Positions 1 to 64,000 of a stretch of DNA of 64,000 bases are shown one piece after another (positions within the stretch are counted from its first letter, which is position 1; each line of letters starts with the position of its first letter). The notes under the pieces are model-generated. The model ran no database searches, was not told the origin of the DNA, and saw only the letters and a program-made list of their open reading frames with translations. The position numbers were made by a program, and so were the translations under genes. Origin of the DNA: Sandaracinobacteroides saxicola (GTDB taxonomy: Bacteria; Pseudomonadota; Alphaproteobacteria; Sphingomonadales; Sphingomonadaceae); the NCBI RefSeq assembly GCF_014117445.1, contig NZ_CP059851.1, positions 1,178,001 through 1,242,000 on the forward strand, read 5' to 3'.

Positions 1-560
1 TTGATCCAGCCGCGTTCAAGGCGGACATCGAGCGCCGGATGAAGGGCGCGGTGGACACGCTGAAGCATGACCTTGGCGGCCTGCGCACCGGGCGGGCGAA
101 CACCAGCCTGCTCGATCCGATCCAGGTGGAGGTCTATGGCGCGAACATGCCGCTGTCGCAGGTGGCGACGGTGACGGCGCCGGAGCCGCGCATGCTGAGC
201 GTGCAGGTGTGGGACCGCAGCAATGTGCAGCCGGTGGAGAAGGCCATCCGCGCATCGGGGCTGGGGCTGAACCCGATTTCGGAGGGGCAGACGCTGCGGC
301 TGCCGATCCCCGACCTGACCGAGGACCGGCGCAAGGAGCTGGCGAAGCTGGCGACGCAATATGCCGAAAAGGCACGGATCGCGGTGCGCAACGTGCGGCG
401 CGACGGGATGGAGACGCTGAAGGCGGCGGAGAAGAAGGGCAAGCTGAGCCAGGATGAGCAGAAGCGGCACGAGGGCGAGGTGCAGAAGCTGACCGACCGC
501 CATATCGCCGACTGCGATACAAGCGTTGCCGCCAAGGAGAAAGAGATTCTCAGCCGGTGA
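1..560 (+). CDS. frr: Ribosome recycling factor, 5' end cut by window
   Basis: RRF splits the post-termination 70S ribosome together with EF-G. The frame is open from base 3 and shows 185 residues, close to the usual full length, so only a few N-terminal residues lie outside the window. The family block [20 protein letters not shown] and the C-terminal stretch rich in Lys and Glu that forms the long three-helix bundle are clear. It is the first visible gene of a tightly packed envelope and isoprenoid operon; its stop overlaps the GTG start of uppS. In many alphaproteobacteria pyrH lies just upstream, which would be outside this window. Confidence 0.96.
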
Positions 561-1306
561 AGTGGGGGCGGCGCGTGGACCCCTTGCCCGACACCCTGAC
601 CCCGGTGCCGGGGGGGCCGCGCCATGTGGCGATCATCATGGACGGCAACGGCCGCTGGGCGAAGGCGCGGCACCTGCCGCGGCTGGCGGGGCACAAGGCC
701 GGCGTGGAGGCGGTGCGGCGCGTGGTGCGGGCGGCGCCGCCGCTGGGGATCGAGACGCTGACACTCTACGCCTTCTCCACCGAGAACAGCCGCCGGCCGG
801 TGGAGGAGGTCAATGACCTGATGGGTCTTTTGCGCCACCATCTGCTGGCGGAGATCGACGAGCTGGACAGCAATGGCGCGCGGCTGCGGCTGATCGGGGA
901 CTGGCGGGCGTTCAAGCCCGACGTGGTGGAGCGGCTGGAAGGCGCGATGGCGCGGACGGCGCACAACAGCCGGATGCAGCTGGTGGTGGCGCTGAACTAT
1001 GGCGGGCAGGATGAACTGCTGCGCGCGGTGCGGCGGCTGGGGCTGGATGTGGCCTCGGGCGCGGTCGACCCGGCGACGCTGACGCTGGCGGCGGTGGAGG
1101 CGCGGCTGGACACGGCGGAGCTGCCGCCGGTGGACCTGATCGTGCGCACCTCGGGCGAGAAGCGGCTGTCGAACTTCCTGCTGTGGCAGGCGGCCTATGC
1201 CGAGCTGCATTTCACCGACATGCTGTGGCCGGATTTCGACGCCGCGGCGCTGCGGGCGGCGTGCCTGGATTTCGCCGGGCGACAGCGGCGGTTCGGCGGG
1301 CTGTGA
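557..1306 (+). CDS. uppS: Isoprenyl transferase (undecaprenyl diphosphate synthase)
   Basis: This cis-prenyltransferase condenses isopentenyl diphosphate onto farnesyl diphosphate to give the undecaprenyl carrier for peptidoglycan and polysaccharide synthesis. The protein has 249 residues, the usual size. The catalytic motif MDGNGRWA (Asp29) lies near the N terminus, and [15 protein letters not shown], which binds the diphosphate, lies near residue 195. The GTG start at 557 overlaps the frr stop; an ATG at 638 would cut into the catalytic motif and is rejected. The 3' end overlaps cdsA by one base, which points to translational coupling. Confidence 0.96.
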
Positions 1307-2106
1307 TGGCCGAGCTGCTGACGCCGCCGTCGCTGCGCACCCGGCTGGGGTCGCGGCTGGTGGTGGGCGTGTTCCTGGGCGTCGTGGCGCTGGCGGACAT
1401 CATCGCCGGCGGGCCCGCTTTTGCCGTCATGGTGGGGCTGGGGGTGATGCTGATCTTCTGGGAATGGGCGGCGATGCACCGCACGCCGCGGCGCTGGCGC
1501 TTTGCCGCGCTGGGCGTGCTGGCGACGGTGACGCTGCTGACCTTCTTTGGCGAGGCGCCGATGGCGCTGCTGCTGCTGGGGACGGCGATCCTGGTGCTGC
1601 TGGCGCTGTCGATCATGGTGCGCACGGCGGGCAAGCGCTGGATTTCCACGGGCCTCGCCTATGCCGGGCTGCCGTGCGTGGCGCTGATCTGGATGCGCGG
1701 GCAGCCGGACGGGTTTCATCTGGTGATGTGGACGATGGCGCTGGTGTGGGCGACCGACATCTTCGCCTTTTTCGCCGGGCGAAGCATCGGCGGGCCGAAG
1801 CTGTGGCCGGCGGTCAGCCCGAACAAGACCTGGGCGGGGCTGCTGGGGGGGATGAGCGCGGCGGCGCTGTTCAGCGCGCTTTATGGCCATTATGCGGACT
1901 GGGGGCCGGGATGGCTGGTGATGCTGCTGCTGGGGGCGGGGCTGGCGCTGGTGTCGCAGGCGGGGGATTTCTTTGAAAGCTGGCTGAAGCGGCGGGCGGG
2001 CGTGAAGGATTCGGGCAGGATCCTGGGCCGGCACGGCGGCATCATGGACCGGGTGGACGGGCTGGTGCCGGTAGCGTGCCTGGTGGCGGTTTGGGCGGCG
2101 GCATGA
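1306..2106 (+). CDS. cdsA: Phosphatidate cytidylyltransferase
   Basis: CdsA makes CDP-diacylglycerol from phosphatidate and CTP in the inner membrane, the entry point to phospholipid synthesis. The 266-residue protein has several hydrophobic segments and ends with the family signature SWLKRRAGVKDSGRILGRHG followed by GIMDRVD. The residues before HGG are GR, where the family usually has PG. The ATG at 1306 shares its A with the uppS TGA, and the stop overlaps the dxr ATG, so the gene is fully embedded in the operon. Confidence 0.93.
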   Translation: MAELLTPPSLRTRLGSRLVVGVFLGVVALADIIAGGPAFAVMVGLGVMLIFWEWAAMHRTPRRWRFAALGVLATVTLLTFFGEAPMALLLLGTAILVLLALSIMVRTAGKRWISTGLAYAGLPCVALIWMRGQPDGFHLVMWTMALVWATDIFAFFAGRSIGGPKLWPAVSPNKTWAGLLGGMSAAALFSALYGHYADWGPGWLVMLLLGAGLALVSQAGDFFESWLKRRAGVKDSGRILGRHGGIMDRVDGLVPVACLVAVWAAA

Positions 2107-3257
2107 AGCGGCTGAGCATCCTGGGTGCGACCGGGTCGGTGGGGCGTTCGACGCTGGACCTGGTGGCGCGCAATCCGGAGCGCTTCCGGGTGCACGCGCT
2201 GACGGCGAATACCGATGCAGCCGCTTTGGCGGAGGCGGCCAAGGCGTGCGGCGCGGCGCTGGCGGTGGTGGCGGACGAGGGCGCCTGGCCGGCGTTGAAA
2301 GCGGCCCTGGCGGGGACGGGCATCGAGGCGGCGGCGGGCAGGGCGGCGGTGTGCGCGGCGGCGGCGGCGGAGGTGGACATCGTGCTGGCGGCGATCGTCG
2401 GCGCCGCCGGGCTGGAGCCGACGCTGGCGGCGGTGCGGCGCGGCACGGCGGTGGCGCTCGCCAACAAGGAGGCGCTGGTGTGCGCCGGCACGCTGATGAC
2501 CGCGGCGGCGGCGGCGAGCGGCGCGGCCCTGCTGCCGGTGGACAGCGAGCACAACGCCATCTTCCAGGTGCTGGAGGCGAAGGAGCGAATCGCGCGCATC
2601 ACACTGACGGCGAGCGGCGGGCCGTTCCGGGAAGCGTGCCTGGAAACGATGCGCGGCGCCACGCCGGCGGCGGCGGTGAAGCATCCGACCTGGTCGATGG
2701 GGGCGAAGATTTCGGTCGATTCGGCGACGCTGATGAACAAGGGGCTGGAGCTGATCGAGGCGTTCCACCTGTTCGGCGTGCGACCGGACCAGCTGGATGT
2801 GCTGATTCACCCGCAGTCGGTGGTGCATGGCCTGATCGAGTTCATCGACGGTTCGGTGCTGGCGCAGCTGGGCCCGGCGGACATGCGGGTGCCGATCGCC
2901 CATGCGCTGGCCTGGCCGGAGCGGATCGAAACGCCGGTTACGCGCCTGGACCTGGCGGCGCTGGGGCGGCTGGATTTTGCCGAAGCCGACCGCACGCGCT
3001 TTCCGGCGCTGGCACTGGCGGAGGCGGCGCTGGCGGAGGGCGCGTGCCGGCCCTGTGTGCTGAACGCCGCGAACGAGGTGGCGGTGGCGGCGTTCCTGGC
3101 CGGGCGCATCGGCTTCCTGGACATCGCTGGCGTCGTGGCGGACACGCTGGCGGCGATGCCGGCGGTGCCGCTGGGCAGCCTGGATGATGTGGATGCGGCG
3201 GATGCGGCGGCGCGTGCCCGCGCGGCTTCATTTGTCGTTCAGCGCGCGGCGGCGTAG
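2103..3257 (+). CDS. dxr: 1-deoxy-D-xylulose-5-phosphate reductoisomerase
   Basis: Dxr (IspC) converts DXP to 2-C-methylerythritol 4-phosphate with NADPH, the first committed step of the MEP isoprenoid pathway that feeds UppS. The 384-residue protein starts with the NADPH loop GATGSVG (residues 8-14). It carries the metal and substrate residues in DSEHNAIFQ, ASGGPFR, HPTWSMG and SVDSATLMNKGLE. The chosen ATG overlaps the cdsA stop (ATGA); an in-frame start 27 bases upstream would run inside cdsA and add a low-complexity Gly tail. Confidence 0.97.
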   Translation: MKRLSILGATGSVGRSTLDLVARNPERFRVHALTANTDAAALAEAAKACGAALAVVADEGAWPALKAALAGTGIEAAAGRAAVCAAAAAEVDIVLAAIVGAAGLEPTLAAVRRGTAVALANKEALVCAGTLMTAAAAASGAALLPVDSEHNAIFQVLEAKERIARITLTASGGPFREACLETMRGATPAAAVKHPTWSMGAKISVDSATLMNKGLELIEAFHLFGVRPDQLDVLIHPQSVVHGLIEFIDGSVLAQLGPADMRVPIAHALAWPERIETPVTRLDLAALGRLDFAEADRTRFPALALAEAALAEGACRPCVLNAANEVAVAAFLAGRIGFLDIAGVVADTLAAMPAVPLGSLDDVDAADAAARARAASFVVQRAAA

Positions 3258-3265
3258 GGGGAGAC

Positions 3266-4396
3266 ATGGACAACCCCGGGCTGCTGTTCTCGCTTGCCGC
3301 CTTCGCCGTGGTCATCGGCGTGTTGGTGTTCGTGCATGAGTTCGGCCATTATGGCGTGGCGCGGCTGTTCGGCATCAAGGTGGATACCTTCGCGGTGGGG
3401 TTCGGGCGGGAGGTGCTCGGCTGGACCGACAGGGCCGGCACGCGCTGGAAGCTGGGGTGGCTGCCGCTGGGTGGTTATGCCAAGTTCGCCGGCGACATGA
3501 ATGCGGCGAGCCAGCCCGACCCGGCGCTGGCGGCGCTGCCCGAAGATGAGCGCGCGGCGTTGTTCCAGTTCCGGCCGCTGTGGCAGCGGGCGGCGGTGGT
3601 GGCGGCCGGGCCGGCCATCAATTTCCTGTTCGCGATCCTGCTGTTCACGGTCTTCTTCATGACCTGGGGGCATGAATATACGCCACCGGTGGTGGGCGGC
3701 GTGGCGGCGGAATCGCCGGCGGCGAAGGCGGGTCTGCGCGCCGGTGACCGGATCGTGGCGGTGGATGGCGATGATGTCGAGCGGTTCGAGGATCTGGTGC
3801 GCGTGGTGCGGATGAACACCGGCACGCCGCTGAGCCTGACCGTTGAGCGCGGCACGGACAGGCTGACGCTGCGGGCGACGCCGCGCATCATCAGCGGCAA
3901 GGACCGGTTCGGCAGCCATTACTCGGTGGGCATGCTGGGGATGGCATCGGGCAGGCCGGTGGTGGTGCGGCGCTGGCCGGTGGACGCGACGGTGCATGCC
4001 GTGAAGGAAGTGCGGAACATCACCGTGGCGATGGCGGAGGGGCTGCACCAGGTGGTGACCGGGCGGCGCGACCTGACGGAATTGGGCGGGCCGATCAAGA
4101 TCGCGCAGTTCAGCGGGCAGAGTGCCGCGCTGGGGTTGCAGGCGTTCGTCACCTTCATCGCGCTGATCTCGATTAACCTCGGATTCATGAACCTGCTGCC
4201 AATCCCGATGCTGGACGGGGGCCATTTGTTGCTCTACGCGGTGGAGGGAGTTAGACGGCGTCCGCTCAATCCCAAAATCCAGGAATGGGCGTTCATGTCG
4301 GGGTTTGCACTGCTGCTGACCCTGATGCTGGTTCTCACATGGAATGATCTGGCGTCTGCCGGGGTGTGGAAACATCTGGCCGGGCTGGCAGGCTGA
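3266..4396 (+). CDS. rseP: RseP family site-2 zinc protease
   Basis: This intramembrane metalloprotease cleaves membrane-anchored anti-sigma factors or signal-peptide remnants. The 376-residue protein has the zinc motif HEFGH at residues 24-28 in the first membrane helix, one PDZ domain at about 125-200, and the second catalytic motif NLLPIPMLDGGH near the C terminus. A GGGGAGA ribosome binding site lies just before the ATG. Its place between dxr and bamA is the usual order in proteobacteria and ties it to envelope stress control. Confidence 0.96.
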   Translation: MDNPGLLFSLAAFAVVIGVLVFVHEFGHYGVARLFGIKVDTFAVGFGREVLGWTDRAGTRWKLGWLPLGGYAKFAGDMNAASQPDPALAALPEDERAALFQFRPLWQRAAVVAAGPAINFLFAILLFTVFFMTWGHEYTPPVVGGVAAESPAAKAGLRAGDRIVAVDGDDVERFEDLVRVVRMNTGTPLSLTVERGTDRLTLRATPRIISGKDRFGSHYSVGMLGMASGRPVVVRRWPVDATVHAVKEVRNITVAMAEGLHQVVTGRRDLTELGGPIKIAQFSGQSAALGLQAFVTFIALISINLGFMNLLPIPMLDGGHLLLYAVEGVRRRPLNPKIQEWAFMSGFALLLTLMLVLTWNDLASAGVWKHLAGLAG

Positions 4397-4406
4397 ATTG
4401 AAGGGT

Positions 4407-6962
4407 GTGCGGTTGAACGACGGACGAACCCGGGCAGGCGGTATCGCCCTGTTGCTGGCAGGGGTGGCGCTGCCGATGGCGCCATTGCAGGCGCAGGTGG
4501 TCGCGCCGCCGGCGGGGGCAGGGTCCGCCGCCGCGCCTGCGGCGCCCGCCGCCGCCCCCGCGCCGCCGCGCATCGTGCGTTCGATCACGGTCACCGGCAA
4601 CGAGCGGCTGGAGCCGGACACCGTCCGCAGCTACATCGACGTCAAGCCGGGCGAGCGTTACGACCGGGAGCGGCTGGACCGGGCGCTGAAGGACCTGTTC
4701 GCCAGCGAGCTGTTCGCCGACGTGCAGATCCGCGACGACGGCGAGGGTGGGCTGACCATCCAGGTGAAGGAAAATCCGGTGATCAACCGGATCATCATCG
4801 AGGGTGCGAAGCGGATCAAGGACGAGAAGATCCGCGAGGAGATCAAGATCGCGCCGCGGCAGATCTTCACCCGCTCGAAGGCGCGGACGGACGTGGGGCG
4901 CATCCTGGAGCTGTATCGCCGTTCCGGGCGTTTTGCCGCCAGCGTCGAGCCGAAGATCGTGCAGCTCGACCAGAACCGCGTGGACGTGGTGTTCGAGATT
5001 TTCGAGGGCGCCAAGTCCAATGTGCGGCAGATCAACATCCTGGGCAACACCAAGTTCAGCGACGGCGACCTGCGTGCCGCGATGGCGACGCGGCAGGCGC
5101 GCTGGTACCGGCTGTTCAGTTCCAACGACACCTATGACCCCGACCGGCTGGCGTTCGACCAGCAGAAGATGCGGCAATTCTATCTGACCAACGGCTATGC
5201 CGATTTCCGCGTGGTCAGCGCGGTTGCCGAGCTGACGCCCGACCGGCGCGACTTCATCGTCACCTATGTGGTGGAGGAAGGCGAGCGCTATAAATTCGGC
5301 GACATCGAGGTGACCAGCCAGATCCGCGACATGAAGGGCGAGGAGTTCAGGAAGCTGATCCGCATCAACAAGGGCGACTGGTATGATGCGAAGAAGGTGG
5401 AGGACACCATCGATGGCCTGACCGAGACGGTCGGCCTGCTGGGCTATGCCTTTGGCGATGTGCGGCCGAATTTCAGCCGCGACAAGGACAAGCGCGAGAT
5501 GAACCTGACCTTCGTGGTCAACGAGGTTCCGCGCACCTATGTCGAGGCGGTCAACATCAACGGCAACACGGTGACGCGGGACAAGGTGATCCGGCGCGAA
5601 TTCCGGCTGGCGGAGGGCGATGCCTTCAACAGCTTCAAGGTGAAGCGCTCGCGCGACCGCATCCAGAGCCTGGGCTTCTTCCAGGAGAAACTGGAGGTGA
5701 AGCAGAACCCCGGCAGCGGCCCGGACAAGGTGACGCTGGGCGTGGACGTGGAAGAGAAGCCGACCGGCAGCCTGCAGATCAGCGCCGGCTTCAGCAGCCT
5801 GGAACGCTTCATCCTGTCCTTCAGCATCGAGCAGCGCAACTTCCGCGGCATGGCGCAGCAGCTGCGGCTGAGCGCGAACGTTTCGAGCTATTCGAAGTCG
5901 GTCGAGGTGGGTTTCACCGACCCTTATCTGTTCGACCGCAACGTGGCGCTGGGGTTCGACGTGTTCCGGCGCGATTTCAACAGCTTCCGCTTTGGGCTGA
6001 ACAACGACCGGCAGACCACCTACAAGCAGATCACCACCGGTTTCCAGGTGCGGGCCGGCTTCCCGATCACCGAATATTGGTCGATGAGCACGCGCTATGG
6101 CCTGTCTCTGGATGATGTGACGCTGGACCGGAACCTGTTCTTCACCAACGGCGTCTGCGATCCGCTGAAGGCTGGGCGCTACCTGTGCGAGGCGCTGGGC
6201 AAGCGGACGACCTCGTCCGTGGGTTACAGCGTGATCTATGACAATCTGGACAACCGGGTGCGGCCGTCGCGCGGGCAGCGCTTCATCTTCAATCAGGACA
6301 TTGCCGGCCTGGGCGGCAGCGTGAAATATGTGCGCAGCCGGGTGAATTTCGACCAGTATTGGAACCTGGGCAGCGGCTTCATCCTGAACGCCGGGATCGA
6401 GGCGGGCAACATCTTCGGCTTCGGTGGCGAGGACATCCGCCTGACCGACCGCTTCTTCCTGGGCGAGCCGCGGATGCGCGGGTTCGGGATCCGGGGCCTT
6501 GGCCCGCGGGTGATCCGCAAGCCGCGGCTGGGCGGTGCGCAGGACCTGGTCTCGGAAGATCGCAACAGCTGGGTGGATGACGCGCTGGGCGGGAAGAACA
6601 TGTACAACGGCCGGCTGGAAATGTTCATTCCGCTGGGATCGGGGACGGCGGAGCTGGGCCTGCGGCCGTCGGTATTTGTCGATGTCGGTTCGGTCTGGAG
6701 CATCCGGCGCCCGGTGTTGATCGATCAGCCGACCACGAGCACCGTCATCACCAACCCCGACGGGACCACGAGCACCGTGACGACCCCCGGCTTCAAGGAG
6801 TTCTTCTTCGGCGACACGCCCACGCCGCGGATTTCCATCGGTGCCGGCGTGTCGTGGAATTCGCCGTTCGGGCCGTTCCGCTTCGACCTTTCCAAAGCGA
6901 TCAAAAAAGTGGAAGGCGACACCACGCAGATCTTTCAATTCAACGTAGGGACCCAATTCTGA
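4407..6962 (+). CDS. bamA: Outer membrane protein assembly factor BamA
   Basis: BamA inserts beta-barrel proteins into the outer membrane. The protein has about 851 residues: a signal peptide (hydrophobic stretch GGIALLLAGVALP, cleavage near AQA), five POTRA domains over roughly residues 60-400, and a C-terminal 16-strand barrel. The barrel holds the lid-loop motif RMRGFGIRGLGP (family VRGF) and ends in FNVGTQF with the C-terminal Phe that the Bam machine recognises. The start is uncertain: GTG 4407 and TTG 4398 are both possible, and the ATG at 4344 would overlap rseP by 53 bases and spoil the signal peptide. A Thr/Asp-rich insert lies near residue 780. Confidence 0.96.
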   Translation: MRLNDGRTRAGGIALLLAGVALPMAPLQAQVVAPPAGAGSAAAPAAPAAAPAPPRIVRSITVTGNERLEPDTVRSYIDVKPGERYDRERLDRALKDLFASELFADVQIRDDGEGGLTIQVKENPVINRIIIEGAKRIKDEKIREEIKIAPRQIFTRSKARTDVGRILELYRRSGRFAASVEPKIVQLDQNRVDVVFEIFEGAKSNVRQINILGNTKFSDGDLRAAMATRQARWYRLFSSNDTYDPDRLAFDQQKMRQFYLTNGYADFRVVSAVAELTPDRRDFIVTYVVEEGERYKFGDIEVTSQIRDMKGEEFRKLIRINKGDWYDAKKVEDTIDGLTETVGLLGYAFGDVRPNFSRDKDKREMNLTFVVNEVPRTYVEAVNINGNTVTRDKVIRREFRLAEGDAFNSFKVKRSRDRIQSLGFFQEKLEVKQNPGSGPDKVTLGVDVEEKPTGSLQISAGFSSLERFILSFSIEQRNFRGMAQQLRLSANVSSYSKSVEVGFTDPYLFDRNVALGFDVFRRDFNSFRFGLNNDRQTTYKQITTGFQVRAGFPITEYWSMSTRYGLSLDDVTLDRNLFFTNGVCDPLKAGRYLCEALGKRTTSSVGYSVIYDNLDNRVRPSRGQRFIFNQDIAGLGGSVKYVRSRVNFDQYWNLGSGFILNAGIEAGNIFGFGGEDIRLTDRFFLGEPRMRGFGIRGLGPRVIRKPRLGGAQDLVSEDRNSWVDDALGGKNMYNGRLEMFIPLGSGTAELGLRPSVFVDVGSVWSIRRPVLIDQPTTSTVITNPDGTTSTVTTPGFKEFFFGDTPTPRISIGAGVSWNSPFGPFRFDLSKAIKKVEGDTTQIFQFNVGTQF

Positions 6963-7549
6963 TGAAGAGCATGCTGAAAATGACCGCCGCCGCGCTGCTG
7001 CTGGCGGGTGCGCCGGTGGTGGCGCAGACGCTGGCGCCGCCGGTGATCGTGATCGTCGACCTCGATGAGATCGTGAACACCAGCGCCGCCGGCAAGACCG
7101 CCGCCACCGAATTGCAGGGCCGCATCCAGGCGCTGCAGAACCGCGCCAATACCTTGCAGACGCAGCTTCAGACCGAAGCGCAGGCGATCCAGGCGGGGCA
7201 GGCGAACAAGACGCTGGCCGGCGCCGCGCTGGAAACGCGGGCGCGGGCGTTCGGCGAGCGGCAGCAGGCGGCGCAGCAGGAGCTGGGCCGCGGTGACCAG
7301 GAAATCCAGCGCGCGCGCCAGTTCATCATCAAGCAGATCAATGACGCGGCGCAGCCGATCATCACGCAGGTGATGCGGGAACGCGGCGCCTCGATCGCGC
7401 TGGCGCAGGGCGCGACCCTGCAGAACAGCGGCAGCCTGGACGTGACGAGCGACATCATCGCCCGGCTGAACACCAGCCTGCCGCGGGTGAGCACCACGCC
7501 GCCGCCGGCCACCCCGCCGGCACCGCCGACCACGGCGCCGCGCCAGTAA
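6962..7549 (+). CDS. OmpH/Skp family periplasmic chaperone
   Basis: Skp-like proteins carry unfolded outer membrane proteins across the periplasm to BamA. The 195-residue product has a signal peptide ([15 protein letters not shown]), then a long alpha-helical, Gln/Ala-rich region predicted to form the coiled-coil tentacles, and a Pro/Thr-rich C-terminal tail. The ATG overlaps the bamA stop (TGATG). The family is poorly conserved, so the call rests on size, signal peptide, helix pattern and position after bamA. Confidence 0.88.
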
Positions 7550-8007
7550 TGAGCGAAGGGGGCTCGGTCGACTTCGCGGGCGTGATGGCGATGCTGCCGC
7601 ATCGCTATCCGATGCTGCTGGTCGACCGGGTCGAAGCGCTGGTGCCGGGTGTCAGCGCGCGCGGCATCAAGGCGGTGACGATCAACGAGCCGTTTTTCCA
7701 GGGGCATTTCCCCGGCCGGCCGATCATGCCTGGCGTGCTGATCGTGGAGGCGCTGGCGCAGACCGCCGGCGTGCTCTCCATCCAGTCCATGGACCTGGTG
7801 GGCAGCGGCAAGCTGGTTTATTTCATGGCGATCGAGGAGGCGAAGTTCCGCGCGCCGGTGGAGCCCGGGTGCCTGCTGCATCTGGATGTGGAATTCGTGC
7901 AGCGGCGGGCGACGGTGTGCAAATTCGCCGGGCGGGCAAGCGTCAATGGCAAATTGGCGGCGGAAGCCCGGTTCACGGCGATGATCGCCGATCCGCCCAA
8001 GGCCTGA
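7549..8007 (+). CDS. fabZ: 3-hydroxyacyl-ACP dehydratase FabZ
   Basis: FabZ dehydrates 3-hydroxyacyl-ACP in fatty acid elongation. The 152-residue hotdog-fold protein has the catalytic His53 in GHFPGRP and Glu67 in VEALAQTAG, and the N-terminal [13 protein letters not shown]. The ATG overlaps the stop of the Skp-like gene. In many Gram-negative bacteria lpxD separates skp from fabZ and lpxA follows it; neither is here. This fits a sphingolipid-bearing, LPS-free relative. The gene closes the operon; a short repeat follows the stop. Confidence 0.97.
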
Positions 8008-8009
8008 TC

Positions 8010-8037
8010 CCTATTCGATCACCCCTATTCGATCACA
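8010..8037. repeat. 14-bp tandem direct repeat
   Basis: The 14-base unit CCTATTCGATCACM occurs twice back to back just after fabZ (8010-8023 and 8024-8037). On the minus strand each copy carries an in-frame-looking GTGATCGAATAG, so the repeat duplicates the last codons and the stop of the 42-residue ORF that ends here. It looks like a recent slippage duplication. Confidence 0.6.
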
Positions 8038-8153
8038 CGGCGTCCGCTGCGCTTTCCCCTGCCTTTGGAAAAGCCGAAACTGCAAATCACGAAACCGAGC
8101 AGCGCGACCGCTGCCAGCGCGGCGTCCGCCGCGGAAAGGTCGAATCCGATCAT
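8025..8153 (-). CDS. Putative 42-residue single-pass membrane protein
   Basis: This short frame encodes an amphipathic N terminus (MIGFDLSAADAA), one hydrophobic segment of about 16 residues (LAAVALLGFVICSFGF), and a strongly basic tail (SKGRGKRSGRRVIE). That is the layout of a small inner membrane protein with its positive tail in the cytoplasm. It lies 84 bases downstream of mobA on the same strand. I see no strong Shine-Dalgarno sequence. It has no recognisable family from sequence alone, and it could be chance, but the ordered hydrophobic-basic pattern and the third-position GC bias argue for a real gene. Confidence 0.5.
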   Translation of the reverse strand: MIGFDLSAADAALAAVALLGFVICSFGFSKGRGKRSGRRVIE

Positions 8154-8237
8154 CGTCTATGGCCCCGTCTCTTGTGTCCGTTACCCATTTCCTATGCCCG
8201 CGGAATGTGACGACGGTATTGGACAAAATCGACAGAA

Positions 8238-8750
8238 TCAATGCGGATGTGTGACCTGGTCATAATCGTTAATGTTACGACCGATGGCAGCGGCCACCGG
8301 TCGGGCGCCGCAGACGGCCGCCCAGCGTCGCATGGCGCGCTGATCCCGGGAAAGCTGTTGTTCCGCAAGCGACGCGAGGCTTGAGGGCCAGAGGCCAACG
8401 AGCCAGTGATTCGCGATCACCGCAGGGCCGGGGCGCAACAGCGCGGCGAGTGTCGGCGGCAGGTCCGGCTGGTCGCAGCCGGCGCTGAGCACGGCGTCAA
8501 AACCGTGGGCCGCGGCGAAGCGCAGGGCACCGCACAGCGCGCCGAGCGGGCCGAGGCCGGGTTCCGGCCAATCCTCGATCCGCGTGCAATCCGGCCAGCC
8601 CCGGCCGACGACCCCCACCACCGCCACCTGCGGCGCCAGCGCATCGACGACATGTTGCAGCAGCGGCTTGCCGTCGAGCAGTGCCACCGCCTTGTCGCTG
8701 CCGAAGCGGGACGATTGCCCACCGGCGAAGATCGCACCCAGGATGCGCAT
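8238..8750 (-). CDS. mobA: Molybdenum cofactor guanylyltransferase
   Basis: MobA transfers GMP from GTP to molybdopterin to form the guanine dinucleotide cofactor. The 170-residue protein starts with the nucleotidyltransferase signature AGGQSSRFGSDKA (residues 9-21) and has the metal-binding GCDQPDLP with Asp93. It is a little shorter than the E. coli protein (about 190). Its ATG overlaps the ivd stop, so it is co-transcribed with the leucine degradation genes although the functions are unrelated. Confidence 0.9.
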   Translation of the reverse strand: MRILGAIFAGGQSSRFGSDKAVALLDGKPLLQHVVDALAPQVAVVGVVGRGWPDCTRIEDWPEPGLGPLGALCGALRFAAAHGFDAVLSAGCDQPDLPPTLAALLRPGPAVIANHWLVGLWPSSLASLAEQQLSRDQRAMRRWAAVCGARPVAAAIGRNINDYDQVTHPH

Positions 8751-9907
8751 CAGGCGGTTTCGGCGAACAGCTCCCGGCCGATCAGGAAGCGGCGGATTTC
8801 GGACGTGCCGGCGCCGATCTCGTAGAGCTTGGCGTCGCGCAGCAGGCGCCCGGTGGGGTAATCATTGATATAGCCATTGCCGCCGAGCGCCTGGATCGAT
8901 TCGAGGGCCATCCAGGTGGCGCGCTCCGCGCTGTACAGGATGGCGCCGGCGGCGTCCTTGCGGGCGGTCTCCCCCCGGTCGCAGGCCTGGGCCACGGCAT
9001 AGACATAGGCGCGGGCGGTGGAGTGGGCGACATACATGTCGGCGAGCTTGCCCTGCATCAGCTGGAACTCGCCGATCGGCTGGCCGAACTGCTTGCGGTC
9101 ATGGACATAGGGGACGACGACATCGAGGCAGGCGGCCATGATGCCCAGCGGGCCGCCGCAGAGCACAACGCGTTCATAGTCGAGCCCGGACATCAGTACC
9201 TGGACGCCGCGGCCTTCCTCGCCCAGCACATTGCCGAACGGCACCTCGACATCCTCGAAGATCAGCTCGCAAGTGTCGCTGCCGCGCATGCCCAGCTTGT
9301 CGAGCTTCTGCGCGGTGCTGAACCCGGCCATGCCCTTTTCGATCAGGAAGGCGGTGATGCCGCGTGAGCCGGCGTCGGGGTCGGTCTTGCCATAGACGAC
9401 GAGCGTGTCGGCGTGCGGGCCGTTGGTGATCCAGAACTTGTTGCCGTTGAGGATGTAGCGATCGTTGCGCTTTTCGGCGCGCAGCCGCATCGAGACGACG
9501 TCCGAGCCGCTGCCGGGTTCGGACATGGCGAGGCTGCCGACATGCTCGCCGCTGATGAGTTTAGGGAGGGTGCGGGCTTTCTGCTCCGCGGTGCCCCAGC
9601 GGGCGATCTGGTTGATGCACAGGTTGGAATGGGCGCCATAGGACAGCGCAACCGACGCGGAGGCGCGGCTGATTTCCTCGACGGCGATGACATGGGCGAG
9701 ATAACCGAGGCCGGCGCCGCCGTCGGCCTCGGCGACGGTGATGCCATGGAGGCCGAGCGCGCCGAGTTTCGGCCACAGGTCGCGCGGGAAGCTGTTGGTG
9801 GCGTCGATCTCCGCGGCGCGCGGGGCGATCTCGGCGGCGGCGAAGGCGCGGACGCTGTCGCGCAGCATGGTCAGCTCTTCGCCATGGTCGAACTGGAGCG
9901 TTTGCAT
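8750..9907 (-). CDS. ivd: Isovaleryl-CoA dehydrogenase
   Basis: This FAD enzyme oxidises isovaleryl-CoA to 3-methylcrotonyl-CoA in leucine breakdown and passes electrons to ETF. The 385-residue protein has the acyl-CoA dehydrogenase signatures [10 protein letters not shown] and [20 protein letters not shown], and QALGGNGYI near the C terminus. The catalytic Glu sits at residue 245 in GLDYERVVL, the position typical of isovaleryl-CoA dehydrogenases rather than the C-terminal position used by most acyl-CoA dehydrogenases. The gene overlaps the mccA stop upstream and mobA downstream. Confidence 0.93.
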
Positions 9908-11883
9908 CAGGCGGCTTTCTCGATGGTGATGAGCAGCGTGCCCTCGCTGACCTGGGCATTCACGCTGGCGGTAAGGGCGGCGACGGTGCCGTCGAAGGGA
10001 GCGGTCAGCCGGTGTTCCATCTTCATGGCTTCGAGGACCAGAAGCCGGTCGCCGGCCTGGACCCGGTCTCCGGCGGCGACGTGGAGGCTGAGCACGCGGC
10101 CCGGCATGGGGGCGAGGATGCAGCCGTCGGCGGGGCCGGCGGCGGCCTTTCGCGGTGCGGTGCGGTTGAAGCGATGGGTGACGCCGGCGAGGCGGATTTC
10201 GATGTGGCCGGGGTGGAGCAGGACGATGGCGCCAAGCGGCTGCCCATCGACGAGCGCGTCGACGCGGTTGCCGGCGCGGGCGCGGATGATGACATGGTGG
10301 GCGGTGGTCTGGCCATGGATGGTCCAGCCCTCGCCGGTCGTCTCGGCGATGGTGTGGATGCGGCCACCGTCCACCGTGAACAGGTCGGCGAAGGCCCGGC
10401 GGGGCAGGTTGAGGCGGAAGCCGGCGTGGCGGGCGAAGGGGCCGGCGCCGGGGCTGGTTTCGGCGGCGAGCAGCGCGGCGGCGATGGCGACGAGGCGCTC
10501 GTCGGGTTCGGGTCGGGCAAGCAGGCCGTCGAGGTGCCGGCCGATGAAGCCGGTGTCGATGTCGCCGGCGCGGAAGTCCGCATGGTCGGCAAGGCGCGCG
10601 AGGAAGCCGCGGTTGGTGGTGACGCCTTCGACGATGGTGGCGTCGAGCGCGGCGACCAGATTGTCGATCGCGGCTGCGCGGGTGGGGCCGTGGCCGATGA
10701 CCTTGGCGATCATCGGATCATAGAAGGGCGTGACCTCGCCGCCTTCTTCGACGCCGGCATCGATGCGGATGCCGGGGCCGGTCGGAAAGCGCAGCGTTTG
10801 CAGCTTGCCGATGGCGGGCAGGAAGCCCGTGTCGGGGTTTTCGGCGTAGAGGCGGGCTTCGACGGCGTGGTCGCTGGCTTCGAGGCCTGTCTGCGACAGC
10901 GGCAGCATTTCGCCACGCGCGATGCGCAACTGCCATTCGACCAGGTCCTGCCCGGTGATCAGCTCGGTGACGGGATGTTCGACCTGGAGGCGGGTGTTCA
11001 TTTCCATGAAGTAGAATTTCGGGTCGCCGGCTTCGTCCAGGTCGTCGCAATCGAGGATGAATTCGATGGTGCCCGCGCCTTCATAGGCGATCGCCATGCC
11101 GGCGGTGACGGCGGCGATGCCCAATGTTTCGCGCAGCCGGTCGGAAAGGCCGGGGGCGGGGGCTTCCTCCAGCACCTTCTGGTGGCGGCGTTGCAGACTG
11201 CAATCGCGCTCGAACAGGTGGACGACATTGCCGTGGCGGTCGCCGAAAATCTGCACCTCGACATGGCGGGGGCGGGTGATGAGCTTTTCCAGCAGCACAT
11301 GGTCGTTGCCGAAGGAGGCCTGCGCCTCGCGCTTGGCGGACAGCAGTGCCTCGGTGAACTCGGCCTTGCCCTGGACGGCGCGCATCCCCTTGCCGCCGCC
11401 GCCGGCGACCGCCTTGATAAGGAGCGGATAGCCGACCATCGCGGCGGCGCGCTCGAGGCGGGGCAGCGACTGGTCGGCGCCCTGATAGCCGGGGGTGATC
11501 GGCACGCCGGCGCCTTTCATCTTCGCCTTGGCGGTGTCCTTCAGGCCCATGACGCGGATCGCCTCGCCCGAGGGGCCGACGAAGATCAGGCCGGCACCGC
11601 GCACGGCGTCGGCGAAATCGGCGTTTTCGGAGAGGAAGCCATAGCCGGGGTGGATGGCATCGGCACCGGTTGCGCGGGCGGCGGCGATGATCTTTTCGGC
11701 GACGAGGTAGCTGTCGCGCGCCGGCGCGGGGCCGATGGCGATCGCCTCGTCGGCGAGCCGGACGTGGGGCGCGGTGCCATCGGCGTCGCTGTGGACGGCG
11801 ACCGTGGCAATGCCCATGGCGCGAGCGGTGCGGATGATGCGGCAGGCAATTTCGCCGCGGTTGGCGATCAGGAGCTTATGCAT
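9907..11883 (-). CDS. mccA: 3-methylcrotonyl-CoA carboxylase, biotin-containing alpha subunit
   Basis: The alpha subunit (liuD/atuF type) carboxylates its own biotin with bicarbonate and ATP. The 658-residue protein begins [18 protein letters not shown], carries the Gly-rich ATP-grasp loop [12 protein letters not shown], and has [14 protein letters not shown] of the biotin carboxylase active site. It ends in a biotinyl domain with biotin-Lys621 in EAMKMEH. It lies directly upstream of ivd, but its sister subunit gene mccB is separated from it by liuC and by an oppositely oriented vapBC pair, so mccA needs its own promoter in the 62-base gap before vapB. Confidence 0.95.
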
Positions 11884-11945
11884 GGGGGCGGGGTAGCGGC
11901 TGGCGGCGGGATGCGCTATGTGTAGGGAAATGGTGGAGCATACAC

Positions 11946-12170
11946 ATGCGGACGAATATCGAGATCGATGACACGCTCATGAAAGCGGCAATGGTGGCGA
12001 GCGGGGCCAAAACCAAGCGCGCGGCGGTTGAGGCCGGCCTTAAGCGGCTGATCGACGACCAGGATCGCGCCGAGACGCTCCGCCTGTTCGATTCGCTGAA
12101 AGGGATCGGCTGGGATGGCGATCTGGATGAGATGCGGACGTCCAAGTATCTGGACTGGGATGCGCGTTGA
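11946..12170 (+). CDS. vapB: VapB-type antitoxin
   Basis: This 74-residue protein starts RTNIEIDDTLMKAAMVASGA followed by TKRAAVEAGLKRLI, the ribbon-helix-helix DNA-binding pattern of VapB antitoxins. The C-terminal part (WDGDLDEMRTSKYLDWD), rich in Asp and Trp, would wrap into the toxin active site. It is read against the surrounding leucine degradation genes and overlaps vapC by four bases. Antitoxins of this type usually repress their own promoter, which here would lie in the 62-base gap shared with mccA. Confidence 0.9.
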   Translation: MRTNIEIDDTLMKAAMVASGAKTKRAAVEAGLKRLIDDQDRAETLRLFDSLKGIGWDGDLDEMRTSKYLDWDAR

Positions 12171-12562
12171 TCGTTGCGGACGCGAGCGTCTGGATTGACT
12201 ATCTGCGGGGTGTCGACACGGCCGAGGTCGGACGACTCCGTCCCCTGATGCATCGGGATGGCCTGGCGATCTGTGATCTGACCTTGACCGAGGTCTTGCA
12301 GGGCATCCGGTCGCTTGGTGGACGCCAACGCTATCTTGCCACTGTGCGGCGGTTTCCGCTGATTTCGACCGTTGGCAGACTCGTCGCTGTGCAGTCTGCC
12401 GAACATTACAACCAACTTCGCGCGCGCGGCATTACTGTCCGCAAGACCATCGATTGCCTGATCGCGACGCGCTGCATATTGGACGGGCATGCGTTGTTGT
12501 TCAGCGACCGGGATTTCCAGCCCTTTGTCGAGCATCTGGGATTGCGCAGTGCGATGAGCTGA
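12167..12562 (+). CDS. vapC: VapC-type PIN-domain ribonuclease toxin
   Basis: VapC toxins cleave RNA, often tRNA, and are held inactive by VapB. The 131-residue protein has the PIN-domain acidic residues Asp5 (VADASVWIDYLRG), Glu42 (LTLTEVLQG), Asp96 (TIDCLIA) and Asp114 (LFSDRDF), so the active site looks intact. It starts with TTG at 12167, overlapping the vapB stop, which suggests translation coupled to the antitoxin. The stop lies two bases from the end of liuC, read convergently. Confidence 0.92.
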   Translation: MIVADASVWIDYLRGVDTAEVGRLRPLMHRDGLAICDLTLTEVLQGIRSLGGRQRYLATVRRFPLISTVGRLVAVQSAEHYNQLRARGITVRKTIDCLIATRCILDGHALLFSDRDFQPFVEHLGLRSAMS

Positions 12563-12564
12563 CA

Positions 12565-13347
12565 TCAACGTGCCCAGTCGGGCTTGCGCTTGTGGAGGAA
12601 GGCGGAAAGTCCTTCCCTGCCTTCGGCGCTGACGCGGCGGGCGGCGATGCGGGCGGCGCTGTCGGCGCGCAGCTCGTCGGTGATGGGCTGGTGCGCGAAG
12701 TCGCGGATCAGTGCCTTGGCGTCGGCGACCGCACCGGGGGCGCATTGCAGCAAGGTGGCGATCCAGCCTTCGATGGTGGCGCGCGCCTCGCCATCGCCCT
12801 CGGCGACGGCGTTGACCAGGCCCATGGCGAGCGCATCGGCGGCGCCGAACCGCTCGCCGGTGAGGAACCAGCGGCGCGCCGCCCGCGGCCCGATGGCGCG
12901 CAGCACGAAGGGACTGATGGTGGCGGGCGTCAGGCCGAGCCGCACCTCGCTCAGCGCGAATTTGGCGGTGCCGACGGCGACCGCCATATCGGCGCACGCC
13001 ACCAGACCCACGCCGCCGCCGAAGACATTGCCGTGCGCCACGGCGATCACCGGTTTCGGGCAGGCATCGATGGTGGCAAACAGGGTGGAGAGCAGCAGGG
13101 CATCGCTGCGGTTGTGCGCCTCGCTCCAGTCCGCGGCGCGCTTCATCCAGGCTACGTCAGCGCCGGCGCACAGGCTGGGGCCGTTCCCCTGGAGCACGAC
13201 CGCGCGGACATGGGCATGGCTGCCGGCGTCCCGGAAGGCATCGGTCAGTTCCTCGATCAGGACCTCGTCGAAAGCGTTGTGCACGTCGGGCCGGTCGAGG
13301 GTGACATGCGCGATGCCGCGGGCGTCGTGCTGGTAGAGGAGGGTCAT
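12565..13347 (-). CDS. Enoyl-CoA hydratase family, probable methylglutaconyl-CoA hydratase
   Basis: In this context the enzyme would hydrate 3-methylglutaconyl-CoA to HMG-CoA, the step after MccAB. The 260-residue crotonase-fold protein has the oxyanion-hole segments SLCAGADVAW and GNVFGGGVGL and the general-base Glu134 in ALSEVRLGLTPA. The first catalytic Glu of classical crotonases is Gly in GGGVG, so a different mechanism or substrate should be kept in mind. I chose the ATG at 13347, four bases after the mccB stop; the longer upstream frame is antisense-like filler inside mccB. Probable liuC orthologue. Confidence 0.85.
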   Translation of the reverse strand: MTLLYQHDARGIAHVTLDRPDVHNAFDEVLIEELTDAFRDAGSHAHVRAVVLQGNGPSLCAGADVAWMKRAADWSEAHNRSDALLLSTLFATIDACPKPVIAVAHGNVFGGGVGLVACADMAVAVGTAKFALSEVRLGLTPATISPFVLRAIGPRAARRWFLTGERFGAADALAMGLVNAVAEGDGEARATIEGWIATLLQCAPGAVADAKALIRDFAHQPITDELRADSAARIAARRVSAEGREGLSAFLHKRKPDWAR

Positions 13348-13351
13348 CGCA

Positions 13352-14935
13352 TCACATCCTGAACGTGCCGAAGCGGGTTTCCGGGATGGGCGCTTGCAAG
13401 CTGGCGGCCAGGCTGAGGGCGACGACGGCGCGGGTATCCTCGGGCGCGATGATGCCGTCATCCCACAGGCGGGCGCTGGCATAATAGGGGTTGCCTTGCG
13501 CCTCATATTGGGCGCGGATGGGGGCCTTGAAGGCTTCTTCCTCGGCCTTGCCGGCGAAGCCGCCGCTTTTCACCGTGGCCAGCACGCTCGCGGCCTGTTC
13601 GCCGCCCATCACGCTGATGCGGGCATTGGGCCACATCCACAGGAAGCGCGGGGAGTAGGCGCGGCCGCACATGCCATAGTTGCCGGCGCCGAAGCTGCCG
13701 CCGATCACCACGGTGATCTTGGGCACGGCGGCGCAGGCGACGGCAGTGACCAACTTCGCGCCATGCTTGGCGATGCCTTCGTTTTCGTAAGCGCGGCCGA
13801 CCATGAAGCCGCTGATATTCTGCAGGAACAGCAGCGGGATGCCGCGCGCGCAGGCGAGCTGGATGAAATGCGCGCCCTTCTGCGCACTCTCCGAAAACAG
13901 GATGCCGTTGTTGGCGAGGATGGCGACCGGCATCCCCTCGATATGGGCGAAGCCGCAGACGAGGGTGGCACCATAGAGCGGCTTGAACGCCTCGAAGGCG
14001 CTGTCGTCCACGATGCGGGCGATGATCTCGTGCACATCCACCGGATGGCGGGTGTCGACCGGCACCAAGGCGTGCAGATCGAGCGGGTCAAAGCGGGGCG
14101 GGCGCGGGCCTTCGACGGGCTCTGGTTGAGCGGGCTTGGGAAGGGTGGCGATGGCGGCGCGGGCGAGGCGCAGCGCGTCGGCATCGTCCTCCGCCAGATG
14201 GTCGACCACGCCGGACAGCCGGGCATGGACATCGCCGCCGCCAAGGTCTTCTGCGCTGACCTCCTCGCCGGTCGCGGCCTTCACCAGCGGCGGACCGCCC
14301 AGGAAGATGGTGCCCTGGTTGCGCACGATGATCGATTGATCGGCCATCGCGGGCACATAGGCCCCGCCGGCGGTGCAACTGCCCATCACCGCGGCGATCT
14401 GCGCGATGCCGCGCGCGGATAGGGTCGCCTGGTTGAAGAAGATGCGGCCGAAATGGTCGCGATCCGGAAACACCTCGTCCTGTCGCGGCAGGTTGGCGCC
14501 GCCGCTGTCCACCAGATAGATGCAGGGCAGCGCGTTCTGCGCGGCGATTTCCTGCGCGCGCAGATGCTTCTTCACGGTGAGCGGGTAATAGCTGCCGCCC
14601 TTCACCGTCGCGTCGTTGGCGACGATCATGCACAGCCGCCCTTCGACCTGGCCGACACCGGCGATCAGCCCGGCGGCGGGGACCTCCTCGTCATAGACTT
14701 GCGTAGCGGCGAACTGGCCGATCTCCAGGAAGGCGCTGCCGGGATCGAGCAGCCGCTCGACGCGCTCGCGGGGCAGCAGCTTGCCGCGCGCCTCGTGGCG
14801 GTTGCGGGCATTTTCAGGGCCTCCAAGGGCGATTTGTGCCGCTTTCGCGCGCAGATCGCCCACCAGGGCGGCCATGGCGCTGCGATTTGCCGCCGATTCA
14901 CTGTCGTTGCTCAGCGGGTTGCCGATCTGGGTCAT
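13352..14935 (-). CDS. mccB: 3-methylcrotonyl-CoA carboxylase, beta (carboxyltransferase) subunit
   Basis: The beta subunit (liuB/atuC type) moves CO2 from biotin to 3-methylcrotonyl-CoA. The 527-residue protein has the two crotonase-like halves: the N-terminal half with [20 protein letters not shown] and [14 protein letters not shown], and the C-terminal half with [20 protein letters not shown]. Residues 271-276 in the linker read PEPVEG, the translation of a dispersed genomic repeat, so a repeat has been accepted in frame here. It is the first gene of the leucine degradation run and is followed at four bases by the hydratase. Confidence 0.95.
14108..14125 (-). repeat. Intragenic copy of dispersed GTCGAAGG-type repeat
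   Basis: On the minus strand CCAGAGCCCGTCGAAGGC encodes PEPVEG in the mccB interdomain linker. A related sequence, CAGCCTGTCGAAGCGC, lies in the repeat mosaic at 62692-62708. From memory, CCTGAGCCTGTCGAAGG-like units are scattered through many sphingomonad genomes; that match is recall, not a search. Confidence 0.5.
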
Positions 14936-14975
14936 CCCCTTGCTCTAACCCTGTTCGGGCGTGGGGGGAAGCGGG

Positions 14976-15860
14976 CTAGCCGGCCAGCGCAGGGCTGCAA
15001 TCCAGCACGCCATTGGCCAACAGGGTGTTGGACTGAACGACACCGTCGAGCCGAAAGCTGGACCCCGCGCCCTGCGGTCCGCCGAGGTCGGCGACGGCGA
15101 TGGCCGGTGGTGATGGCAGCAGCGGCACGGGGCACGGGCCATGGCCCTGCTGCAGCCAGGTCCAGTTCCCCGCTGGGTCGGCGCCGACGATGCCGAACCA
15201 GGGTTCCTGCGCGCTGCTGACGCCGAGCTGCGTCTGCATCCGCGCCAGGCCGGTGATGACGAGTTGGCCCGCCGCGGTCCAGCCGGCGGTGCTGAGGCTC
15301 GATTCATTGTCGTCGAAGAAGGTGGCGGCGGCGATGGTGCGTTCGGCGGCGGGGTTGCTCTGCTGCTCGAACGCCCAATTCTCGTCCCACCATGCCTGTT
15401 CGGCGAGCAGCCATGCCGGCGCGCCGGGGTCGGTGGACAGCAGGGAGGTGGTCGGAAAGCTGACGTCGGTGCGGGAGAACAGCGCGGCACCGTCGCTGAC
15501 CCGATAGAGGGTGACCCGCTCGTCGAAGCCGCCGGCGAAATATTCGACGCTGTCGTGACGGATCAGCGAGCGGTCCGGGGAGAAACCCAGGCCACGACCG
15601 ACATGGGCATTCCCATCGAGGCCGGTCTGGGCAATGACCGCGCCCCCGGCGAGCCGACGGTCGGGGAGCGTCGGCACCGCGGCGACGATGAAGCGCCACA
15701 GCTTCCCGTCCGCCGTGACAATGGCGACAGTGCCCGCGGGGCGCAGCAGCAGGGGAGGGCGCCGGCGACGCAGCCAGGCGGCAAGGCCGATGGCGGCCAG
15801 CGCGGCCGCCAGCGCGGCGGCGGGCGAACGCAGGACGGACAAAGGTGGGGGCAGGGCCAT
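14976..15860 (-). CDS. Unknown protein with one N-terminal membrane anchor
   Basis: I do not recognise a family. The predicted 294-residue product has one hydrophobic segment at about residues 10-28 ([17 protein letters not shown]) followed by Arg residues. After it comes a region with repeating short motifs of beta character ([54 protein letters not shown]), which resembles irregular beta-propeller-like sequence. The likely layout is a membrane anchor with a large soluble domain, but the topology is not certain. The start is taken at ATG 15860; an ATG 36 bases upstream is possible. The opposite strand also holds a long open frame, but its composition is that of an antisense shadow. Confidence 0.7.
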
Positions 15861-15969
15861 GGGCAAGAGGATGCCGCATGCCGTGCTGCTTGCCAAGCGG
15901 AAGCTCCGCCGCTATGGGGCGCGACTTTCCCGGCTGGTCGGAAACCAGCCAAACAAAGGAATCGCGATC

Positions 15970-16203
15970 ATGAAGGCAGGCATCCACCCCGATTATCACA
16001 CCATCAAGGTGCAGATGACCGATGGCACGGTTTACGAAACCCGCAGCACCTGGGGCAAGGAAGGCGACCTGATGCTGCTGGACATCGATCCTCTGGCGCA
16101 CCCCGCCTGGACCGGCAGCGGCGGGCGCATGCTCGACACCGCCGGCAAGGTGGCGAAGTTCAACAAGAAGTTCGCCGGCCTGGGCGGTCTCGGCAAGAAG
16201 TAA
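15970..16203 (+). CDS. rpmE: 50S ribosomal protein bL31
   Basis: The 77-residue protein carries the bL31 pattern [19 protein letters not shown] and [13 protein letters not shown] and ends in a basic tail. It lacks the CxxC pairs of the zinc-binding form, so it is the C-minus version that does not serve as a zinc store. The ATG at 15970 follows AAGGAATCGCGATC, which holds a purine-rich ribosome binding site. A GC-rich hairpin (16209-16227) follows the stop but has no T-run. Confidence 0.96.
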
Positions 16204-16294
16204 GCCGGCGCGGGCCATGCGCCCGCGTCAATCCGACATTTGACGGCTACGCCCTATTGAGTCACTCTTGCGCCAACCGCAGGAGTGGTCAGCC

Positions 16295-17698
16295 GTGGAA
16301 TGGGACGCGCTCATCCTCGCCCGCATCCAGTTTGCCTGGACGGTGGCGTTTCACATCATCTTCCCCAGCTTCACCATCGGGCTTGCCAGCTATCTCGCCG
16401 TGCTGGAAGGCAGCTGGCTGGTCACCAAGAACCCGGCGTTCCGCAACCTCTATCTCTTCTGGCTGAAGATCTTCGCCATCGCGTTCGGCATGGGCGTCGT
16501 CTCCGGCGTGGTCATGTCCTATCAGTTCGGCACCAACTGGAGCGGCTTTGCCGACAAGGGGGGCAGCGTGATCGGGCCGCTGCTCGGCTATGAAGTGCTG
16601 ACCGCCTTCTTCCTGGAGGCGTCCTTCCTGGGCATCATGCTGTTCGGCTGGAAACGCGTGGGGCCGACGCTGCATTTCGTCGCCACCTGCGCGGTCGCCG
16701 TCGGCACGCTGTTCTCGGCCTTCTGGATCATCGCGGCGAACAGCTGGATGCAGACGCCCGTGGGCTTCGCCTGGGACGGACCGCGGATGGTGGCGACCAA
16801 TTATTGGGCGGTGATCTTCAACCCATCGATGCCGGTGCGGCTCGCCCATATGGTGCTGGCGGCCTATCTCACGACCGGGCTGTTCGTGCTGGCGACGGCG
16901 GCCTGGCTGAAGCTGCGCGGCAGGATCAATGCCGAAACGCGCATCATGCAGCGCATGGCGATCGCGCTGGTGGCCGTGCTGGCGCCGTTGCAGCTGATCG
17001 CCGGGCATGAGTCGGGGAAGGTGGCGCACGCGCATCAGCCCGCGAAAGTGATGGCGATGGAGGGCTGGTACGAGACCGCACGCCAGCCAGCGATCCTGCT
17101 CGGCTGGCCGGACCCGGTGCGGCAGACCACCGATGTCTGGCTGGCGCTGCCCGACGGCATCGGCAGCTGGGTGGTGACAGGGGACGCCGACGCCGTGCTG
17201 CCCGGCTTGAAGACGGTGGCGCCGGCGGATCGCCCGCCCGTGGGCATCGTGTTCTGGTCTTTCCGGGTGATGGTGGGGCTGGGCATCGCGATGATCGGGC
17301 TGGGCCTGCTGGGCGCGCTTTTGTGGGCGACCGGCCGGCTGGACAATGCCCGGGCCTTCCACTGGCTGGCGGTGCCGATGGGGGCCTCGGGATTCGTCGC
17401 GGTCGTGGCCGGCTGGTTCGCGGCGGAGGTCGGCCGGCAGCCCTGGGTGGTTTACGGCGTGGTGCGCACGGCCGATGCTGTGTCGCCGGTCTCGGTCGGC
17501 GCGGTCGCGTCCTCGCTGATCGCTTTCCTGATCGTCTATGCCATCGTGTTCGCCGCTGGCGTCTGGTATATTTTCCGGTTGGCGGACAAGGGGCCGGAAG
17601 TCGGCGAAACGGCGCCGACGCCGCCGAACGAGGCGCCGGGGAGCGCGCTTGCCATGGTGACCGAAACCGCGCCCGAGACGGCGGGAGCGACGGCATGA
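16295..17698 (+). CDS. cioA: Cytochrome bd-type (cyanide-insensitive) ubiquinol oxidase subunit I
   Basis: Subunit I carries haems b558, b595 and d and the quinol site of a bd oxidase that reduces oxygen without proton pumping. The 467-residue protein begins WDALILARIQFAWTVAFHII, with the His ligand near the start of helix I, and has QPAKVMAMEGWYET in the periplasmic Q-loop. The short Q-loop and overall sequence fit the CIO branch of the family. I place the start at GTG 16295 because AGGAG lies nine bases upstream; a TTG at 16268 has no such site. The stop overlaps the cioB ATG. Confidence 0.93.
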   Translation: MEWDALILARIQFAWTVAFHIIFPSFTIGLASYLAVLEGSWLVTKNPAFRNLYLFWLKIFAIAFGMGVVSGVVMSYQFGTNWSGFADKGGSVIGPLLGYEVLTAFFLEASFLGIMLFGWKRVGPTLHFVATCAVAVGTLFSAFWIIAANSWMQTPVGFAWDGPRMVATNYWAVIFNPSMPVRLAHMVLAAYLTTGLFVLATAAWLKLRGRINAETRIMQRMAIALVAVLAPLQLIAGHESGKVAHAHQPAKVMAMEGWYETARQPAILLGWPDPVRQTTDVWLALPDGIGSWVVTGDADAVLPGLKTVAPADRPPVGIVFWSFRVMVGLGIAMIGLGLLGALLWATGRLDNARAFHWLAVPMGASGFVAVVAGWFAAEVGRQPWVVYGVVRTADAVSPVSVGAVASSLIAFLIVYAIVFAAGVWYIFRLADKGPEVGETAPTPPNEAPGSALAMVTETAPETAGATA

Positions 17699-18726
17699 GC
17701 GGCCTTGACCTGCCGCTGATCTGGGCCGTCATCATCGGCACCGCGGTGGTGCTTTATGTGCTGTTGGACGGCTTCGACCTGGGCGTCGGCATCCTGTTTC
17801 CCTTCGCCCGCACCCGTGCGGAACAGGATGTGATGACCGCCAGCATCGCGCCGGTGTGGGACGGCAACGAGACCTGGCTGGTGCTTGGCGGCGGCGGGCT
17901 GTTCGCGGCCTTTCCGCTGGCCTATGCGCTGGTGATGCCGGCGATGTATCTGCCGGTCATCCTGATGCTGCTGGCGCTGATCTTCCGCGGGGTGGCGTTC
18001 GAGTTCCGCGCCAAGGCCCAGGGCCGCGACCATCGGGTGTGGAGCGCGGCCTTTTCCGGCGGGTCGATGCTGGCGGCGGCATCACAGGGGCTGGTGCTGG
18101 GCGGGTTCCTGAAGGGCATCGCGGTGGAGGGCCGGGCCTTTGCCGGCGGCACCTGGGACTGGCTCTCCCCGTTCAGCCTGCTGGTCGCCGCCAGCCTGGT
18201 CGCGGGCTATGCGCTGCTGGGGGCCTGCTGGCTGATCATCAAGGCGGAAGGGGAATTGCTGGCCCATGCCCGGCGCTGGGCGCAGGCGCTGGCGCCGACC
18301 GTCGCGATGGCAATGGGCGCGGTCAGCCTGGCGACCCTGTCGCTCAGCCCGGACATCGTCGCGCGCTGGGGCGTGACCATGCGCGCCGTCGACTGGCCGA
18401 TGTTCCTGCCGGTGGCGCCGGCACCGCTCATTGCGCTGCTGGCGCTGCTCTATGTCTGGCGCCGCTCGGGGGAGGAGGGCAGCCTTTACGGCCCCTATCT
18501 TGCCGCCTGCGTCGCCTTCCTGGCGGCGTTCGCCGGCCTTGCCATCAGCATCTTTCCCTATGCGGTGCCGTTCAGCGTGACGATCTGGCAGGCGGCCGCC
18601 GCCGACAATGCGCTGGCGCTGATGCTGGTGGGGGTGGCAGTGATGCTGCCGGTGATCCTGGGCTATACCGGCTATGTCTATTGGGTGTTCCGCGGCAAGG
18701 TGCGGGTGGGCGATGCCTATCATTGA
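17695..18726 (+). CDS. cioB: Cytochrome bd-type ubiquinol oxidase subunit II
   Basis: Subunit II completes the bd oxidase core with subunit I. The 343-residue protein has about nine membrane segments and the family blocks LLDGFDLGVGILFPF, APVWDGNETWLVLGGGGLFA and FRGVAFEFR. The ATG shares bases with the cioA stop (ATGA), and the 3' end overlaps a small third subunit gene in another frame. I see no FNR-like TTGAT-N4-ATCAA palindrome before the operon. Confidence 0.94.
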   Translation: MSGLDLPLIWAVIIGTAVVLYVLLDGFDLGVGILFPFARTRAEQDVMTASIAPVWDGNETWLVLGGGGLFAAFPLAYALVMPAMYLPVILMLLALIFRGVAFEFRAKAQGRDHRVWSAAFSGGSMLAAASQGLVLGGFLKGIAVEGRAFAGGTWDWLSPFSLLVAASLVAGYALLGACWLIIKAEGELLAHARRWAQALAPTVAMAMGAVSLATLSLSPDIVARWGVTMRAVDWPMFLPVAPAPLIALLALLYVWRRSGEEGSLYGPYLAACVAFLAAFAGLAISIFPYAVPFSVTIWQAAAADNALALMLVGVAVMLPVILGYTGYVYWVFRGKVRVGDAYH

Positions 18727-18856
18727 GCCTCCGCCGGAGGGCGACGCGCCGCCGGCGCCGCTGCGGGAGCGGCTCGCCTGGTTCGCGCTGCTGTGGCCGC
18801 TGGGCGCCGCCGTGGTGGGCGCCATCGCCTGGGCGATGCGGGCGCTGCTGTTTTAG
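18713..18856 (+). CDS. DUF2474 small subunit of bd oxidase (CydX/CioZ-like)
   Basis: The 47-residue protein has a Pro-rich N terminus (MPIIEPPPEGDAPPAP), then RERLAWFALLWPLGAAVVGA, and ends AWAMRALLF, a single membrane helix of the DUF2474 type. Such peptides accompany CIO-type oxidases, as CydX does in E. coli, and are thought to stabilise the haem-binding subunit. The ATG lies 14 bases inside cioB, before its stop. It is easy to miss at this size. Its stop overlaps by three bases the end of the convergent acyl-CoA synthetase gene. Confidence 0.85.
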   Translation: MPIIEPPPEGDAPPAPLRERLAWFALLWPLGAAVVGAIAWAMRALLF

Positions 18857-20421
18857 GCGGCAAGCGCCCTTGCAGCCGCATAGTCGGCCTTGCCGTTCGG
18901 CGCGCGCGGCACCTTCGCCACGACATGCACCCGCTTCGGCGCCTTGTAGGCAGCAAGCGCGGTCTTGACATGCGCGATCAGCGCGGCTTCCTCCGCCGGC
19001 GCCGTCAGCTCGACGACGGCGGTCACGGCCTGGCCCCATTTCTCGTCGGCGACCCCGAACACCAGCGCATCCTCCACGGCGGCATGGGTCTTCAGCGCTT
19101 CCTCCACTTCCTCGGGAAAGATCTTCTCGCCGCCCGAATTGATGCACTGGCTGCCGCGCCCCAGCAGGATGATGGCGCCGTCGGGGTCCACCGTCGCCCA
19201 GTCGCCGGGAATGGTGAAGCGGCGGCCGTCGATCTCCACGAAGGTGGCGGCGCTCTTCGCCGGATCCTTATAGTATCCGAGCGGGATCAGGCCGGTGCGC
19301 GCGACGCGGCCCGACCTGCCGCTGCCGGGTTCGATGGGCCGGTTGTCTTCGTCCAGCACCAGCGTGTTCGGGTCGTGCATGAAGCGGGTGGGCGCATCCG
19401 GCGCCGCCGCGGTCGAGATGCTGGCGCCATAGCCCAGCCCTTCGGACGAGCCGAAGGCGTCGAGGCACATCAGGCCGGGATTGTGGCGGATCAGCCCGGC
19501 CTTGACCTCCGGCGACCACATGGTGCCGGACGAGATCATCATCATCATCGCCCCCAGCGACCCTTCGCCCGCGTCCAGCGCGCGCAGGATCGGCCGGGCA
19601 AAGGCGTCGCCCACGATGACTGCGGTATCGGGGTTGTGCCGTGCCGCCAGCGCCAGCGCGTCCGCCGCCTCGAAACTCTTCGCCGGCGAGGTGATGACCG
19701 CGCCGCCGCAGGCCAGCACATAGATCGACAGCAGGAAGGCGGACCCGTGCATCAGCGGCGGCATGGCGAGCAGCTTGCGCCGCTGCGGCAGGGCGAGGGT
19801 GGTGGCGACATGCGCGTCCAGGCTCTCGGCCGGCGGCATGCCCGGCAGCGGCGCACCGCCGCCCAGCAGCGTCCACAGTGCGCCGTGTTCCCACATCACA
19901 CCCTTGGGATAGCCGGTGGTGCCGCCGGTGTAGATGAACAGCTGGTCGCCGAAGCGATGCGCCTGCGGCGGCAGGGTGGCGCCGCTGTCCGCCACCGCGT
20001 CATAAGATTGCGCCCAGCCGGTGGGCGTGCCGCCGACCTGCAACCACAGCTTCACCAGCGGCAGCCGGGCGCGAATGCTGTCCATCGCGTCGGCGAACTC
20101 GGCATCGAACACCACCACCGCGGCGTCGCTGTTGTCCAGGATGTAGCACAGCTCTTCGGCGGTGTAGCGGTAGTTGACGTTGACATGCACCATCCGCGCC
20201 CGGAACGCCGCGCCGGTGGTTTCCAGATAGGCGGGCGAGTTGCGCATCAGATGCGCCACCTTGTCTCCGGGCCCCGCGCCCGCCGCCACGAAGGCCGCGG
20301 CCAGCGCCGCGGTGCGGCGGGCATAATCGGCCCAGCTGACGACCATGTCCCCGTGGATCAGCGCCGGAGCCTCGCCCAGGCTTCCCCCCAACCGTTCAAG
20401 GATGGCACCGAAACTCAGCAT
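18853..20421 (-). CDS. Acyl-CoA synthetase (AMP-forming, ANL superfamily)
   Basis: The enzyme activates a carboxylic acid with ATP and CoA. The 522-residue protein has the AMP-binding loop IYTGGTTGYPKGVMWEH, the motif DAFGSSEGLGYG, GDWATVDPDG with the Asp that binds ribose, and the C-terminal catalytic Lys in PNGKADY. The Arg/Lys-rich hinge reads GRGSQCINSGGEKIFP. The substrate is not clear; the sequence resembles synthetases of medium or steroid-like acids. The start at ATG 20421 (MLSFGAILERLGG) follows AGAGGAG; a longer frame upstream is unlikely. It is divergent from the oxidoreductase gene at 20515. Confidence 0.88.
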   Translation of the reverse strand: MLSFGAILERLGGSLGEAPALIHGDMVVSWADYARRTAALAAAFVAAGAGPGDKVAHLMRNSPAYLETTGAAFRARMVHVNVNYRYTAEELCYILDNSDAAVVVFDAEFADAMDSIRARLPLVKLWLQVGGTPTGWAQSYDAVADSGATLPPQAHRFGDQLFIYTGGTTGYPKGVMWEHGALWTLLGGGAPLPGMPPAESLDAHVATTLALPQRRKLLAMPPLMHGSAFLLSIYVLACGGAVITSPAKSFEAADALALAARHNPDTAVIVGDAFARPILRALDAGEGSLGAMMMMISSGTMWSPEVKAGLIRHNPGLMCLDAFGSSEGLGYGASISTAAAPDAPTRFMHDPNTLVLDEDNRPIEPGSGRSGRVARTGLIPLGYYKDPAKSAATFVEIDGRRFTIPGDWATVDPDGAIILLGRGSQCINSGGEKIFPEEVEEALKTHAAVEDALVFGVADEKWGQAVTAVVELTAPAEEAALIAHVKTALAAYKAPKRVHVVAKVPRAPNGKADYAAARALAA

Positions 20422-20514
20422 GGTCGCTCGCTCCTCTGTTGCACCGCTGCAATCTGTCACCGCGGCATTGACAGCGCCGCCTGACCGCAGCAACCGCGCC
20501 AAAAGGAGAGTGGG

Positions 20515-21480
20515 ATGCAGGCCTGGCGGGTGTCCGAACTGCGCGGGATCGAGGCGCTGACCCTTGTGCCCGACGCGCCCGAGCCGCCACCACCGGGGGA
20601 AGGCGAGATTTCGGTCGCGCTGACGGCCGCCGCGCTCAACTATCCCGACCTGCTGATGCTGTCCGGGGGCTATCAGTACAAACCGCCGCTGCCGTTCACG
20701 CCGGGCATGGAGGCCTGCGGCCGCGTGATCGCGGTGGGGGAGGGGGTTTCGGCCGACCTGCTGGGGCAGCGCATGGTCGTGGGCAGCCGCGCGGGCACGC
20801 TATGCGAGCGGCTGACCCTGCCGTTGCGTGGCGTGCGGCCCGCGCCGGAGGCCCTGAACGATGCTGAGGCCGCGGCGTTCGGCGTCGGCGCGCTGACGGC
20901 GTGGGTGGCGTTCGAGCGCGGGCGGCTGGCGGCGGGCGAGCGGGTGCTGGTGACGGGGGCCGGGGGCGGCATGGGGCTGTCGGCGGTGGCGGTGGCCAAG
21001 GCGCTGGGAGCAGAGGTGATCGCGGCGGCGGGCAGCGCGGCGAAACTGGCGGCGGCGCGGGCGGCGGGCGCGGATGCGACGCTGCTGATTGATCGTGCCG
21101 CACCGGATTTCGCGGATGCAGGCGCGCTGGACCTGGTGTTCGATCCCGTCGGCGGCGCGCTGGTGCCGCCGGCGCTGAAAGCGCTGCGCTGGGGCGGGCG
21201 CTATCTGGTGATCGGCTTTGTCGGCGGCCAGGCGGAACCGGTGCCGCTGAACCGCTTCCTGCTGAAGGGTATCGAGGCGATCGGCGTGCGGGCAGGCGAG
21301 GCGGGGCGGCAGGACCCGGCGGCTGGCCGGCGCCACATCCATGCCATCGACGCGCTGGCCAACGCCGGGAAACTGCACCCGCACATCGGCCTGTCGGTGC
21401 CGCTGGCGGAGGCGCCACGCGCGTTCGCGGCGATGGCGGCGGGTGACCTGATCGGAAAAGCGGTGGTCAGCATCGGCTGA
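20515..21480 (+). CDS. NADPH:quinone oxidoreductase-like (MDR superfamily)
   Basis: This 321-residue medium-chain reductase lacks the zinc-binding Cys/His set and therefore belongs with the quinone oxidoreductase branch. It has the substrate-side motif ALNYPDLLMLSGGYQYKPP, the NADPH loop VTGAGGGMGLSAVAVAKALG, and FDPVGGALVPPALKALRWGG. A strong AAAAGGAGAG site lies just before the ATG. The gene is divergent from the acyl-CoA synthetase, and shared regulation of acyl or enoyl-CoA metabolism is possible but not shown. Confidence 0.87.
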   Translation: MQAWRVSELRGIEALTLVPDAPEPPPPGEGEISVALTAAALNYPDLLMLSGGYQYKPPLPFTPGMEACGRVIAVGEGVSADLLGQRMVVGSRAGTLCERLTLPLRGVRPAPEALNDAEAAAFGVGALTAWVAFERGRLAAGERVLVTGAGGGMGLSAVAVAKALGAEVIAAAGSAAKLAAARAAGADATLLIDRAAPDFADAGALDLVFDPVGGALVPPALKALRWGGRYLVIGFVGGQAEPVPLNRFLLKGIEAIGVRAGEAGRQDPAAGRRHIHAIDALANAGKLHPHIGLSVPLAEAPRAFAAMAAGDLIGKAVVSIG

Positions 21481-21539
21481 CGCGGGAACCCGCGGGCGTG
21501 GCGGGGGTTGGACCGGCAATATTCCTGAAAGGAACCACC

Positions 21540-21677
21540 ATGCGCCCCACCCTCGCCCTCACTGTCTTCCTCGCCACGCTGACGCTTGCCGCCTGCAACA
21601 CCACCGAAGGCGTCGGCAAGGACATCAAGTCCGCCGGTGGCGCGATCGAAAAGACCGCACAGGATGCGAAGAAATAG
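21540..21677 (+). CDS. Entericidin A/B-family small lipoprotein
   Basis: The 45-residue product is a type II signal peptide (RPTLALTVFLATLTLAAC) with lipobox LAAC, followed by the short helical tail NTTEGVGKDIKSAGGAIEKT. The GVGKDIKSAG stretch is the hallmark of entericidin family lipoproteins, which are small cell-envelope peptides linked to stationary-phase lysis or membrane stress. An AAAGGA ribosome binding site lies seven bases before the ATG. It follows the oxidoreductase gene by 59 bases and may be transcribed separately. Confidence 0.88.
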   Translation: MRPTLALTVFLATLTLAACNTTEGVGKDIKSAGGAIEKTAQDAKK

Positions 21678-21767
21678 TCAAACCGGGCGAATGGCACGGC
21701 AGCCTGATGTCTTGCCTTGCATGAACGGTTGCGACCGGATGTTCGACCTGAACAGTTCCGTCCTGCC

Positions 21768-22589
21768 TCAGGATTGCAGGATGGCGCGACTGGTCATGTG
21801 CCACCAGGGCGTGTCCCACAACGCATAAGTGATCGCATAAAAGGGCACGCCGATGCCGAGCCAGATCAGATAAGCCCGATGAACATAGCCGTTGCGGTAT
21901 ATATCCCACATGACCATCGGCGCGATTGCCAACAACATGTAAAGGTCCGTCGCAACCGGCGAGGTCGGGAAACTCGTCGGCAATCCGGGAATGCGGACGA
22001 TCGCCGGCCCGAGAACCACGGCCGTCGCAAGGATCATCATGCGCTTGTGCAGCCCGGCATCTTGGCGGCGGGCCTTCAAACCAATAGCAATGAACAACGG
22101 ACACAGGATGCCCATCCGCATCTGGTTCAACAGGATGTTTTCCTTGCGCGCGACCACCGCCTCCAGCTGGGGGCGGGCTTCAGGCGGGGCGGCCTGCGCG
22201 GCTTGCACGGTTTCATGATAGATGGCCGGGGCGAGCATGAATCCCACGATCACCAGCGCAGGCACGATCACCACCGTTGAGATGCCCAGCCTCTTGTGCC
22301 AGCCGACCCTGTCGGTCGCCGCAAGATAGGTTTGCGCCAATAGCAGCAGGAGAAAGCTTCCCATCAGAACGGCGTGCGCGTGCATGACCATTGGAAAAGG
22401 TGGCCGCTTTCCCGCCGCGACCGCCGCCATTTTGTTAAGAGAATCGGGGACGAATCCGGCAAGTGTAATGACAACAAAGGTCGCCGCGGTAAAAACAAAG
22501 ATCCAGCGGTCAAACGCATGGGTCCGAGGTGATCCGGCAAGCCGATCGATCACCGCTGTGGATATTGCAGTCCGAGCCACGCTTGCCAT
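21768..22589 (-). CDS. Multipass membrane protein of unknown function
   Basis: The 273-residue product has about seven hydrophobic segments. Visible landmarks are HAHAVLMGSFLLLLLAQTYL, DRVGWHKRLGISTVVIVPAL and a C-terminal YALWDTPWWH. The paired His residues in HAHAVLMG and WHKRLG recall haem- or metal-binding membrane families, and the same pattern (HRRLGW) occurs in the DUF2306-type protein at 55808. I cannot assign a function. The start is uncertain between ATG 22589 and ATG 22616. Codon use is less GC-rich than in its neighbours. Confidence 0.75.
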   Translation of the reverse strand: MASVARTAISTAVIDRLAGSPRTHAFDRWIFVFTAATFVVITLAGFVPDSLNKMAAVAAGKRPPFPMVMHAHAVLMGSFLLLLLAQTYLAATDRVGWHKRLGISTVVIVPALVIVGFMLAPAIYHETVQAAQAAPPEARPQLEAVVARKENILLNQMRMGILCPLFIAIGLKARRQDAGLHKRMMILATAVVLGPAIVRIPGLPTSFPTSPVATDLYMLLAIAPMVMWDIYRNGYVHRAYLIWLGIGVPFYAITYALWDTPWWHMTSRAILQS

Positions 22590-22685
22590 TACAAGTCCCC
22601 CGGCGGCGCACGCCATATCTTCAGCTATTCTTAGCACCGATTTTGGCGAAAGGAAACCAACGAGACATCGCCTGCTTTCTTTGCT

Positions 22686-23663
22686 ATGCCGTGCGCCATG
22701 GCAGCTGGCATTGCAGTCGTCTTGAGCGGCGGTGGCGCGAAGGGCGCGTTCCAGGTGGGCGTGCTCGATGAGCTGATCAGCGCGCGGAAAGTCGCGATCG
22801 ACATTTTCGCCGGCGTCTCCACCGGCGCCATCCAGGCACTGGGGGGTGCGCAGGACGACATGCCGGGCCTGCTCGACGCATGGCTGGGGCTGCGCGGCAA
22901 CGAGGATGTCTATCGGCCGAAGCCGCTCGGCATCATCGGCGGGCTGCTGGGGGCCAGCTCGCTCTATGATCCGGCGCCGATCCGTGCCCGCATCCGGCGC
23001 TTCGCCGATCCGGCGAAACTGGCGGCCACGGGCAAGAAACTGCTGCTGGGCGTCGTCAACCTGCAAAGCGGCGCCTTTCGCAGCATCCACGAAAACACCC
23101 CCAACATCGCCGACTGGGTCTATGCCAGTTCGGCGCAGCCGCCCTTTTTTCCGCCGCTGACCACCCGTGACGCCGCCGGCGCGCAGGAACAATGGGTCGA
23201 TGGTGGCGTGCGCAACGTCACGCCGCTGTCGGCGGCGCTGGACTGGAACCCGCGCGCGGTGATCGTGGTGATGGCCTCCCCGCTGGCGGCCGCCGCGCCC
23301 GTCACACGGCAATATGACAGCCTGGTGTCGATCGCTTTGCGCTCGGTCGGCATCCTGACGTCGGAAGTGGTGGCGAACGACATCGGCCAGGCGGCGCTGA
23401 TCAACGCGCTGATCGCGGCACGCGGGAAACAGGCCGCTGCACTGGCGAAATCCGGAATCACCGGTACAGCGGCGGCGGCGATCCTGGCCCCCCTCGATGC
23501 GCAACTGTCGACCTATCGCTTCGCGCCCATCCACATCATCGCGCCGGCGGCGGAGATTTCCGACACGCTGGAGTTCGATCCGGCGAAAATCCGCGCCGGC
23601 ATCGCCGCCGGGCGCAAGGCGGTGGCGGACGACTGGCCGGCGCTTTCGGCGCTGATCGGTTGA
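22686..23663 (+). CDS. Patatin-like phospholipase
   Basis: Patatin-fold lipid acyl hydrolases use a Ser-Asp dyad. All elements are visible in this 325-residue protein: the oxyanion loop GGGAKG (residues 15-20), the nucleophile elbow GVSTG with Ser45, and the catalytic Asp172 in VDGGVRN. No signal peptide is seen, so it is probably cytoplasmic or exported by another route. An alternative ATG lies 12 bases downstream; neither has a clear ribosome binding site. It lies next to the glycine riboswitch but is not under its control. Confidence 0.88.
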   Translation: MPCAMAAGIAVVLSGGGAKGAFQVGVLDELISARKVAIDIFAGVSTGAIQALGGAQDDMPGLLDAWLGLRGNEDVYRPKPLGIIGGLLGASSLYDPAPIRARIRRFADPAKLAATGKKLLLGVVNLQSGAFRSIHENTPNIADWVYASSAQPPFFPPLTTRDAAGAQEQWVDGGVRNVTPLSAALDWNPRAVIVVMASPLAAAAPVTRQYDSLVSIALRSVGILTSEVVANDIGQAALINALIAARGKQAAALAKSGITGTAAAAILAPLDAQLSTYRFAPIHIIAPAAEISDTLEFDPAKIRAGIAAGRKAVADDWPALSALIG

Positions 23664-23714
23664 CCGAATCGCCATAACCCGTCATGCGAGCGGCGTCGGC
23701 GGGGGCAACCCCGG

Positions 23715-23919
23715 CGGCGCTGCGGGAGAGTGCACCGGATCCAGGTCCGGGGCCGCCGAAGGAGCAACCGCCCCCGGAATCTCTCAGGCAACGGGACCGC
23801 AGCGCTCGCACCACCGACACTCTGGAAAGCGCCGGCGAAGGCTGGCCACCGAAGGGGTAAATGCAGCGACTTCGCAAGGCGTTGCACCAAAGCTCTCAGG
23901 TTCCGTGACAGAGGGGGCG
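23715..23919 (+). promoter_or_regulatory. Tandem glycine riboswitch
   Basis: Two aptamers are readable. The first (about 23718-23800) has GGGAGAG, GCCGAAGGAGCAA and ATCTCTCAGGCAA. The second (about 23816-23919) has CACTCTGGAAAG, CACCGAAGGGGTAAA, AAGCTCTCAGGTTCC and GACAGAGGGGG. These are the conserved blocks of the glycine aptamer, in the usual two-aptamer arrangement. It lies 41 bases upstream of gcvT and would turn the glycine cleavage operon on when glycine is abundant. I could not fold the expression platform. Confidence 0.95.
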
Positions 23920-23960
23920 CCATGGCCGCAATCGGGCGGGCATGCTGTTGCGGGTGAACC

Positions 23961-25061
23961 ATGGCCGACGCCGATCTTTTGACCCTGCCGCTCGATGGCC
24001 TGCACCGTGCGCTGGGCGGCCGCATGGTGCCGTTCGCCGGTTACGCCATGCCGGTGCAGTTTGCCGAAGGCGTGATGGCCGAACATCTGTGGACCCGCGA
24101 ACATGCCGGGCTGTTCGACGTCAGCCACATGGGCCAGCTGACCGTCGCGGGCGAAGGGGCGGCGGCCTGGCTGGAAAGCCTGATGCCGGGTGATTTCCTG
24201 GGTCTTGCGGAAAATGCGCTGCGCTATTCACTGCTGCTGACCGACGCCGGCGGCATCATCGACGACCTGATGGTGACGCGGCGGGCCGACGATTTTTACC
24301 TGGTGGTGAACGGCGCCACGAAGGCCGGCGATATCGCGCACATGCAGGCGCGGCTGCCGGCCGGTGTGACGCTGACGCCGCGCCCGGACCTGGCGCTTCT
24401 CGCCTTGCAGGGGCCGGCGGCGGCAGCCGTGCTGGAGGCGATGCTGCCGGGGGTGGCGGCGCTGAAGTTCATGCGTTCGGGCGGGTTCGACTGGCGCGGC
24501 GTGCCGCTGTGGGTCAGCCGGTCGGGCTATACCGGCGAGGACGGGTTTGAAATCAGCGTGCCGGCCGGTAGCGTCGAGGCGCTGGCGCAGGCGCTGCTGG
24601 CCCATTCCGAGGTGAAGCCGATTGGTCTGGGGGCACGCGATTCGCTGCGGCTGGAGGCGGGGCTGCCGCTTTATGGCCATGACCTGTCGCCGGAGACGAC
24701 GCCGGTCGAGGCCGGGCTGTCTTTCGCGATCTCCAAGCGGCGCAAGGCGGAAGGCGGTTTTCCCGGTGCCGCCCCTGTGCTCGACCAGCTGTTCAACGGC
24801 GCGCCGCGCAAGCGGATCGGCCTGCGGTTCGAGGGCAAGCAGCCGGTGCGCGAGGGTGCAGCCATTTTCGCGGGCGACGCCCCGGTCGGCGTGGTGACCA
24901 GCGGCGGTTTCGCGCCCAGCGTCGGCGCGCCGGTGGCCATGGGTTATGTGGAGTCGGCCCACGCCGCCGACGGCACGGCGCTGGCGGTGGAGGTGCGTGG
25001 CCGGCGGCTGCCGGCGACAGCCGCGCCCATGCCGTTCTGGCAAAAGAACTATGTTCGATAA
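23961..25061 (+). CDS. gcvT: Glycine cleavage system T protein (aminomethyltransferase)
   Basis: The T protein releases ammonia from the aminomethyl group on lipoyl-H and passes the methylene to tetrahydrofolate. The 366-residue protein has the family blocks MVPFAGYAMPVQF, REHAGLFDVSHMGQ, SRSGYTGEDGFEIS, and GLGARDSLRLEAGLPLYGHD for folate binding. It is the first gene behind the glycine riboswitch and is followed at 12 bases by gcvH. Confidence 0.96.
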   Translation: MADADLLTLPLDGLHRALGGRMVPFAGYAMPVQFAEGVMAEHLWTREHAGLFDVSHMGQLTVAGEGAAAWLESLMPGDFLGLAENALRYSLLLTDAGGIIDDLMVTRRADDFYLVVNGATKAGDIAHMQARLPAGVTLTPRPDLALLALQGPAAAAVLEAMLPGVAALKFMRSGGFDWRGVPLWVSRSGYTGEDGFEISVPAGSVEALAQALLAHSEVKPIGLGARDSLRLEAGLPLYGHDLSPETTPVEAGLSFAISKRRKAEGGFPGAAPVLDQLFNGAPRKRIGLRFEGKQPVREGAAIFAGDAPVGVVTSGGFAPSVGAPVAMGYVESAHAADGTALAVEVRGRRLPATAAPMPFWQKNYVR

Positions 25062-25073
25062 GCGGAGGAAAAG

Positions 25074-25442
25074 ATGCGCTATTTCACCAAGGAACATGAA
25101 TGGATCGAGGTTGACGGCGACACCGCGACCGTGGGCATCACCGATTATGCGCAGGGTCAGCTGGGCGATGTGGTGTTCGTGGACCTGCCCGAACCCGGTC
25201 GTGAGCTGACCGCCGGCGGCGAGGCGGCGGTGGTGGAATCGGTGAAGGCAGCGTCCGATGTCTATGCGCCGATCGATGGCCGCGTGACCGAAGGCAACCC
25301 CGCGCTGGAAAGCGAGCCGGGCCTGGTGAACAGCGCGCCGGAGGCGGAGGGCTGGTTTTTCCGCATGACGCTGGGCAATCCCGCGCAGCTGGAGGGGCTG
25401 ATGGACGCGGCCGCCTACCAGGCTTTCGTGGCGACGCTCTGA
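25074..25442 (+). CDS. gcvH: Glycine cleavage system H protein
   Basis: H is the lipoyl carrier that shuttles the aminomethyl intermediate between P, T and L proteins. The 122-residue protein reads [20 protein letters not shown] at the N terminus and has the lipoylated Lys58 in [23 protein letters not shown] before the ATG is a strong ribosome binding site. The stop overlaps the start of a methyltransferase gene. Confidence 0.97.
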
Positions 25443-26176
25443 TGGCCTGGAACGCCGCGGACTATGGCACGCATGCCGCCTTCGTGCCGGCGCTGGGGGC
25501 GCCGGTGCTGGCGCTGCTGGCGCCGCGGCCCGGCGAGCGCATCCTGGATCTGGGCTGCGGTGATGGGGTGCTGACGGCGCAGCTGGTGGAGGCGGGGGCC
25601 GAGGTGCTGGGCCTCGATCCCGATCCCTCGATGCTGGCGGCGGCGCGGGCGCTGGGGCTGACCGTGCATCAGGGTGATGGCCAGGCGCTGGCGTTCGAAG
25701 CCGAGTTCGATGCGGTGTTCAGCAACGCCGCGCTGCACTGGATGCCCGATCATGACGCCGTGCTGGCCGGTGTGTTCGCCGCGCTGAAGCCTGGCGGGCG
25801 CTTCGTGGGCGAATGCGGCGGGCACGGCAACATCGCCGCGATCCGCACCGCCATCCGCGCCGTCAGCATGGCGCGGGGCGAGGCGGCCGATGAGGAGCAG
25901 AACTATCCCACCGCCAGCGCCCATGCGGCGCGGCTGGCGGCCGCCGGCTTCACCGACATCCAGGCCGAGATCATCCCGCGCCCGACCCCGCTGCCGACCG
26001 GCATGGTCGCCTGGCTGAACACCTTCCGCGCCGGGTTCGTGCGGCATGCCGCGGATCGCGACGCCGCCGTGGCCGATGTCGAGGCGCTGCTGAAGCCGGC
26101 GCTGTGCGACGCGGACGGCAAATGGACCGCCGATTATGTTCGCCTGCGCTGGCAGGCCCGAAAGCCAAAGGACTGA
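25442..26176 (+). CDS. Class I SAM-dependent methyltransferase inside the gcv operon
   Basis: The 244-residue protein has the SAM-binding motif [10 protein letters not shown] (residues 34-42), the acidic strand end [10 protein letters not shown], and [16 protein letters not shown] typical of trans-aconitate methyltransferase-like enzymes. The substrate is unknown. It sits between gcvH and gcvPA with a start overlapping gcvH and a stop two bases before gcvPA, so it should be expressed with the glycine cleavage genes and controlled by the same riboswitch. A link to one-carbon metabolism is inference only. Confidence 0.88.
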
Positions 26177-26178
26177 AA

Positions 26179-27546
26179 ATGCGTTATCTTCCGCTGACAC
26201 CTGATGACCGGCGCGACATGCTGCGCGTGATCGGCGCGAGCGATATCGACGCGCTGTTCCGCGATGTGCCGGAGGCCGCGCGCCTGCCCGGCCCCATTGC
26301 CGGCCTGCCGCACCACATGCCGGAAATGCTGGTGGAGCGCGAGCTCGGCGCGCTCGCCGCGAAGAATGTGCCGGCGGGCGCGGGGCCCTTCTTCGTCGGC
26401 TGCGGCGCGTACAAGCATCATGTGCCGGCCTCGGTGGATCACCTGATCCAGCGCGGGGAGTTCCTGACCAGCTACACCCCCTATCAGCCGGAAATCGCCC
26501 AGGGCACGCTGCAATATCTGTTCGAGTTCCAGACGCAGGTGGCGCGCCTGTTGGCGATGGAGGTGGCGAACGCCAGCATGTATGACGGTTCGACCGCGAT
26601 GACCGAGGCCCTGTTCATGGGCCGGCGGGTGACTCGGCGGAAGAAGTATCTGCTGAGCGGCGGCACCCACCCGCATTATGTCTCGGTCGCCGAGACGCTG
26701 ACGCGCTTTACCGACGACGAGGTGGTCAGCTTCGAGCCCGCGCTGACCCCCGGTGCGCCCGGCGACGACCTGGCGGCGCTGATCGAGGCGATCGATGGCG
26801 AGACGGCGGCGGTGGTGGTGCAGAACCCCAATCTGTTCGGCCATGTCGCCGACCTGTCGGAACTGGCGGCCGCGGCGCATGCCAAGGGCGCGCTGCTGAT
26901 CGCGGTGGTGACCGAGGTGGTCAGCCTGGGCGCGATCCGCGCGCCGGGCGAGATGGGCGCGGATATCGTGGTGGGTGAGGGTCAGAGCATCGGCAACGGC
27001 CTGAACTTTGGCGGGCCTTACCTGGGCCTGTTCGCCACGCGCGAGAAATATATGCGGCAGATGCCCGGCCGGCTGTGCGGCGAGACGGTGGACGCCAATG
27101 GCAAGCGCGGTTTCGTGCTGACGCTTTCCACTCGCGAACAGCATATCCGGCGCGAAAAGGCGACCAGCAACATCTGTACCAATTCAGGTCTTTGCGCGCT
27201 GGCCTTCACCATTCACATGAGCCTTCTGGGGGAGAAGGGCCTGCGCCATCTCGCCGAGCTGAACCATGCCCGCGCGGTGCAGGTGGCGGAGCGGTTGGCG
27301 GCCATTCCCGGCGTTTCACTGATGAACGATCATTTCTTCAATGAATTTACGGTCATGCTGCCGATCAGCGGCCGGCCGGCGTTGCGCGCGATGGCGGAAA
27401 TGGGCGTGCTGGGCGGCGTGTCGCTCGGCCGGCTCTACCCCGCCCGCGCCGATCTGGACCATGGCATGGTGATCGCGGTCACCGAGACCGTTTCGGACGA
27501 TGACATTGACAAGCTGGACAAGGCCTTGCGGGAGCTGGTGAAATGA
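26179..27546 (+). CDS. gcvPA: Glycine dehydrogenase (decarboxylating) P protein, subunit 1
   Basis: In the split P protein, subunit 1 is the N-terminal half of the PLP-dependent glycine decarboxylase. The 455-residue protein begins [14 protein letters not shown], has [14 protein letters not shown], and [20 protein letters not shown] near residue 330. The ATG lies two bases after the methyltransferase stop, and the gene overlaps gcvPB by four bases. An in-frame ATG 75 bases upstream would run inside the methyltransferase gene and is rejected. Confidence 0.96.
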
Positions 27547-29117
27547 TGAACGCACAGGGACGCCCGACGGCGCCGGTGGCAGCCAATGCCGACGCCCCCG
27601 CCGGCATCACCGGCAACCGCGCGCTGATGCTGGAAGAGCCGCTGCTGTTCGAGAAGGGCTCGCCGGATCGCTGCGGGGTGGACCTGCCGCCGGTTCCCGC
27701 GGTCGCGTCGCGGCTTGGCGGGCTGGACCGGCATCGCCCGATCGGGCTGGCCGGTCTGGCGGAAGGGGAGGTGGTGCGCCATTTCACCCGCCTCAGCCGG
27801 CAGAATTATGCCATCGACATGGGCATCTTCCCGCTGGGCAGCTGCACCATGAAGCACAATCCGCGCCTCAACGAGAAGATGGCGCGGCTGCCGGGCTTCG
27901 GCGACATCCATCCGTTGCAACCGCAGGACACAGTGCAGGGCGCGCTGGAGCTGATCCACCGGCTGGCGGACTGGCTGTGCAAGCTGACCAACATGCCGGC
28001 GGTGAGCATGTCGCCCAAGGCCGGCGCGCATGGCGAGCTGTGCGGCATGCTGGCGATCCGCGCCGCGCAGGAGGCGAAGGGCGACGCGCGCTCGGTGGTG
28101 CTGGTGCCGGAAAGCGCGCACGGGACCAATCCCGCAACCGCGGCCTTCTGCGGTTATCGCGTGGAGGATATTCCCGCCAACGCCGCCGGGCGGGTCGATC
28201 TGGCGGCTCTGAAGGCGCGGCTGGGGCCTGACGTCGCCGCGGTGATGATCACCAACCCCAACACCTGCGGCCTGTTCGAGCCCGACATGATCGACATCTG
28301 CGCCGCGGTGCACGCCGCCGGCGCCTTCGTCTATTGCGACGGGGCCAATTTCAACGCCATCGTCGGGAAGGTGCGCCCCGGCGACCTGGGCATCGATGCC
28401 ATGCACATCAACCTGCACAAGACCTTCAGCACGCCGCATGGCGGCGGCGGGCCTGGCAGCGGCCCGGTGGTGTTCAGCGCGGCGCTCGCGCCCTTCGCAC
28501 CGCTGCCCTTCGTGGAGCACCAGCATGGCCGCTTCGAGCTGATCGAGGAGGAGCAGGCGCATGCCAGCGCCGCGCATGACCACAGCTTCGGGCGGATGGT
28601 GGCCTTTCATGGCCAGATGGGCATGTATGTCCGCGCGCTCGCCTATATCATGAGCCATGGCGCCGACGGGCTGCGGCAGGTGGCGGAGGATGCGGTGCTG
28701 AACGCCAATTACATCCTGGCCCGCTGCAAGGATGTGATGTCGGCGCCGTTCGGCGACAGCGGCCCCTGCATGCACGAGGCGCTGTTCAGCGACGACTTCC
28801 TGGAAGGCACGGGGGTGAGCACGCTGGATTTCGCCAAGGCGATGATCGACGAGGGCTTCCACCCGATGACCATGTATTTCCCGCTGGTGGTGCATGGCGC
28901 GATGCTGATCGAGCCGACCGAGACCGAGAGCCGGGCTAATCTGGACCAGCTGATCGAGGTGCTGCGCGGGCTCGCCCTGGCGGCGAAGGCAGGGGACAGC
29001 GCGCGGTTTGCCGCCGCGCCCTATCACGCGCCGCGCGCCCGGCTGGACGAGACGCTGGCGGCACGCAAGCCGGTGCTCAGCTGGCGGGAACCGGCGCCGG
29101 CGGCCGCCGCGGAATAG
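27543..29117 (+). CDS. gcvPB: Glycine dehydrogenase (decarboxylating) P protein, subunit 2
   Basis: Subunit 2 carries the PLP cofactor of the split P protein. The 524-residue protein has [20 protein letters not shown], the PLP-binding Lys293 in [18 protein letters not shown], and [17 protein letters not shown]. The N terminus has about 25 extra residues before the conserved core and may start at a later Met. It closes the operon; lpd and the serine hydroxymethyltransferase gene are not in the window. Confidence 0.96.
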
Positions 29118-29136
29118 CGCCCGGGCGGTCATGGAC

Positions 29137-29159
29137 GCCCATGCCCGCGAGGCGTGGGC
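29137..29159 (+). terminator. Hairpin after the gcv operon
   Basis: GCCCATGCC and GGCGTGGGC (one G-T pair) can form a nine-pair stem with loop CGCGA 19 bases after the gcvPB stop. No T-run follows, so intrinsic termination is uncertain. Confidence 0.35.
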
Positions 29160-29198
29160 GCATCAGCCTGCTTGACGTCTGGCCTCTCGTCTTGCAAA

Positions 29199-29213
29199 CG
29201 CAAACCATTCGCA
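29199..29213. promoter_or_regulatory. Possible Fur-type operator upstream of TonB receptor
   Basis: CGCAAACCATTCGCA is an imperfect palindrome (nine of fifteen positions symmetric) 22 bases before the receptor ATG. It resembles the TGCGAAT/ATTCGCA-type boxes of alphaproteobacterial iron regulators. The match is by eye only, and no clear -10 element accompanies it. Confidence 0.35.
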
Positions 29214-29235
29214 ATTAAGCGACTGGAGACGCCCG

Positions 29236-31479
29236 ATGCCCGCCCGCGCCCTGATGGTTCTTGCCGCCATGACCGGCGTGGTTCCCGAGGTAGCCGCCGG
29301 CGAAGCCGATCCGGCGGAGTCGGCACCGACGCCCGACATCGTGGTGGTCGGCGAACGCGCGGCGCTGCTGCGCCTGCCGGGAAGTGCGGCGGTTATCAGC
29401 GACGAGGACATGCGCCGCGCCCGGATCTTCAATGTGAACGAGGCGCTGCGCACGGTTCCCGGCCTGTTCCCGCGGGACGAGGAGGGGCTGGGGTTGCGGC
29501 CCAATATCGGCATTCGCGGCCTCAATCCCGTCCGCTCCACCAAGGTGCTGCTGCTGGAGGACGGCATCCCGCTCGCCTTCGCGCCCTATGGCGACAATGC
29601 CAGCTACTATCATCCGCCGGTGGAACGCTTCAGCCGCATCGAGGTGCTGAAAGGCGCGGCGCAGGTGCGGTTCGGGCCGCAGACCATCGGCGGCGTGGTG
29701 AATTACATCACGCCCGCCGCGCCCGCCGAATGGATGGCGCGGGGAACGGTGACGGGCGGCAACCGGGGCAATGTCTCGGGCGATGCCATGATCGGCGGCC
29801 CGGCGCTGGGCGGCCGGCTGCTGCTGCACGGCACGGTGCGCGAATCCGATGGCTTCCGCGCCAACCACCGGCTGCGCTTTTCCGACCTCTATCTGAAGGG
29901 CGAATGGGACCTTGGGGAGACCCAGACGCTGACGCTGCGCGCGTCGCGTTTCGCGGAGCGCAGCCAGGTCAGCTATTCCGGCCTGACCCGGGCCGAGTTC
30001 GCCGCCGACCCGCGTGGCAATCCCTTTCCCAATGACCGCTTCGATACCGAGCGGCTGAGCGCCAGCCTGGCGCATGGCATCACGCTGGGCGCCGCCGCAC
30101 GGCTGAAAACCACGGCTTACTACCATTATTTCGACCGGGACTGGTGGCGGCAGAGTTCGAACAGCGGCCAGCGCCCGAACGATGCCAGCGATCCCGCCTG
30201 CGGCGGCATGGCCAATCTTCTGACGGCCTGCGGCAATGAAGGGCGTTTGCGCCGCTACCACACTGCCGGCGTGGAAACACGGCTGACGCTGGATCATGAT
30301 GCGCTGGGCCTGGGGCAGGGCGACAGCGAGGTGGGCGTGCGCTATCATCGCGAGCTTCAGCGCCGGTTGCAGTGGAATGGCGACACGCCCACGGCGCGCA
30401 CGCCCGGCACCGGGGTCAACGGCGGCGTGCGGGAAGACAATGTCCGCAAGGTGGAAGCCTTCGCAGCCTTTGCGCAGTCCACTGTCGATCTGGGTGCGGT
30501 GACGCTGCAACCCGGCGTTCGCGCGGAGCTCGTCCGCTATGACCGCCGGTCCAATCCGATCGACGTGCTGGCGGGTGGCCGGCCGACGGGGGCGAAAACC
30601 GGCGTCACCAGCGGCAGGGCCTTTGTCGAGGCGATCGTGCCGGGCCTGGGGGCGGTGTGGCGGATCACCGACGATGTCCAGCTGTTCGCCGGCGTGCATC
30701 GCGGTTTTGCCCCGCCGCGCGTGGAGGACATCATCACCGCCGGCGGCGGTTCGGTCGACCTGGAGGCCGAGAAAAGCTGGAATTACGAGGCGGGCGCGCG
30801 ATTTTCACGCCGCGGCATCAGCGGTGAACTGACGCTGTTCGCCATGGATTTCGAGAATCAGATCATCGCCGCCTCGGTTGCCGGCGGCGTGGGCACCACA
30901 CTGACGTCGGCGGGGCGCACGCAGCATCGCGGGGCCGAACTGGCGCTGAAACTGTCCAGCCGCGACGCCGGCTGGACGGCCGACACCGACATCTTCGCCC
31001 GCGGCCAGCTGACCTGGGTGGAACGCGCCCGCTTCAGCTCGACGCGGATCGCAAGCGTGCCCTGCTTCGATGGCGCCAGCCCCGGCACGGCGGTCGAGAC
31101 CGGTCGCGGGACGGTGGCGTGCGGTGTAGCAACCGATGTCCGCGGCAATCGCCTGCCGTACAGCCCGGAATGGCTGGGCAGCCTGGCGGTCGGGGTGACG
31201 CACGGGCCGGTCACCGTGCAGGTGGAGGCGCAGGGCCAGTCCCGCCTGTTTGCCGACGATATCAACCTTGTGCCGGTCACACCCGACGGGCAGCGCGGGG
31301 TGGTTCCCGGCTGGGTGCTGTTCAACGCCGCGGTCAACTGGGTGTTGCCCGGCGAGCGGGTGACGCTGTTCGCCACCGTCAAGAACATCGGCAACCGCCT
31401 GACCATCGTCGACCGGGCGCGCGGTATCCTGCCGGGCACACCGCGCCTGTTCCAGGGCGGGGCGCAGTTCGCCTTTTAG
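29236..31479 (+). CDS. TonB-dependent outer membrane receptor, FecA-like
   Basis: The 747-residue protein has a signal peptide (MPARALMVLAAMTGVVPEVA), a plug domain with PGLFPRDEEGLGLRPNIGIR and VLKGAAQVRFGPQTIGGVVN, and a C-terminal 22-strand barrel ending in FQGGAQFAF with terminal Phe. The plug sequence is closest to FecA-like ferric-dicitrate or other siderophore receptors. There is no N-terminal signalling domain, so it does not work through a FecIR-type sigma system. The substrate is unknown; the possible Fur-type box upstream would fit iron. Confidence 0.92.
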   Translation: MPARALMVLAAMTGVVPEVAAGEADPAESAPTPDIVVVGERAALLRLPGSAAVISDEDMRRARIFNVNEALRTVPGLFPRDEEGLGLRPNIGIRGLNPVRSTKVLLLEDGIPLAFAPYGDNASYYHPPVERFSRIEVLKGAAQVRFGPQTIGGVVNYITPAAPAEWMARGTVTGGNRGNVSGDAMIGGPALGGRLLLHGTVRESDGFRANHRLRFSDLYLKGEWDLGETQTLTLRASRFAERSQVSYSGLTRAEFAADPRGNPFPNDRFDTERLSASLAHGITLGAAARLKTTAYYHYFDRDWWRQSSNSGQRPNDASDPACGGMANLLTACGNEGRLRRYHTAGVETRLTLDHDALGLGQGDSEVGVRYHRELQRRLQWNGDTPTARTPGTGVNGGVREDNVRKVEAFAAFAQSTVDLGAVTLQPGVRAELVRYDRRSNPIDVLAGGRPTGAKTGVTSGRAFVEAIVPGLGAVWRITDDVQLFAGVHRGFAPPRVEDIITAGGGSVDLEAEKSWNYEAGARFSRRGISGELTLFAMDFENQIIAASVAGGVGTTLTSAGRTQHRGAELALKLSSRDAGWTADTDIFARGQLTWVERARFSSTRIASVPCFDGASPGTAVETGRGTVACGVATDVRGNRLPYSPEWLGSLAVGVTHGPVTVQVEAQGQSRLFADDINLVPVTPDGQRGVVPGWVLFNAAVNWVLPGERVTLFATVKNIGNRLTIVDRARGILPGTPRLFQGGAQFAF

Positions 31480-31480
31480 G

Positions 31481-31566
31481 GTGCGTTGCGGAAAAGTGGG
31501 AACCGATTTTCCGAAAAAATGCTCTATAACAGGAGATTAGTCCCCGATCCTGATACCATCAGGAGT
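31481..31566 (+). repeat. Convergent-gap hairpin repeat, copy A
   Basis: The copy starts one base after the receptor stop. Its 5' hairpin pairs CGGAAAA (31489-31495) with TTTTCCG (31507-31513); the outer GTGCATC/GATGCAC pairing of the other copies is degraded here. The linker AACAGGAGATTAGT is shared with copy B. The second hairpin is TCCTGAT-ACC-ATCAGGA (31548-31564). This is the most diverged of the three copies. Confidence 0.75.
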
Positions 31567-31595
31567 GACAGGACGAGGCGACGTGAAACGAGCAA

Positions 31596-31628
31596 AGAAA
31601 AAGGGCCGGGGGTTCGCACCCCCGGCCC
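31596..31628 (-). terminator. Intrinsic terminator of the serine protease gene
   Basis: GGGCCGGGGGT and ACCCCCGGCCC form a perfect 11-pair stem with loop TCGC (31603-31628). On the minus strand it is followed by TTTTTCTTT, so it is a textbook rho-independent terminator 18 bases after the protease stop. Confidence 0.9.
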
Positions 31629-31646
31629 TGATGTCTGTCCGCTGCC

Positions 31647-32822
31647 TCAGGCGGCGACGGCGGCGCGGCGGCGCAGCGCGCTGCCCACCATGCCGAAGCC
31701 GATGATCATCATCGCCCAGGTGGCCGGCTCGGGCACGGCCTGGAAGGCGGCGATATAGTCGCGGTGCAGATAGGTCGGCACATAGCCGCTGAACTCACCG
31801 CAGCTGCTGTTCAGGCCGGCGCGGCAATCGCCCCAGGCGGTGCCGAAGCTGAGGCCATAGCTGGTGACCGACGAGATCGCGCCACCGATGAACTGCGGAC
31901 CACCCGAGTCGCCGCCGGCAACGCCGACTTCGCGTGCGCCGACGCCGGTGTTGCAGAACACCACGCCGGCCGCGCCCGCCAGGTTGGACGCCTGCGCGAT
32001 GCGGCACGCCATGTCGTTGGCGGCACGGCCATTGTCGAAGTCGGACAGCCAGCTGTGCGCGATGTTCGGGTTGCTCGGGAACACCGTCTGCCAGCCATTG
32101 CCCGGGATCGCGCTGAACAGCGGGTCGCCCATGCGGTAATCATAGGTGTTGTCGCCCTCGCGCAGCCAGCCGGTCTGCGCATTGCTGCCAAACGCACCAC
32201 CGATGGTGGAACGCCCGCCATAGCCGGCGACGTTGAAGCCGAGACCGGTCAGGTCGTTGCCGGCATAGAGGTTGTAGGCGTCGATCGCGCGCTTCGTGCC
32301 ATCGGCGTCGATCACATTATACACGCCTTGGGACAGGCGCAGCATCGCGATGTCGTTATGGTCGATCACCTGGCCGGTGTAGCCGGCGTTGATCGACTGC
32401 TGCTGCGCCACCACCGCGCGGGCGTTGACGCTGAACGGCGTACGCTCGTTCGGGTTGTTGGTGAAGAAATAGGCGGTCGTCGTCGGCGTGATGCCGGCGC
32501 GCGGGTTGACGCAGTGCGCCGCGGTCAGAACGGTCACGCGATCGCTCAGCAGGCTGCCGGTGCAGATGAAGCGGCCTTGCGCGCCATAGTCCATGATCAG
32601 CGCCGCGACGCCGCTTTTGTTGGAGCTCGGGAAGAACAGCGGATCGCCGCCGCCGGTGCCCGGCTGCGGGTTGCTGGCCGTCGGCGTCATGCCCACGATC
32701 ATGTTGCGCGCCTCATAGGCCATGCCATTGAAGATGCCCGTTTGCGTGTTCGCGCTGGCCGGGGCGGCAAGCGCCGCAGCCAGGCCCATCGCGGCGCCGG
32801 TTGCTGTCAGAAATGCTTTCAT
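31647..32822 (-). CDS. Secreted trypsin-like serine protease with PEPxxWA-CTERM tail
   Basis: The 391-residue protein has a signal peptide (MKAFLTATGAAMGLAAALAA, cleaved near ASA). The S1 catalytic triad is His103 (LTAAHCV), Asp157 (HNDIAML) and Ser306 (GGDSGGPQ). It ends with VPEPATWAMM (363-372), a hydrophobic helix, and RRR: the PEPxxWA sorting signal common in sphingomonads, read by an exosortase-type system. Cys pairs at 87/104, 273/290 and 333/341 may form disulfides. It has its own terminator and a 265-base upstream gap to the LuxR gene. Confidence 0.9.
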   Translation of the reverse strand: MKAFLTATGAAMGLAAALAAPASANTQTGIFNGMAYEARNMIVGMTPTASNPQPGTGGGDPLFFPSSNKSGVAALIMDYGAQGRFICTGSLLSDRVTVLTAAHCVNPRAGITPTTTAYFFTNNPNERTPFSVNARAVVAQQQSINAGYTGQVIDHNDIAMLRLSQGVYNVIDADGTKRAIDAYNLYAGNDLTGLGFNVAGYGGRSTIGGAFGSNAQTGWLREGDNTYDYRMGDPLFSAIPGNGWQTVFPSNPNIAHSWLSDFDNGRAANDMACRIAQASNLAGAAGVVFCNTGVGAREVGVAGGDSGGPQFIGGAISSVTSYGLSFGTAWGDCRAGLNSSCGEFSGYVPTYLHRDYIAAFQAVPEPATWAMMIIGFGMVGSALRRRAAVAA

Positions 32823-33105
32823 CTTGATCCCCTATTGCAGTCTTGCGTGCCGGAAGTGGCGGGACCCCAGCGGCTGTATCAGGGCATCAGGAACAGCTGG
32901 CTGGTTGCGGTGCAGGATACGACCCCCCCTGTGCGCGACTTGCCACCCCCCGAAACCCCACCATCCGATGGGATTGCGTCATGGAAACCATAAATGCAAA
33001 ACAGTGTCAAATGCCTCGAGTGGAACTCGCGCGAAATTCGGCATCGCTATCGCCATAAGCGGCTGGAATGCGACAGTTCTGCAACACACCGTCGCCCGGC
33101 ACGGC

Positions 33106-33840
33106 TCAGCTCAACAGATCGCCGAAGCCCAGCTGCCCGTCATACAGCGCCCGCACCACCAGCTCGGTGCGGGAGGAGACGCCATAGCGCGCCTTCGCGC
33201 TCTCGATATATTTGTGCACCGTGTCGGGCGCCAGCCCCAGGATCTGCGCCGCCACCCAGTCGCTCTTGCCGCGCGCCGCCAGCACCACGCATTCCAGCTG
33301 CCGCTTGGTCAGCTTCGGCCCCTCGGGCCCGCCCTTGCCGGCCAGCTTCCGCGCCGCCTCGAACGCGAAGCAGGCCAGATACTGCGCCGCCGGCAGGCTT
33401 TCCCGCGGCAGCGCGCGATCCTGCGTCAGCACGAAGGAACAGAGCGCCGTCGCCTCGCCCGGGATGTGGATCGGCACGGTATAGCCCTTCGCCAGCCCGC
33501 GATTGGCGGCGGCGCGCATATAGCCCTGCTGCTTGCTGTTCATCGGGATGATGTCCGGCAGGTCGTCCCAGTTGAAGGGCGCCACGCTGCGCTGGCAGGC
33601 GGCCAGCACGGGATCATTCACCCAATAATCATTCTTGGCCAGCATGCCGATCCACTCCGGTGGATAGTCGGTCATCTGCACCGGGGCCTCGTCGATCCGC
33701 AGGCCATAACGTTGGGTCAGCGCATAATGGTCAAAGGAAAAGGCGCGCGTCGCGCAGGACAACTGCTCGGCGATTTCACCAAGGCTGTCTGCCTGCTTCA
33801 CATCCTCCACAAAAGCCTGAACGGTGGCGAAAGCCGTCAC
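33106..33840 (-). CDS. LuxR-family regulator with autoinducer-binding domain
   Basis: The protein has an N-terminal acyl-homoserine-lactone-binding-type domain. [20 protein letters not shown] keeps the Trp, Tyr and Asp-Pro positions of TraR/LuxR sensors. The C-terminal LuxR helix-turn-helix reads [20 protein letters not shown] and [15 protein letters not shown]. No luxI synthase lies in the window, so it is a candidate orphan ('solo') receptor. I prefer the GTG at 33840 because AAGGAG lies nine bases before it; an ATG at 33849 would have that site directly against it. It lies next to the secreted protease gene, a possible target. Confidence 0.88.
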
Positions 33841-34049
33841 CCTTTGCATCTCCTTTTCCCGGATGGTTGGCCCATCCGATTGTCGCAACCCTAACACCGG
33901 TCCCGGACAGGCGATGCTCCTGTCCGCCTACTCAGCACCGGCGTTCCTCCAGGACTCCCACCGCTGCATTGCGATGCTATATCACAGTCTCCCCCCCGCA
34001 CCATGCCGAATATCGGCATGAATGTGACAATTTTCGTAAAGGATTTCGC

Positions 34050-34589
34050 ATGACCGAAACCGCCATCTTCGCCAACGGCTGCTTCTGGTGCACCGAGGCG
34101 ATCTTCGACCGGGTGCGCGGCGTCCATTCGGTGGAGAGCGGCTATACCGGCGGCCATGTCGAGAACCCCCGTTACAAGGCGGTGTGCGGCGGCGACACCG
34201 GCCATGCCGAAGCGGTGCGCGTTACCTTCGACCCCGACGTCATCAGCTATGCCCAACTGCTCGACATCTTCTTCGCCACGCACGATCCGACCACGCTGAA
34301 CCGCCAGGGCAATGATGTCGGCCCCCAGTATCGCAGCGCCATCTTCCCGCAATCCCCGGCGCAGGAAGCCGAAGCAAGGGCTGCGATCGCCCGCGCCCAG
34401 GCCGACTGGCCGGCACCGATCGTCACCCGCATCGAACCCGCGGCGCCCTGGTATCCGGCCGAGGTCGAGCACCACGACTATTACGCCCGCGTCGGCGACG
34501 CCAACCCCTATTGCGCCTATGTCGTCGGACCGAAAGTGCGCAAGTTCCTGAAAACGCATGGCGAGCATGTAAAGCCCAGCCTTGGCTGA
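34050..34589 (+). CDS. msrA: Peptide methionine-S-sulfoxide reductase
   Basis: MsrA repairs the S-epimer of methionine sulfoxide in proteins. The 179-residue protein has the active-site GCFWC near the N terminus (catalytic Cys11), [18 protein letters not shown], and [17 protein letters not shown] lies eight bases before the ATG. It is followed, with an eight-base overlap, by a DUF817 membrane protein gene. Confidence 0.96.
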
Positions 34590-35436
34590 GCGCCGCACGC
34601 GCTTCGCGGGCGTCCGCGACCGGCTGGAGGGGCTGCGCTTCGCCTCGCCGCTTCATGCCGGTCTGTTCGAATTCCTGCTGTTCGGCTTCAAGCAGGCCTG
34701 GGCCTGCCTGTTCGGCGGGCTGATCCTGGCGCTGCTGCTGCTGACGCATTTTTTCTATCCGGCCGATGCCGCGCTGGCGCGCTATGATTTCCTGACGCTG
34801 GTGGTGCTCGCCATCCAGGTTGCGCTGCTGGCGCTGCGCCTGGAAACGCTGGCGGAGGCGCGCGTCATCCTGGCCTTCCACCTGGTCGGCACGGCGATGG
34901 AGCTGTTCAAGACCAGCATGGGCAGTTGGGTCTATCCCGAACCCGGCCTGCTGCGCATCGGCGACGTGCCCCTGTTCTCGGGCTTCATGTACGCCGCGGT
35001 CGGCAGCTACATCGCCCGCATCTGGCGCATCTTCGGCTTCCGCTTCACGGGATATCCGCCGGCCTGGCAACCGACGGTGCTGGCGGTCGCCATCTATGTC
35101 AATTTCTTCACCCACCATTTCGTGGCAGACGCGCGCTGGCTGCTGTTCGCCGCCTGCGGCTGGATCTTCCGCCGCACGATGGTGCGCTTCACCGTGTTCC
35201 GCACTGAGCGCGCCATGCCGCTGCTCGTCGGCTTCCTGCTGGTGGCGCTCTTCATCTGGTTCGCGGAAAATCTCGCCACCTTCGCCAATGCCTGGCGCTA
35301 TCCGCTCCAGTCCGCCGCCTGGACGATGGTGCCGCTGGCGAAGCTCGGCGCCTGGTACCTTCTGATGATCATCTCCTTCGTGCTGGTGTCACGCCTCCAC
35401 GCTATTTCACCCGCCACTTCTCGAACCAGTCGATGA
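34582..35436 (+). CDS. DUF817 family membrane protein
   Basis: The 284-residue protein has about eight hydrophobic segments and the DUF817 landmarks [36 protein letters not shown] and [15 protein letters not shown]. The function is unknown. It starts at TTG 34582, overlapping msrA, which suggests coupled translation. Its 3' end overlaps the convergent S9 peptidase gene by 35 bases, so the last dozen residues ([12 protein letters not shown]) are coded on both strands. Confidence 0.87.
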
Positions 35437-37444
35437 CCGCCAGGTTGCTTTGCAGCCACTGGCTGGGCCGCCCCATGCCGTGTGGCGCCTCCGGCAGCCG
35501 CACCATCCGCGCCGGCACGCCGCGCAGCTTCAGTGCGCCATAGACCTGCTCGGTCTGCGCGATCGGCGTGCGGAAATCGCTCTCCCCGGTGACCAGCAGC
35601 GTCGGCGTCTTCCACTTCGCCGCCAGGCTGACGGGCGAGCGGTTGTAATAATGCACCGGATCATCCCATGGCGCCTTGCCGTCGAGCCAGTATTTCCAGG
35701 TCACCGCGCCGATGTCGCTGATATAGGTCTGCAACGCCCAGTCGGTGACCGGCCGCAGCGCCGCGGCGGCGCGGAACTTGTCGGGTTCCTTGCCGATGCC
35801 CCACAGGGTCAGCACGCCGCCGCCGCTGCCGCCGGTGATGAACAGGTTGCGCCCGTCCACGAACGGTCGCTTCGCCACCTCGTCCACCGCGCTCATCAGG
35901 TCGTCATGATCCTGCCCCGGATAGGCGCCGGTGATGGCGTTGGCAAAGGCCTCGCCATAGCCGATCGAGCCGCGCGGGTTGGTGAACAGCACCACAAACC
36001 CACGCGCCGCATAGAGCGCGTGCGTCACGCTGAAGAAGGGGCCATAATCGGTGTTCGGCCCGCCATGGATGTCCAGGATCAGCGGATATTTCTTGGCCGG
36101 ATCGAAATCCGGCGGATAGAGCAGCCAGCCCTGCACCCGCCTGCCGTCGGCGCGGCTTTTGACATTGATTTCTTCAAGCCGACCGGCGCGCTTGCCCGCC
36201 GCCCAGCCGGCGTTGACATCGATGGCCGCGGTCTGCCGCCCGCCGCGTGCCACGCCCAGCCCGGCCGGACGGTCGGTGAAGGCGCTGGTGTAGGCGAAGG
36301 TGCCACGGGCATAGCCGAAGCCGCCGCCCGACGACGGCAGGTAGAGCCGCGTGCCGCCGATGCGCGGCACCTCCACCCGCTGCACCCTGCCATCCAGCCC
36401 GATGCGCGCGACGCGCGTGACGCCCTCGTCATTGTAGAAGGCAAGGACGCTGCGCCCGTCCTCCGCCCACTCCGCGGCCAGGATGGGCCGGTCGAGCGCG
36501 GCGGACAGTTTCACCGCGCCGGCGCCGGGCTTTGCATCCATCAGCCACAGTTCCGGCATGGCGTAGAATTTCGGTGCGTCCGGCCCGCCGATATAGGCGA
36601 TGCGCCGGCCATCGGGGGAGAGCGCGGCCGACGCCTCGATGCCCGGCGCGGAGGTCAGCTGGGTCGCCGCGCCACCCGCCGCCGGCACCAGCCACAGGTC
36701 GGCGTCATTGGCGCGCAGGTCGGCGTCGGCACCGCGATAGGCGCTGAACAGCAGGCTGCGGCCGTCGCGCGTCCATTCGATGCGGTCGCCGGCGTTGATC
36801 TGGTCCGTGTCGCCGCTGGTCAGCTGCGTGGTCTTGGCCGTTGCCACCTCGATGACAAACAGCTGCGCGGCGCCCGGCGTCACCCAGCCGGCGCCGTCGC
36901 GGCGATAGACCAGCTCCTCGGTGATGCGCGGCGCCGGCGCCCAGGTGGCGCCTTCAGGTTTCGCCGGCATGCCGCCGATCTCCAGCGGCTTGGCATCGAC
37001 CTGCGCGCCAAAGGCGATGCGGCTGCCGTCCGGCGACCAGGCTAGGCTCTGCGGCGCGGTTTTCTGCGTGCCGAGCGGCCGCGCAATACCGTCCGCCAGC
37101 GCCAGAATGAACAGCTGCGGCTTGCCCGCGACCGCGCCGACAAAGGCGATGCGGCTGCCATCAGGGCTGAACACCGCGCCGCCGGCGGACGTCGCCGCCG
37201 GCACCAGCAGGCGCTGGTCGAGCAGCCGGCCTTCGGCGTCGAGTGTCGCCAGCCACAGCTCGTTCTGCCGCCGGTCGCTGCTGATGTCGAAACTGGCGCG
37301 GGTGTACAGCACCCGCCGGCCATCGGGCGCCACCACGGGGTCGGTCACCATGGCAAGTCGGTACAGGTCGGCCGGCTCATAGGCGCTCGCCGCCTGCACG
37401 CCCCCCGCCGCCAGCAACAGCGCCACACCCGTCAGAAACCGCAT
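35402..37444 (-). CDS. S9 family prolyl oligopeptidase-like serine peptidase
   Basis: The 680-residue protein has a signal peptide (MRFLTGVALLLAAGGVQAAS), an N-terminal beta-propeller with repeated TolB-like phrases (FSPDGSRIAFVG, WSPDGSRIAFGA, LSPDGRRIAYIG), and a C-terminal alpha/beta hydrolase domain. The catalytic triad is Ser540 (GGSGGG), Asp623 (GESDFRTP) and His655 (APHGMG). It is probably periplasmic and cleaves oligopeptides. Divergent from the acyl-CoA dehydrogenase gene. Confidence 0.93.
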   Translation of the reverse strand: MRFLTGVALLLAAGGVQAASAYEPADLYRLAMVTDPVVAPDGRRVLYTRASFDISSDRRQNELWLATLDAEGRLLDQRLLVPAATSAGGAVFSPDGSRIAFVGAVAGKPQLFILALADGIARPLGTQKTAPQSLAWSPDGSRIAFGAQVDAKPLEIGGMPAKPEGATWAPAPRITEELVYRRDGAGWVTPGAAQLFVIEVATAKTTQLTSGDTDQINAGDRIEWTRDGRSLLFSAYRGADADLRANDADLWLVPAAGGAATQLTSAPGIEASAALSPDGRRIAYIGGPDAPKFYAMPELWLMDAKPGAGAVKLSAALDRPILAAEWAEDGRSVLAFYNDEGVTRVARIGLDGRVQRVEVPRIGGTRLYLPSSGGGFGYARGTFAYTSAFTDRPAGLGVARGGRQTAAIDVNAGWAAGKRAGRLEEINVKSRADGRRVQGWLLYPPDFDPAKKYPLILDIHGGPNTDYGPFFSVTHALYAARGFVVLFTNPRGSIGYGEAFANAITGAYPGQDHDDLMSAVDEVAKRPFVDGRNLFITGGSGGGVLTLWGIGKEPDKFRAAAALRPVTDWALQTYISDIGAVTWKYWLDGKAPWDDPVHYYNRSPVSLAAKWKTPTLLVTGESDFRTPIAQTEQVYGALKLRGVPARMVRLPEAPHGMGRPSQWLQSNLAVIDWFEKWRVK

Positions 37445-37615
37445 GCCTGCCCCCTTTTTTCCCGCGTGATCGCCGTCACGCCGCGATTGTTCACAAGGCC
37501 TTAGTCATGCCGCGTCGTCCGCGCCGTGGCAATGGCGACCTGTTGGCAAGCGCAGGCGACTTTTTCTGTGATCCCCACTAGCCTCCCCCGCATCATCCCG
37601 GGGGAGGCCTTTTTC

Positions 37616-38788
37616 TTGCAGACCGCATTCGACCGCTGGCGCGCCCGTTCGCCCTTCTACGACGAGAGCCACGAGGCCGTCGCCCAGTCCGTCCGCCGTT
37701 TCGTGGAGCGGGAAATCGCACCGCACATCGACCGTTGGGAAGCCGACGGCGAGCTGCCGCGCGAGTTGCATGTGAAGGCCGCCGCCGCCGGCATCCTCGG
37801 CCTCGGCTACCCGGAGGAATGGGGCGGCCATGCCCAGGGCTTCGACATCTTCCACAATTTCACCCAGTCGGAGGAACTGGCGCGCCCGGGTGCCGGCGGG
37901 CTGACAGCCAGCCTGATGACCCACGGCATCGGCCTGCCGCCCATCCTCGCCATGGGCAGCGACGAGCTGAAACGCCGCGTCGCCCCCGCCGTGCTGGCGG
38001 GCGAAAAGATCATCAGCCTGTGCATCACCGAACCGAGCGGCGGCAGCGACGTCGCCGCGCTGAAGACCCGGGCCGAAAAACGCGGCAACCACTGGGTGGT
38101 GAACGGTTCGAAAATGTTCATCACCAGCGGCATGCGCGCGGACTGGCTGACTGTGGCGGTGCGCACCGGCGGCCCCGGGATGGGCGGCATCAGCCTGTTC
38201 CTGATCGAGGCCGACCGGCCGGGCGTCAGCCGCACCCGCCTCGACAAGATGGGCTGGCGCTGCTCCGACACCGCCGCCATTCATTTCGACGATGTCGAAC
38301 TGCCGCCGGAAAACATGATCGGGCCGGAAAATGCCGGCTTCCTGGGCATCATGCGAAACTTCAACAGCGAGCGGCTGGGCATGGCGATGGGCTGCTGCGC
38401 CATGGCGCGGGTGTGCCTGGAGGAGGCCGTTTTGTGGGCACAGCAGCGCGAGACCTTCGGCAAGCCGCTTGTGAAGCACCAGTCGATCCGCATCAAGCTC
38501 GCCGACATGGCGCGGCAGATCGATGCCACCCAGGCCTGGACCGACCAGCTCGCCTGGCAGCACCGCGAGGGCAGGGGCCAGCCCGCCGACTATGCCATGC
38601 TGAAGGTGCAGGCGACCCGCATGCTGGAGGCGGTGGCGCGCGATGCCGCCCAGGTGCTGGGCGGCGCCAGCTACATCACCGGCAGCAAGGTGGAGCGCAT
38701 CTACCGCGAGGTGCGGGTGAACGCCATCGGCGGCGGCAGCGAGGAAATCATGCTCGACCTGGCCGGTCGCCAATTGTTCGGAGGCTGA
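37616..38788 (+). CDS. Acyl-CoA dehydrogenase
   Basis: The 390-residue FAD enzyme has CITEPSGGSDVAALKTRAEK, GSKMFITSGMRADW, RETFGKPLVKHQSIRIKLAD and QVLGGASYITGSKVERIYRE. It resembles long-chain or branched acyl-CoA dehydrogenases; the substrate is not clear. The start is placed at TTG 37616 because GGGGAGG lies eight bases before it, and the longer upstream frame carries no family sequence. The SDR gene follows after one base, so the two are co-transcribed. Confidence 0.9.
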   Translation: MQTAFDRWRARSPFYDESHEAVAQSVRRFVEREIAPHIDRWEADGELPRELHVKAAAAGILGLGYPEEWGGHAQGFDIFHNFTQSEELARPGAGGLTASLMTHGIGLPPILAMGSDELKRRVAPAVLAGEKIISLCITEPSGGSDVAALKTRAEKRGNHWVVNGSKMFITSGMRADWLTVAVRTGGPGMGGISLFLIEADRPGVSRTRLDKMGWRCSDTAAIHFDDVELPPENMIGPENAGFLGIMRNFNSERLGMAMGCCAMARVCLEEAVLWAQQRETFGKPLVKHQSIRIKLADMARQIDATQAWTDQLAWQHREGRGQPADYAMLKVQATRMLEAVARDAAQVLGGASYITGSKVERIYREVRVNAIGGGSEEIMLDLAGRQLFGG

Positions 38789-38789
38789 A

Positions 38790-39572
38790 ATGATCGACTA
38801 CAGCGGGCAGGTTGCGCTGGTGACCGGCGGTGCGTCGGGCATCGGCCTGGCGCTCGGGCGGGCACTTTGCGCAAGGGGTGCGCGCGTGGTGCTGGCGGAT
38901 ATCGCCCCTGAACTGGATGCGGTCGCGGCTGGCATGCGCGCCGTCCACGCCGACCTCGCCGATCCCGCCACTGCCGAACGGCTCGTCGCCGACATCTACG
39001 CAACCGAGGGCCGGCTGGACCTCATCGCCTCGAACGCCGGCGTTGGCTATCGCAAGCGGCTGTTGAAGGCGGATTTCAGCGACCCCGCCATCGCCCGCCT
39101 GTTCGAGATCAACAGCTTCGCTGCCTTCCGCTTCGCCCAGGCCTGGCTGCCGCGCCTCGAATCCGCCGGGCAGCACGGCCGCCTGCTGATCACCGGCAGC
39201 GAGAACAGCCTGTCGGTGCCCGACGCCGTCCGCCGCTTCTGGCTCGGTCTCTACGCCGCGTCGAAACACAGCGTCCTCATCCTCGCCGAATGGCTGCGCG
39301 AGGAGCTGGAGGCCAACGGCGCGCCGCTGACGCTGCACATGCTGCTGCCCGGCGGGGTCTATACCGGCATGACCAGAGACGGCCTGCCCGCCGACCCCGC
39401 ACAATGGCCGCCGCACATGGGCATCATCACGCCGGAACGCTGCGCCGACATCGCGCTGGCGGGAATCGATGCCGATCGTTTCCACATTCCCACCCACCCG
39501 CATCTCGCCGACGACATGCGCGCCCGCGCGGAATCGGTCGCGCAAACGCTCGATCTGCTCGCTTTGCGCTGA
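38790..39572 (+). CDS. Short-chain dehydrogenase/reductase
   Basis: The 260-residue SDR protein has the nucleotide motif TGGASGIG (12-19), SNAGVG (81-86), and catalytic Tyr155 and Lys159 in YAASK. The Asp at the end of the second strand (VLADIA) favours NAD over NADP. It begins one base after the acyl-CoA dehydrogenase and probably acts in the same acyl or alcohol oxidation pathway, though its substrate is not known. Confidence 0.9.
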   Translation: MIDYSGQVALVTGGASGIGLALGRALCARGARVVLADIAPELDAVAAGMRAVHADLADPATAERLVADIYATEGRLDLIASNAGVGYRKRLLKADFSDPAIARLFEINSFAAFRFAQAWLPRLESAGQHGRLLITGSENSLSVPDAVRRFWLGLYAASKHSVLILAEWLREELEANGAPLTLHMLLPGGVYTGMTRDGLPADPAQWPPHMGIITPERCADIALAGIDADRFHIPTHPHLADDMRARAESVAQTLDLLALR

Positions 39573-39605
39573 CAAATGCCCTCCGCGTCCCTATGTGGGC
39601 GCGCA

Positions 39606-40502
39606 ATGACCCAGAGCACGCACCGCCCGTTCGCCCCGGCCAAGGCCGAGGCGCCCATCGCCGCCAACCCCACCCCCACCGCGCAGACCGAACATCCGGC
39701 CTATCGCCTGGCCTTCCAGGACCATGATTTCCTGCTGCGGGATGACCTGCGCCCGGTACGCTTCCAGCTCGAGCTGATGAAGCCCGAGCTGCTGCTGCAG
39801 GAGGCGCGGATCAATTCCACCTTCGTCTTCTACGGCTCCGCCCGCATTCCGTCTCCCGAGGAAGCCGACGCTCTGCTCGCCGCCGCGACGCCCGAAACCC
39901 GCGCCATCGCCGAAAGCCTGGTCGCCAAGTCGCGCTACTATGGCATCGCCCGCGAACTCGCCCATCTTGCCAGCACGCAGCCGCCGCGCGCCGACGGCAC
40001 GCGCGACTTCGTCGTCTGCTCCGGCGGCGGCCCCAGCATCATGGAGGCGGCGAACCGCGGCGCCTGGGAGGCGCAGGCGCCCTCCATCGGCCTCAACATC
40101 GTGCTGCCGTTCGAGCAGCTGCCGAACCCCTATGTCACGCCCGGCCTCAGCGTGCAGTTCCACTATTTCGCGCTCAGGAAGATGCACTTTCTGATGCGCG
40201 CCCGCGCCGTCGCCGTTTTCCCCGGCGGTTTCGGCACCTTCGACGAACTGTTCGAGCTGCTGACGCTGGTGCAGACCGGCAAGATGAAGGCGGTGCCGAT
40301 CCTGCTCTATGGCCGCGACTTCTGGAACCGGGTGGTGAATTTCCGGGCCCTGGCGGAGGAGGGGGTGATCTCCCCCGCCGACCTCGAGCTGTTCCGCATC
40401 GTCGAAACCGCGGAGGAAGGCTGGGAGATCGTGCGCTCCGCCTCGGCGCCCGCGATCGTGCCACCCGCCGATGATCCGGCGCCGGTGGCGGACGGCAGCT
40501 GA
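39606..40502 (+). CDS. LOG family protein (nucleotide 5'-monophosphate phosphoribohydrolase-like)
   Basis: LOG proteins remove ribose 5-phosphate from nucleotide monophosphates, including cytokinin ribotides. The 298-residue protein has VVCSGGGPSIMEAANRGA and the catalytic PGGFGTFDELFE (206-217), with the Arg and Glu needed for activity. The N-terminal 60 residues are an extension beyond the core. An older annotation would be 'lysine decarboxylase', which the family is not. The start is taken at ATG 39606. Confidence 0.88.
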   Translation: MTQSTHRPFAPAKAEAPIAANPTPTAQTEHPAYRLAFQDHDFLLRDDLRPVRFQLELMKPELLLQEARINSTFVFYGSARIPSPEEADALLAAATPETRAIAESLVAKSRYYGIARELAHLASTQPPRADGTRDFVVCSGGGPSIMEAANRGAWEAQAPSIGLNIVLPFEQLPNPYVTPGLSVQFHYFALRKMHFLMRARAVAVFPGGFGTFDELFELLTLVQTGKMKAVPILLYGRDFWNRVVNFRALAEEGVISPADLELFRIVETAEEGWEIVRSASAPAIVPPADDPAPVADGS

Positions 40503-40512
40503 CCGCCAGCCG

Positions 40513-40534
40513 CCGCGAAGACTATTTCGCGGCT
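40513..40534. terminator. Bidirectional hairpin between LOG and cytochrome c genes
   Basis: GCCGCGAA and TTCGCGGC form a perfect eight-pair stem with a six-base loop that contains the cytochrome gene's stop codon. It lies 10 bases after the LOG gene stop. There is no T-run on either strand. Confidence 0.35.
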
Positions 40535-41166
40535 GCTTCCGCGGGGGCTGCTTCCGCCGCGGGCGCCGCGTCCGCTGCCGCCGCTTCGGCGGGTGCCGCC
40601 TCTGCCGGGGCCGCGGCCTCGGCCGGCACCGGGGGCAGCGGCTGCGGGTTGTCGCTCATCTTGTTCATGTACACCAGGATGTCGGCGCGATCCTGCGGCT
40701 TGGAAAGCCCGGCGAAGCTCATCTTGTTGCCCGGGATATAGGCCTTGGGCGCCTTGATCCACTGGTTCATGCTGTCCCAGTCCCAGATCTTGCCCTTGGT
40801 GGCCAGCATCGCGTCGGAGTAGCCGAAGCCCGCCATGTGCGCGTGCGACAGGCCCTTCACCCCCCACAGGTTGGGGCCGATGCCGTTCTTGCCGCCCTTT
40901 TCGATGGTGTGGCAGGCGGCGCACTTCTTGAACTGCGCCTCGCCCCGCGCCGCGTCCGCGGTCGCCAGATAGAAGGCGATCGGCTTTTCCGCTTCCGCCG
41001 CCGGCGCCTCGGCGCTCGCCTCGACCTCCACGCCCTCCACCACATAGGCGGGCTTCGCCAGCGGTTTCGGGTTGAACACATAGCCCGTCAGGATCGACAG
41101 CCCCAGGATCGCAACCGCCGCAGCCAGCACCCAACCGGCGATCTTGTTCCACTCGTAACTGTCCAC
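40522..41166 (-). CDS. Membrane-anchored class I cytochrome c (CycM-like)
   Basis: The 214-residue protein has a short cytoplasmic N terminus, an uncleaved membrane helix (residues about 9-30), a linker, then a c-type cytochrome domain with haem motif CAACH (82-86) and axial Met149 in GNKMSFAG. A C-terminal tail of about 40 residues is almost only Ala, Glu and Pro. CycM-type cytochromes carry electrons from the bc1 complex to the terminal oxidase. It starts with GTG 41166 and is divergent from pheA. Confidence 0.92.
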   Translation of the reverse strand: MDSYEWNKIAGWVLAAAVAILGLSILTGYVFNPKPLAKPAYVVEGVEVEASAEAPAAEAEKPIAFYLATADAARGEAQFKKCAACHTIEKGGKNGIGPNLWGVKGLSHAHMAGFGYSDAMLATKGKIWDWDSMNQWIKAPKAYIPGNKMSFAGLSKPQDRADILVYMNKMSDNPQPLPPVPAEAAAPAEAAPAEAAAADAAPAAEAAPAEAAAK

Positions 41167-41306
41167 TGATGGCCTCCGGAAAATCTGCCCTGTTCGAAAC
41201 GCGAGCCGCTTTAGGAAAGGCCGCCCGCCTTGGCAAGGCAAGCGGTGTCTGCAAAAGGTCGCAGCCACGCTTGCCGTCCGCGTCAAGCCGCGCCACAAGC
41301 GCCGCG

Positions 41307-42191
41307 ATGAGCAGCTATCCCGCCCCCGCCCGCGCGCTTGTGGACGCCATGACCGCCGCCGCCGCCGCCGAACCGGCGCGCGCCGTCGCCTTCCAGGGCG
41401 CGCCCGGCGCCTATTCGCACCAGGCCGTGCGCGAGGCCCTGCCGGACGCACTGCCGCTGCCCTGCTTCAGCTTCGAGGAAGCGGTCGACGCCGTCATCGA
41501 GGGCCGCGCCGCCCGTGCCATGCTGCCGGTTGAGAACAACCTTCACGGCCGCGTCGCCGACGTGCATGTGCTGCTGCCCGAATCCGGCCTCGCCGTCGTC
41601 GGCGAGCACAGCGTCAAGGTCGAACATTGCCTGCTCGGCCTGCCCGGCACCACGATCGCCGGCATCCGCACCGCCATGAGCCACCCACAGGCGCTCGGCC
41701 AGACCCGCAAGACCTGCAAGCGCCTGGGCCTGCGCCAGCAGAGCGCCGCCGACACCGCCGCCAGCGCCGCCGCCATCGTGGAGGCGGGCGATCCCACCGT
41801 TGCCGCCATCGCCAGCCGCCTCGCCGCCGAGCTTTACGGCTGCACCATCCTCCTCGAGAACATCCAGGACCAGGACAGCAACACCACCCGCTTCCTGCTG
41901 CTGCAACCCACTGCCGTCGAACCCGCGGCGGACGCCCCCGTCAAGACCATGCTGGTGTTCGAGGTGAAGCATATCCCCGCCGCGCTGTTCAAGGCGCTGG
42001 GCGGCTTCGCCACCAACGGCGTCAACATCAGCCGGCTGGAAAGCCACCTGGTCGGCAATTTCAGCGGCGCCGCGTTCCTGCTCGATATAGAGGGTCACCC
42101 GCGCGACCCCGCCGTCGCCCGCGCGCTGGAGGAACTCGCCTTCCATTCCAAATGGGTGCGGCTGCTCGGCAGCTGGGCGCTAAAGGGTTAA
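41307..42191 (+). CDS. pheA: Prephenate dehydratase
   Basis: The enzyme makes phenylpyruvate from prephenate for phenylalanine synthesis. The 294-residue protein is monofunctional: a catalytic domain (AFQGAPGAYSHQA near residue 30, the TRF motif at 194-196) and a C-terminal regulatory ACT domain from about 213. The ACT motif reads LESHLVGN where the family usually has ESRP, so Phe inhibition may differ. I start at ATG 41307; a longer frame from 41169 has no family sequence and would overlap the promoter of the divergent cytochrome gene. Confidence 0.94.
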   Translation: MSSYPAPARALVDAMTAAAAAEPARAVAFQGAPGAYSHQAVREALPDALPLPCFSFEEAVDAVIEGRAARAMLPVENNLHGRVADVHVLLPESGLAVVGEHSVKVEHCLLGLPGTTIAGIRTAMSHPQALGQTRKTCKRLGLRQQSAADTAASAAAIVEAGDPTVAAIASRLAAELYGCTILLENIQDQDSNTTRFLLLQPTAVEPAADAPVKTMLVFEVKHIPAALFKALGGFATNGVNISRLESHLVGNFSGAAFLLDIEGHPRDPAVARALEELAFHSKWVRLLGSWALKG

Positions 42192-42227
42192 TCGACCCGG
42201 CCGTTTCTTCCTGTCGGAAGGAACCGC

Positions 42228-44669
42228 ATGTCAGCCCTGTTCAAACCCCCCGTCGCCACCGAACAGAATGTGCACTGGCGCGAAATGTTTGGTCTTGCCA
42301 ACGACAACCCAGCCTTCTGGGACCGCGTCCGCGCGCAGCAGGTGAACTTCCTCACCCGCTACTTCCCCATGAATCTTGTCATCATGCTGGCCAACGGTGC
42401 GATGGTACTGCTGCTGCTCGGGCCGCTCGGCGATCCGCGGTTCGTGACGGGGTGGACCATATCGGTCGGACTGCTGGCGCTTTGGTGGCTACGCGGCCTT
42501 TGGAAAATGCAGCAATCCGGCCTGCCAACCGATGTCCCACGCCGGGAGCTCGCCAAAATCTCCATCGAACTGTTGTTGATGGGGGTGCTCTGGGGCAGCC
42601 TTGCACTGCACTTCATGCCGTTCGTCGAAGGCGCGCACAAGGCCATGCTCATCGCACTCATGTTCTGCGCACTGGGCGTCTGCGCCTTCACCACCGCCAT
42701 CATGCCACTCGGCGCGCTGGCGCTGGGGCTACCGATCTTCGGCATGACCTTCATTGCGCTGGTAGGCCGCAACGACAATGTCCAGTTCGGCCTGGAAATC
42801 ATCCTCGCCAGCTTTGCCGCGGTCATCACACGTGGTGTCCTTCTCACCAGCTTTGCCTTTATCGCCAGGCTGAAGACAGCCAATGACCTGGCCGAGCGTG
42901 AAGAGGTGATCCGCCTCCTGCTTAACGAGTATGAGACCAACGGCAGCGACTGGCTGTTCGAACTGGATCGCAACGGCGCGCTTACATTCGTCTCCACGCG
43001 TCTTGCGCAGGCCGCTGGTCAGGATGAAGCAGCGCTGCTCGGCCGTACGCTCCCCGATCTCCTCGCCGAACAAGGGGCCGCGAAGGCTCTCGCTGCTCAC
43101 TTGGCCGCGGGCCAATCTTTCCGCGATGTACAGGTCCCCGTGCGAATCGGCGACGAAACCCATTGGTGGTCGCTCTCTGCTACCCCCAAGCGCGATCGCA
43201 ACGGTGGCTATCGCGGTGTCGGCCGAGACGTCACACAACAATATCGCAGCGCGGAACGCATCAACCAACTGGCTACGTTCGATCCGCTGACCGGCCTCGT
43301 CAACCGCCGCCTGGTCCATGCCCGGCTCGGTGATTCGCTCGCTCGCGCCGCCCATGTCGCCTTGCTTTTCGTCGATCTCGATCGTTTCAAGGCCGTCAAC
43401 GACAGCCTGGGCCATGGCGCCGGCGACGCACTGCTGGTGGAGGTCGCGACGAGGCTGCGCGTCGCGGCGGGGCCGAAGGCGACCGTCGGCCGTCTCGGTG
43501 GCGATGAGTTCGCCGTCGTTCTGACCGGCATCGATGCGCTGCCGGCCGTGCGCATCGCCGAAACCATCATCGCCAGCCTTTCGCAGCCCTACCAACTGGG
43601 CGATGTTACCCCCGCCATTATCGGTGCCAGCGTCGGGCTTGCAGTCGGCCCGCATGATGGCGCCACGGTCGAGGACCTGCTCCGCGCCGCCGACCTCGCC
43701 CTCTACGAAGCGAAGGCCCATGGCCGCGGCCAGGTCCGCAGCTATGATCGCGCCATGCACCAAGCCGCCGAGGAGCGCCGATCGCTCGAACTTGACCTAC
43801 GCCAGGCGCTCGACCGTGGCGAACTGTGGCTGGCTTTTCAACCGATCGTGGACGCGCATGACGAGCATCTCACAGGCTTCGAAGCGCTATTGCGCTGGAC
43901 CCACCCCCAGCGTGGCAACATCCCCCCTGGCGTGTTCGTGCCGCTGGCTGAGGAAACCGGCCTCATCGACCGCATCGGCCAATGGGTGCTGCATGAGGCC
44001 TGTGTCACAGCCGCGGGTTGGGCCACGCCGCTGACGCTCTCCGTCAACCTGTCACCCCGCCAGTTTGACAATCCGCAGCTGCCGACGATCGTCCGCAATG
44101 CGCTCGATGTCTCCGGCCTGACGCCGTCGCGGCTCGAACTGGAGGTGACCGAAGGCCTTTTCCTCGCGGACCGCGCCCCCACGCTCGCCATGCTGGCGGA
44201 GCTTCAGGCGCTTGGCGTCGGCTTCGCGCTCGACGATTTCGGCACCGGCTACTCCTCGCTCGGCTACCTCCAGACGCTCGCCTTCAACCGCATCAAGATC
44301 GACCGCAGCTTCGTCGCCGGCTGCGCACATGACCGTGGCGAGAGCGTCGCCATCGTCCAGGCCATCGTCGCGCTCGCCAACCGGCTCGGCATGGACACCA
44401 CCGCCGAGGGCACCGAGACCCGCGACGAATATGAGGCGATGCGGGCGCTCGGCTGCGGCCACATGCAGGGCTATCTGTTCGGCCGGCCGATGTCCGCCAC
44501 GGATGCCGCCGCGCTTGCCGGGGGCACGCTGCCGCTCAGTCGTTCGCGGCCCGCGTGGGCAGCCCTTCCGCCACCCACGCCGCCAGCAGGTGATGGGCAA
44601 TCGCCATCGGCGGCGGTGCCATCCAGCTTCCCGTTCCCGCCAAGGCAGCGGCAACTTCAGCCCGGCTGA
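42228..44669 (+). CDS. Membrane GGDEF-EAL cyclic-di-GMP protein with PAS domain
   Basis: The 813-residue protein has five or six N-terminal membrane helices (residues about 45-210), a PAS-like domain (about 235-345), a GGDEF domain with intact GGDEF at 424-428, and an EAL domain with EAL at 552-554. EVTEGLF, DDFGTGYSS, KIDRSFV and EGTET are present, so both synthesis and breakdown of c-di-GMP are possible. A 40-residue Pro-rich tail after the EAL domain overlaps the convergent nudC gene by 134 bases. A ribosome binding site (GGAAGGAA) precedes the ATG. Codon use is less GC-biased than that of flanking genes. Confidence 0.93.
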   Translation: MSALFKPPVATEQNVHWREMFGLANDNPAFWDRVRAQQVNFLTRYFPMNLVIMLANGAMVLLLLGPLGDPRFVTGWTISVGLLALWWLRGLWKMQQSGLPTDVPRRELAKISIELLLMGVLWGSLALHFMPFVEGAHKAMLIALMFCALGVCAFTTAIMPLGALALGLPIFGMTFIALVGRNDNVQFGLEIILASFAAVITRGVLLTSFAFIARLKTANDLAEREEVIRLLLNEYETNGSDWLFELDRNGALTFVSTRLAQAAGQDEAALLGRTLPDLLAEQGAAKALAAHLAAGQSFRDVQVPVRIGDETHWWSLSATPKRDRNGGYRGVGRDVTQQYRSAERINQLATFDPLTGLVNRRLVHARLGDSLARAAHVALLFVDLDRFKAVNDSLGHGAGDALLVEVATRLRVAAGPKATVGRLGGDEFAVVLTGIDALPAVRIAETIIASLSQPYQLGDVTPAIIGASVGLAVGPHDGATVEDLLRAADLALYEAKAHGRGQVRSYDRAMHQAAEERRSLELDLRQALDRGELWLAFQPIVDAHDEHLTGFEALLRWTHPQRGNIPPGVFVPLAEETGLIDRIGQWVLHEACVTAAGWATPLTLSVNLSPRQFDNPQLPTIVRNALDVSGLTPSRLELEVTEGLFLADRAPTLAMLAELQALGVGFALDDFGTGYSSLGYLQTLAFNRIKIDRSFVAGCAHDRGESVAIVQAIVALANRLGMDTTAEGTETRDEYEAMRALGCGHMQGYLFGRPMSATDAAALAGGTLPLSRSRPAWAALPPPTPPAGDGQSPSAAVPSSFPFPPRQRQLQPG

Positions 44670-45447
44670 CCCAGCGCGCCTCCTCGATCTCCTCGCCGTC
44701 GATCGCCAGCTCGAAACCGTCGGCATCGGCGAAGGCGCCGATCATCAGGCTCGACGGAAAAGGCCAGGGCTGGCTGCCGACATAGCGCACGTTGGAGGTG
44801 CGGATGCCCGCCTCCTCGTGCAGCTCGCGCATCACCGCCTCCTCCAGCGATTCGCCCGGCTCCACAAACCCCGCCAGCGCCGAGAAAAAGCCCTTGGGGA
44901 AGCGCGGCTGCCGGCCCACCAGCGCCAGGTCCTCGCGCAGCGCCAGCATGATGGCGACCGGATCGGTGCGCGGAAAATGCTCGGCGCCGCAGCCGCCGCA
45001 TTCCCGCGAATAGCCGGCCTTCGCCGGCTTCGTCTCCGCGCCGCAATTGGCGCAAAAGCGGTGCCGCGCATGCCAGTCGAGCAGCGAGCGCGCCTGCGCC
45101 ACGATCGCCGCCCGCCCGTCCGCCAGCCGCATGGCCACCGCCCGCGCATCCACCAGCTCGGCGTCGAAATCCTCGATGATCTCCTTCGCCGGGCCGGAAA
45201 CCGCGAAACGCGGCGCGCCGTCCGCGTCCAGCCCCAGGAACACGCCCGGCCCGTCCGGAATCTCGCTGCGCCGCGCCCAGAACAGGTCGAACCCGGCGCG
45301 GCTCACGTCGATCACCGGCCGCAGCTCGTCGAGCACCAGCCAGCGCGCCGCCGGGTGCATGCGCGCCACGGCGACCGCCTCGGCATCGCGGCGGATATGG
45401 TCGGCGCGGTCGAGCGGCGACCCGGTGAACCCCATCATCACTGTCAT
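44536..45447 (-). CDS. nudC: NADH pyrophosphatase (NudC-type Nudix hydrolase)
   Basis: NudC cleaves NADH and removes NAD caps from RNA. The 303-residue protein has an N-terminal domain, a zinc ribbon (CANCGAE and CGGCGAE), and a Nudix box GFVEPGESLEEAVMRELHEE. It is followed by SQPWPFPSSLMIGA, the SQPWPFPxS signature of NADH pyrophosphatases. Its ATG overlaps the mutY stop. The 3' end overlaps the tail of the GGDEF-EAL gene. Confidence 0.94.
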   Translation of the reverse strand: MTVMMGFTGSPLDRADHIRRDAEAVAVARMHPAARWLVLDELRPVIDVSRAGFDLFWARRSEIPDGPGVFLGLDADGAPRFAVSGPAKEIIEDFDAELVDARAVAMRLADGRAAIVAQARSLLDWHARHRFCANCGAETKPAKAGYSRECGGCGAEHFPRTDPVAIMLALREDLALVGRQPRFPKGFFSALAGFVEPGESLEEAVMRELHEEAGIRTSNVRYVGSQPWPFPSSLMIGAFADADGFELAIDGEEIEEARWVSRAEVAAALAGTGSWMAPPPMAIAHHLLAAWVAEGLPTRAAND

Positions 45448-46484
45448 GGCTCCAGCCCCAAGCATGGCGCCCGCCGCGCCGCAAGCACCGCGTCCGCCGC
45501 CCTCGCAAAAAGCGTCGGCAGGCCAGCGTCGGCCAGCCGCGCCACCGGCCACCATTCGCCCGCCAGTGCCGGCCGCACCGGCAGCGTCGCCGCCAGCACC
45601 CGCAGCCGCAGTTCGAAATGGGTGAAGCCATGCGTCACCCGCGCCGCCTCCCGCCACGGGGCAGGGCAGGGCGGCTCCCCCGGTTCGCCGCGCCAGCCGT
45701 CGGAGGGCAGCGCCGGCATGCCCCCCAGCAGGCCCTTCGCCGGGCGCCGCACCAGCAGCACCGCCCCGTCCACCTCCAGCCACCAGGCGAGGCCGTCGCG
45801 CACCGGCCGTTCGCGCTTCGCCGCCTTCACCGGAAAATCCGTCTCCCGTCCCAATGCATGCGCCACGCACCCCTGCGCCAGCGGGCAGAGATCGCAGCGT
45901 GGGGCACGCGGCGTGCAGACGGTCGCGCCCAGGTCCATCATCGCCTGCGCGAAATCCCCCGGCCGATCCGCCGGCGTCTGCGGGTCGAGCGCCGCGCGCA
46001 ACCGCGTCCTCGCCGCCGGCAGGGGCGCATCCACCGCGGCCAGCCGCGCCACCACCCGCTCCACATTGCCGTCCAGCACCAGCGCCCGTTCCCCGAACGC
46101 GATCGCCGCCACCGCCGCCGCGGTATAGTCGCCCACGCCCGGCAGCGCCCGCAACCCCGCCGCCTCGCGCGGAAACCCGCCCGCCGCCACCACCGCCCGC
46201 GCCGCCGCCAGCATGTTGCGGGCGCGCGCATAATAACCCAGCCCCGCCCATTCCCGCATCACATCGGCATCGTCGGCCGCCGCCAGCGCCTCCACCGTCG
46301 GCCAGCGCGCCAGGAAGGCGGCAAAGCGCGGCGCCACCGTCGCCACCGTCGTCTGCTGCAACATCACCTCGCTCAGCCAGACGCGATAGGGTTCGGGCGG
46401 CGGCGTCCCCGGCGGACTGCGCCAGGGCAGCACGCGCGCATGGACGTCGTACCAGGCGAGCAATGTGGCGGCATGGACAGTCAC
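45444..46484 (-). CDS. mutY: A/G-specific adenine glycosylase
   Basis: MutY removes adenine paired with 8-oxoguanine. The 346-residue protein has WLSEVMLQQTTVATV, the helix-hairpin-helix LPGVGDYTAAAVAA with catalytic Asp in VLDGNVERVVAR, and the iron-sulfur Cys pattern CTPRAPRCDLCPLAQGC. A C-terminal Nudix-like domain recognises 8-oxoG. GTG 46484 (TVHAATLLAWYDVHAR) gives the family-typical N terminus; an ATG 33 bases upstream would overlap the divergent DciA-like gene. Confidence 0.94.
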   Translation of the reverse strand: MTVHAATLLAWYDVHARVLPWRSPPGTPPPEPYRVWLSEVMLQQTTVATVAPRFAAFLARWPTVEALAAADDADVMREWAGLGYYARARNMLAAARAVVAAGGFPREAAGLRALPGVGDYTAAAVAAIAFGERALVLDGNVERVVARLAAVDAPLPAARTRLRAALDPQTPADRPGDFAQAMMDLGATVCTPRAPRCDLCPLAQGCVAHALGRETDFPVKAAKRERPVRDGLAWWLEVDGAVLLVRRPAKGLLGGMPALPSDGWRGEPGEPPCPAPWREAARVTHGFTHFELRLRVLAATLPVRPALAGEWWPVARLADAGLPTLFARAADAVLAARRAPCLGLEP

Positions 46485-46510
46485 GCGCCCGCCATGGCAT
46501 GACGCCGGCG

Positions 46511-47011
46511 ATGGCAAAACCCCCGAAACCCGCCGAGCCCCGCGCCAACCGCGCCCGCGCCGTGGGCGAGATGGTGGGCGCCGTCGGCGGCGTCGCGTTC
46601 CGGCGCTTCGGTTTCGCCCAGGCGCAGCTGATCGGCCGCTGGCGGGAGGTGGTCGGCCCGGTCTATGCCCGCTGGACCCTGCCGGAGGGGCTGCGCTTCC
46701 CGACCGGCCAGAAGAGCGGCGGGACGCTGACCATCCGTGTCGATGGCCCCTTTGCGCCGCAGTTGCAGCATGTCGCCCCCGCGATCATCGAACGCTGCAA
46801 CCGCATCTTCGGCTATGCCGCGGTGGCACGGTTGCGCCTGGTGCAGGGCAGCGTCGCGCAGCCCGAAATCCCCCCGGCGCCCGTGGCGCAGACGCCCCCC
46901 GTCGCCATGCCCGGCGGCCTGCGGCCGATCCGCAACGAGGGGCTGCGCGCCTCGCTGGAAGCGCTCGCCGCCGAAGTCGCCACCAAGTCCGGGCCGCCGG
47001 TGATCAAATAG
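46511..47011 (+). CDS. DciA-like (DUF721) protein
   Basis: DUF721/DciA proteins bind the replicative helicase DnaB and help load it at the origin. The 166-residue protein has the DUF721 pattern VGAVGGVAFRRFGFAQAQLI and GRWREVVGPVYA followed by LTIRVDGPFAPQLQHVAPAI. The C-terminal third is Pro/Ala-rich and variable. It is divergent from mutY, a gene pair seen in other alphaproteobacteria. Confidence 0.82.
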   Translation: MAKPPKPAEPRANRARAVGEMVGAVGGVAFRRFGFAQAQLIGRWREVVGPVYARWTLPEGLRFPTGQKSGGTLTIRVDGPFAPQLQHVAPAIIERCNRIFGYAAVARLRLVQGSVAQPEIPPAPVAQTPPVAMPGGLRPIRNEGLRASLEALAAEVATKSGPPVIK

Positions 47012-47110
47012 CGGCGCTGTCCCGCGCTTTGCCCCGGCAACGCCGACAGGCGCGGTTGAAAGCCCCGCCCGCCCGGCCTATGTCCGGACCACAGAATCGA
47101 AGGGGCCGTG

Positions 47111-47431
47111 ATGACCGACCTGCATGACCGTGAGACGGCATTCGAAAACAAGTTCGCGCATGATGCCGAGGTGGAGTTCCGCGTCACCGCGCGCCGCAAC
47201 CGGCTGCTGGGTCAGTGGGCCGCCGGCCTGCTCGGCCTGACACCGGCTGAAACCGACAGCTACGCCAAGTCCGTCGTGCAGGCCGATTTCGAGGAAGCCG
47301 GCGACGAGGATGTCATCCGCAAGCTGCTGGGCGACCTGGTGCGCGGTGGCCACAACATCTCCGACCTGGAGGTGCGCAACATGCTCGCCGTCAAGACCGC
47401 CGAAGCCCGCGCCCAGATCGAGGCCGCCTGA
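47111..47431 (+). CDS. DUF1476 protein, F1-ATPase inhibitor zeta subunit
   Basis: DUF1476 proteins are the zeta subunit that blocks ATP hydrolysis by F1F0-ATPase in alphaproteobacteria. The 106-residue product has the family core LHDRETAFENKFAHDAEVEF and ARRNRLLGQWAAGLLGL, and a C-terminal part rich in Glu and Asp. The ATG is at 47111; a GTG three bases upstream is possible. bolA begins at its stop codon. Confidence 0.9.
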   Translation: MTDLHDRETAFENKFAHDAEVEFRVTARRNRLLGQWAAGLLGLTPAETDSYAKSVVQADFEEAGDEDVIRKLLGDLVRGGHNISDLEVRNMLAVKTAEARAQIEAA

Positions 47432-47679
47432 TGCCGATGGCGGGCGCAGACATCGCCGCGATGATCCGCGCCGGCGTGCCCGACGCCGAGGTGACGATGA
47501 CCGACCTTGCCGGCGACAATGATCACTGGGCCGCCCGTGTCGTGTCCCCCGCCTTCGCCGGCCTGCCGCGCGTCAAGCAGCACCAGATGGTCTACAACGC
47601 GCTTGGCGGCCGCATGGGCGGCGTGCTCCACGCCCTGCAACTCACCACCGCGGTTCCCGATACCGCTGCCCAGAATTGA
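47431..47679 (+). CDS. BolA family protein
   Basis: BolA proteins pair with monothiol glutaredoxins to handle [2Fe-2S] clusters. The 82-residue protein has the core FAGLPRVKQHQMVYNALG with the conserved His that ligates the shared cluster. It starts at the last base of the DUF1476 stop and is followed by grxD after 11 bases. Confidence 0.92.
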   Translation: MPMAGADIAAMIRAGVPDAEVTMTDLAGDNDHWAARVVSPAFAGLPRVKQHQMVYNALGGRMGGVLHALQLTTAVPDTAAQN

Positions 47680-47690
47680 AGGAAACGCCC

Positions 47691-48011
47691 ATGAGCGACG
47701 TGCAAGCCCGCATCACCGCCCTCCTCAACGAACATCCTGTGGTGCTGTTCATGAAGGGCACCGCGCTGTTCCCGCAGTGCGGCTTCAGCAGCCGCGCCAT
47801 CGCCATCCTGGAACATGTCGGCGTGGAACCCTTCACCGTCGACGTCCTGCAGGATCCGGAAATCCGCAGCGGCATCAAGGAATATAGCGACTGGCCGACC
47901 GTGCCGCAGCTCTACATCAAGGGCGAGTTCGTCGGCGGCAGCGACATCATGATGGAGATGTACGAGGCCGGCGAGCTCCAGGCGCTGGTGGCGGACGCCG
48001 GCCTTGCCTGA
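47691..48011 (+). CDS. grxD: Monothiol glutaredoxin, Grx4 family
   Basis: Grx4-type glutaredoxins carry [2Fe-2S] clusters with BolA. The 106-residue protein has the CGFS motif (Cys30-Ser33) after PVVLFMKGTALFPQ, the glutathione site WPTVPQLYIKGEFVGGSDI, and a full-length thioredoxin fold. GAAGGAAACG before the ATG is a clear ribosome binding site. The neighbouring bolA supports the partner role. Confidence 0.96.
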   Translation: MSDVQARITALLNEHPVVLFMKGTALFPQCGFSSRAIAILEHVGVEPFTVDVLQDPEIRSGIKEYSDWPTVPQLYIKGEFVGGSDIMMEMYEAGELQALVADAGLA

Positions 48012-48876
48012 GGGTCGGCTCAGCCTCTCGGCGCTCTGGCTGGAAACGCTGGAAAGTTTCAACGCCCACCGCACCATCTTCATCACGCTGGCGGCCGCGT
48101 TCATCTTCCTGCCGCAGATGGCGCTGGCGCTGCTCATGCCGTCGCTCGGCGACACCGCGTCGGTGCAGAAGATGATGACGGAGGGCGCCCCCCCCTGGCT
48201 GTTCCCGATGATCGCGGTCATCCTCCTCATCAACCTGCTGGCCATCGTGCCCATCACCCGTGTCGTCCTCGGCCTCGTCGCGCCGCAGGAGACGGTCGGC
48301 GCGATGCTGCTGGACACGCTTTCCCGCCTGCCGCGCATGATCCTCGCCGGGCTCTGGCTGGTCCTGCTCTACCTCGGCGTCACGCTGCTGCTGTCGATCC
48401 CCTTCGCCATCATCCTCACCGTCGTCGCGATGGCCGCGCCGAAGGCCGTCACCACCACCGGCGGGCCGGTCACGGTGGTGCTGATCGCCGCCATGCTTGC
48501 CGTCCTCCTCTACCTCGGCGCCCGCGTCGCGGTCTGGTTCCCGGTCCTGATCGCGGAAAACCTCGGCGCCCGCGCCACCGTCCGCCGCGCCTGGTCGCTC
48601 ACGCGCGGTCAGGCCTCGCGCATCCTGCTCATCCTGCTGGCGCTGACATTCGCCGCGATACTGGTGTCGGCGCTGTTCTTCGCGCTCGGTTCGGCGGTCG
48701 GCGTCGTGGGGCAGACGGCGGGCGGCGCCAGCATCGGGCTCCTGTTGTTCCAGCTCGTCAACTCGGGCTTCAGCGCGCTGTTCGGCCTCTTCTTCTACAT
48801 CCTGTTCGCCCTGATGTACCGCCGCCTCGCGCAGCTCGACGGCTCACTCCCGCGCCACAACCCGCAGCTGCGCTAG
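48004..48876 (+). CDS. Multipass membrane protein, GPDPase membrane-domain-like
   Basis: The 290-residue protein has six hydrophobic segments and the pattern ARATVRRAWSLTRGQASRIL, a feature of the family related to the membrane domain of glycerophosphodiester phosphodiesterases. No catalytic domain is present, so the function is unknown. It starts with TTG 48004, overlapping grxD by eight bases. A repeat element starts one base after its stop. Confidence 0.82.
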   Translation: MPEGRLSLSALWLETLESFNAHRTIFITLAAAFIFLPQMALALLMPSLGDTASVQKMMTEGAPPWLFPMIAVILLINLLAIVPITRVVLGLVAPQETVGAMLLDTLSRLPRMILAGLWLVLLYLGVTLLLSIPFAIILTVVAMAAPKAVTTTGGPVTVVLIAAMLAVLLYLGARVAVWFPVLIAENLGARATVRRAWSLTRGQASRILLILLALTFAAILVSALFFALGSAVGVVGQTAGGASIGLLLFQLVNSGFSALFGLFFYILFALMYRRLAQLDGSLPRHNPQLR

Positions 48877-48877
48877 A

Positions 48878-48973
48878 GTGCATCGCGGAAAAGTGGAAAC
48901 CGGTTTTTCGCAAAAGATGCACGACAACAAAAGATTAGACCGCCATTTTGATCCGATCAAAATGGCGGTCTAA
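48878..48973 (+). repeat. Convergent-gap hairpin repeat, copy B
   Basis: The 5' hairpin has outer arms GTGCATC (48878-48884) and GATGCAC (48916-48922) and inner arms GCGGAAAA and TTTTTCGC. The linker GACAACAAAAGATTAGA follows. The second hairpin has arms TTAGACCGCCATTTTGATC (48935-48953) and its exact complement (48955-48973), 19 pairs if fully extended. It includes the stop codon of hemF on the other strand. This is the best-preserved copy. Confidence 0.85.
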
Positions 48974-49863
48974 GCCCACCTTGCCTCGGGCGGCAGGCTC
49001 ATCAGGATCGCGTCGATGTTGCCCCCGGTCTTCAGCCCGAACAGCGTCCCCCGGTCGTGCACCAGGTTGAACTCGGCATAGACCCCGCGATAGCGCAACA
49101 GCACATCGCGTTCGTCCTCGCTCCACGGCATCCCCATCCGTGCCCGCACAATCGCCGGAAACGCCCGCAGGAACGCCTCCCCCACGTCCCGTGTGAAGGC
49201 GAAATTGGAGTCGAAATCGCCCTCCAGATGGTCATAGAAAATGCCGCCCACCCCGCGATGCCGGTTGCGGTGCGGCACCCAGAAATACTCGTCGCACCAT
49301 TTGCTGAACCGCTCCCAATGCTCCGGGTCATGCGCGTCGCAGGCCACCTTCAGCTCGGCCTTGAACGCCGCGGTGTCGTCGTCGCGGGGAAGGGCGGGGT
49401 TCAGGTCCGCGCCGCCCCCGAACCAGCGCCGCGTGGTGTTCAGGAACCGCGTGTTCATGTGCACCGCCGGCACATGCGGGTTCGCCATGTGCGCCACCAG
49501 GCTGATGCCGGTCGCGAAAAAGCGCGGATCCTCCTCCGCGCCATTCATGTTCTTCGCGAATTCCGGCGAGAACTCGCCATGCACGGTCGAGATGTTCACG
49601 CCCACCTTCTCGAACACCCGCCCCTTCATCACCCCCATCACGCCGCCGCCGCCCGGCGAGCCATCGGGGTTCGCCCGGTCCCACGCCGTCCGCACGAACC
49701 GCCCGGGCGCCGCCGGCGCGTTCGGCAGCAGCGGCACGGCATGCGCTTCATCCTCGCCCGCGTCATCCTCGATCGCCTCGAACGCGGCGCAGATGCGGTC
49801 CCGCAGGCTCCGGAACCAGGCCTCCGCTGCCGCCTGCTGCTCATCCAGCACAAAATCAGTCAT
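48970..49863 (-). CDS. hemF: Oxygen-dependent coproporphyrinogen III oxidase
   Basis: HemF converts coproporphyrinogen III to protoporphyrinogen IX with oxygen. The 297-residue protein has the family motifs VNISTVHGEFSPEFAKNM, HMNTRFLNTTRRWFGGGADL, FSKWCDEYFWVPHRNRHRGV and EFNLVHDRGTLFGLKTGGN. The start is at ATG 49863, overlapping trmL by eight bases. An anaerobic HemN gene is not in the window. The stop lies within the second hairpin of repeat copy B. Confidence 0.97.
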   Translation of the reverse strand: MTDFVLDEQQAAAEAWFRSLRDRICAAFEAIEDDAGEDEAHAVPLLPNAPAAPGRFVRTAWDRANPDGSPGGGGVMGVMKGRVFEKVGVNISTVHGEFSPEFAKNMNGAEEDPRFFATGISLVAHMANPHVPAVHMNTRFLNTTRRWFGGGADLNPALPRDDDTAAFKAELKVACDAHDPEHWERFSKWCDEYFWVPHRNRHRGVGGIFYDHLEGDFDSNFAFTRDVGEAFLRAFPAIVRARMGMPWSEDERDVLLRYRGVYAEFNLVHDRGTLFGLKTGGNIDAILMSLPPEARWA

Positions 49864-50305
49864 GAAATCCGCCCGTTGCCCGCAAAGCCTCGCCCAGCAC
49901 CATCGCCGCTGCCACCGCAACATTCACCGAGCGCGCCGGCGGCACAAGCGGAATTCGCACCGACGCAGCGGCCGCTTCATGCACGAACGCCGGTGCCCCC
50001 GCCGATTCCCGCCCCAGCAGCAGCACGTCGTCCGCCCGCCAGCTGAAATCCACATGGCGCCCCGCGCCGCGCGTGCTCAGCAGCACCAGCCGGCCCGGCG
50101 TCGCCGCCACGAACGCCGCCCAGTCCGCATGCCGCGTCACGTCCGCCAGCCCGGCATAATCCATCGCCGACCGCCGCACCGCGTGCAGGCTGAACGGAAA
50201 GCCGCACGGCTCGATCACGTCCAGCGCCACCCCCAGCGCCGCGCACAGCCGGATGATCGTCCCCACATTGCCCGCTTGGTCCGGCTGAAACAGCGCCATC
50301 CGCAT
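49856..50305 (-). CDS. trmL: tRNA (cytidine(34)-2'-O)-methyltransferase
   Basis: TrmL methylates the wobble base ribose of two leucine tRNAs. The 149-residue SPOUT protein begins RMALFQPDQAGNVGTIIRL, has CGFPFS and RRSAMDY, and ends with the knot motifs LGRESAGAP and RIPLVPPARSVNVAVAAAM. The size and the SPOUT-only form fit TrmL rather than larger SpoU enzymes. It is divergent from the haloalkane dehalogenase gene. Confidence 0.94.
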   Translation of the reverse strand: MRMALFQPDQAGNVGTIIRLCAALGVALDVIEPCGFPFSLHAVRRSAMDYAGLADVTRHADWAAFVAATPGRLVLLSTRGAGRHVDFSWRADDVLLLGRESAGAPAFVHEAAAASVRIPLVPPARSVNVAVAAAMVLGEALRATGGFHD

Positions 50306-50362
50306 AATGCGTATTGAAACTCCGTGAAATTCGCGCGAACCTCGCCGCAAGGGAGATTCGTG

Positions 50363-51265
50363 ATGACCGTCCTTCGCACAGCAGATGCCGCTTTCGAAGC
50401 CCTCGAAGCCTGGCCCTACACCCCGCACTACACCATGATCGACGGCGGCGCCCTCGGCCCCCTGCGCCTCGCCCACCATGCGGACGGCCCCGCCGGCGGC
50501 CAGCCCATTCTCTGCCTGCACGGCGAACCCAGCTGGAGCTACCTCTACCGCAAGATGCTCCCCCGCTTTGCTGCCGCCGGCCACTTCGCGCTGGCGCCCG
50601 ACCTGATCGGCTTCGGCCGCAGCGACAAGCCCGCCGACCAGGCGGCCTACAGCTACAACGGCCATGTCGGCTGGATGCTGGACTGGCTCGACCGGCAGCA
50701 GCTCAGCAACATCACGCTGTTCTGCCAGGATTGGGGCGGCCTCATCGGCCTGCGCCTCGTCGCCGCCCGGCCGCATCTTTTCGCCCGCGTCGCCGTCAGC
50801 AACAGCTTCCTGCCGACCGGCGAGGGCAAGCCGAGCGAGGCCTTCCTCGCCTGGCAGGCCTACAGCCAGCGGGTCGAGGATTTCGACTGCGGCTGGATCC
50901 TGAACGGCGGTACCGCGCGCGGCATCAGCGATGGCGCAAAGGCCGCCTACCGCGCCCCCTTCCCGACGGACGCGCACAAGGCCGGCGCCCGCCGTTTCCC
51001 CCTGCTGGTCCCCACCGCGCCCGACACGCCCGGCGCCGCGGAAAACCGCGAGGCCTGGAAGACCCTCGAGACCTTCGACAAACCTTTCCTCACCCTGTTC
51101 GGCGATTCCGATCCCGTCACCGCCGGCGCCGACCGGGTGCTGCAATCCCGCATCCCCGGCGCGAAGGGCCAGCCCCACCGCACCATCGCCCGCGCCGGCC
51201 ATTTCAGCCAGGAAGACGCCGGCGAGGAACTGGCCGACGCAGTGATCGCCTGGATTGCGGTCTAG
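50363..51265 (+). CDS. Haloalkane dehalogenase, subfamily I-like
   Basis: The enzyme hydrolyses carbon-halogen bonds through an ester intermediate. The 300-residue alpha/beta hydrolase has the oxyanion motif HGEPSWSYLYRKM (53-65), the nucleophile Asp123 in CQDWGG with the halide-binding Trp124, a catalytic acid near Asp248/Asp250 (FGDSDPV), and His280 in AGHFSQED. The start is at ATG 50363 with GGGAG seven bases upstream. Natural substrates of such enzymes are mostly unknown; this one could also be an ordinary hydrolase. Confidence 0.85.
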   Translation: MTVLRTADAAFEALEAWPYTPHYTMIDGGALGPLRLAHHADGPAGGQPILCLHGEPSWSYLYRKMLPRFAAAGHFALAPDLIGFGRSDKPADQAAYSYNGHVGWMLDWLDRQQLSNITLFCQDWGGLIGLRLVAARPHLFARVAVSNSFLPTGEGKPSEAFLAWQAYSQRVEDFDCGWILNGGTARGISDGAKAAYRAPFPTDAHKAGARRFPLLVPTAPDTPGAAENREAWKTLETFDKPFLTLFGDSDPVTAGADRVLQSRIPGAKGQPHRTIARAGHFSQEDAGEELADAVIAWIAV

Positions 51266-51324
51266 GATCAGACCCCGTTGACGCCCGCCGTCGATGCTGC
51301 GACGCTTCGGTACAGGAGGCCTCC

Positions 51325-51696
51325 ATGCTCACCAATGCCCAGGCCATGACCTTCGTCCTCACCCGCGACCGCGCGCTGTCGCTGCCCTTCTACCGCGACG
51401 TCCTCGGCCTGACGCTGGTGGGGGAGGACCCGTTCGCCGCCACCTTCGATCTGGCCGGCACGATCCTGCGGCTCACCAGCCTGCCCGATCACACGCCGTC
51501 GCCGCATACCGTGTTGGGGTGGGAAGTCCCCGACATCCGCGCCGCCGTGGCGCAACTGCGGGCAAAAGGCGTGGAACCGATCATCTACGAGGGCTTCGGC
51601 CAGGATGCCGACGGCGTGTGGAGCGACGGCCGGGCGAAAATCATCTGGTTCGCCGATCCGGAGGGCAACAACCTCTCGCTGAAAGAGGCTTCTTGA
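51325..51696 (+). CDS. VOC (glyoxalase/bleomycin resistance) superfamily protein
   Basis: The 123-residue protein has the VOC beta-alpha-beta-beta-beta pattern: TFVLTRDRALSLPFYRDVLG, then WEVPDIRAAVAQLRAKGVEP, ending in KIIWFADPEGNNLSLKE. The first His ligand of metal-binding members is replaced by Thr/Val in TFVLT, so it may not be a classical glyoxalase I. AGGAGG lies five bases before the ATG. The function is unknown. Confidence 0.85.
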   Translation: MLTNAQAMTFVLTRDRALSLPFYRDVLGLTLVGEDPFAATFDLAGTILRLTSLPDHTPSPHTVLGWEVPDIRAAVAQLRAKGVEPIIYEGFGQDADGVWSDGRAKIIWFADPEGNNLSLKEAS

Positions 51697-51738
51697 CACC
51701 CGCGCCCGCGCCCCATAAACGCGCCGCCTACCCAGTGC

Positions 51739-51815
51739 GCGGGTGTAGCTCAGTTGGTTAGAGTATCGGCCTGTCACGCCGAGGGTCGCGGGTTCAAGTC
51801 CCGTCACTCGCGCCA
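51739..51815 (+). tRNA. tRNA-Asp (anticodon GTC)
   Basis: The 77-base cloverleaf is complete. Acceptor arm GCGGGTG pairs with CACTCGC (one G-T pair). The D-loop reads AGCTCAGTTGGTTAGAG, the anticodon loop CTGTCAC has GTC at 51773-51775, and the T-loop reads GGGTTCAAGTCCC. The discriminator is G and CCA is encoded. The last 22 bases are overlapped on the other strand by the end of the UdgX-fusion gene. Confidence 0.97.
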
Positions 51816-53212
51816 TTTTCCCCCTCCACAAACGCCGCCGCCGCGCGCAGGTCGCTGACCAGCGCCGCCAACGCCGCATCCCGCGCCGCCGCATCCGGCA
51901 CCCGCAGCACCGCGCTCGGGTGCGCCGTGATCAGCCCCGCGGTCCCGTCCGGCAGCGCGAACACCCGCCCGCGTTCCTTCCCGATCGCCACCGCACGGCC
52001 GGTCAGGCTGCGCGCCGCCACCGCGCCCAGCATCACCGTCAGCGTCGGCGCCACCGCCTTGCGTTCCGCATTCAGCCACCAGCGGCACGCCTCGATCTCG
52101 CTCACATCCGCCTTGTCGTGGATGCGCCGCGGGCCGCGCTGCTCGAATTTGAAATGCTTGACGGCATTGGTCACATAAAGCCGCGCCCGATCCACCCCGG
52201 CCGCCGCCAGCGCCTGGTCCAGCAACTGCCCCGCCGGCCCCACGAACACCCGGCCCGCCACATCCTCCTGGTCGCCCGGCTGTTCCCCCACCAGCATCAG
52301 CCGGGCATCCGCCGGCCCCTCGCCGAACACCGTCTGCGTCGCCGGGCCGAACAAGGGGCAGCGCTTGCACCGCGCCGCCTCCGCCCGCAACCCGGTCAGG
52401 GCGGCGGCCGCGCCCTCCTCCTGATCGCCTTCCGGCATTGCCCGTTCCAGCATCGCCACCGTCCGCGCCTGCGCGCCGGCGATCATCCCGGGGATCAGCG
52501 CCGCCTCCGGCATGTTCTTCCAATATTTCTTCGGCATCTCGCTGGTCATCGCCTTCACCTTCAACCGCGCCGGATTGAAGATGCTGCTGAAATAGGTCTG
52601 CCAGATCGCCTCCACCGGGTCTTCCGCCGGCGCATCCCCCCGCGCCGCGCCCGGCAGGAAGGACAGCCCGGCCCCGTCCCAGTGCGCGCTGGCGTCGGGT
52701 GTCAGGATGGTCCAGCGCTGGTTGGCGAAGCGCCGAACGAAGAACCCGGCATTGAACCGCAGGATGTGATGCTCCGGCTCGAACCAGGCGATGAAATGCC
52801 CGCCCGCGTCATCCGCCACCTCGCGGAACCGCACGAACGCCCGCATCTTGTGCACGTCCCGCCCCACTCTTTTGGCCATCGCCTCCAGCCGGTCCACCAG
52901 CGGATCGGCCCGGTCCTGCAACAGCTTCGGCGCCGCCTGCAACCGCACCAGCGCCTGGTGCAGCAGCCGGAACCGCTCGCCGTCGCGGTGGCAGACCACG
53001 CGCTGCGCCAGCTCGATGAACCCGCGCGGCACCCGCAACGCCGCCGCTGGCGCCGCGTCCCGCTCCGGCTCGGTTCCGAACAGGTCGGGCGTCGTCACCC
53101 CCGCCACCTGCCAGTCGACATCGCCGGGCGGAACGCTCTCGCCCGTCAACCGCCGCGCCGCGGCGCGCCAGCCGTCGAAATCGGCCGGATGGTTCAGCAG
53201 GACCGTGGGCAT
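51794..53212 (-). CDS. DUF4130 - UdgX uracil-DNA glycosylase-family fusion
   Basis: The 472-residue protein joins an N-terminal DUF4130 domain (about residues 1-265) to a uracil-DNA glycosylase domain (about 270-465). The second half has CKRC (282-285), GEQPGDQED (309-317), VKHFKFEQRGPRRIHDKA with RRIH (His365), and HPSAVLR (431-437). The RRIH loop marks the UdgX branch, in which His forms a covalent bond with the uracil site. C282, C285 and C376 are candidate iron-sulfur ligands. A radical SAM protein of the family that co-occurs with these domains is encoded at 54555. Its 3' end lies under tRNA-Asp. Confidence 0.92.
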   Translation of the reverse strand: MPTVLLNHPADFDGWRAAARRLTGESVPPGDVDWQVAGVTTPDLFGTEPERDAAPAAALRVPRGFIELAQRVVCHRDGERFRLLHQALVRLQAAPKLLQDRADPLVDRLEAMAKRVGRDVHKMRAFVRFREVADDAGGHFIAWFEPEHHILRFNAGFFVRRFANQRWTILTPDASAHWDGAGLSFLPGAARGDAPAEDPVEAIWQTYFSSIFNPARLKVKAMTSEMPKKYWKNMPEAALIPGMIAGAQARTVAMLERAMPEGDQEEGAAAALTGLRAEAARCKRCPLFGPATQTVFGEGPADARLMLVGEQPGDQEDVAGRVFVGPAGQLLDQALAAAGVDRARLYVTNAVKHFKFEQRGPRRIHDKADVSEIEACRWWLNAERKAVAPTLTVMLGAVAARSLTGRAVAIGKERGRVFALPDGTAGLITAHPSAVLRVPDAAARDAALAALVSDLRAAAAFVEGENGASDGT

Positions 53213-53274
53213 CGGCGCGCCACACTGGATTTGCCGGCAACAGGCGCTACCATGCGCCGCGAAGGGAAACGTCC

Positions 53275-53958
53275 ATGGCCTCGATCCCGCCCGCCGTCCT
53301 CGCCGCCCGCAACGCCGTCCGCCAGCGCGCCCGCGACATGATCCGCAGCCACGAGGATTTCATCAACTACATGTACCTCGATTCCGTCAGCAAGGTGACG
53401 GTTGGCGTCGGCACCATGCTGCCCAGCGCGGCCGAGGCCGCGACGGTCAACATGGCGGACAAGACCGGCAAGCCCGCCACCGATGCCCAGGTGCGCGCCG
53501 AATGGAAACGCGTGCAGGACATCTCGCCCGCCGGCACCCCGCGCAACTTCAAGGCCAGCAGCTACCGCGACGCCGCCACGCTGTTCATCTCCGAAACCGA
53601 AGGCAACCGCCTGCTCGACCTGAAACTCGATGGCTTCATGACCATGATCCTCGGCTGGTTTCCGAAATTCCATGATTTTCCCGCCGACGGGCAGGTCGCG
53701 ATCATCGACATGACCTACAACCTCGGCAACCTGAAAAAGAAATTCCCGTCGCTGGTGAAAGCCGTGCAGAAATCCCCGCCGGACTGGGCGGAAGCCGCGA
53801 AACAGTCGAACCGCCCGCAGCTCAGCGCCGAACGCAACAAGGAAACCCGCAACCTGTTCCTCGCCGCCGATAAGGCCGCCCGCGCCGCCGCCAAAAGCCC
53901 CACCGGCCAGTCGCTGCGGCCCCCTCCCGCCACCAGCACGCCGCCCCGCCTGCCATGA
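53275..53958 (+). CDS. Lysozyme-like protein (T4 lysozyme/GH24-type fold)
   Basis: The 227-residue product has Glu27 (SHEDFINYMYLD), Asp36 and Thr42 (KVTVGVGTML). Their spacing of 9 and 6 residues equals that of Glu11, Asp20 and Thr26 in T4 lysozyme. DMTYNLGNLKKKFPSLVKAV also fits the GH24 fold. There is no signal peptide or membrane segment. No phage genes surround it, so it is unlikely to be a prophage endolysin. The C-terminal 30 residues are Pro/Thr-rich and may be disordered. Its stop overlaps the next gene by four bases. Confidence 0.78.
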   Translation: MASIPPAVLAARNAVRQRARDMIRSHEDFINYMYLDSVSKVTVGVGTMLPSAAEAATVNMADKTGKPATDAQVRAEWKRVQDISPAGTPRNFKASSYRDAATLFISETEGNRLLDLKLDGFMTMILGWFPKFHDFPADGQVAIIDMTYNLGNLKKKFPSLVKAVQKSPPDWAEAAKQSNRPQLSAERNKETRNLFLAADKAARAAAKSPTGQSLRPPPATSTPPRLP

Positions 53959-54461
53959 CGGCCGCCAGAACGCACGCGCTGATCGCGCTGGCGCTGCTGC
54001 TCGCCGCCTGCAAGCCCGACACGCCGGCCCAACCGGTGTCACCGGCCGAACCGGCCAAAGCCACCACCCCGCCGACCGCCCCCGTCGCCCCCGCCCCCTC
54101 ACAGGCGCCCGCCGCGATCGATCCGGCGCTGCTCGGCGCATGGCAACCCTATTCCCCCGGCAGCCAGGCGATGGGCGAACTCACCGTCACCCCCACCGGC
54201 CTCCGCTTCGCCAACGGCTTCAGCTTCCCCGTCACGCCCACCCCCACGCACCTCCTCCTGGGCACCGCCGGCGGCAAGGCGGCCATCGCCGATTTCTGCG
54301 GCAAGGCACCCCCCCGCGCCGCCACCCTGCGCCTCGACCCGCGCACCGATCGCGCCGTCCTGGCGCTCAGCCTGTACGACAGCGCCACCGGTCCCGGCCC
54401 CAACCCGGATTTCGACCCCGGCCTGTGCATGCGGGTCACCTTCGTCCGCGCCACGCCCTGA
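53955..54461 (+). CDS. Predicted lipoprotein of unknown function
   Basis: The 168-residue product has a type II signal peptide with lipobox LLAAC (Cys19), a Pro/Ala/Thr-rich linker (about 20-55), and a compact C-terminal domain that starts LLGAWQPYSPGSQAMGELTV. It has a Cys pair at FCGK and LCMR that may form a disulfide. No family is recognised. It overlaps the lysozyme-like gene by four bases, so the two are probably one operon; the pair may act in the periplasm if the lysozyme-like protein is exported. Its stop lies in the second hairpin of repeat copy C. Confidence 0.75.
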   Translation: MTAARTHALIALALLLAACKPDTPAQPVSPAEPAKATTPPTAPVAPAPSQAPAAIDPALLGAWQPYSPGSQAMGELTVTPTGLRFANGFSFPVTPTPTHLLLGTAGGKAAIADFCGKAPPRAATLRLDPRTDRAVLALSLYDSATGPGPNPDFDPGLCMRVTFVRATP

Positions 54462-54554
54462 CCATGCATTTTGGCGGGCCCAAAATGCATGGTCAGGTTT
54501 TTGTCGTCGTGCATCTCTATGCGGAAAACCGGTTCCCCCATTTCCGCGATGCAC
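54458..54554 (-). repeat. Convergent-gap hairpin repeat, copy C
   Basis: Read on the minus strand, the copy starts directly after the radical SAM gene stop. Its 5' hairpin has outer arms GTGCATC and GATGCAC (54548-54554 and 54509-54515) and perfect inner arms GCGGAAA and TTTCCGC. The linker GACGACAAAAACCTGA follows. The second hairpin has arms CTGACCATGCATTTTGG (54458-54474) and its exact complement (54480-54496), 17 pairs. The second-stem sequence is unrelated to that of copy B. Confidence 0.85.
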
Positions 54555-55784
54555 TTAAAATAACTCCAACTGCGGCCCGGCCGGCCGCACCGCCAGCCCC
54601 GCGCCGTCCAGCAAACCCCCCGGCTGCCACCCCTCCGCCACGATCCATGGCCGTACCTTCGATATGCTCGCCACCAGCCGGCCGACATCCTCCAGCCGCA
54701 ACCGCCGCCAGCGGCGCGCGCTCAGGATGCGCCCCACCACCTTCGGCCCCAACCCCGGCACACGCAGCAGCTCCGCCTTCGCGGCACGATTGACATCCAG
54801 CGGGAACCGCCCCCGGTTCGCCAGCGCCCAGGCCAGCTTCGGGTCCATGTCCAGCGGCAGGAAGCCCGCCGGCGCCGCCGCCTGCACCTCCCCCACGGCA
54901 AAGCCATAGAAGCGCATCATCCAGTCCGCTTGGTACAGCCGATGCTCGCGCAGCAGCGGCGGCGATTTCAGCGGCAACACGGTGCTGGCATCCGGGATCG
55001 GGCTGAACGCCGAATAATAGACGCGCCGCATCCCGTATGCGTCATACAGCCCCTTCGCCCGGCCGATGATCGCCCGGTCGTCTGCCGCGTCCGCCCCCAC
55101 GATCATCTGCGTCGATTGCCCCGCCGGCGCATAGCCGGGCGCGTGCCGGTATCGCCGCGTTGCGTCACGGGCGTCCAGGATCGCCGTCTTCAGCGTCCCC
55201 ATCGCCCCCTCGATCCGTCGCGGCGCCTTCTCCGGCGCCAGCGCCGCCAGCCCCGCATCGGTCGGCAGCTCGATGTTGATCGACAATCGGTCGGCCCAGC
55301 GCCCCGCCTCTTCCACCAGCGCCGGATCGGCATCGGGAATGGTCTTCAGATGGATGTAGCCGCGAAAATCATGCTCCTCGCGCAATGTCCGCGCCACCCG
55401 GATCAGGCTCTCCATCGTATAGTTGGACGAGCGGATGATCCCCGAGGACAGGAACAACCCCTCGATATAGTTGCGCGCATAAAAGCCCAGTGTCAGCCGC
55501 ACCACCTCCTCCACCGTGAAGCGCGCGCGCCGCACATTCGATGACCGCCGGTTGATGCAATAGGCGCAATCGAACACGCAGACATTGGTCAGCAGGATCT
55601 TCAGCAGGCTGATGCAGCGCCCGTCCGGCGCATAGGCATGGCAGATCCCCATCCCCTCGGTGGATCCCATCCCCTTCCCGCCCACGCTATTCCGCTTCGA
55701 GGTGCCACTGGACGCGCACGAAGCATCATATTTCGCCGCATCCGCCAGGATCGCCAGCTTTTCCTTCAAGTCCAATCGCGCCAT
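54555..55784 (-). CDS. Radical SAM protein linked to uracil-DNA glycosylase
   Basis: The 409-residue protein has the radical SAM cluster motif CVFDCAYC (Cys69, Cys73, Cys76) and, near residues 340-360, a helix-hairpin-helix DNA-binding motif (LLRVPGLGPKVVGRIL). It also has GFYARNYIEGLFLSSGI and YYSAFSPIPDASTVLP. This is the family usually described as a putative DNA modification or repair protein that co-occurs with UdgX and DUF4130. The chemistry is unknown. It starts at ATG 55784 behind AAGGAA. The DUF2306 gene lies upstream on the same strand; repeat copy C follows its stop. Confidence 0.92.
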   Translation of the reverse strand: MARLDLKEKLAILADAAKYDASCASSGTSKRNSVGGKGMGSTEGMGICHAYAPDGRCISLLKILLTNVCVFDCAYCINRRSSNVRRARFTVEEVVRLTLGFYARNYIEGLFLSSGIIRSSNYTMESLIRVARTLREEHDFRGYIHLKTIPDADPALVEEAGRWADRLSINIELPTDAGLAALAPEKAPRRIEGAMGTLKTAILDARDATRRYRHAPGYAPAGQSTQMIVGADAADDRAIIGRAKGLYDAYGMRRVYYSAFSPIPDASTVLPLKSPPLLREHRLYQADWMMRFYGFAVGEVQAAAPAGFLPLDMDPKLAWALANRGRFPLDVNRAAKAELLRVPGLGPKVVGRILSARRWRRLRLEDVGRLVASISKVRPWIVAEGWQPGGLLDGAGLAVRPAGPQLELF

Positions 55785-55807
55785 TCGTTCCTTATATGTT
55801 CTCTTCT

Positions 55808-56308
55808 TCACCCCGTCAACCACGTCCCCAGCAGCCGCCCGAAGGGCAGGGTGAAGAACCCCGCCAGCAGCAGCGCGCCGATCACCAGCGCCTGCACCGC
55901 GCGCTGATGGCCCGCCGCATCGTGCCGCCGCGCCGCCAGCACCAGCCGCGGCACCTGCACCAGCACCAGCAGGCTCAGCGCATGGATCACCGAAAAATCC
56001 CCGCTGAACACCCCGTACCCGCTGCTCCCCACCTTGAAGAACAGGCTCACCCCCGCCGTCACCAGCATCAGCGCCACCCACAGCCAGCCCAGCCGCCGGT
56101 GCCCGCGTGTGCCCTTCGCCCGCAGCAGCATCGCCGGCGTCAGCGCCAGCGCCCCCAGCATCGTCAGCAGGTGCACCCACACCAGCGGCGGCAACCGCCC
56201 CCATTGCGCCTGGCCCCGCGCCACCGCCAGCAGCACCAGCGCCAGCAGCAGCGCCGAAAAGCCCGCCAGCACCGCGTTCATCCCCCGCCGCTCAACCGCA
56301 ATTGCCAT
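55808..56308 (-). CDS. DUF2306-type membrane protein
   Basis: The 166-residue protein has four hydrophobic segments with LPPLVWVHLLTMLGALALTP, TRGHRRLGWLWVALMLVTAG, DFSVIHALSLLVLVQVPRL and AAGHQRAVQALVIGALL. Conserved His residues in the first, second and fourth segments suggest metal or haem binding, as in other DUF2306 proteins. The function is unknown. It lies 23 bases upstream of the radical SAM gene on the same strand, so the two may share a transcript. Confidence 0.8.
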   Translation of the reverse strand: MAIAVERRGMNAVLAGFSALLLALVLLAVARGQAQWGRLPPLVWVHLLTMLGALALTPAMLLRAKGTRGHRRLGWLWVALMLVTAGVSLFFKVGSSGYGVFSGDFSVIHALSLLVLVQVPRLVLAARRHDAAGHQRAVQALVIGALLLAGFFTLPFGRLLGTWLTG

Positions 56309-56365
56309 CGTCGTGCCTCCCGCCCTATCCTCGCCCGACAATGCCCAGCAGGGGAAGGCCCGACC

Positions 56366-58102
56366 ATGAAATTTCTCACCGCAATCGCGCTCGCGCTCGC
56401 CACCCCCGCCGCCGCCGACGATTTGAAAACCATCCTCGCCGACCATTGGGCCTGGTATCTCTCGGAAAACCCCGTCATGGCCACCGCGCTCGGGGAACGC
56501 AGATATGACAGCGAGCTCGGCGACCTGACGCTCGCCGCCATGGACCGCAGCGCCGCGAAGGCCGCCGCCTTCCGCGCCCGCCTCGCCGCCCTTCCCAAAG
56601 CCTCGCTCACCCCGGCCGACGCCGTCACCGCGGACATCCTCACCCGCCTGCTCACCCAGCAGATCGACAGCAACGCCTTCCCCGCCCGCGCCATGCTCTT
56701 CACCAACCGCGAAGGCTTCCACACCGGCATCGCCGGCATGGCGCTGAACCTGCCGTTCGACACCGCCGCCGACTACAACAGCTACCTCGCCCGCCTCGCC
56801 CTCGTCTCCACCCTCTTCACCCAGGCGACCGAGACCACCCGCGCCGCGATTCAAGCCGGCTATGTCCTCCCCTGCACCGTGCTCGCCGGCTTCGACCAGT
56901 CGATCCGCGCCGTCGCCGTCACGCCCGAAAAATCGCGGCTTTACAGCCCCTTCGCCAAACGCCCCGCGACCATTGCGGAGGGTGACTGGACCGCCATGCA
57001 GGCCCGCGCCCGCACCCTCATCAGCGGCGGCGTCAACCCCGCCTACACCCGCTTCGCGGACTTCATCGCCCGCGAATACCTGCCCCGCTGCACGAAGACC
57101 GTCGGCGTCTCGGCGCTGCCGGACGGCGCCCGCTACTATGCGCTCCGCATCGCCCAGGAAACCACCACCGCCATGACCGCGGACGAGATCCACAAGCTCG
57201 GCCTGTCCGAAGTCGCCCGCATCCGCGCCGAGATGGAGGCCGTCGCCAGGAAAGCCGGCTTCCCCACCCGCGAGGCCTTCATCGCCGACCTGCGCACCAA
57301 CCCCATCCATTATGCGAAAACCCCTGAGGAGCTGATGGCCGCCGCCAGCCGCCAGGCCAAGATCGCCGACGGCTGGATGCCCCGCCTGTTCGGCAAGCTG
57401 CCGCGCCTGCCCTACGGCCTGCGTGAAATCCCCGCCGAAACCGCCGCCGGCACCACGACGGCCTATTATGTCCCCGGCTCGCCGCCGTCCGGCATCGCCG
57501 GCACCTATTATGTCAACACCTCCAAACTGAACGAGCGGCCGCTCTACGAACTCCCCGCCCTCACCATCCACGAGGCGGTGCCCGGCCACCACCACCAGAT
57601 CGCGCTGACCCAGGAGCTCGACCTGCCGCCCTTCCGCCAGCACGCCGCCTTCTTCACCGCCTTCGTCGAAGGCTGGGGGCTCTATTCGGAGCGCCTCGGC
57701 ATCGAGATGGGCATGTACGACACGCCGGCCAAGGACATGGGCCGCCTCAGCTACGAGATGTGGCGCGCCTGCCGCCTGGTGGTGGACACCGGCCTCCACG
57801 CCAAGGGCTGGAGCAAGGAACAGGCGGTCAAGTTCATGACCGACAACACCGCGCTCAGCGCCGCCAACATCGACGCCGAAGTCAACCGCTACATCAGCTG
57901 GCCGGCGCAGGCGCTGGCCTACAAGGTCGGCGAACTGAAAATCCGCGAACTCCGCACCGAAGCCGAAACCACCCTCGGCCCCCGCTTCAACCTCCGCGCC
58001 TTCCACGACGCCCTCCTGGAAAACGGCAGCATCCCGCTCGACGTGCTGGAGGCGCACATGAAGGCGTGGATCGCGTCGCAGAAGGCCGCGCCGGTGGGCT
58101 GA
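56366..58102 (+). CDS. DUF885 family predicted metal-dependent hydrolase
   Basis: The 578-residue protein has a signal peptide (MKFLTAIALALATPAAADD), a DUF885 N-terminal region with LSENPVMATALGERRYD, and the metal-binding HEAVPGHHHQIAL near residue 402 with a downstream Glu in FVEGWGLYSERLG. The pattern is that of a carboxypeptidase-like zinc enzyme in the periplasm; its substrate is unknown. GGGGAAGG lies nine bases before the ATG. It is divergent from the DUF2306 gene. Confidence 0.88.
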   Translation: MKFLTAIALALATPAAADDLKTILADHWAWYLSENPVMATALGERRYDSELGDLTLAAMDRSAAKAAAFRARLAALPKASLTPADAVTADILTRLLTQQIDSNAFPARAMLFTNREGFHTGIAGMALNLPFDTAADYNSYLARLALVSTLFTQATETTRAAIQAGYVLPCTVLAGFDQSIRAVAVTPEKSRLYSPFAKRPATIAEGDWTAMQARARTLISGGVNPAYTRFADFIAREYLPRCTKTVGVSALPDGARYYALRIAQETTTAMTADEIHKLGLSEVARIRAEMEAVARKAGFPTREAFIADLRTNPIHYAKTPEELMAAASRQAKIADGWMPRLFGKLPRLPYGLREIPAETAAGTTTAYYVPGSPPSGIAGTYYVNTSKLNERPLYELPALTIHEAVPGHHHQIALTQELDLPPFRQHAAFFTAFVEGWGLYSERLGIEMGMYDTPAKDMGRLSYEMWRACRLVVDTGLHAKGWSKEQAVKFMTDNTALSAANIDAEVNRYISWPAQALAYKVGELKIRELRTEAETTLGPRFNLRAFHDALLENGSIPLDVLEAHMKAWIASQKAAPVG

Positions 58103-58255
58103 CTGCTCTGTCGGGGAGAGCCGAACGTCCGGTTTCGGCTGGGAAAGTCTAGGAACCGGACACCCCATGCAGAAGGCTGGAACCTGAGGCTTTCGACACA
58201 GAGCTGGTCGTTCGTCAGTGGGCTTGCGGATGACTGCTTAGTCGTGGAACGCGAT

Positions 58256-58287
58256 CCTTGCGCAACTCATAGCGCGATCACGCAAGG
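58256..58287. promoter_or_regulatory. Inverted repeat upstream of the SpoU gene
   Basis: CCTTGCG (58256-58262) and CGCAAGG (58281-58287) form a seven-base inverted repeat with an 18-base spacer, ending 17 bases before the ATG. The rest of the 202-base gap from 58103 holds nothing I recognise. An operator role is a guess. Confidence 0.25.
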
Positions 58288-58304
58288 GACGTTATCCTAC
58301 GGCG

Positions 58305-58976
58305 ATGGATATGAACTTTGAAAATCCGGCGGGCGAGCCGAATACCAAGAGCGCGGCGCGCAAGCGAGCCGATGCAATCCGGGATTTTCGCTGCAAGAAT
58401 TTGATCGTGGTCATTGAGGACCCGGAAAATCCCCGCAACATCGGCACTGTCATTCGCAACGTGAATGCCCTTGGTGCGGAAAAAGTCTATGTGGTCGATT
58501 CACGAGGCATACTTCCGGACAGCTGGGACGAGATGCGTGAGGAACGGAAACTATCAAAGTTATCGGTTTCCGCAGTAAAATGGACGTTCGTGAAACGTTT
58601 CACTAGCACCGAAGAGTGCCTCGCTCATCTCGAAACTAATCGCTTTGTGTCGATTGTAACCTCACCCCACGTGAGGGGCAGGATCAACACGCTTCTGCAC
58701 GAAGGCGATTATACCATACATGCCAAACTGGCTGTCTGGTTCGGAAACGAGGCGCGCGGTATCAGCGACCTCGCGGTCGAGCGCAGTGAAAGATGCATTT
58801 CCATTCCGATGTTTGGGATGATCGAAAGTCTTAACCTTGGGACAAGTTCGGGCATCGTTCTTTACGAAATTGCCAAGCAGCGACGTCAGTATCAGAGCCA
58901 ATATCGAATGCGTCATAAACGCGGGAAACGTGACGATCCGCTACCTACGGTCATTCTCCGTGCCGACCCCGCCTAA
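58305..58976 (+). CDS. SpoU/TrmH family RNA 2'-O-methyltransferase
   Basis: The 223-residue protein has the three SpoU motifs: motif 1 IEDPENPRNIGTVIRNVNAL, motif 2 AVWFGNEARGIS, and motif 3 IPMFGMIESLNLGTSSGIVL. The C-terminal 30 residues are basic (RMRHKRGKRDD) and could bind RNA. The target (tRNA or rRNA) is not clear. The codons use A and T in third position much more often than the flanking genes, so the gene is probably acquired. The start may be ATG 58305 or ATG 58311. Confidence 0.88.
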   Translation: MDMNFENPAGEPNTKSAARKRADAIRDFRCKNLIVVIEDPENPRNIGTVIRNVNALGAEKVYVVDSRGILPDSWDEMREERKLSKLSVSAVKWTFVKRFTSTEECLAHLETNRFVSIVTSPHVRGRINTLLHEGDYTIHAKLAVWFGNEARGISDLAVERSERCISIPMFGMIESLNLGTSSGIVLYEIAKQRRQYQSQYRMRHKRGKRDDPLPTVILRADPA

Positions 58977-58979
58977 GAG

Positions 58980-58994
58980 CCGCCATATTGGCGG
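58980..58994 (+). terminator. Short hairpin after the SpoU gene
   Basis: CCGCCA and TGGCGG pair around loop TAT four bases after the stop codon. No T-run follows, so it is a weak candidate. Confidence 0.25.
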
Positions 58995-59110
58995 AAATTG
59001 ACATCTGAACCAGCGAACCGACCCAAAGTCGCAGCCGATGTCCAACCCAACTCTTTATGCACAAACCCACATTTGTGCTGCCCACATTCCGCAGCCGCAC
59101 GAGAACCCCT

Positions 59111-59406
59111 ATGAGCCGCCTGATCATCGACATTACCGACCAGCAGCATCAAAGCCTGAAAGCCCTCGCTGCCCTGCAGGGCAAGTCGATCCGGCAATAG
59201 ACGGTTGAACGCCTGGTCCCCGCCCAACCCCAAGATGACGAAGCCTGGGACGAACTCAGGGCTTGCTCGGTCGCCGAATCGCCGATGGCTTGGCGGGCAA
59301 GCAGTCCCCCAAAAGCTTTGACGAAATCGTTGACGAGGAGATGGCGCGGGATGACATGGTTGACGATCCCTCGCCACGCATTCCCACCGGCCGAGAGACT
59401 GCTTGA
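59111..59406 (+). pseudogene. Broken antitoxin gene (ParD/StbC-like)
   Basis: The frame begins MSRLIIDITDQQHQSLKALA and goes on to QGKSIRQ, then hits TAG at 59198-59200 where relatives have a Tyr codon (Q-Y). It continues TVERLVPAQPQDDEAWDELR, and near 59263 it shifts by one base into LGRRIADGLAGKQSPKSFDE and IVDEEMARDDM. This matches the full length of small antitoxins that begin with a DNA-binding ribbon-helix. With one stop and one frameshift it cannot make a full protein. I see no intact toxin partner beside it. The rest of the 58977-59563 gap holds only the 81-base stem-loop. Confidence 0.72.
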
Positions 59407-59447
59407 GAAATCGTTCAGGCCGTCGGCGTGCCGAAGACGACCGAAGG

Positions 59448-59528
59448 GCAAAATGGTGATTTGCGTGTCCCCGAAGCGCAGCGACCTTGATGGTCGTGAG
59501 CATCGGAGCACAGCAAATCGCCATTTGC
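59448..59528. repeat. 81-base inverted repeat with inner hairpin
   Basis: GCAAAATGGTGATTTGC (59448-59464) and GCAAATCGCCATTTGC (59513-59528) can pair over about 15 bases (one bulge, one G-T). Between them CGACC and GGTCG (59482-59496) form a small hairpin. Each outer arm is itself nearly palindromic (GCAAAT...ATTTGC). It may be a structured RNA, a small mobile-element relic or a pair of operator sites. Confidence 0.45.
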
Positions 59529-59563
59529 AGCCCGGCATGGGCGATTTATCGAGCAGTCTCCCC

Positions 59564-60445
59564 CTACATCCCGTCCACGCTCTTGCTCACCAGCACATTC
59601 ACCGACACCCGCCGATTCTGCGCCTTGCCCTCCGGCGTGTCGTTGCTCGCCAGCGGGTCCGCCTCCGCCATCCCGGTCGGCGTCAGCATCCGATACGGCT
59701 TCCACCGGCACACCTGCTGCAGATAATTGATCACGCTCGCCGCCCGCTTCTCGCTCAGCCGCTGGTTATACGCCTCGTCACCGACCGAATCGGTATAGCC
59801 CACCACCAGCATCAGCGCATTGTCCACGCTCTCCGCCTGGCTCGCCGCCGCGCACAGGCTGGCGCGCGCCTCTTCGGACAGCACCGCCTTGCCCGTGTCG
59901 AAATTCACGTTGGTCGTGCTCTTGATATTATATTTGTCGATATCGCCCATCCGTCCGCGCAGCGCTTCCGTCGCCGCCGCCTGCTCGGCAAAACGCTCGG
60001 CCGTTCCCGTCCGGATCATGGTCGCGGTCTTCAGGTCGTTGTTCCGGAACGTCACCTGCGAAGCCAGCAGCACTGAACCCGCCTGCATCGTTTTCACCGA
60101 CACTGGCAGGCCGCTCAGCAGCGCTGCGGTGCCCTGCTTGTTGCGGCTGGCGAACAGCCCGCCGGTCTTCACCTCGGTCGCCTCGTTGATGAACACCACG
60201 GTCGATTGGCCGTCCGGCGTCACCACCTTGATCCGGTCGGCCTGGCGCGCGCTGATGATGCCCTTGATCTCCGGCCCCTTGGTCATCGCACTGGTGTCGG
60301 GCAGCGCCTCGCCCTGCACCACAATGGCGGGGCTGCCCGTCTGCTGCGGCGGTTCCTGCTGCGGCGCGGCCAGGCTCGCGGAAAAGGGCACCGCCATCAG
60401 GGCGATCAACGCGCACGCGGCGCGAGGGGTGGAAATCATCGGCAT
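59564..60445 (-). CDS. OmpA-family peptidoglycan-associated protein
   Basis: The 293-residue protein has a signal peptide (ALIALMAVPFSASLAA), an N-terminal domain of about 130 residues rich in beta-type sequence (DRIKVVTPDGQSTVVFINEA), and a C-terminal OmpA domain. The latter has TTNVNFDTGKAVLSEEARAS, GYTDSVGDEAYNQRLSEKRA and NRRVSVNV. The TD and R residues that bind diaminopimelate are present. The ATG at 60445 follows GGAGGAG with seven bases of spacing. The N-terminal domain is not a family I know. Confidence 0.9.
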   Translation of the reverse strand: MPMISTPRAACALIALMAVPFSASLAAPQQEPPQQTGSPAIVVQGEALPDTSAMTKGPEIKGIISARQADRIKVVTPDGQSTVVFINEATEVKTGGLFASRNKQGTAALLSGLPVSVKTMQAGSVLLASQVTFRNNDLKTATMIRTGTAERFAEQAAATEALRGRMGDIDKYNIKSTTNVNFDTGKAVLSEEARASLCAAASQAESVDNALMLVVGYTDSVGDEAYNQRLSEKRAASVINYLQQVCRWKPYRMLTPTGMAEADPLASNDTPEGKAQNRRVSVNVLVSKSVDGM

Positions 60446-60628
60446 CAAGAGGCTCCTCCGTCACAATGCCCCCTGCGCCCCCGGGAAAAAGCTGTTCATC
60501 CCCACCTTTCCGCCAGATGAACGAGCCGTCCGGTCCCCCGTGCCACGCCGACGACGGGTGCGCCTGCTGCGGCGAGTTGAGGCGACCGCCCCGCAGCCAC
60601 CATGCACGTCCGAACCCTCAGCAAATAC

Positions 60629-60673
60629 CATATGCGATGCCATCTTGACAAAAACAAACCATTATGGCATATG
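60629..60673 (+). promoter_or_regulatory. Possible promoter with flanking inverted repeat
   Basis: TTGACA (60645-60650) is a perfect -35 hexamer; 17 bases later CATATG (60668-60673) is a weak -10. The flanks CATATG...ATGCCAT (60629-60643) and ATGGCATATG (60664-60673) are inverted copies. The next gene's ATG starts seven bases after the -10, so the transcript could be leaderless. Confidence 0.4.
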
Positions 60674-60680
60674 TGCGCCC

Positions 60681-61346
60681 ATGACCCAATCCGATCCCAC
60701 CCCGCCGCCCGCGCCCTCGCGCGATCTCGTCCTCCAGTCGCCGGACTTCCCGGTGCCGCTGGCCACCACGCAGGAAGAGGCACGCGATGCCCTCGACACC
60801 TACGAACTGACGCAGGACACGCGCAGTTGGGCCGGTGTCCTCGATTTCGAACCCCGCTTCCATCCAAACGGTTGGGACCGGGCAACGCAGCTTGCCTTCC
60901 TTGCCGCCGTCTATGAAACCGGCAGCATCGTCAGCGCCTGTCGCAAACTGGGACGCAGTGTCAGCAGTGCTTATGCCTTGCGCAGCGACCCTCGCGCCCG
61001 TATTTTCGCGACCGCTTGGGATGCTGCCATCGCGCTCTCCCGTCGCCACCTTTTGGAAACCGCATTTGAACGCGCCGTGCAGGGCACGCCCAAGCCGATT
61101 ACGCGCCACGGCAAGGTGATCGGGCACTTCCGTCGGCCGGACAACGCGCTTTTGATGAAGCTGATCGTCCATCTCGACAAGGCACCCGATGCGCGTGCCT
61201 TCCGCCTGACCACGGAAGGCTACAGCATGACCAATCAGGGCGACACCTACGGTCGCACGCTCGATCCCGGCCTGCTCTGGGCCTGGGCCACCAACATGCT
61301 GGCCAGTGAAAACCCAGCCGGCTTCCCCGAAGCCGACGCGGAATAA
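60681..61346 (+). CDS. Unknown protein with helix-turn-helix-like N-terminal half
   Basis: The 221-residue product has a Pro-rich N terminus, then GWDRATQLAFLAAVYETGSI and ACRKLGRSVSSAYALRSDPR, which look like a helix-turn-helix, then a helix-rich region AWDAAIALSRRHLLETAFER. The C-terminal part is variable. It recalls small terminase-like or regulator proteins but I cannot name a family. No Shine-Dalgarno sequence precedes the ATG, which lies directly downstream of a candidate promoter. The stop is followed by 152 bases without a gene before frmA. Confidence 0.72.
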   Translation: MTQSDPTPPPAPSRDLVLQSPDFPVPLATTQEEARDALDTYELTQDTRSWAGVLDFEPRFHPNGWDRATQLAFLAAVYETGSIVSACRKLGRSVSSAYALRSDPRARIFATAWDAAIALSRRHLLETAFERAVQGTPKPITRHGKVIGHFRRPDNALLMKLIVHLDKAPDARAFRLTTEGYSMTNQGDTYGRTLDPGLLWAWATNMLASENPAGFPEADAE

Positions 61347-61498
61347 CCGCAAAATAGCTGCAAAACGGCTAAGTCATTGAATCAGGGTGTCACTTTTTTC
61401 GCGCAACCTTCCAGAATTCACCGCTGAAACATTTGACAGCCCTTTTCCCCCACAATTTCCCCGGCTAGACCCTGCGCATCATCCGCAGAAAGCCGCCC

Positions 61499-62608
<1,110 letters not shown>

Positions 62609-62621
62609 CCCAACCCATTCC

Positions 62622-62654
62622 GTCACCCCGGACTTGATCCGGGGCCCATTCCGC
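62622..62654. repeat. REP-like palindrome, type 1
   Basis: CGTCACCCCGGACTTGATCC followed by GGGGCCCATTCCG forms the hairpin CCCCGGA-CTTGA-TCCGGGG. From memory this is a very common intergenic repeat in alphaproteobacteria. Confidence 0.6.
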
Positions 62655-62691
62655 ACCCAACGGCTCGCAACGCCCCAACCCCGATCACCCC

Positions 62692-62708
62692 CAGCCTGTC
62701 GAAGCGCA
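62692..62708. repeat. Dispersed GTCGAAG-type repeat
   Basis: CCAGCCTGTCGAAGCGC is related to the sequence that encodes PEPVEG inside mccB at 14108-14125. Confidence 0.45.
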
Positions 62709-62718
62709 AAACGCGCCA

Positions 62719-62775
62719 AGGCCCCTCCCCCGCCTGCGGGGGAGGTGTCAGGCGAAGCCTGACGGAGGGGGCCAG
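62719..62775. repeat. REP-like double hairpin, type 2
   Basis: CCTCCCCC-GCCTGC-GGGGGAGG (62725-62746) and GTCAGGC-GAA-GCCTGAC (62748-62764) are two perfect hairpins in tandem, flanked by GGCCCC and GGGGCC. Together with the two repeats upstream it makes a repeat mosaic in the 224-base gap between frmA and the VOC gene. Confidence 0.6.
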
Positions 62776-62832
62776 TACGCCCCCTTGCAGCCTCCCACCC
62801 ATCCCCGTAACGCAAACTCGAAAGGAACCCCC

Positions 62833-63207
62833 ATGTTCAGCCACGTCATGCTCGGCGCCAAGGACCTCGAAGCATCGCGCGCCTTCTACGATGGCGTCCT
62901 CGCCGTTCTCGGCGCGTCCCCCGGCTCCCGCCACCTCGACCGCTATTTCTGGCGCCACAACGGCGCCACCTTCGGCGTCTCCATCCCCATCGATGGCGAG
63001 CCCGCGACCCACGGCAACGGCAGCACGCTGGGCTTCGCCTGCGCCGACCCCGCCACGGTCGATGCCTTCCACGCCGCCGGCCTCGCCCATGGCGGCACCG
63101 CGTGCGAAAATCCGCCGGGCGTCCGCGACGGCAGCGCCGGCAAGCTCTACCTCGCCTACCTCCGCGATCCCGCCGGCAACAAGATCTGCGCGCTGCACCG
63201 CCTGTGA
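62833..63207 (+). CDS. VOC superfamily protein in the formaldehyde oxidation cluster
   Basis: The 124-residue protein has the VOC pattern: MFSHVMLGAKDLEASRAFYD with a possible His4 metal ligand, then ATHGNGSTLGFACADPATVD, and LYLAYLRDPAGNKICALHRL. It lies between frmA and fghA and overlaps fghA by four bases. It may handle a glutathione adduct, but this is only context. GAAAGGAAC lies before the ATG. Confidence 0.88.
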   Translation: MFSHVMLGAKDLEASRAFYDGVLAVLGASPGSRHLDRYFWRHNGATFGVSIPIDGEPATHGNGSTLGFACADPATVDAFHAAGLAHGGTACENPPGVRDGSAGKLYLAYLRDPAGNKICALHRL

Positions 63208-64000
63208 CCGACATCGAAACGCTCAGCCAGTGGCGCTGCCACGGCGGCACCCAGGGCGTCTATCGCCACCATTCCACCAGCACCGGCACGCCGATGACCT
63301 TCGCCGTCTTCGTGCCCCCGCAGCATGAGGCCGGCTTCGTTCCCGTGCTCTGGTTCCTCTCCGGCCTCACCTGCACCCACGCCAACGTCATGGAGAAAGG
63401 CGGCTACCAGGCCCTCGCCGCCGAACTCGGCCTGATGATCGTCTGCCCCGACACCTCACCCCGTGGGGAGGGCGTCGCTGACGACCCGGCCTATGACCTG
63501 GGGCAGGGCGCCGGCTTCTACGTCGATGCCACACAGGCCCCCTGGTCCCCGCATTTCCGCATGCGCTCCTATGTGGAACGCGAACTGCCGGCGCTGATCG
63601 CGGCGAAGTTTCCGGCGGACGTCAGGCAGCAGGGCATCACCGGCCACAGCATGGGCGGCCATGGCGCGCTCACGCTGGCGCTGCGCAACCCCAAACGCTT
63701 CCGCAGCGTCAGCGCCTTCGCCCCCATCGTGGCGCCCGCCGCGGTGCCCTGGGGAGAGAAAGCCTTCACCGCCTACCTCGGGCACGACACCTCGCACTGG
63801 GCGCTGCACGACGCCTGCGCCCTGATCCACGCCGGCGCCCGCGTGCCGGACATCCTCGTCGACCAGGGCGGGGCCGACAGCTTCCTCGAAAGCCAGCTGC
63901 AACCCCACCGCCTGGCCGACGCCTGCGCCGCCGCCGGCATCCCGCTCACGCTGCGCCTCCACCCCGGCTACGACCACAGCTACTACTTCATCCAGACCTT
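63204..64000 (+). CDS. fghA: S-formylglutathione hydrolase, 3' end cut by window
   Basis: The hydrolase releases formate and glutathione from S-formylglutathione. The visible 265 residues have LWFLSGLTCTHANVMEKGGY, the nucleophile Ser149 in GHSMGGHGA, Asp225 in GGADSF, and His258 in HPGYDHSYYFIQ. The family is about 280 residues long, so only a short C-terminal part is missing. GTG 63204 overlaps the VOC gene stop (GTGA). Together with frmA it completes glutathione-dependent formaldehyde detoxification. Confidence 0.96.
   Translation, partial: MTDIETLSQWRCHGGTQGVYRHHSTSTGTPMTFAVFVPPQHEAGFVPVLWFLSGLTCTHANVMEKGGYQALAAELGLMIVCPDTSPRGEGVADDPAYDLGQGAGFYVDATQAPWSPHFRMRSYVERELPALIAAKFPADVRQQGITGHSMGGHGALTLALRNPKRFRSVSAFAPIVAPAAVPWGEKAFTAYLGHDTSHWALHDACALIHAGARVPDILVDQGGADSFLESQLQPHRLADACAAAGIPLTLRLHPGYDHSYYFIQT

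What the first reader, a model, noticed from the sequence alone, without database searches (positions are those of the whole stretch)
31481..54554. Three-copy repeat with a conserved first hairpin and a covarying second hairpin
Copies at 31481-31566 (+), 48878-48973 (+) and 54458-54554 (-) share a 5' unit, roughly GTGCATCGCGGAAAAGTGG...CCGGTTTTCCGC...GATGCAC, and a linker like GACAACAAAAGATTAGA. The second hairpin keeps full pairing but not sequence: TTAGACCGCCATTTTGATC, CTGACCATGCATTTTGG and TCCTGAT are each matched by an exact complement. Preserved pairing with unrelated arms suggests selection on structure. The layout recalls the intergenic mosaic elements of rhizobia, but that is from memory.
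Basis: partly seen in the sequence, partly recalled or inferred. Interest (0 to 1): 0.72.

Follow-up and report, generated by a model that had tools for sequence, protein, structure and literature searches.

The report
Mobile hairpin pair that rebuilds stop codons
A short two-hairpin mobile DNA element, a sphingomonad cousin of repeats known in rhizobia and Caulobacter, often sits exactly on the stop codon of a neighbouring gene and supplies a replacement stop codon from its own end, so it can spread without breaking that gene.

Summary
The three copies are real, at the stated coordinates, and are 3 of 33 confident copies in this 3.36 Mb genome. Both hairpins covary. The second-hairpin arms are mostly related, not unrelated. 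It is a small non-autonomous mobile element: three copies are 98-99% identical from TAGAGTGC to GGGTCTA, with unrelated flanks. Relatives with the same plan lie on named Rhizobium, Bradyrhizobium, Allorhizobium, Martelella and Sphingobium plasmids. Occupied/empty alleles there show insertion at Y-T-R-G sites, leaving TA at both junctions at four readable loci. The left edge coincides with the upstream gene's stop codon in 15 of 20 assessable own copies, but only 2 of 15 in Sphingomonas formosensis. In Bradyrhizobium the empty site is two overlapping stop codons; a relative of window copy 2 is arranged likewise. A resident IS630-type transposase with TAGAG ends is the likeliest helper, not shown. 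In 13 of 33 own copies hairpin 2 plus linker resembles an opposite-strand terminator, without association with convergent genes. The CcrM site of CIR elements is at chance level here but enriched in relatives. New variant of a known kind.

The parts
31477..31479 (+). copy 1: TAG stop codon of the upstream TonB-receptor gene (29236-31479) = left edge of the element
31481..31524 (+). copy 1: hairpin 1
   Evidence: model R1 match 57.8 bits
31525..31537 (+). copy 1: linker (degenerate)
31548..31564 (+). copy 1: remnant of hairpin 2 (TCCTGAT/ATCAGGA)
31602..31629 (-). separate terminator-like site of the convergent gene 31647-32789, outside the element
48874..48876 (+). copy 2: TAG stop of the upstream gene (48004-48876, GPDPase membrane-domain protein)
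48878..48922 (+). copy 2: hairpin 1
   Evidence: 80.2 bits
48923..48934 (+). copy 2: A-rich linker (T-tract on the opposite strand)
48935..48973 (+). copy 2: hairpin 2, 18 pairs; terminator-like on the minus strand
48970..48972 (-). copy 2: TAG stop of the convergent coproporphyrinogen oxidase gene (48970-49863), made of the element's right-hand CTA
54555..54557 (-). copy 3: TAA stop of the upstream radical-SAM gene (54555-55775, minus)
54509..54554 (-). copy 3: hairpin 1
   Evidence: 72.7 bits
54498..54508 (-). copy 3: A-rich linker
54457..54497 (-). copy 3: hairpin 2, 18 pairs; terminator-like on the plus strand; holds the TGA stop (54459-54461) of the convergent gene 53955-54461

Best explanation
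A roughly 100-bp non-autonomous mobile element (MITE-like) of the alphaproteobacterial two-hairpin kind (CIR/RIME-like). Shown: its bounds are TAG|AG...hairpin 1...A-rich linker...hairpin 2...TCTA; near-identical copies sit in unrelated flanks; in rhizobial relatives insertion occurs in a Y-T-R-G tetramer and leaves TA at both junctions at four readable loci (CTAG...CTAG at three in Rhizobium, CTAA...TTAG in Bradyrhizobium). TA plus the element's first purine therefore acts as stop codon for the gene entering from the left, and the right-hand TA can do so for a gene on the opposite strand; insertion into a stop codon, even into two overlapping stop codons of convergent genes, then spares both. 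Inferred: YTAG is rare and often lies at stop codons or between genes, which explains much of the stop-codon placement. Inferred: an IS630-family transposase (two identical copies here, ends TAGAGTCTGTCCT, target T-TA-G) moves it in trans. Inferred: the stems are kept paired because the DNA hairpins or their RNA matter for the element's spread and tolerance. In this genome hairpin 2 plus the linker often also resembles an intrinsic terminator for the opposite strand.
For: 33 own copies at E<=0.001. Identity among L055/L056/L057 runs from TAGAGTGC to GGGTCTA and ends there. TAG stands directly before the element in 17 of 33 own copies. Left edge at -1..+1 of an in-frame stop codon in 15 of 20 own copies with a detectable upstream gene (of 33), and in 28 of 43 (of 80) named loci fetched by a pattern containing TAG but not its frame. 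TAG is 9 of 15 of those own stops against 18 of 122 other genes, Fisher p=2.9e-4. Right-hand stop made by the element: own 2 of 2 readable, G011 4 of 7, G181 0 of 1, named set 4 of 8. Empty/occupied pairs: fba locus, empty TTAG once and CTAG three times; Bradyrhizobium 186/195, empty TTAG with CDS 149-931 (+) and 928-1979 (-) overlapping in their stop codons. A relative has homologues of window copy 2's neighbours ending in one shared TTAG without element. CTAG occurs 7 times in the window outside the elements against about 190 from composition; of 16 YTAG sites 4 are stop codons, 8 intergenic, 4 coding. IS630-type IS. No Y1_Tnp match in this genome.
Against: At two of four readable loci (betC, VOC) the empty alleles seen read CTGG or TTGG (4 and 2 records), so a plain TA target duplication does not fit them. 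At a fifth locus (DedA) the occupied allele begins CTGG-AGC, without TA on the left, and the empty alleles are too diverged to read. In S. formosensis (G011) only 2 of 15 assessable copies abut a stop codon, although TAG precedes 16 of 27. The own excess at stop codons over YTAG sites (15 of 33 against 4 of 16) is not significant (p=0.22), so selection for stop codons is not shown. The IS630 ends share only TAGAG(T) with the element's left end and TAGA with the right; six of eight copy-bearing genomes searched lacked a DDE_3 match. No empty allele of an own copy is available (only genome of its genus held); the copy-2 comparison is with another genus.
Confidence: 0.64

Rival explanations
1. 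It is chiefly a functional 3'-end cassette: hairpin 1 right behind the stop codon protects or regulates the upstream mRNA (as REPs within 15 nt of a stop do in E. coli), and hairpin 2 plus the linker terminates transcription of the opposing gene; selection keeps copies at stop codons.
For: Zero distance to the stop codon. Opposite-strand terminator-like sites in 13 of 33 own copies against 1 of 33 forward and none in simple shuffles. Copies 2 and 3 each provide a terminator-like site on the convergent gene's strand. The E. coli REP effect is described in PMC12306157 and PMC5082802 (passages read).
Against: Terminator-like copies are no commoner where a convergent gene exists (7 of 18) than elsewhere (6 of 15); relatives rarely show it (1 of 27, 1 of 15, 9 of 75). 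Insertion-site choice already predicts many stop-codon positions; the excess over YTAG sites is not significant. Copy 1 has lost most of hairpin 2 beside a gene with its own terminator-like site.
Confidence: 0.22
2. A REP-like element moved by a Y1 (RAYT/IS200-type) transposase: a tetramer (YTRG) precedes the hairpin and is not duplicated.
For: A short tetramer at the hairpin foot and an imperfect hairpin with conserved mismatched tip, as in REPs (recalled). Left tetramers vary (CTAG, TTAG, TTGG, CTGG), and one occupied Rhizobium allele begins with CTGG. Y1 genes occur in three of seven other copy-bearing genomes.
Against: No Y1_Tnp match in this genome, although the same search rings in 5 of 14 control genomes. 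CTAG stands at both junctions where the empty site has CTGG, which a no-duplication model also fails to predict.
Confidence: 0.08
3. The second hairpins are ordinary host terminators next to which a one-hairpin element landed, so H2 is not part of the element.
For: Some second hairpins have unrelated sequence (L058, L079) and some copies have none.
Against: A recurrent H2 core in most of 13 own copies aligned, three copies identical through H2 to its end, and the 112-115 nt occupied/empty difference at fba, betC and VOC includes H2.
Confidence: 0.04

Closest known systems
CIR elements of Caulobacter/Brucella (CcrM-associated intergenic repeats, Chen & Shapiro 2003; not held; seen through passages and Table 1 of PMC2229807)
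   Same: About 110 bp, two inverted-repeat arms joined by a linker, TA at the termini, intergenic, no ORF. Uncultured Caulobacteraceae loci in the named set carry this hairpin 1 and a GANTC in the centre of the second arm.
   Different: GANTC in the H2 region is at chance here (4 of 33, expected 3.5) but enriched in relatives (11/27, 7/15, 32/75); 3 of 13 aligned own second hairpins hold it, none of the window's three. The review marks the CIR target duplication with a question mark; here junctions are read from empty alleles of relatives.
RIME elements of Rhizobium (Osteras 1995; not held, only mentions seen)
   Same: The Rhizobium element used for the empty-site test is a two-palindrome intergenic repeat of about 112-119 bp found at many places.
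   Different: Identity with RIME1/2 could not be checked against the published sequence; arms, linker and H2 of the sphingomonad copies differ.
Bru-RS of Brucella and REP/Br-REP elements (PMC2267715, PMC5082802, passages)
   Same: Short palindromic intergenic repeats; [quoted passage not shown]
   Different: The Br-REP consensus sequences given there do not resemble this one by eye; no Bru-RS sequence was seen. REPs are short palindromes, many with GTAG/CGTC tags and RAYT partners (PMC3733652, PMC2817692: start of abstract in listings only, rest recalled).
IS630-family MITEs such as RUP (PMC2229807, passages)
   Same: TA at the ends; an IS with TAGAG ends in a YTAG target is present here.
   Different: No long terminal inverted repeat shared with the IS; two separate hairpins; helper not demonstrated.

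Membership tests
[quoted passage not shown]
   (about 100 nt)
[quoted passage not shown]
   4 of 33 own copies, expected 3.5; none of the window's three; enriched in relatives
[quoted passage not shown]
   (not in every copy)
[quoted passage not shown]
   paper not held
RIME | sequence match to RIME1/RIME2 | not testable with these tools
   paper not held
REP/REPIN with RAYT | Y1 transposase in the genome | tested here: not met
REP/REPIN with RAYT | short palindrome with GTAG/GGAG or CGTC tag | tested here: not met
   two different hairpins with linker; commonest left tetramers CTAG/TTAG, GTAG in 2 of 33
IS630-type MITE | TA target duplication | tested here: inconclusive
   fits two of four readable loci; two have CTGG/TTGG empty alleles
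IS630-type MITE | terminal sequence shared with a resident IS | tested here: inconclusive
   only TAGAG(T)/TAGA shared
Rfam families | covariance-model match at gathering threshold | tested here: not met
   four matches in the window, none at the three copies

The most novel reading that the evidence does not exclude
Across Alphaproteobacteria this element is a self-adapting insertion that usually brings its own TA, and with it a stop codon for each strand, whatever the target (CTAG, TTAG or CTGG), and that is at home in the seam between convergent genes. Exchanging the central TR of the target for TA...TA is not a normal target duplication and would need an unusual transposition chemistry.
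Probability: 0.26. Interest if true: 0.75.

Novelty: new variant of a known kind. Interest (0 to 1): 0.52.

Why it matters
Two-hairpin repeats of this kind are described in alphaproteobacteria as intergenic sequences of unknown function, and the review seen here leaves the CIR target duplication open. Empty/occupied pairs give the target and the exact unit. The stop-codon rule gives a simple reason why such repeats can sit exactly at gene ends and be tolerated, and it is directly testable with one transposase.

Tried and rejected
Rfam scan at gathering threshold: no family at these sites. Y1/RAYT mobiliser: no match in the genome. Exact-pattern scan for this genome's subtype in named genomes: nothing (the tool notes that the own genome may be left out). 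Terminator function tied to convergent genes: no association. Excess of stop-codon sites beyond YTAG choice: not significant. H2 as host terminator: rejected. Class-wide copy counts (11 of 190) are lower bounds because only 29 candidates per genome were scored. MAFFT misaligned the Bradyrhizobium pair; the BLAST junctions were used instead. DedA empty alleles too diverged. The Allorhizobium pair was not informative: L305 is also occupied and L306 too different. Of 120 stretches found (a capped scan), the 80 listed were analysed and 40 not; five of the 80 were too short for the H2 counts. The gene caller is a home-made codon-score caller trained on the window and was applied unchanged to other genomes. 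The stop-codon background (122 genes) may count some window genes twice. Controls are simple letter shuffles. The hairpin scorer misses bulged stems and picked some hairpins that are not H2.
Full report
1. Observation. The hairpin-1 core GCGGAAAAGTGGNAACCGGTTTTCCGC matches the window three times within 3 mismatches, with none in 100 shuffles. A model of hairpin 1 plus linker, built from 16 own copies, finds 37 copies at E<=0.01 and 33 at E<=0.001 in the genome. No Rfam family matches there at gathering threshold.

2. Structure. Hairpin 1: 97.6% of 288 cells paired, 5 pairs with changes on both sides, 19 such cells against 5.5 in shuffles (0 of 500 reach it), and the slid structures fall far below. 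Hairpin 2, from 13 own copies that I chose because a related second hairpin was recognisable or strong: 81.7% of 208 cells paired, 11 pairs with two-sided changes, 24 cells against 8.0 (0 of 500). By eye two of these 13 rows are misaligned. The arms are mostly related: TAGACCCGCATTTTGATnCCATCAAAATGCGGGTCTA is the commonest form, L058 is unrelated, and copy 1 is a decayed member. So 'unrelated arms' is an overstatement, but covariation is real. Because the copies are related, shuffles are only a guide.

3. Unit and mobility. L055, L056 and L057 are 98-99% identical from TAGAGTGC to GGGTCTA, and their flanks differ at once on both sides. This is a roughly 100-nt unit that moved recently.

4. Relatives. 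In the family, 13 of 59 genomes (one per genus, own included) have a match at E<=0.001; G011 has 27 copies. A contig of the same length (352,618) with the same copy in the named set (L231) identifies G011 as Sphingomonas formosensis. In the class sample 11 of 190 genomes, own included, match at 1e-6, a lower bound. The same plan is on plasmids of Allorhizobium ampelinum, Rhizobium, Martelella, Bradyrhizobium and Sphingobium.

5. Position. TAG stands directly before the element in 17 of 33 own copies. Of the 33, 20 have a detectable same-strand gene ending within -300..+30 of the element; in 15 its stop codon ends at -1..+1. In the named set the pattern forces a TAG, but not its frame: it is the in-frame stop of the upstream gene in 28 of 43 assessable loci (of 80). 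S. formosensis is an exception (2 of 15 assessable, of 27), and G181 gives 2 of 4 (of 15). TAG makes up 9 of the 15 own stops but 18 of 122 of other genes (p=2.9e-4), so the TAG most likely belongs to the element. The right end (...TCTA) supplies the TAG of a convergent gene in 2 of 2 own copies where both could be read, 4 of 7 in G011, 0 of 1 in G181 and 4 of 8 in the named set. Window copy 2 does both: its TAG ends the upstream gene (GPDPase membrane-domain family) and its CTA ends the coproporphyrinogen oxidase gene.

6. Empty sites. At the fba locus of Rhizobium, three occupied alleles (L142, L307, L308) read ggCTAG-AGC...GTT-CTAGcc; four empty ones read TTAG (L302) or CTAG (L303, L309, L322). 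In Bradyrhizobium sp. 195 the empty site is gacTTAGtcc and the annotated convergent genes overlap there by their stop codons (CDS 149-931 plus, 928-1979 minus). In Bradyrhizobium sp. 186 the element lies between, with CTAA on the left and TTAG on the right, and both genes keep a stop codon. At betC all four empty alleles fetched read CTGG (L313, L314, L319, L320), whereas the occupied one is CTAG...CTAG and betC stops two codons early at the element's TAG. At the VOC locus empties read CTGG or TTGG (L317, L321); L318 carries a shortened occupied allele, and the annotated VOC gene of L311 runs on into hairpin 1. At DedA the occupied allele begins CTGG-AGC and ends CTAG, and the empty alleles cannot be read. 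The target is therefore Y-T-R-G, and TA appears at both ends at four loci, including two where the target had TG: a TA duplication at two loci, unexplained at two, and one occupied allele without TA on the left.

7. A relative of window copy 2. In G272 (same family, other genus) a GPDPase-domain homologue (tblastn 23.6% identity, E=1.9e-10; Pfam GPDPase_memb E=1.1e-5, below the curated cut-off) and the coproporphyrinogen oxidase gene (67% identity) are convergent, carry no element and share a TTAG with overlapping TAG and TAA stops. Six of the 19 loci examined had a GPDPase hit; only in this one do the two genes abut.

8. Why stop codons. CTAG is depleted: 7 sites outside the elements in 64 kb against about 190 from composition. 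Of 16 YTAG sites, 4 are stop codons, 8 intergenic and 4 coding. A YTAG-seeking element would thus often hit stop codons, and its own purine after TA restores them. The own excess (15 of 33 against 4 of 16) is not significant (p=0.22), so target choice plus tolerance suffices. CTGG, in contrast, is common in coding DNA (567 of 591 sites), so such insertions would mostly be lost (inference).

9. Helper. The genome has two identical 1,053-bp IS630-type elements (DDE_3) with ends TAGAGTCTGTCCT in a T-TA-G target. It has no Y1_Tnp match. IS630's preference for TA in CTAG is recalled, not looked up. Six of eight copy-bearing genomes lacked DDE_3, so this helper is plausible for this genome and S. 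formosensis only.

10. Terminator reading. The linker is A-rich: 5.8 A in the 10 nt before the hairpin against 1.4 T after it, over 11 own hairpins. A terminator-like site on the opposite strand occurs in 13 of 33 own copies against 1 of 33 forward and none in shuffles. It is uncommon in relatives (1 of 27, 1 of 15, 9 of 75) and not tied to convergent genes (7 of 18 against 6 of 15). For copies 2 and 3 the scan finds the site on the convergent gene's strand; copy 1's neighbour has its own. This may be a by-product.

11. What is known. CIR elements match in plan and TA ends, but their defining CcrM site is at chance level here and enriched in relatives. An N6/N4 methylase gene of about CcrM's size (size recalled) is present (372-aa frame), so the site, not necessarily the enzyme, is missing. 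RIME and CIR papers are not held. The listings of searches showed me no description of the stop-codon rule or of the target, within an open-access library only; most listed papers were not opened.

Noticed in passing
own genome 2419010-2419064 (L072) and 1747458-1747512 (L074): Hairpin-1-only copies lie directly in front of what read as tRNA genes (sequence reading only; ARAGORN not run).
   Followed up: no
own genome L107, L109, L053: A hairpin-1-like core lies in open frames read by eye as QQKW(E/A)PVL(R/H)P, at a gene end just before a GTPase-like start (L107) or near a gene start (L109); recalls Rickettsia palindromic elements inside genes.
   Followed up: partly
own genome L077-L082: A second subtype (GCATCGCGC(C/A)AAAAAGTGGGAACCGG and the like) coexists; L078 has an H2 like that of the Sphingomonas formosensis copies.
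   Followed up: partly
own genome 3156354 and 3360807 (L327, L328): Two identical IS630-type elements, ends TAGAGTCTGTCCT.
   Followed up: partly
L139 versus L305: About 100 nt with further inverted repeats lie immediately left of the element in Allorhizobium ampelinum S4 and are absent in Agrobacterium vitis VAT03-9.
   Followed up: no
L318 (Rhizobium ruizarguesonis TP23): A shortened occupied allele that has lost most of the linker and second hairpin.
   Followed up: no
window 23713-23921: Tandem glycine riboswitch aptamers (Rfam) upstream of the gene at 23961.
   Followed up: no
window, whole: CTAG depleted: 7 sites outside the elements against about 190 expected from base composition.
   Followed up: yes

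Follow-up and report, generated by a model that had tools for sequence, protein, structure and literature searches.

A predicted LexA-controlled radical SAM-DUF4130 gene pair with an optional UdgX module in Sandaracinobacteroides saxicola

Introduction

The pairing of the protein families considered here is not new, because NCBIfam already links TIGR03914 (UdgX), TIGR03915 (SAM_7_link_chp) and TIGR03916 (rSAM_link_UDG), the last of which we take to be equivalent to COG4277. An operon consisting of COG1573 and COG4277 has been assigned to the SOS regulons of Alphaproteobacteria, Verrucomicrobia and Bacteroidetes (PMC8565304), so that the families, their link and, largely, their SOS control are known. 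DUF4130 has been linked to SplB-like radical SAM proteins and to UDGs by Aravind and colleagues in 2013 (PMC3765255), and UdgX alone is described as leaving a covalent complex, the resolution of which is ascribed to RecA-dependent pathways or proteases (PMC10359453).

Here we analyse such a locus in Sandaracinobacteroides saxicola, the genome of which is a single contig of 3.36 Mb; the window, that is, the whole stretch of DNA analysed, spans 64,000 nucleotides. Judging from the sequence comparisons, the advance over previous work is fourfold: the unit can dispense with UdgX, the operator switches across lineages, the promoter has a characteristic anatomy, and the radical SAM protein contains an additional cysteine triad. 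We propose that the locus encodes an SOS-inducible DNA lesion-processing system with a LexA-controlled radical SAM-DUF4130 core and an optional UdgX, a reading that we hold to be rather probable.

Results

Layout of the locus

The fusion gene is located downstream of the radical SAM gene, on the same strand, across a gap of 1.3 kb that contains two genes of the opposite orientation and an inverted repeat:

51794-53212, minus strand: DUF4130-UdgX fusion gene, 472 aa (TIGR03915 and TIGR03914; AF2 model, pLDDT 90.4)
53275-53958, plus strand: intervening gene with a marginal phage-lysozyme match (PF00959, 22.4 bits, cut-off 22.3)
53955-54461, plus strand: intervening gene with a lipoprotein-like N-terminus (ALLLAAC), an ORF call
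54457-54497, plus strand: perfect 18-bp stem with a 5-nt loop, followed by TTTTTG, an inverted repeat with a T tail
54555-55784, minus strand: radical SAM gene, 409 aa (TIGR03916; AF2 model, pLDDT 84.5)

The ORF and repeat coordinates thus agree with the first-pass annotation, which described both genes as minus-strand, with two plus-strand genes and a repeat between them. Among 120 loci, the distance between the radical SAM gene and the fusion gene is at most 44 bp in 86 and 121-2975 bp in the remaining ones. Of the lysozyme-like and lipoprotein-like genes that split the pair here (53275-54461), the first has a marginal Phage_lysozyme match, and the second (53955-54461, plus strand) has no family match in the Pfam scan. 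The hairpin at 54457-54497 is likely to be the terminator of these two genes; it is present in a single copy in the whole genome, which rules out a dispersed repeat.

Two further features of the layout were observed. The 3′ end of the fusion ORF overlaps the 3′ end of a tRNA-Asp gene (51739-51815, plus strand) in antisense over 22 nt (51794-51815). In 20 of the 120 loci (for example, L083, L087, L096, L111 and L127), a hemerythrin HHE gene (PF01814) is inserted between the radical SAM gene and the fusion gene, and its product is possibly a third partner or an oxygen or iron sensor; a search of the source genome for a hemerythrin match yielded none.

The DUF4130-UdgX fusion protein

The fusion protein consists of two domains, with the glycosylase in the C-terminal half:

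52505-52975, minus strand: DUF4130 domain, residues 80-236 (PF13566, 7.6e-41)
51842-52498, minus strand: UdgX domain, residues 239-457 (TIGR03914, 290 bits)
52118-52129, minus strand: R-loop RRIH, residues 362-365, the putative covalent-capture loop (UdgX alignment)

Both assignments are well above the curated NCBIfam thresholds (TIGR03915, 223 bits vs a cut-off of 112; TIGR03914, 290 bits vs 190) and are matched in Pfam (DUF4130, 140 vs 27 bits; UDG, 1.6e-29), in agreement with the original description of the gene as a fusion of DUF4130 to a UdgX-type glycosylase with an RRIH loop. All UdgX motifs, as defined previously (PMC10359453), are present, namely, motif A GEQPG, the R-loop RRIH and motif B HPS-LR, along with the family score above the cut-off. 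In the alignment with Mycobacterium smegmatis UdgX, H365 occupies the position of the covalent H109, and R363 and H365 are invariant among the 63 aligned fusions.

The DUF4130 domain is characterized by conserved basic and aromatic residues and contains no conserved cysteine; R128, F129, P146, R161, W204, R216, P227, W231 and E236 are retained as far as Bacteroidota and Clostridia. A sequence search of this domain against the PDB produced no match, and the list returned by the fold search for the fusion protein was filled by matches to the UdgX half.

The radical SAM gene is paired with DUF4130, and UdgX is optional

The first-pass annotation stated that the three families co-occur, and the gene neighbourhoods bear this out for the radical SAM protein and DUF4130 in particular. 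When the family cut-offs were applied to 299 Pseudomonadota genomes, TIGR03916 was detected in 53, TIGR03915 in 56 and TIGR03914 in 52; a Caulobacter genome is among those that contain all three. DUF4130 is encoded downstream of the radical SAM gene, on the same strand, in 53/53 genomes (Fisher p 1e-55, for genomes that are not independent), and without it in three, in one of these near a contig end. Fused UdgX is found in 39 of the 53 genomes with the radical SAM gene and is absent in 13, the 14th locus being cut by a contig end. In addition, UdgX is above its cut-off in 10 genomes in which DUF4130 and the radical SAM protein are not above theirs. Parabacteroides, Spirosoma, Subdoligranulum, Acetoanaerobium and an Acinetobacter record each encode the radical SAM protein and a DUF4130 protein of 244-286 residues, with no UdgX. 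The invariable pairing, combined with the existence of pairs that lack UdgX, points to the radical SAM protein and DUF4130 as the obligatory core; by its distribution, UdgX is an optional module, which certain lineages have added to this core and which is found on its own as well.

Locus L238 in genome G218 encompasses an intact UdgX and a DUF4130 remnant with a stop codon, and the radical SAM gene is gone; as read from this sequence, the core pair has been lost and UdgX retained.

These distributions bear directly on the possibility, raised at the outset, that the radical step acts on UdgX-trapped DNA, for example, in the release or repair of the UdgX-abasic cross-link. In 39 of 53 genomes, UdgX is fused to DUF4130, the obligatory partner, and R363 and H365 are invariant in 63 fusions; both observations are compatible with such a role, as is the report that the UdgX covalent complex is resolved by RecA-dependent pathways or proteases (PMC10359453). 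Nevertheless, 13 Pseudomonadota genomes as well as Bacteroidota and Clostridia possess the pair without UdgX, and, conversely, UdgX occurs without the pair in 10 genomes and persists beside a DUF4130 remnant in G218. A radical step on UdgX-captured DNA is therefore not the general mechanism and could operate in the fused form only; as an explanation of the system, we consider it improbable and favour a radical SAM-DUF4130 core that would function with or without UdgX.

A predicted LexA operator overlaps the promoter of the radical SAM gene

The short gap between the radical SAM gene and the gene upstream contains a compact set of predicted regulatory elements:

55787-55801, minus strand: predicted LexA box GAACATATAAGGAAC
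55791-55796, minus strand: -10 element TATAAG, within the LexA box (logo of 96 distinct promoters)
55814-55819, minus strand: -35 element TTGACG, with a 17-nt spacer to the -10 element (same logo)

The sequence GAACATATAAGGAAC, GTTCN7GTTC on the opposite strand, is the alphaproteobacterial direct-repeat LexA operator, for which a consensus has been described (PMC9578287). The logo of 96 distinct alphaproteobacterial promoters consists of a -35 element CTnGAC (CTTGAC-like), a 17-nt spacer and TATAAN within the box, with the ATG start codon at the expected +1, about 7 nt past TATAAN. With this arrangement, the mRNA of the radical SAM gene probably has no leader, and the -10 element would be covered by bound LexA.

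A LexA box is located within 150 bp of the start of the radical SAM gene in 78 of 80 named alphaproteobacterial loci, including those of Rhizobium, Brevundimonas, Bosea, Devosia and Niveispirillum, and in 48 of these it is found at -17; the corresponding frequency among control slices is 27/3686 (0.7%). In the order-level set, the same repeat is present in 39 of 44 loci, in most cases at a distance of 17 bp from the start codon; of the other five, L030, L088, L089 and L093 carry it in the opposite orientation, and L001, the most distant, has a spacing of six. Exact E. coli-type CTGTN8ACAG sites are found in the non-alphaproteobacterial loci L180 (Caballeronia), L211, L212 and L213, and in 13 further non-alphaproteobacterial genomes, the site is exact in nine, has one mismatch in three and is absent in one. 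By these motifs, the operator outside Alphaproteobacteria switches to the type of the respective lineage. Within the source genome, the LexA motif occurs 69 times vs 27 for the reversed pattern, and also precedes uvrA, uvrD, dinB, an imuA-like gene and an HhH-GPD glycosylase gene. Since SOS control was already predicted (PMC8565304), the present promoter data confirm and extend that prediction.

Strong LexA boxes were also noticed in front of genes for DUF5131 and PA0069-family radical SAM proteins (L063 and L064; G000:C1:1722308 and G000:C1:2020728), which are candidates for two more SOS-linked proteins.

An own LexA box for the separated UdgX fusion gene was sought and rejected, with none within the window and, among the separated relatives, one in L133 alone. 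With two opposite-strand genes in between and no box of its own, the fusion gene appears either to have lost SOS control or to depend on read-through antisense to the two plus-strand genes.

The predicted SOS promoter, along with the 53/53 co-occurrence, lends support to the DNA repair system proposed in the first-pass annotation, although SOS control is no proof of direct action on DNA. A DNA modification or phage-defence system is another reading. The NCBIfam name permits "DNA modification/repair", but the predicted LexA control involves two kinds of operator, the operon is mostly chromosomal, 0 PADLOC families were matched, and homologues were detected in only 10 phage records, most of these short unannotated faecal scaffolds. 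We accordingly give hardly any credence to modification or defence and retain lesion processing as the preferred function. A phage or mobile origin was discarded as well: scans of viral contigs yielded two radical SAM loci and one DUF4130 locus, and phage records are few.

The radical SAM protein and its additional cysteines

The radical SAM protein is a confident member of its family (TIGR03916, 544.6 bits vs a cut-off of 343.5), with the nearest named relatives in Sphingomonadales and a start at 55784 that agrees with the relatives. Three of its regions are of interest:

55557-55580, minus strand: radical SAM motif C69-x3-C73-x2-C76 (invariant in alignments)
55614-55718, minus strand: additional invariant cysteines C23, C48 (followed by H49) and C57 (alignments)
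54645-54797, minus strand: C-terminal helix-hairpin-helix (HhH) region, approximately residues 330-380 (HHH_3/HHH_5, sub-threshold)

The CxxxCxxC motif and the HhH had both been noted before this analysis. The former is C69-x3-C73-x2-C76 and holds without exception; the latter is sub-threshold in the source protein (20.7 and 20.0 bits vs the Pfam cut-off of 27), where the region aligns weakly with ComEA-type HhH, and surpasses the Pfam cut-off at the same place in the homologue L179.

C23, C48 and C57, with the spacing CX24CX8C, are invariant in a 62-row alignment, in 34/34 further matches and in all distant members with DUF4130. They are lost only in L179 from Gemmatirosa (3001-4263), a homologue that scores 303 bits, below the family cut-off, with no DUF4130 anywhere on the record. 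Gemmatirosa was the sole triad-less outgroup recovered from a plasmid collection, so the link between the triad and DUF4130 is based on one negative case, and L179 possibly represents a separate radical SAM-HhH subfamily. In the AF2 model, residues 26-45 mostly have a pLDDT below 50, and the stretch with the additional cysteines ranges from 44 to 65, so that a grouping of the three cysteines near the active site is conjectural.

At Z 17-18, the best fold matches of the model are HydE, lipoyl synthase, MqnE and biotin synthase, several of which carry an auxiliary Fe-S cluster. The invariance of the triad, taken together with these neighbours, makes a second Fe-S cluster at C23, C48 and C57 likely, as far as sequence and fold comparison can tell; in lipoyl synthase, the cysteine spacing differs from CX24CX8C.

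Two other readings of this protein have to be considered. An SplB-like radical SAM photoproduct lyase that directly reverses the lesion, with DUF4130 acting on thymines, would fit the published link of DUF4130 to SplB-like radical SAM proteins and UDGs (PMC3765255), and UV damage is compatible with SOS control. However, there is no SplB structure among the best 50 fold matches of the model, which leaves room for a lower-ranking match, and the additional invariant triad suggests auxiliary-cluster chemistry, so that we deem this unlikely. An RNA substrate, for example, in the repair of damage-modified tRNA, is brought to mind by MiaB and RlmN among the fold neighbours but is very unlikely, given that the HhH region, the LexA control and the fusion to a DNA glycosylase all indicate DNA. 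We thus adhere to radical-based processing of DNA lesions by the radical SAM-DUF4130 core.

Discussion

Under the proposed mechanism, LexA would reside on the -10 element of the radical SAM promoter until DNA damage releases it, whereupon the apparently leaderless mRNA would be made. The C-terminal HhH region would then tether the radical SAM protein to damaged DNA; the protein would perform SAM-derived radical chemistry on a damaged nucleotide, probably with the participation of the second Fe-S cluster at C23, C48 and C57. Its obligatory partner, DUF4130, would probably bind DNA or present the substrate, in view of its conserved basic and aromatic residues and its lack of a conserved cysteine. 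In many Proteobacteria, UdgX would be an optional addition to the same response, with uracil or abasic sites as the positions that it caps. The genes, the operator, the pairing, the optional status of UdgX and the cysteine triad can be read from the sequences; DNA as the substrate, the second cluster and this division of labour are what we infer from them.

A more specific version, which we put forward tentatively and with some doubt, is that the radical SAM-DUF4130 pair constitutes a radical-based DNA repair enzyme that is widespread and induced by the SOS response, with an auxiliary Fe-S cluster in its N-terminal part and UdgX as a secondary module. Its target would be a lesion not handled in this manner by any known repair enzyme. 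If this is true, radical SAM DNA repair would comprise a second kind, in addition to that represented by spore photoproduct lyase.

The analysis makes a widespread SOS operon directly testable, with the radical SAM protein and DUF4130, not UdgX, as the key pair, and removes the resolution of UdgX cross-links as a general explanation. It predicts the timing, the operon being made after LexA cleavage, singles out residues for analysis (C23, C48 and C57 in the radical SAM protein; R128, R161, W204, R216 and W231 in DUF4130), and identifies lineages with a simple two-gene form that lacks UdgX.

Compared with the known systems, all three NCBIfam families are matched above their curated cut-offs, and the pairing is what these families are named for, but the genes here are 1.3 kb apart, with opposite-strand genes between them. 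As in the COG1573-COG4277 operon (PMC8565304), a UDG-family gene is combined with COG4277 under predicted LexA control; there, the operon is considered a base excision repair system, whereas here the core consists of the radical SAM protein and DUF4130, with UdgX optional. M. smegmatis UdgX is 51% identical to the UdgX half, with closely similar structures (Z about 30) and shared GEQPG, RRIH and HPS-LR motifs, but is a stand-alone protein, whereas UdgX here is fused behind DUF4130. Finally, the radical SAM core is structurally closest to HydE, LipA and BioB, and the additional cysteines resemble those of auxiliary-cluster enzymes; identity to these proteins is just 11-18%, however, and the C-terminal HhH tail belongs to the radical SAM protein described here.
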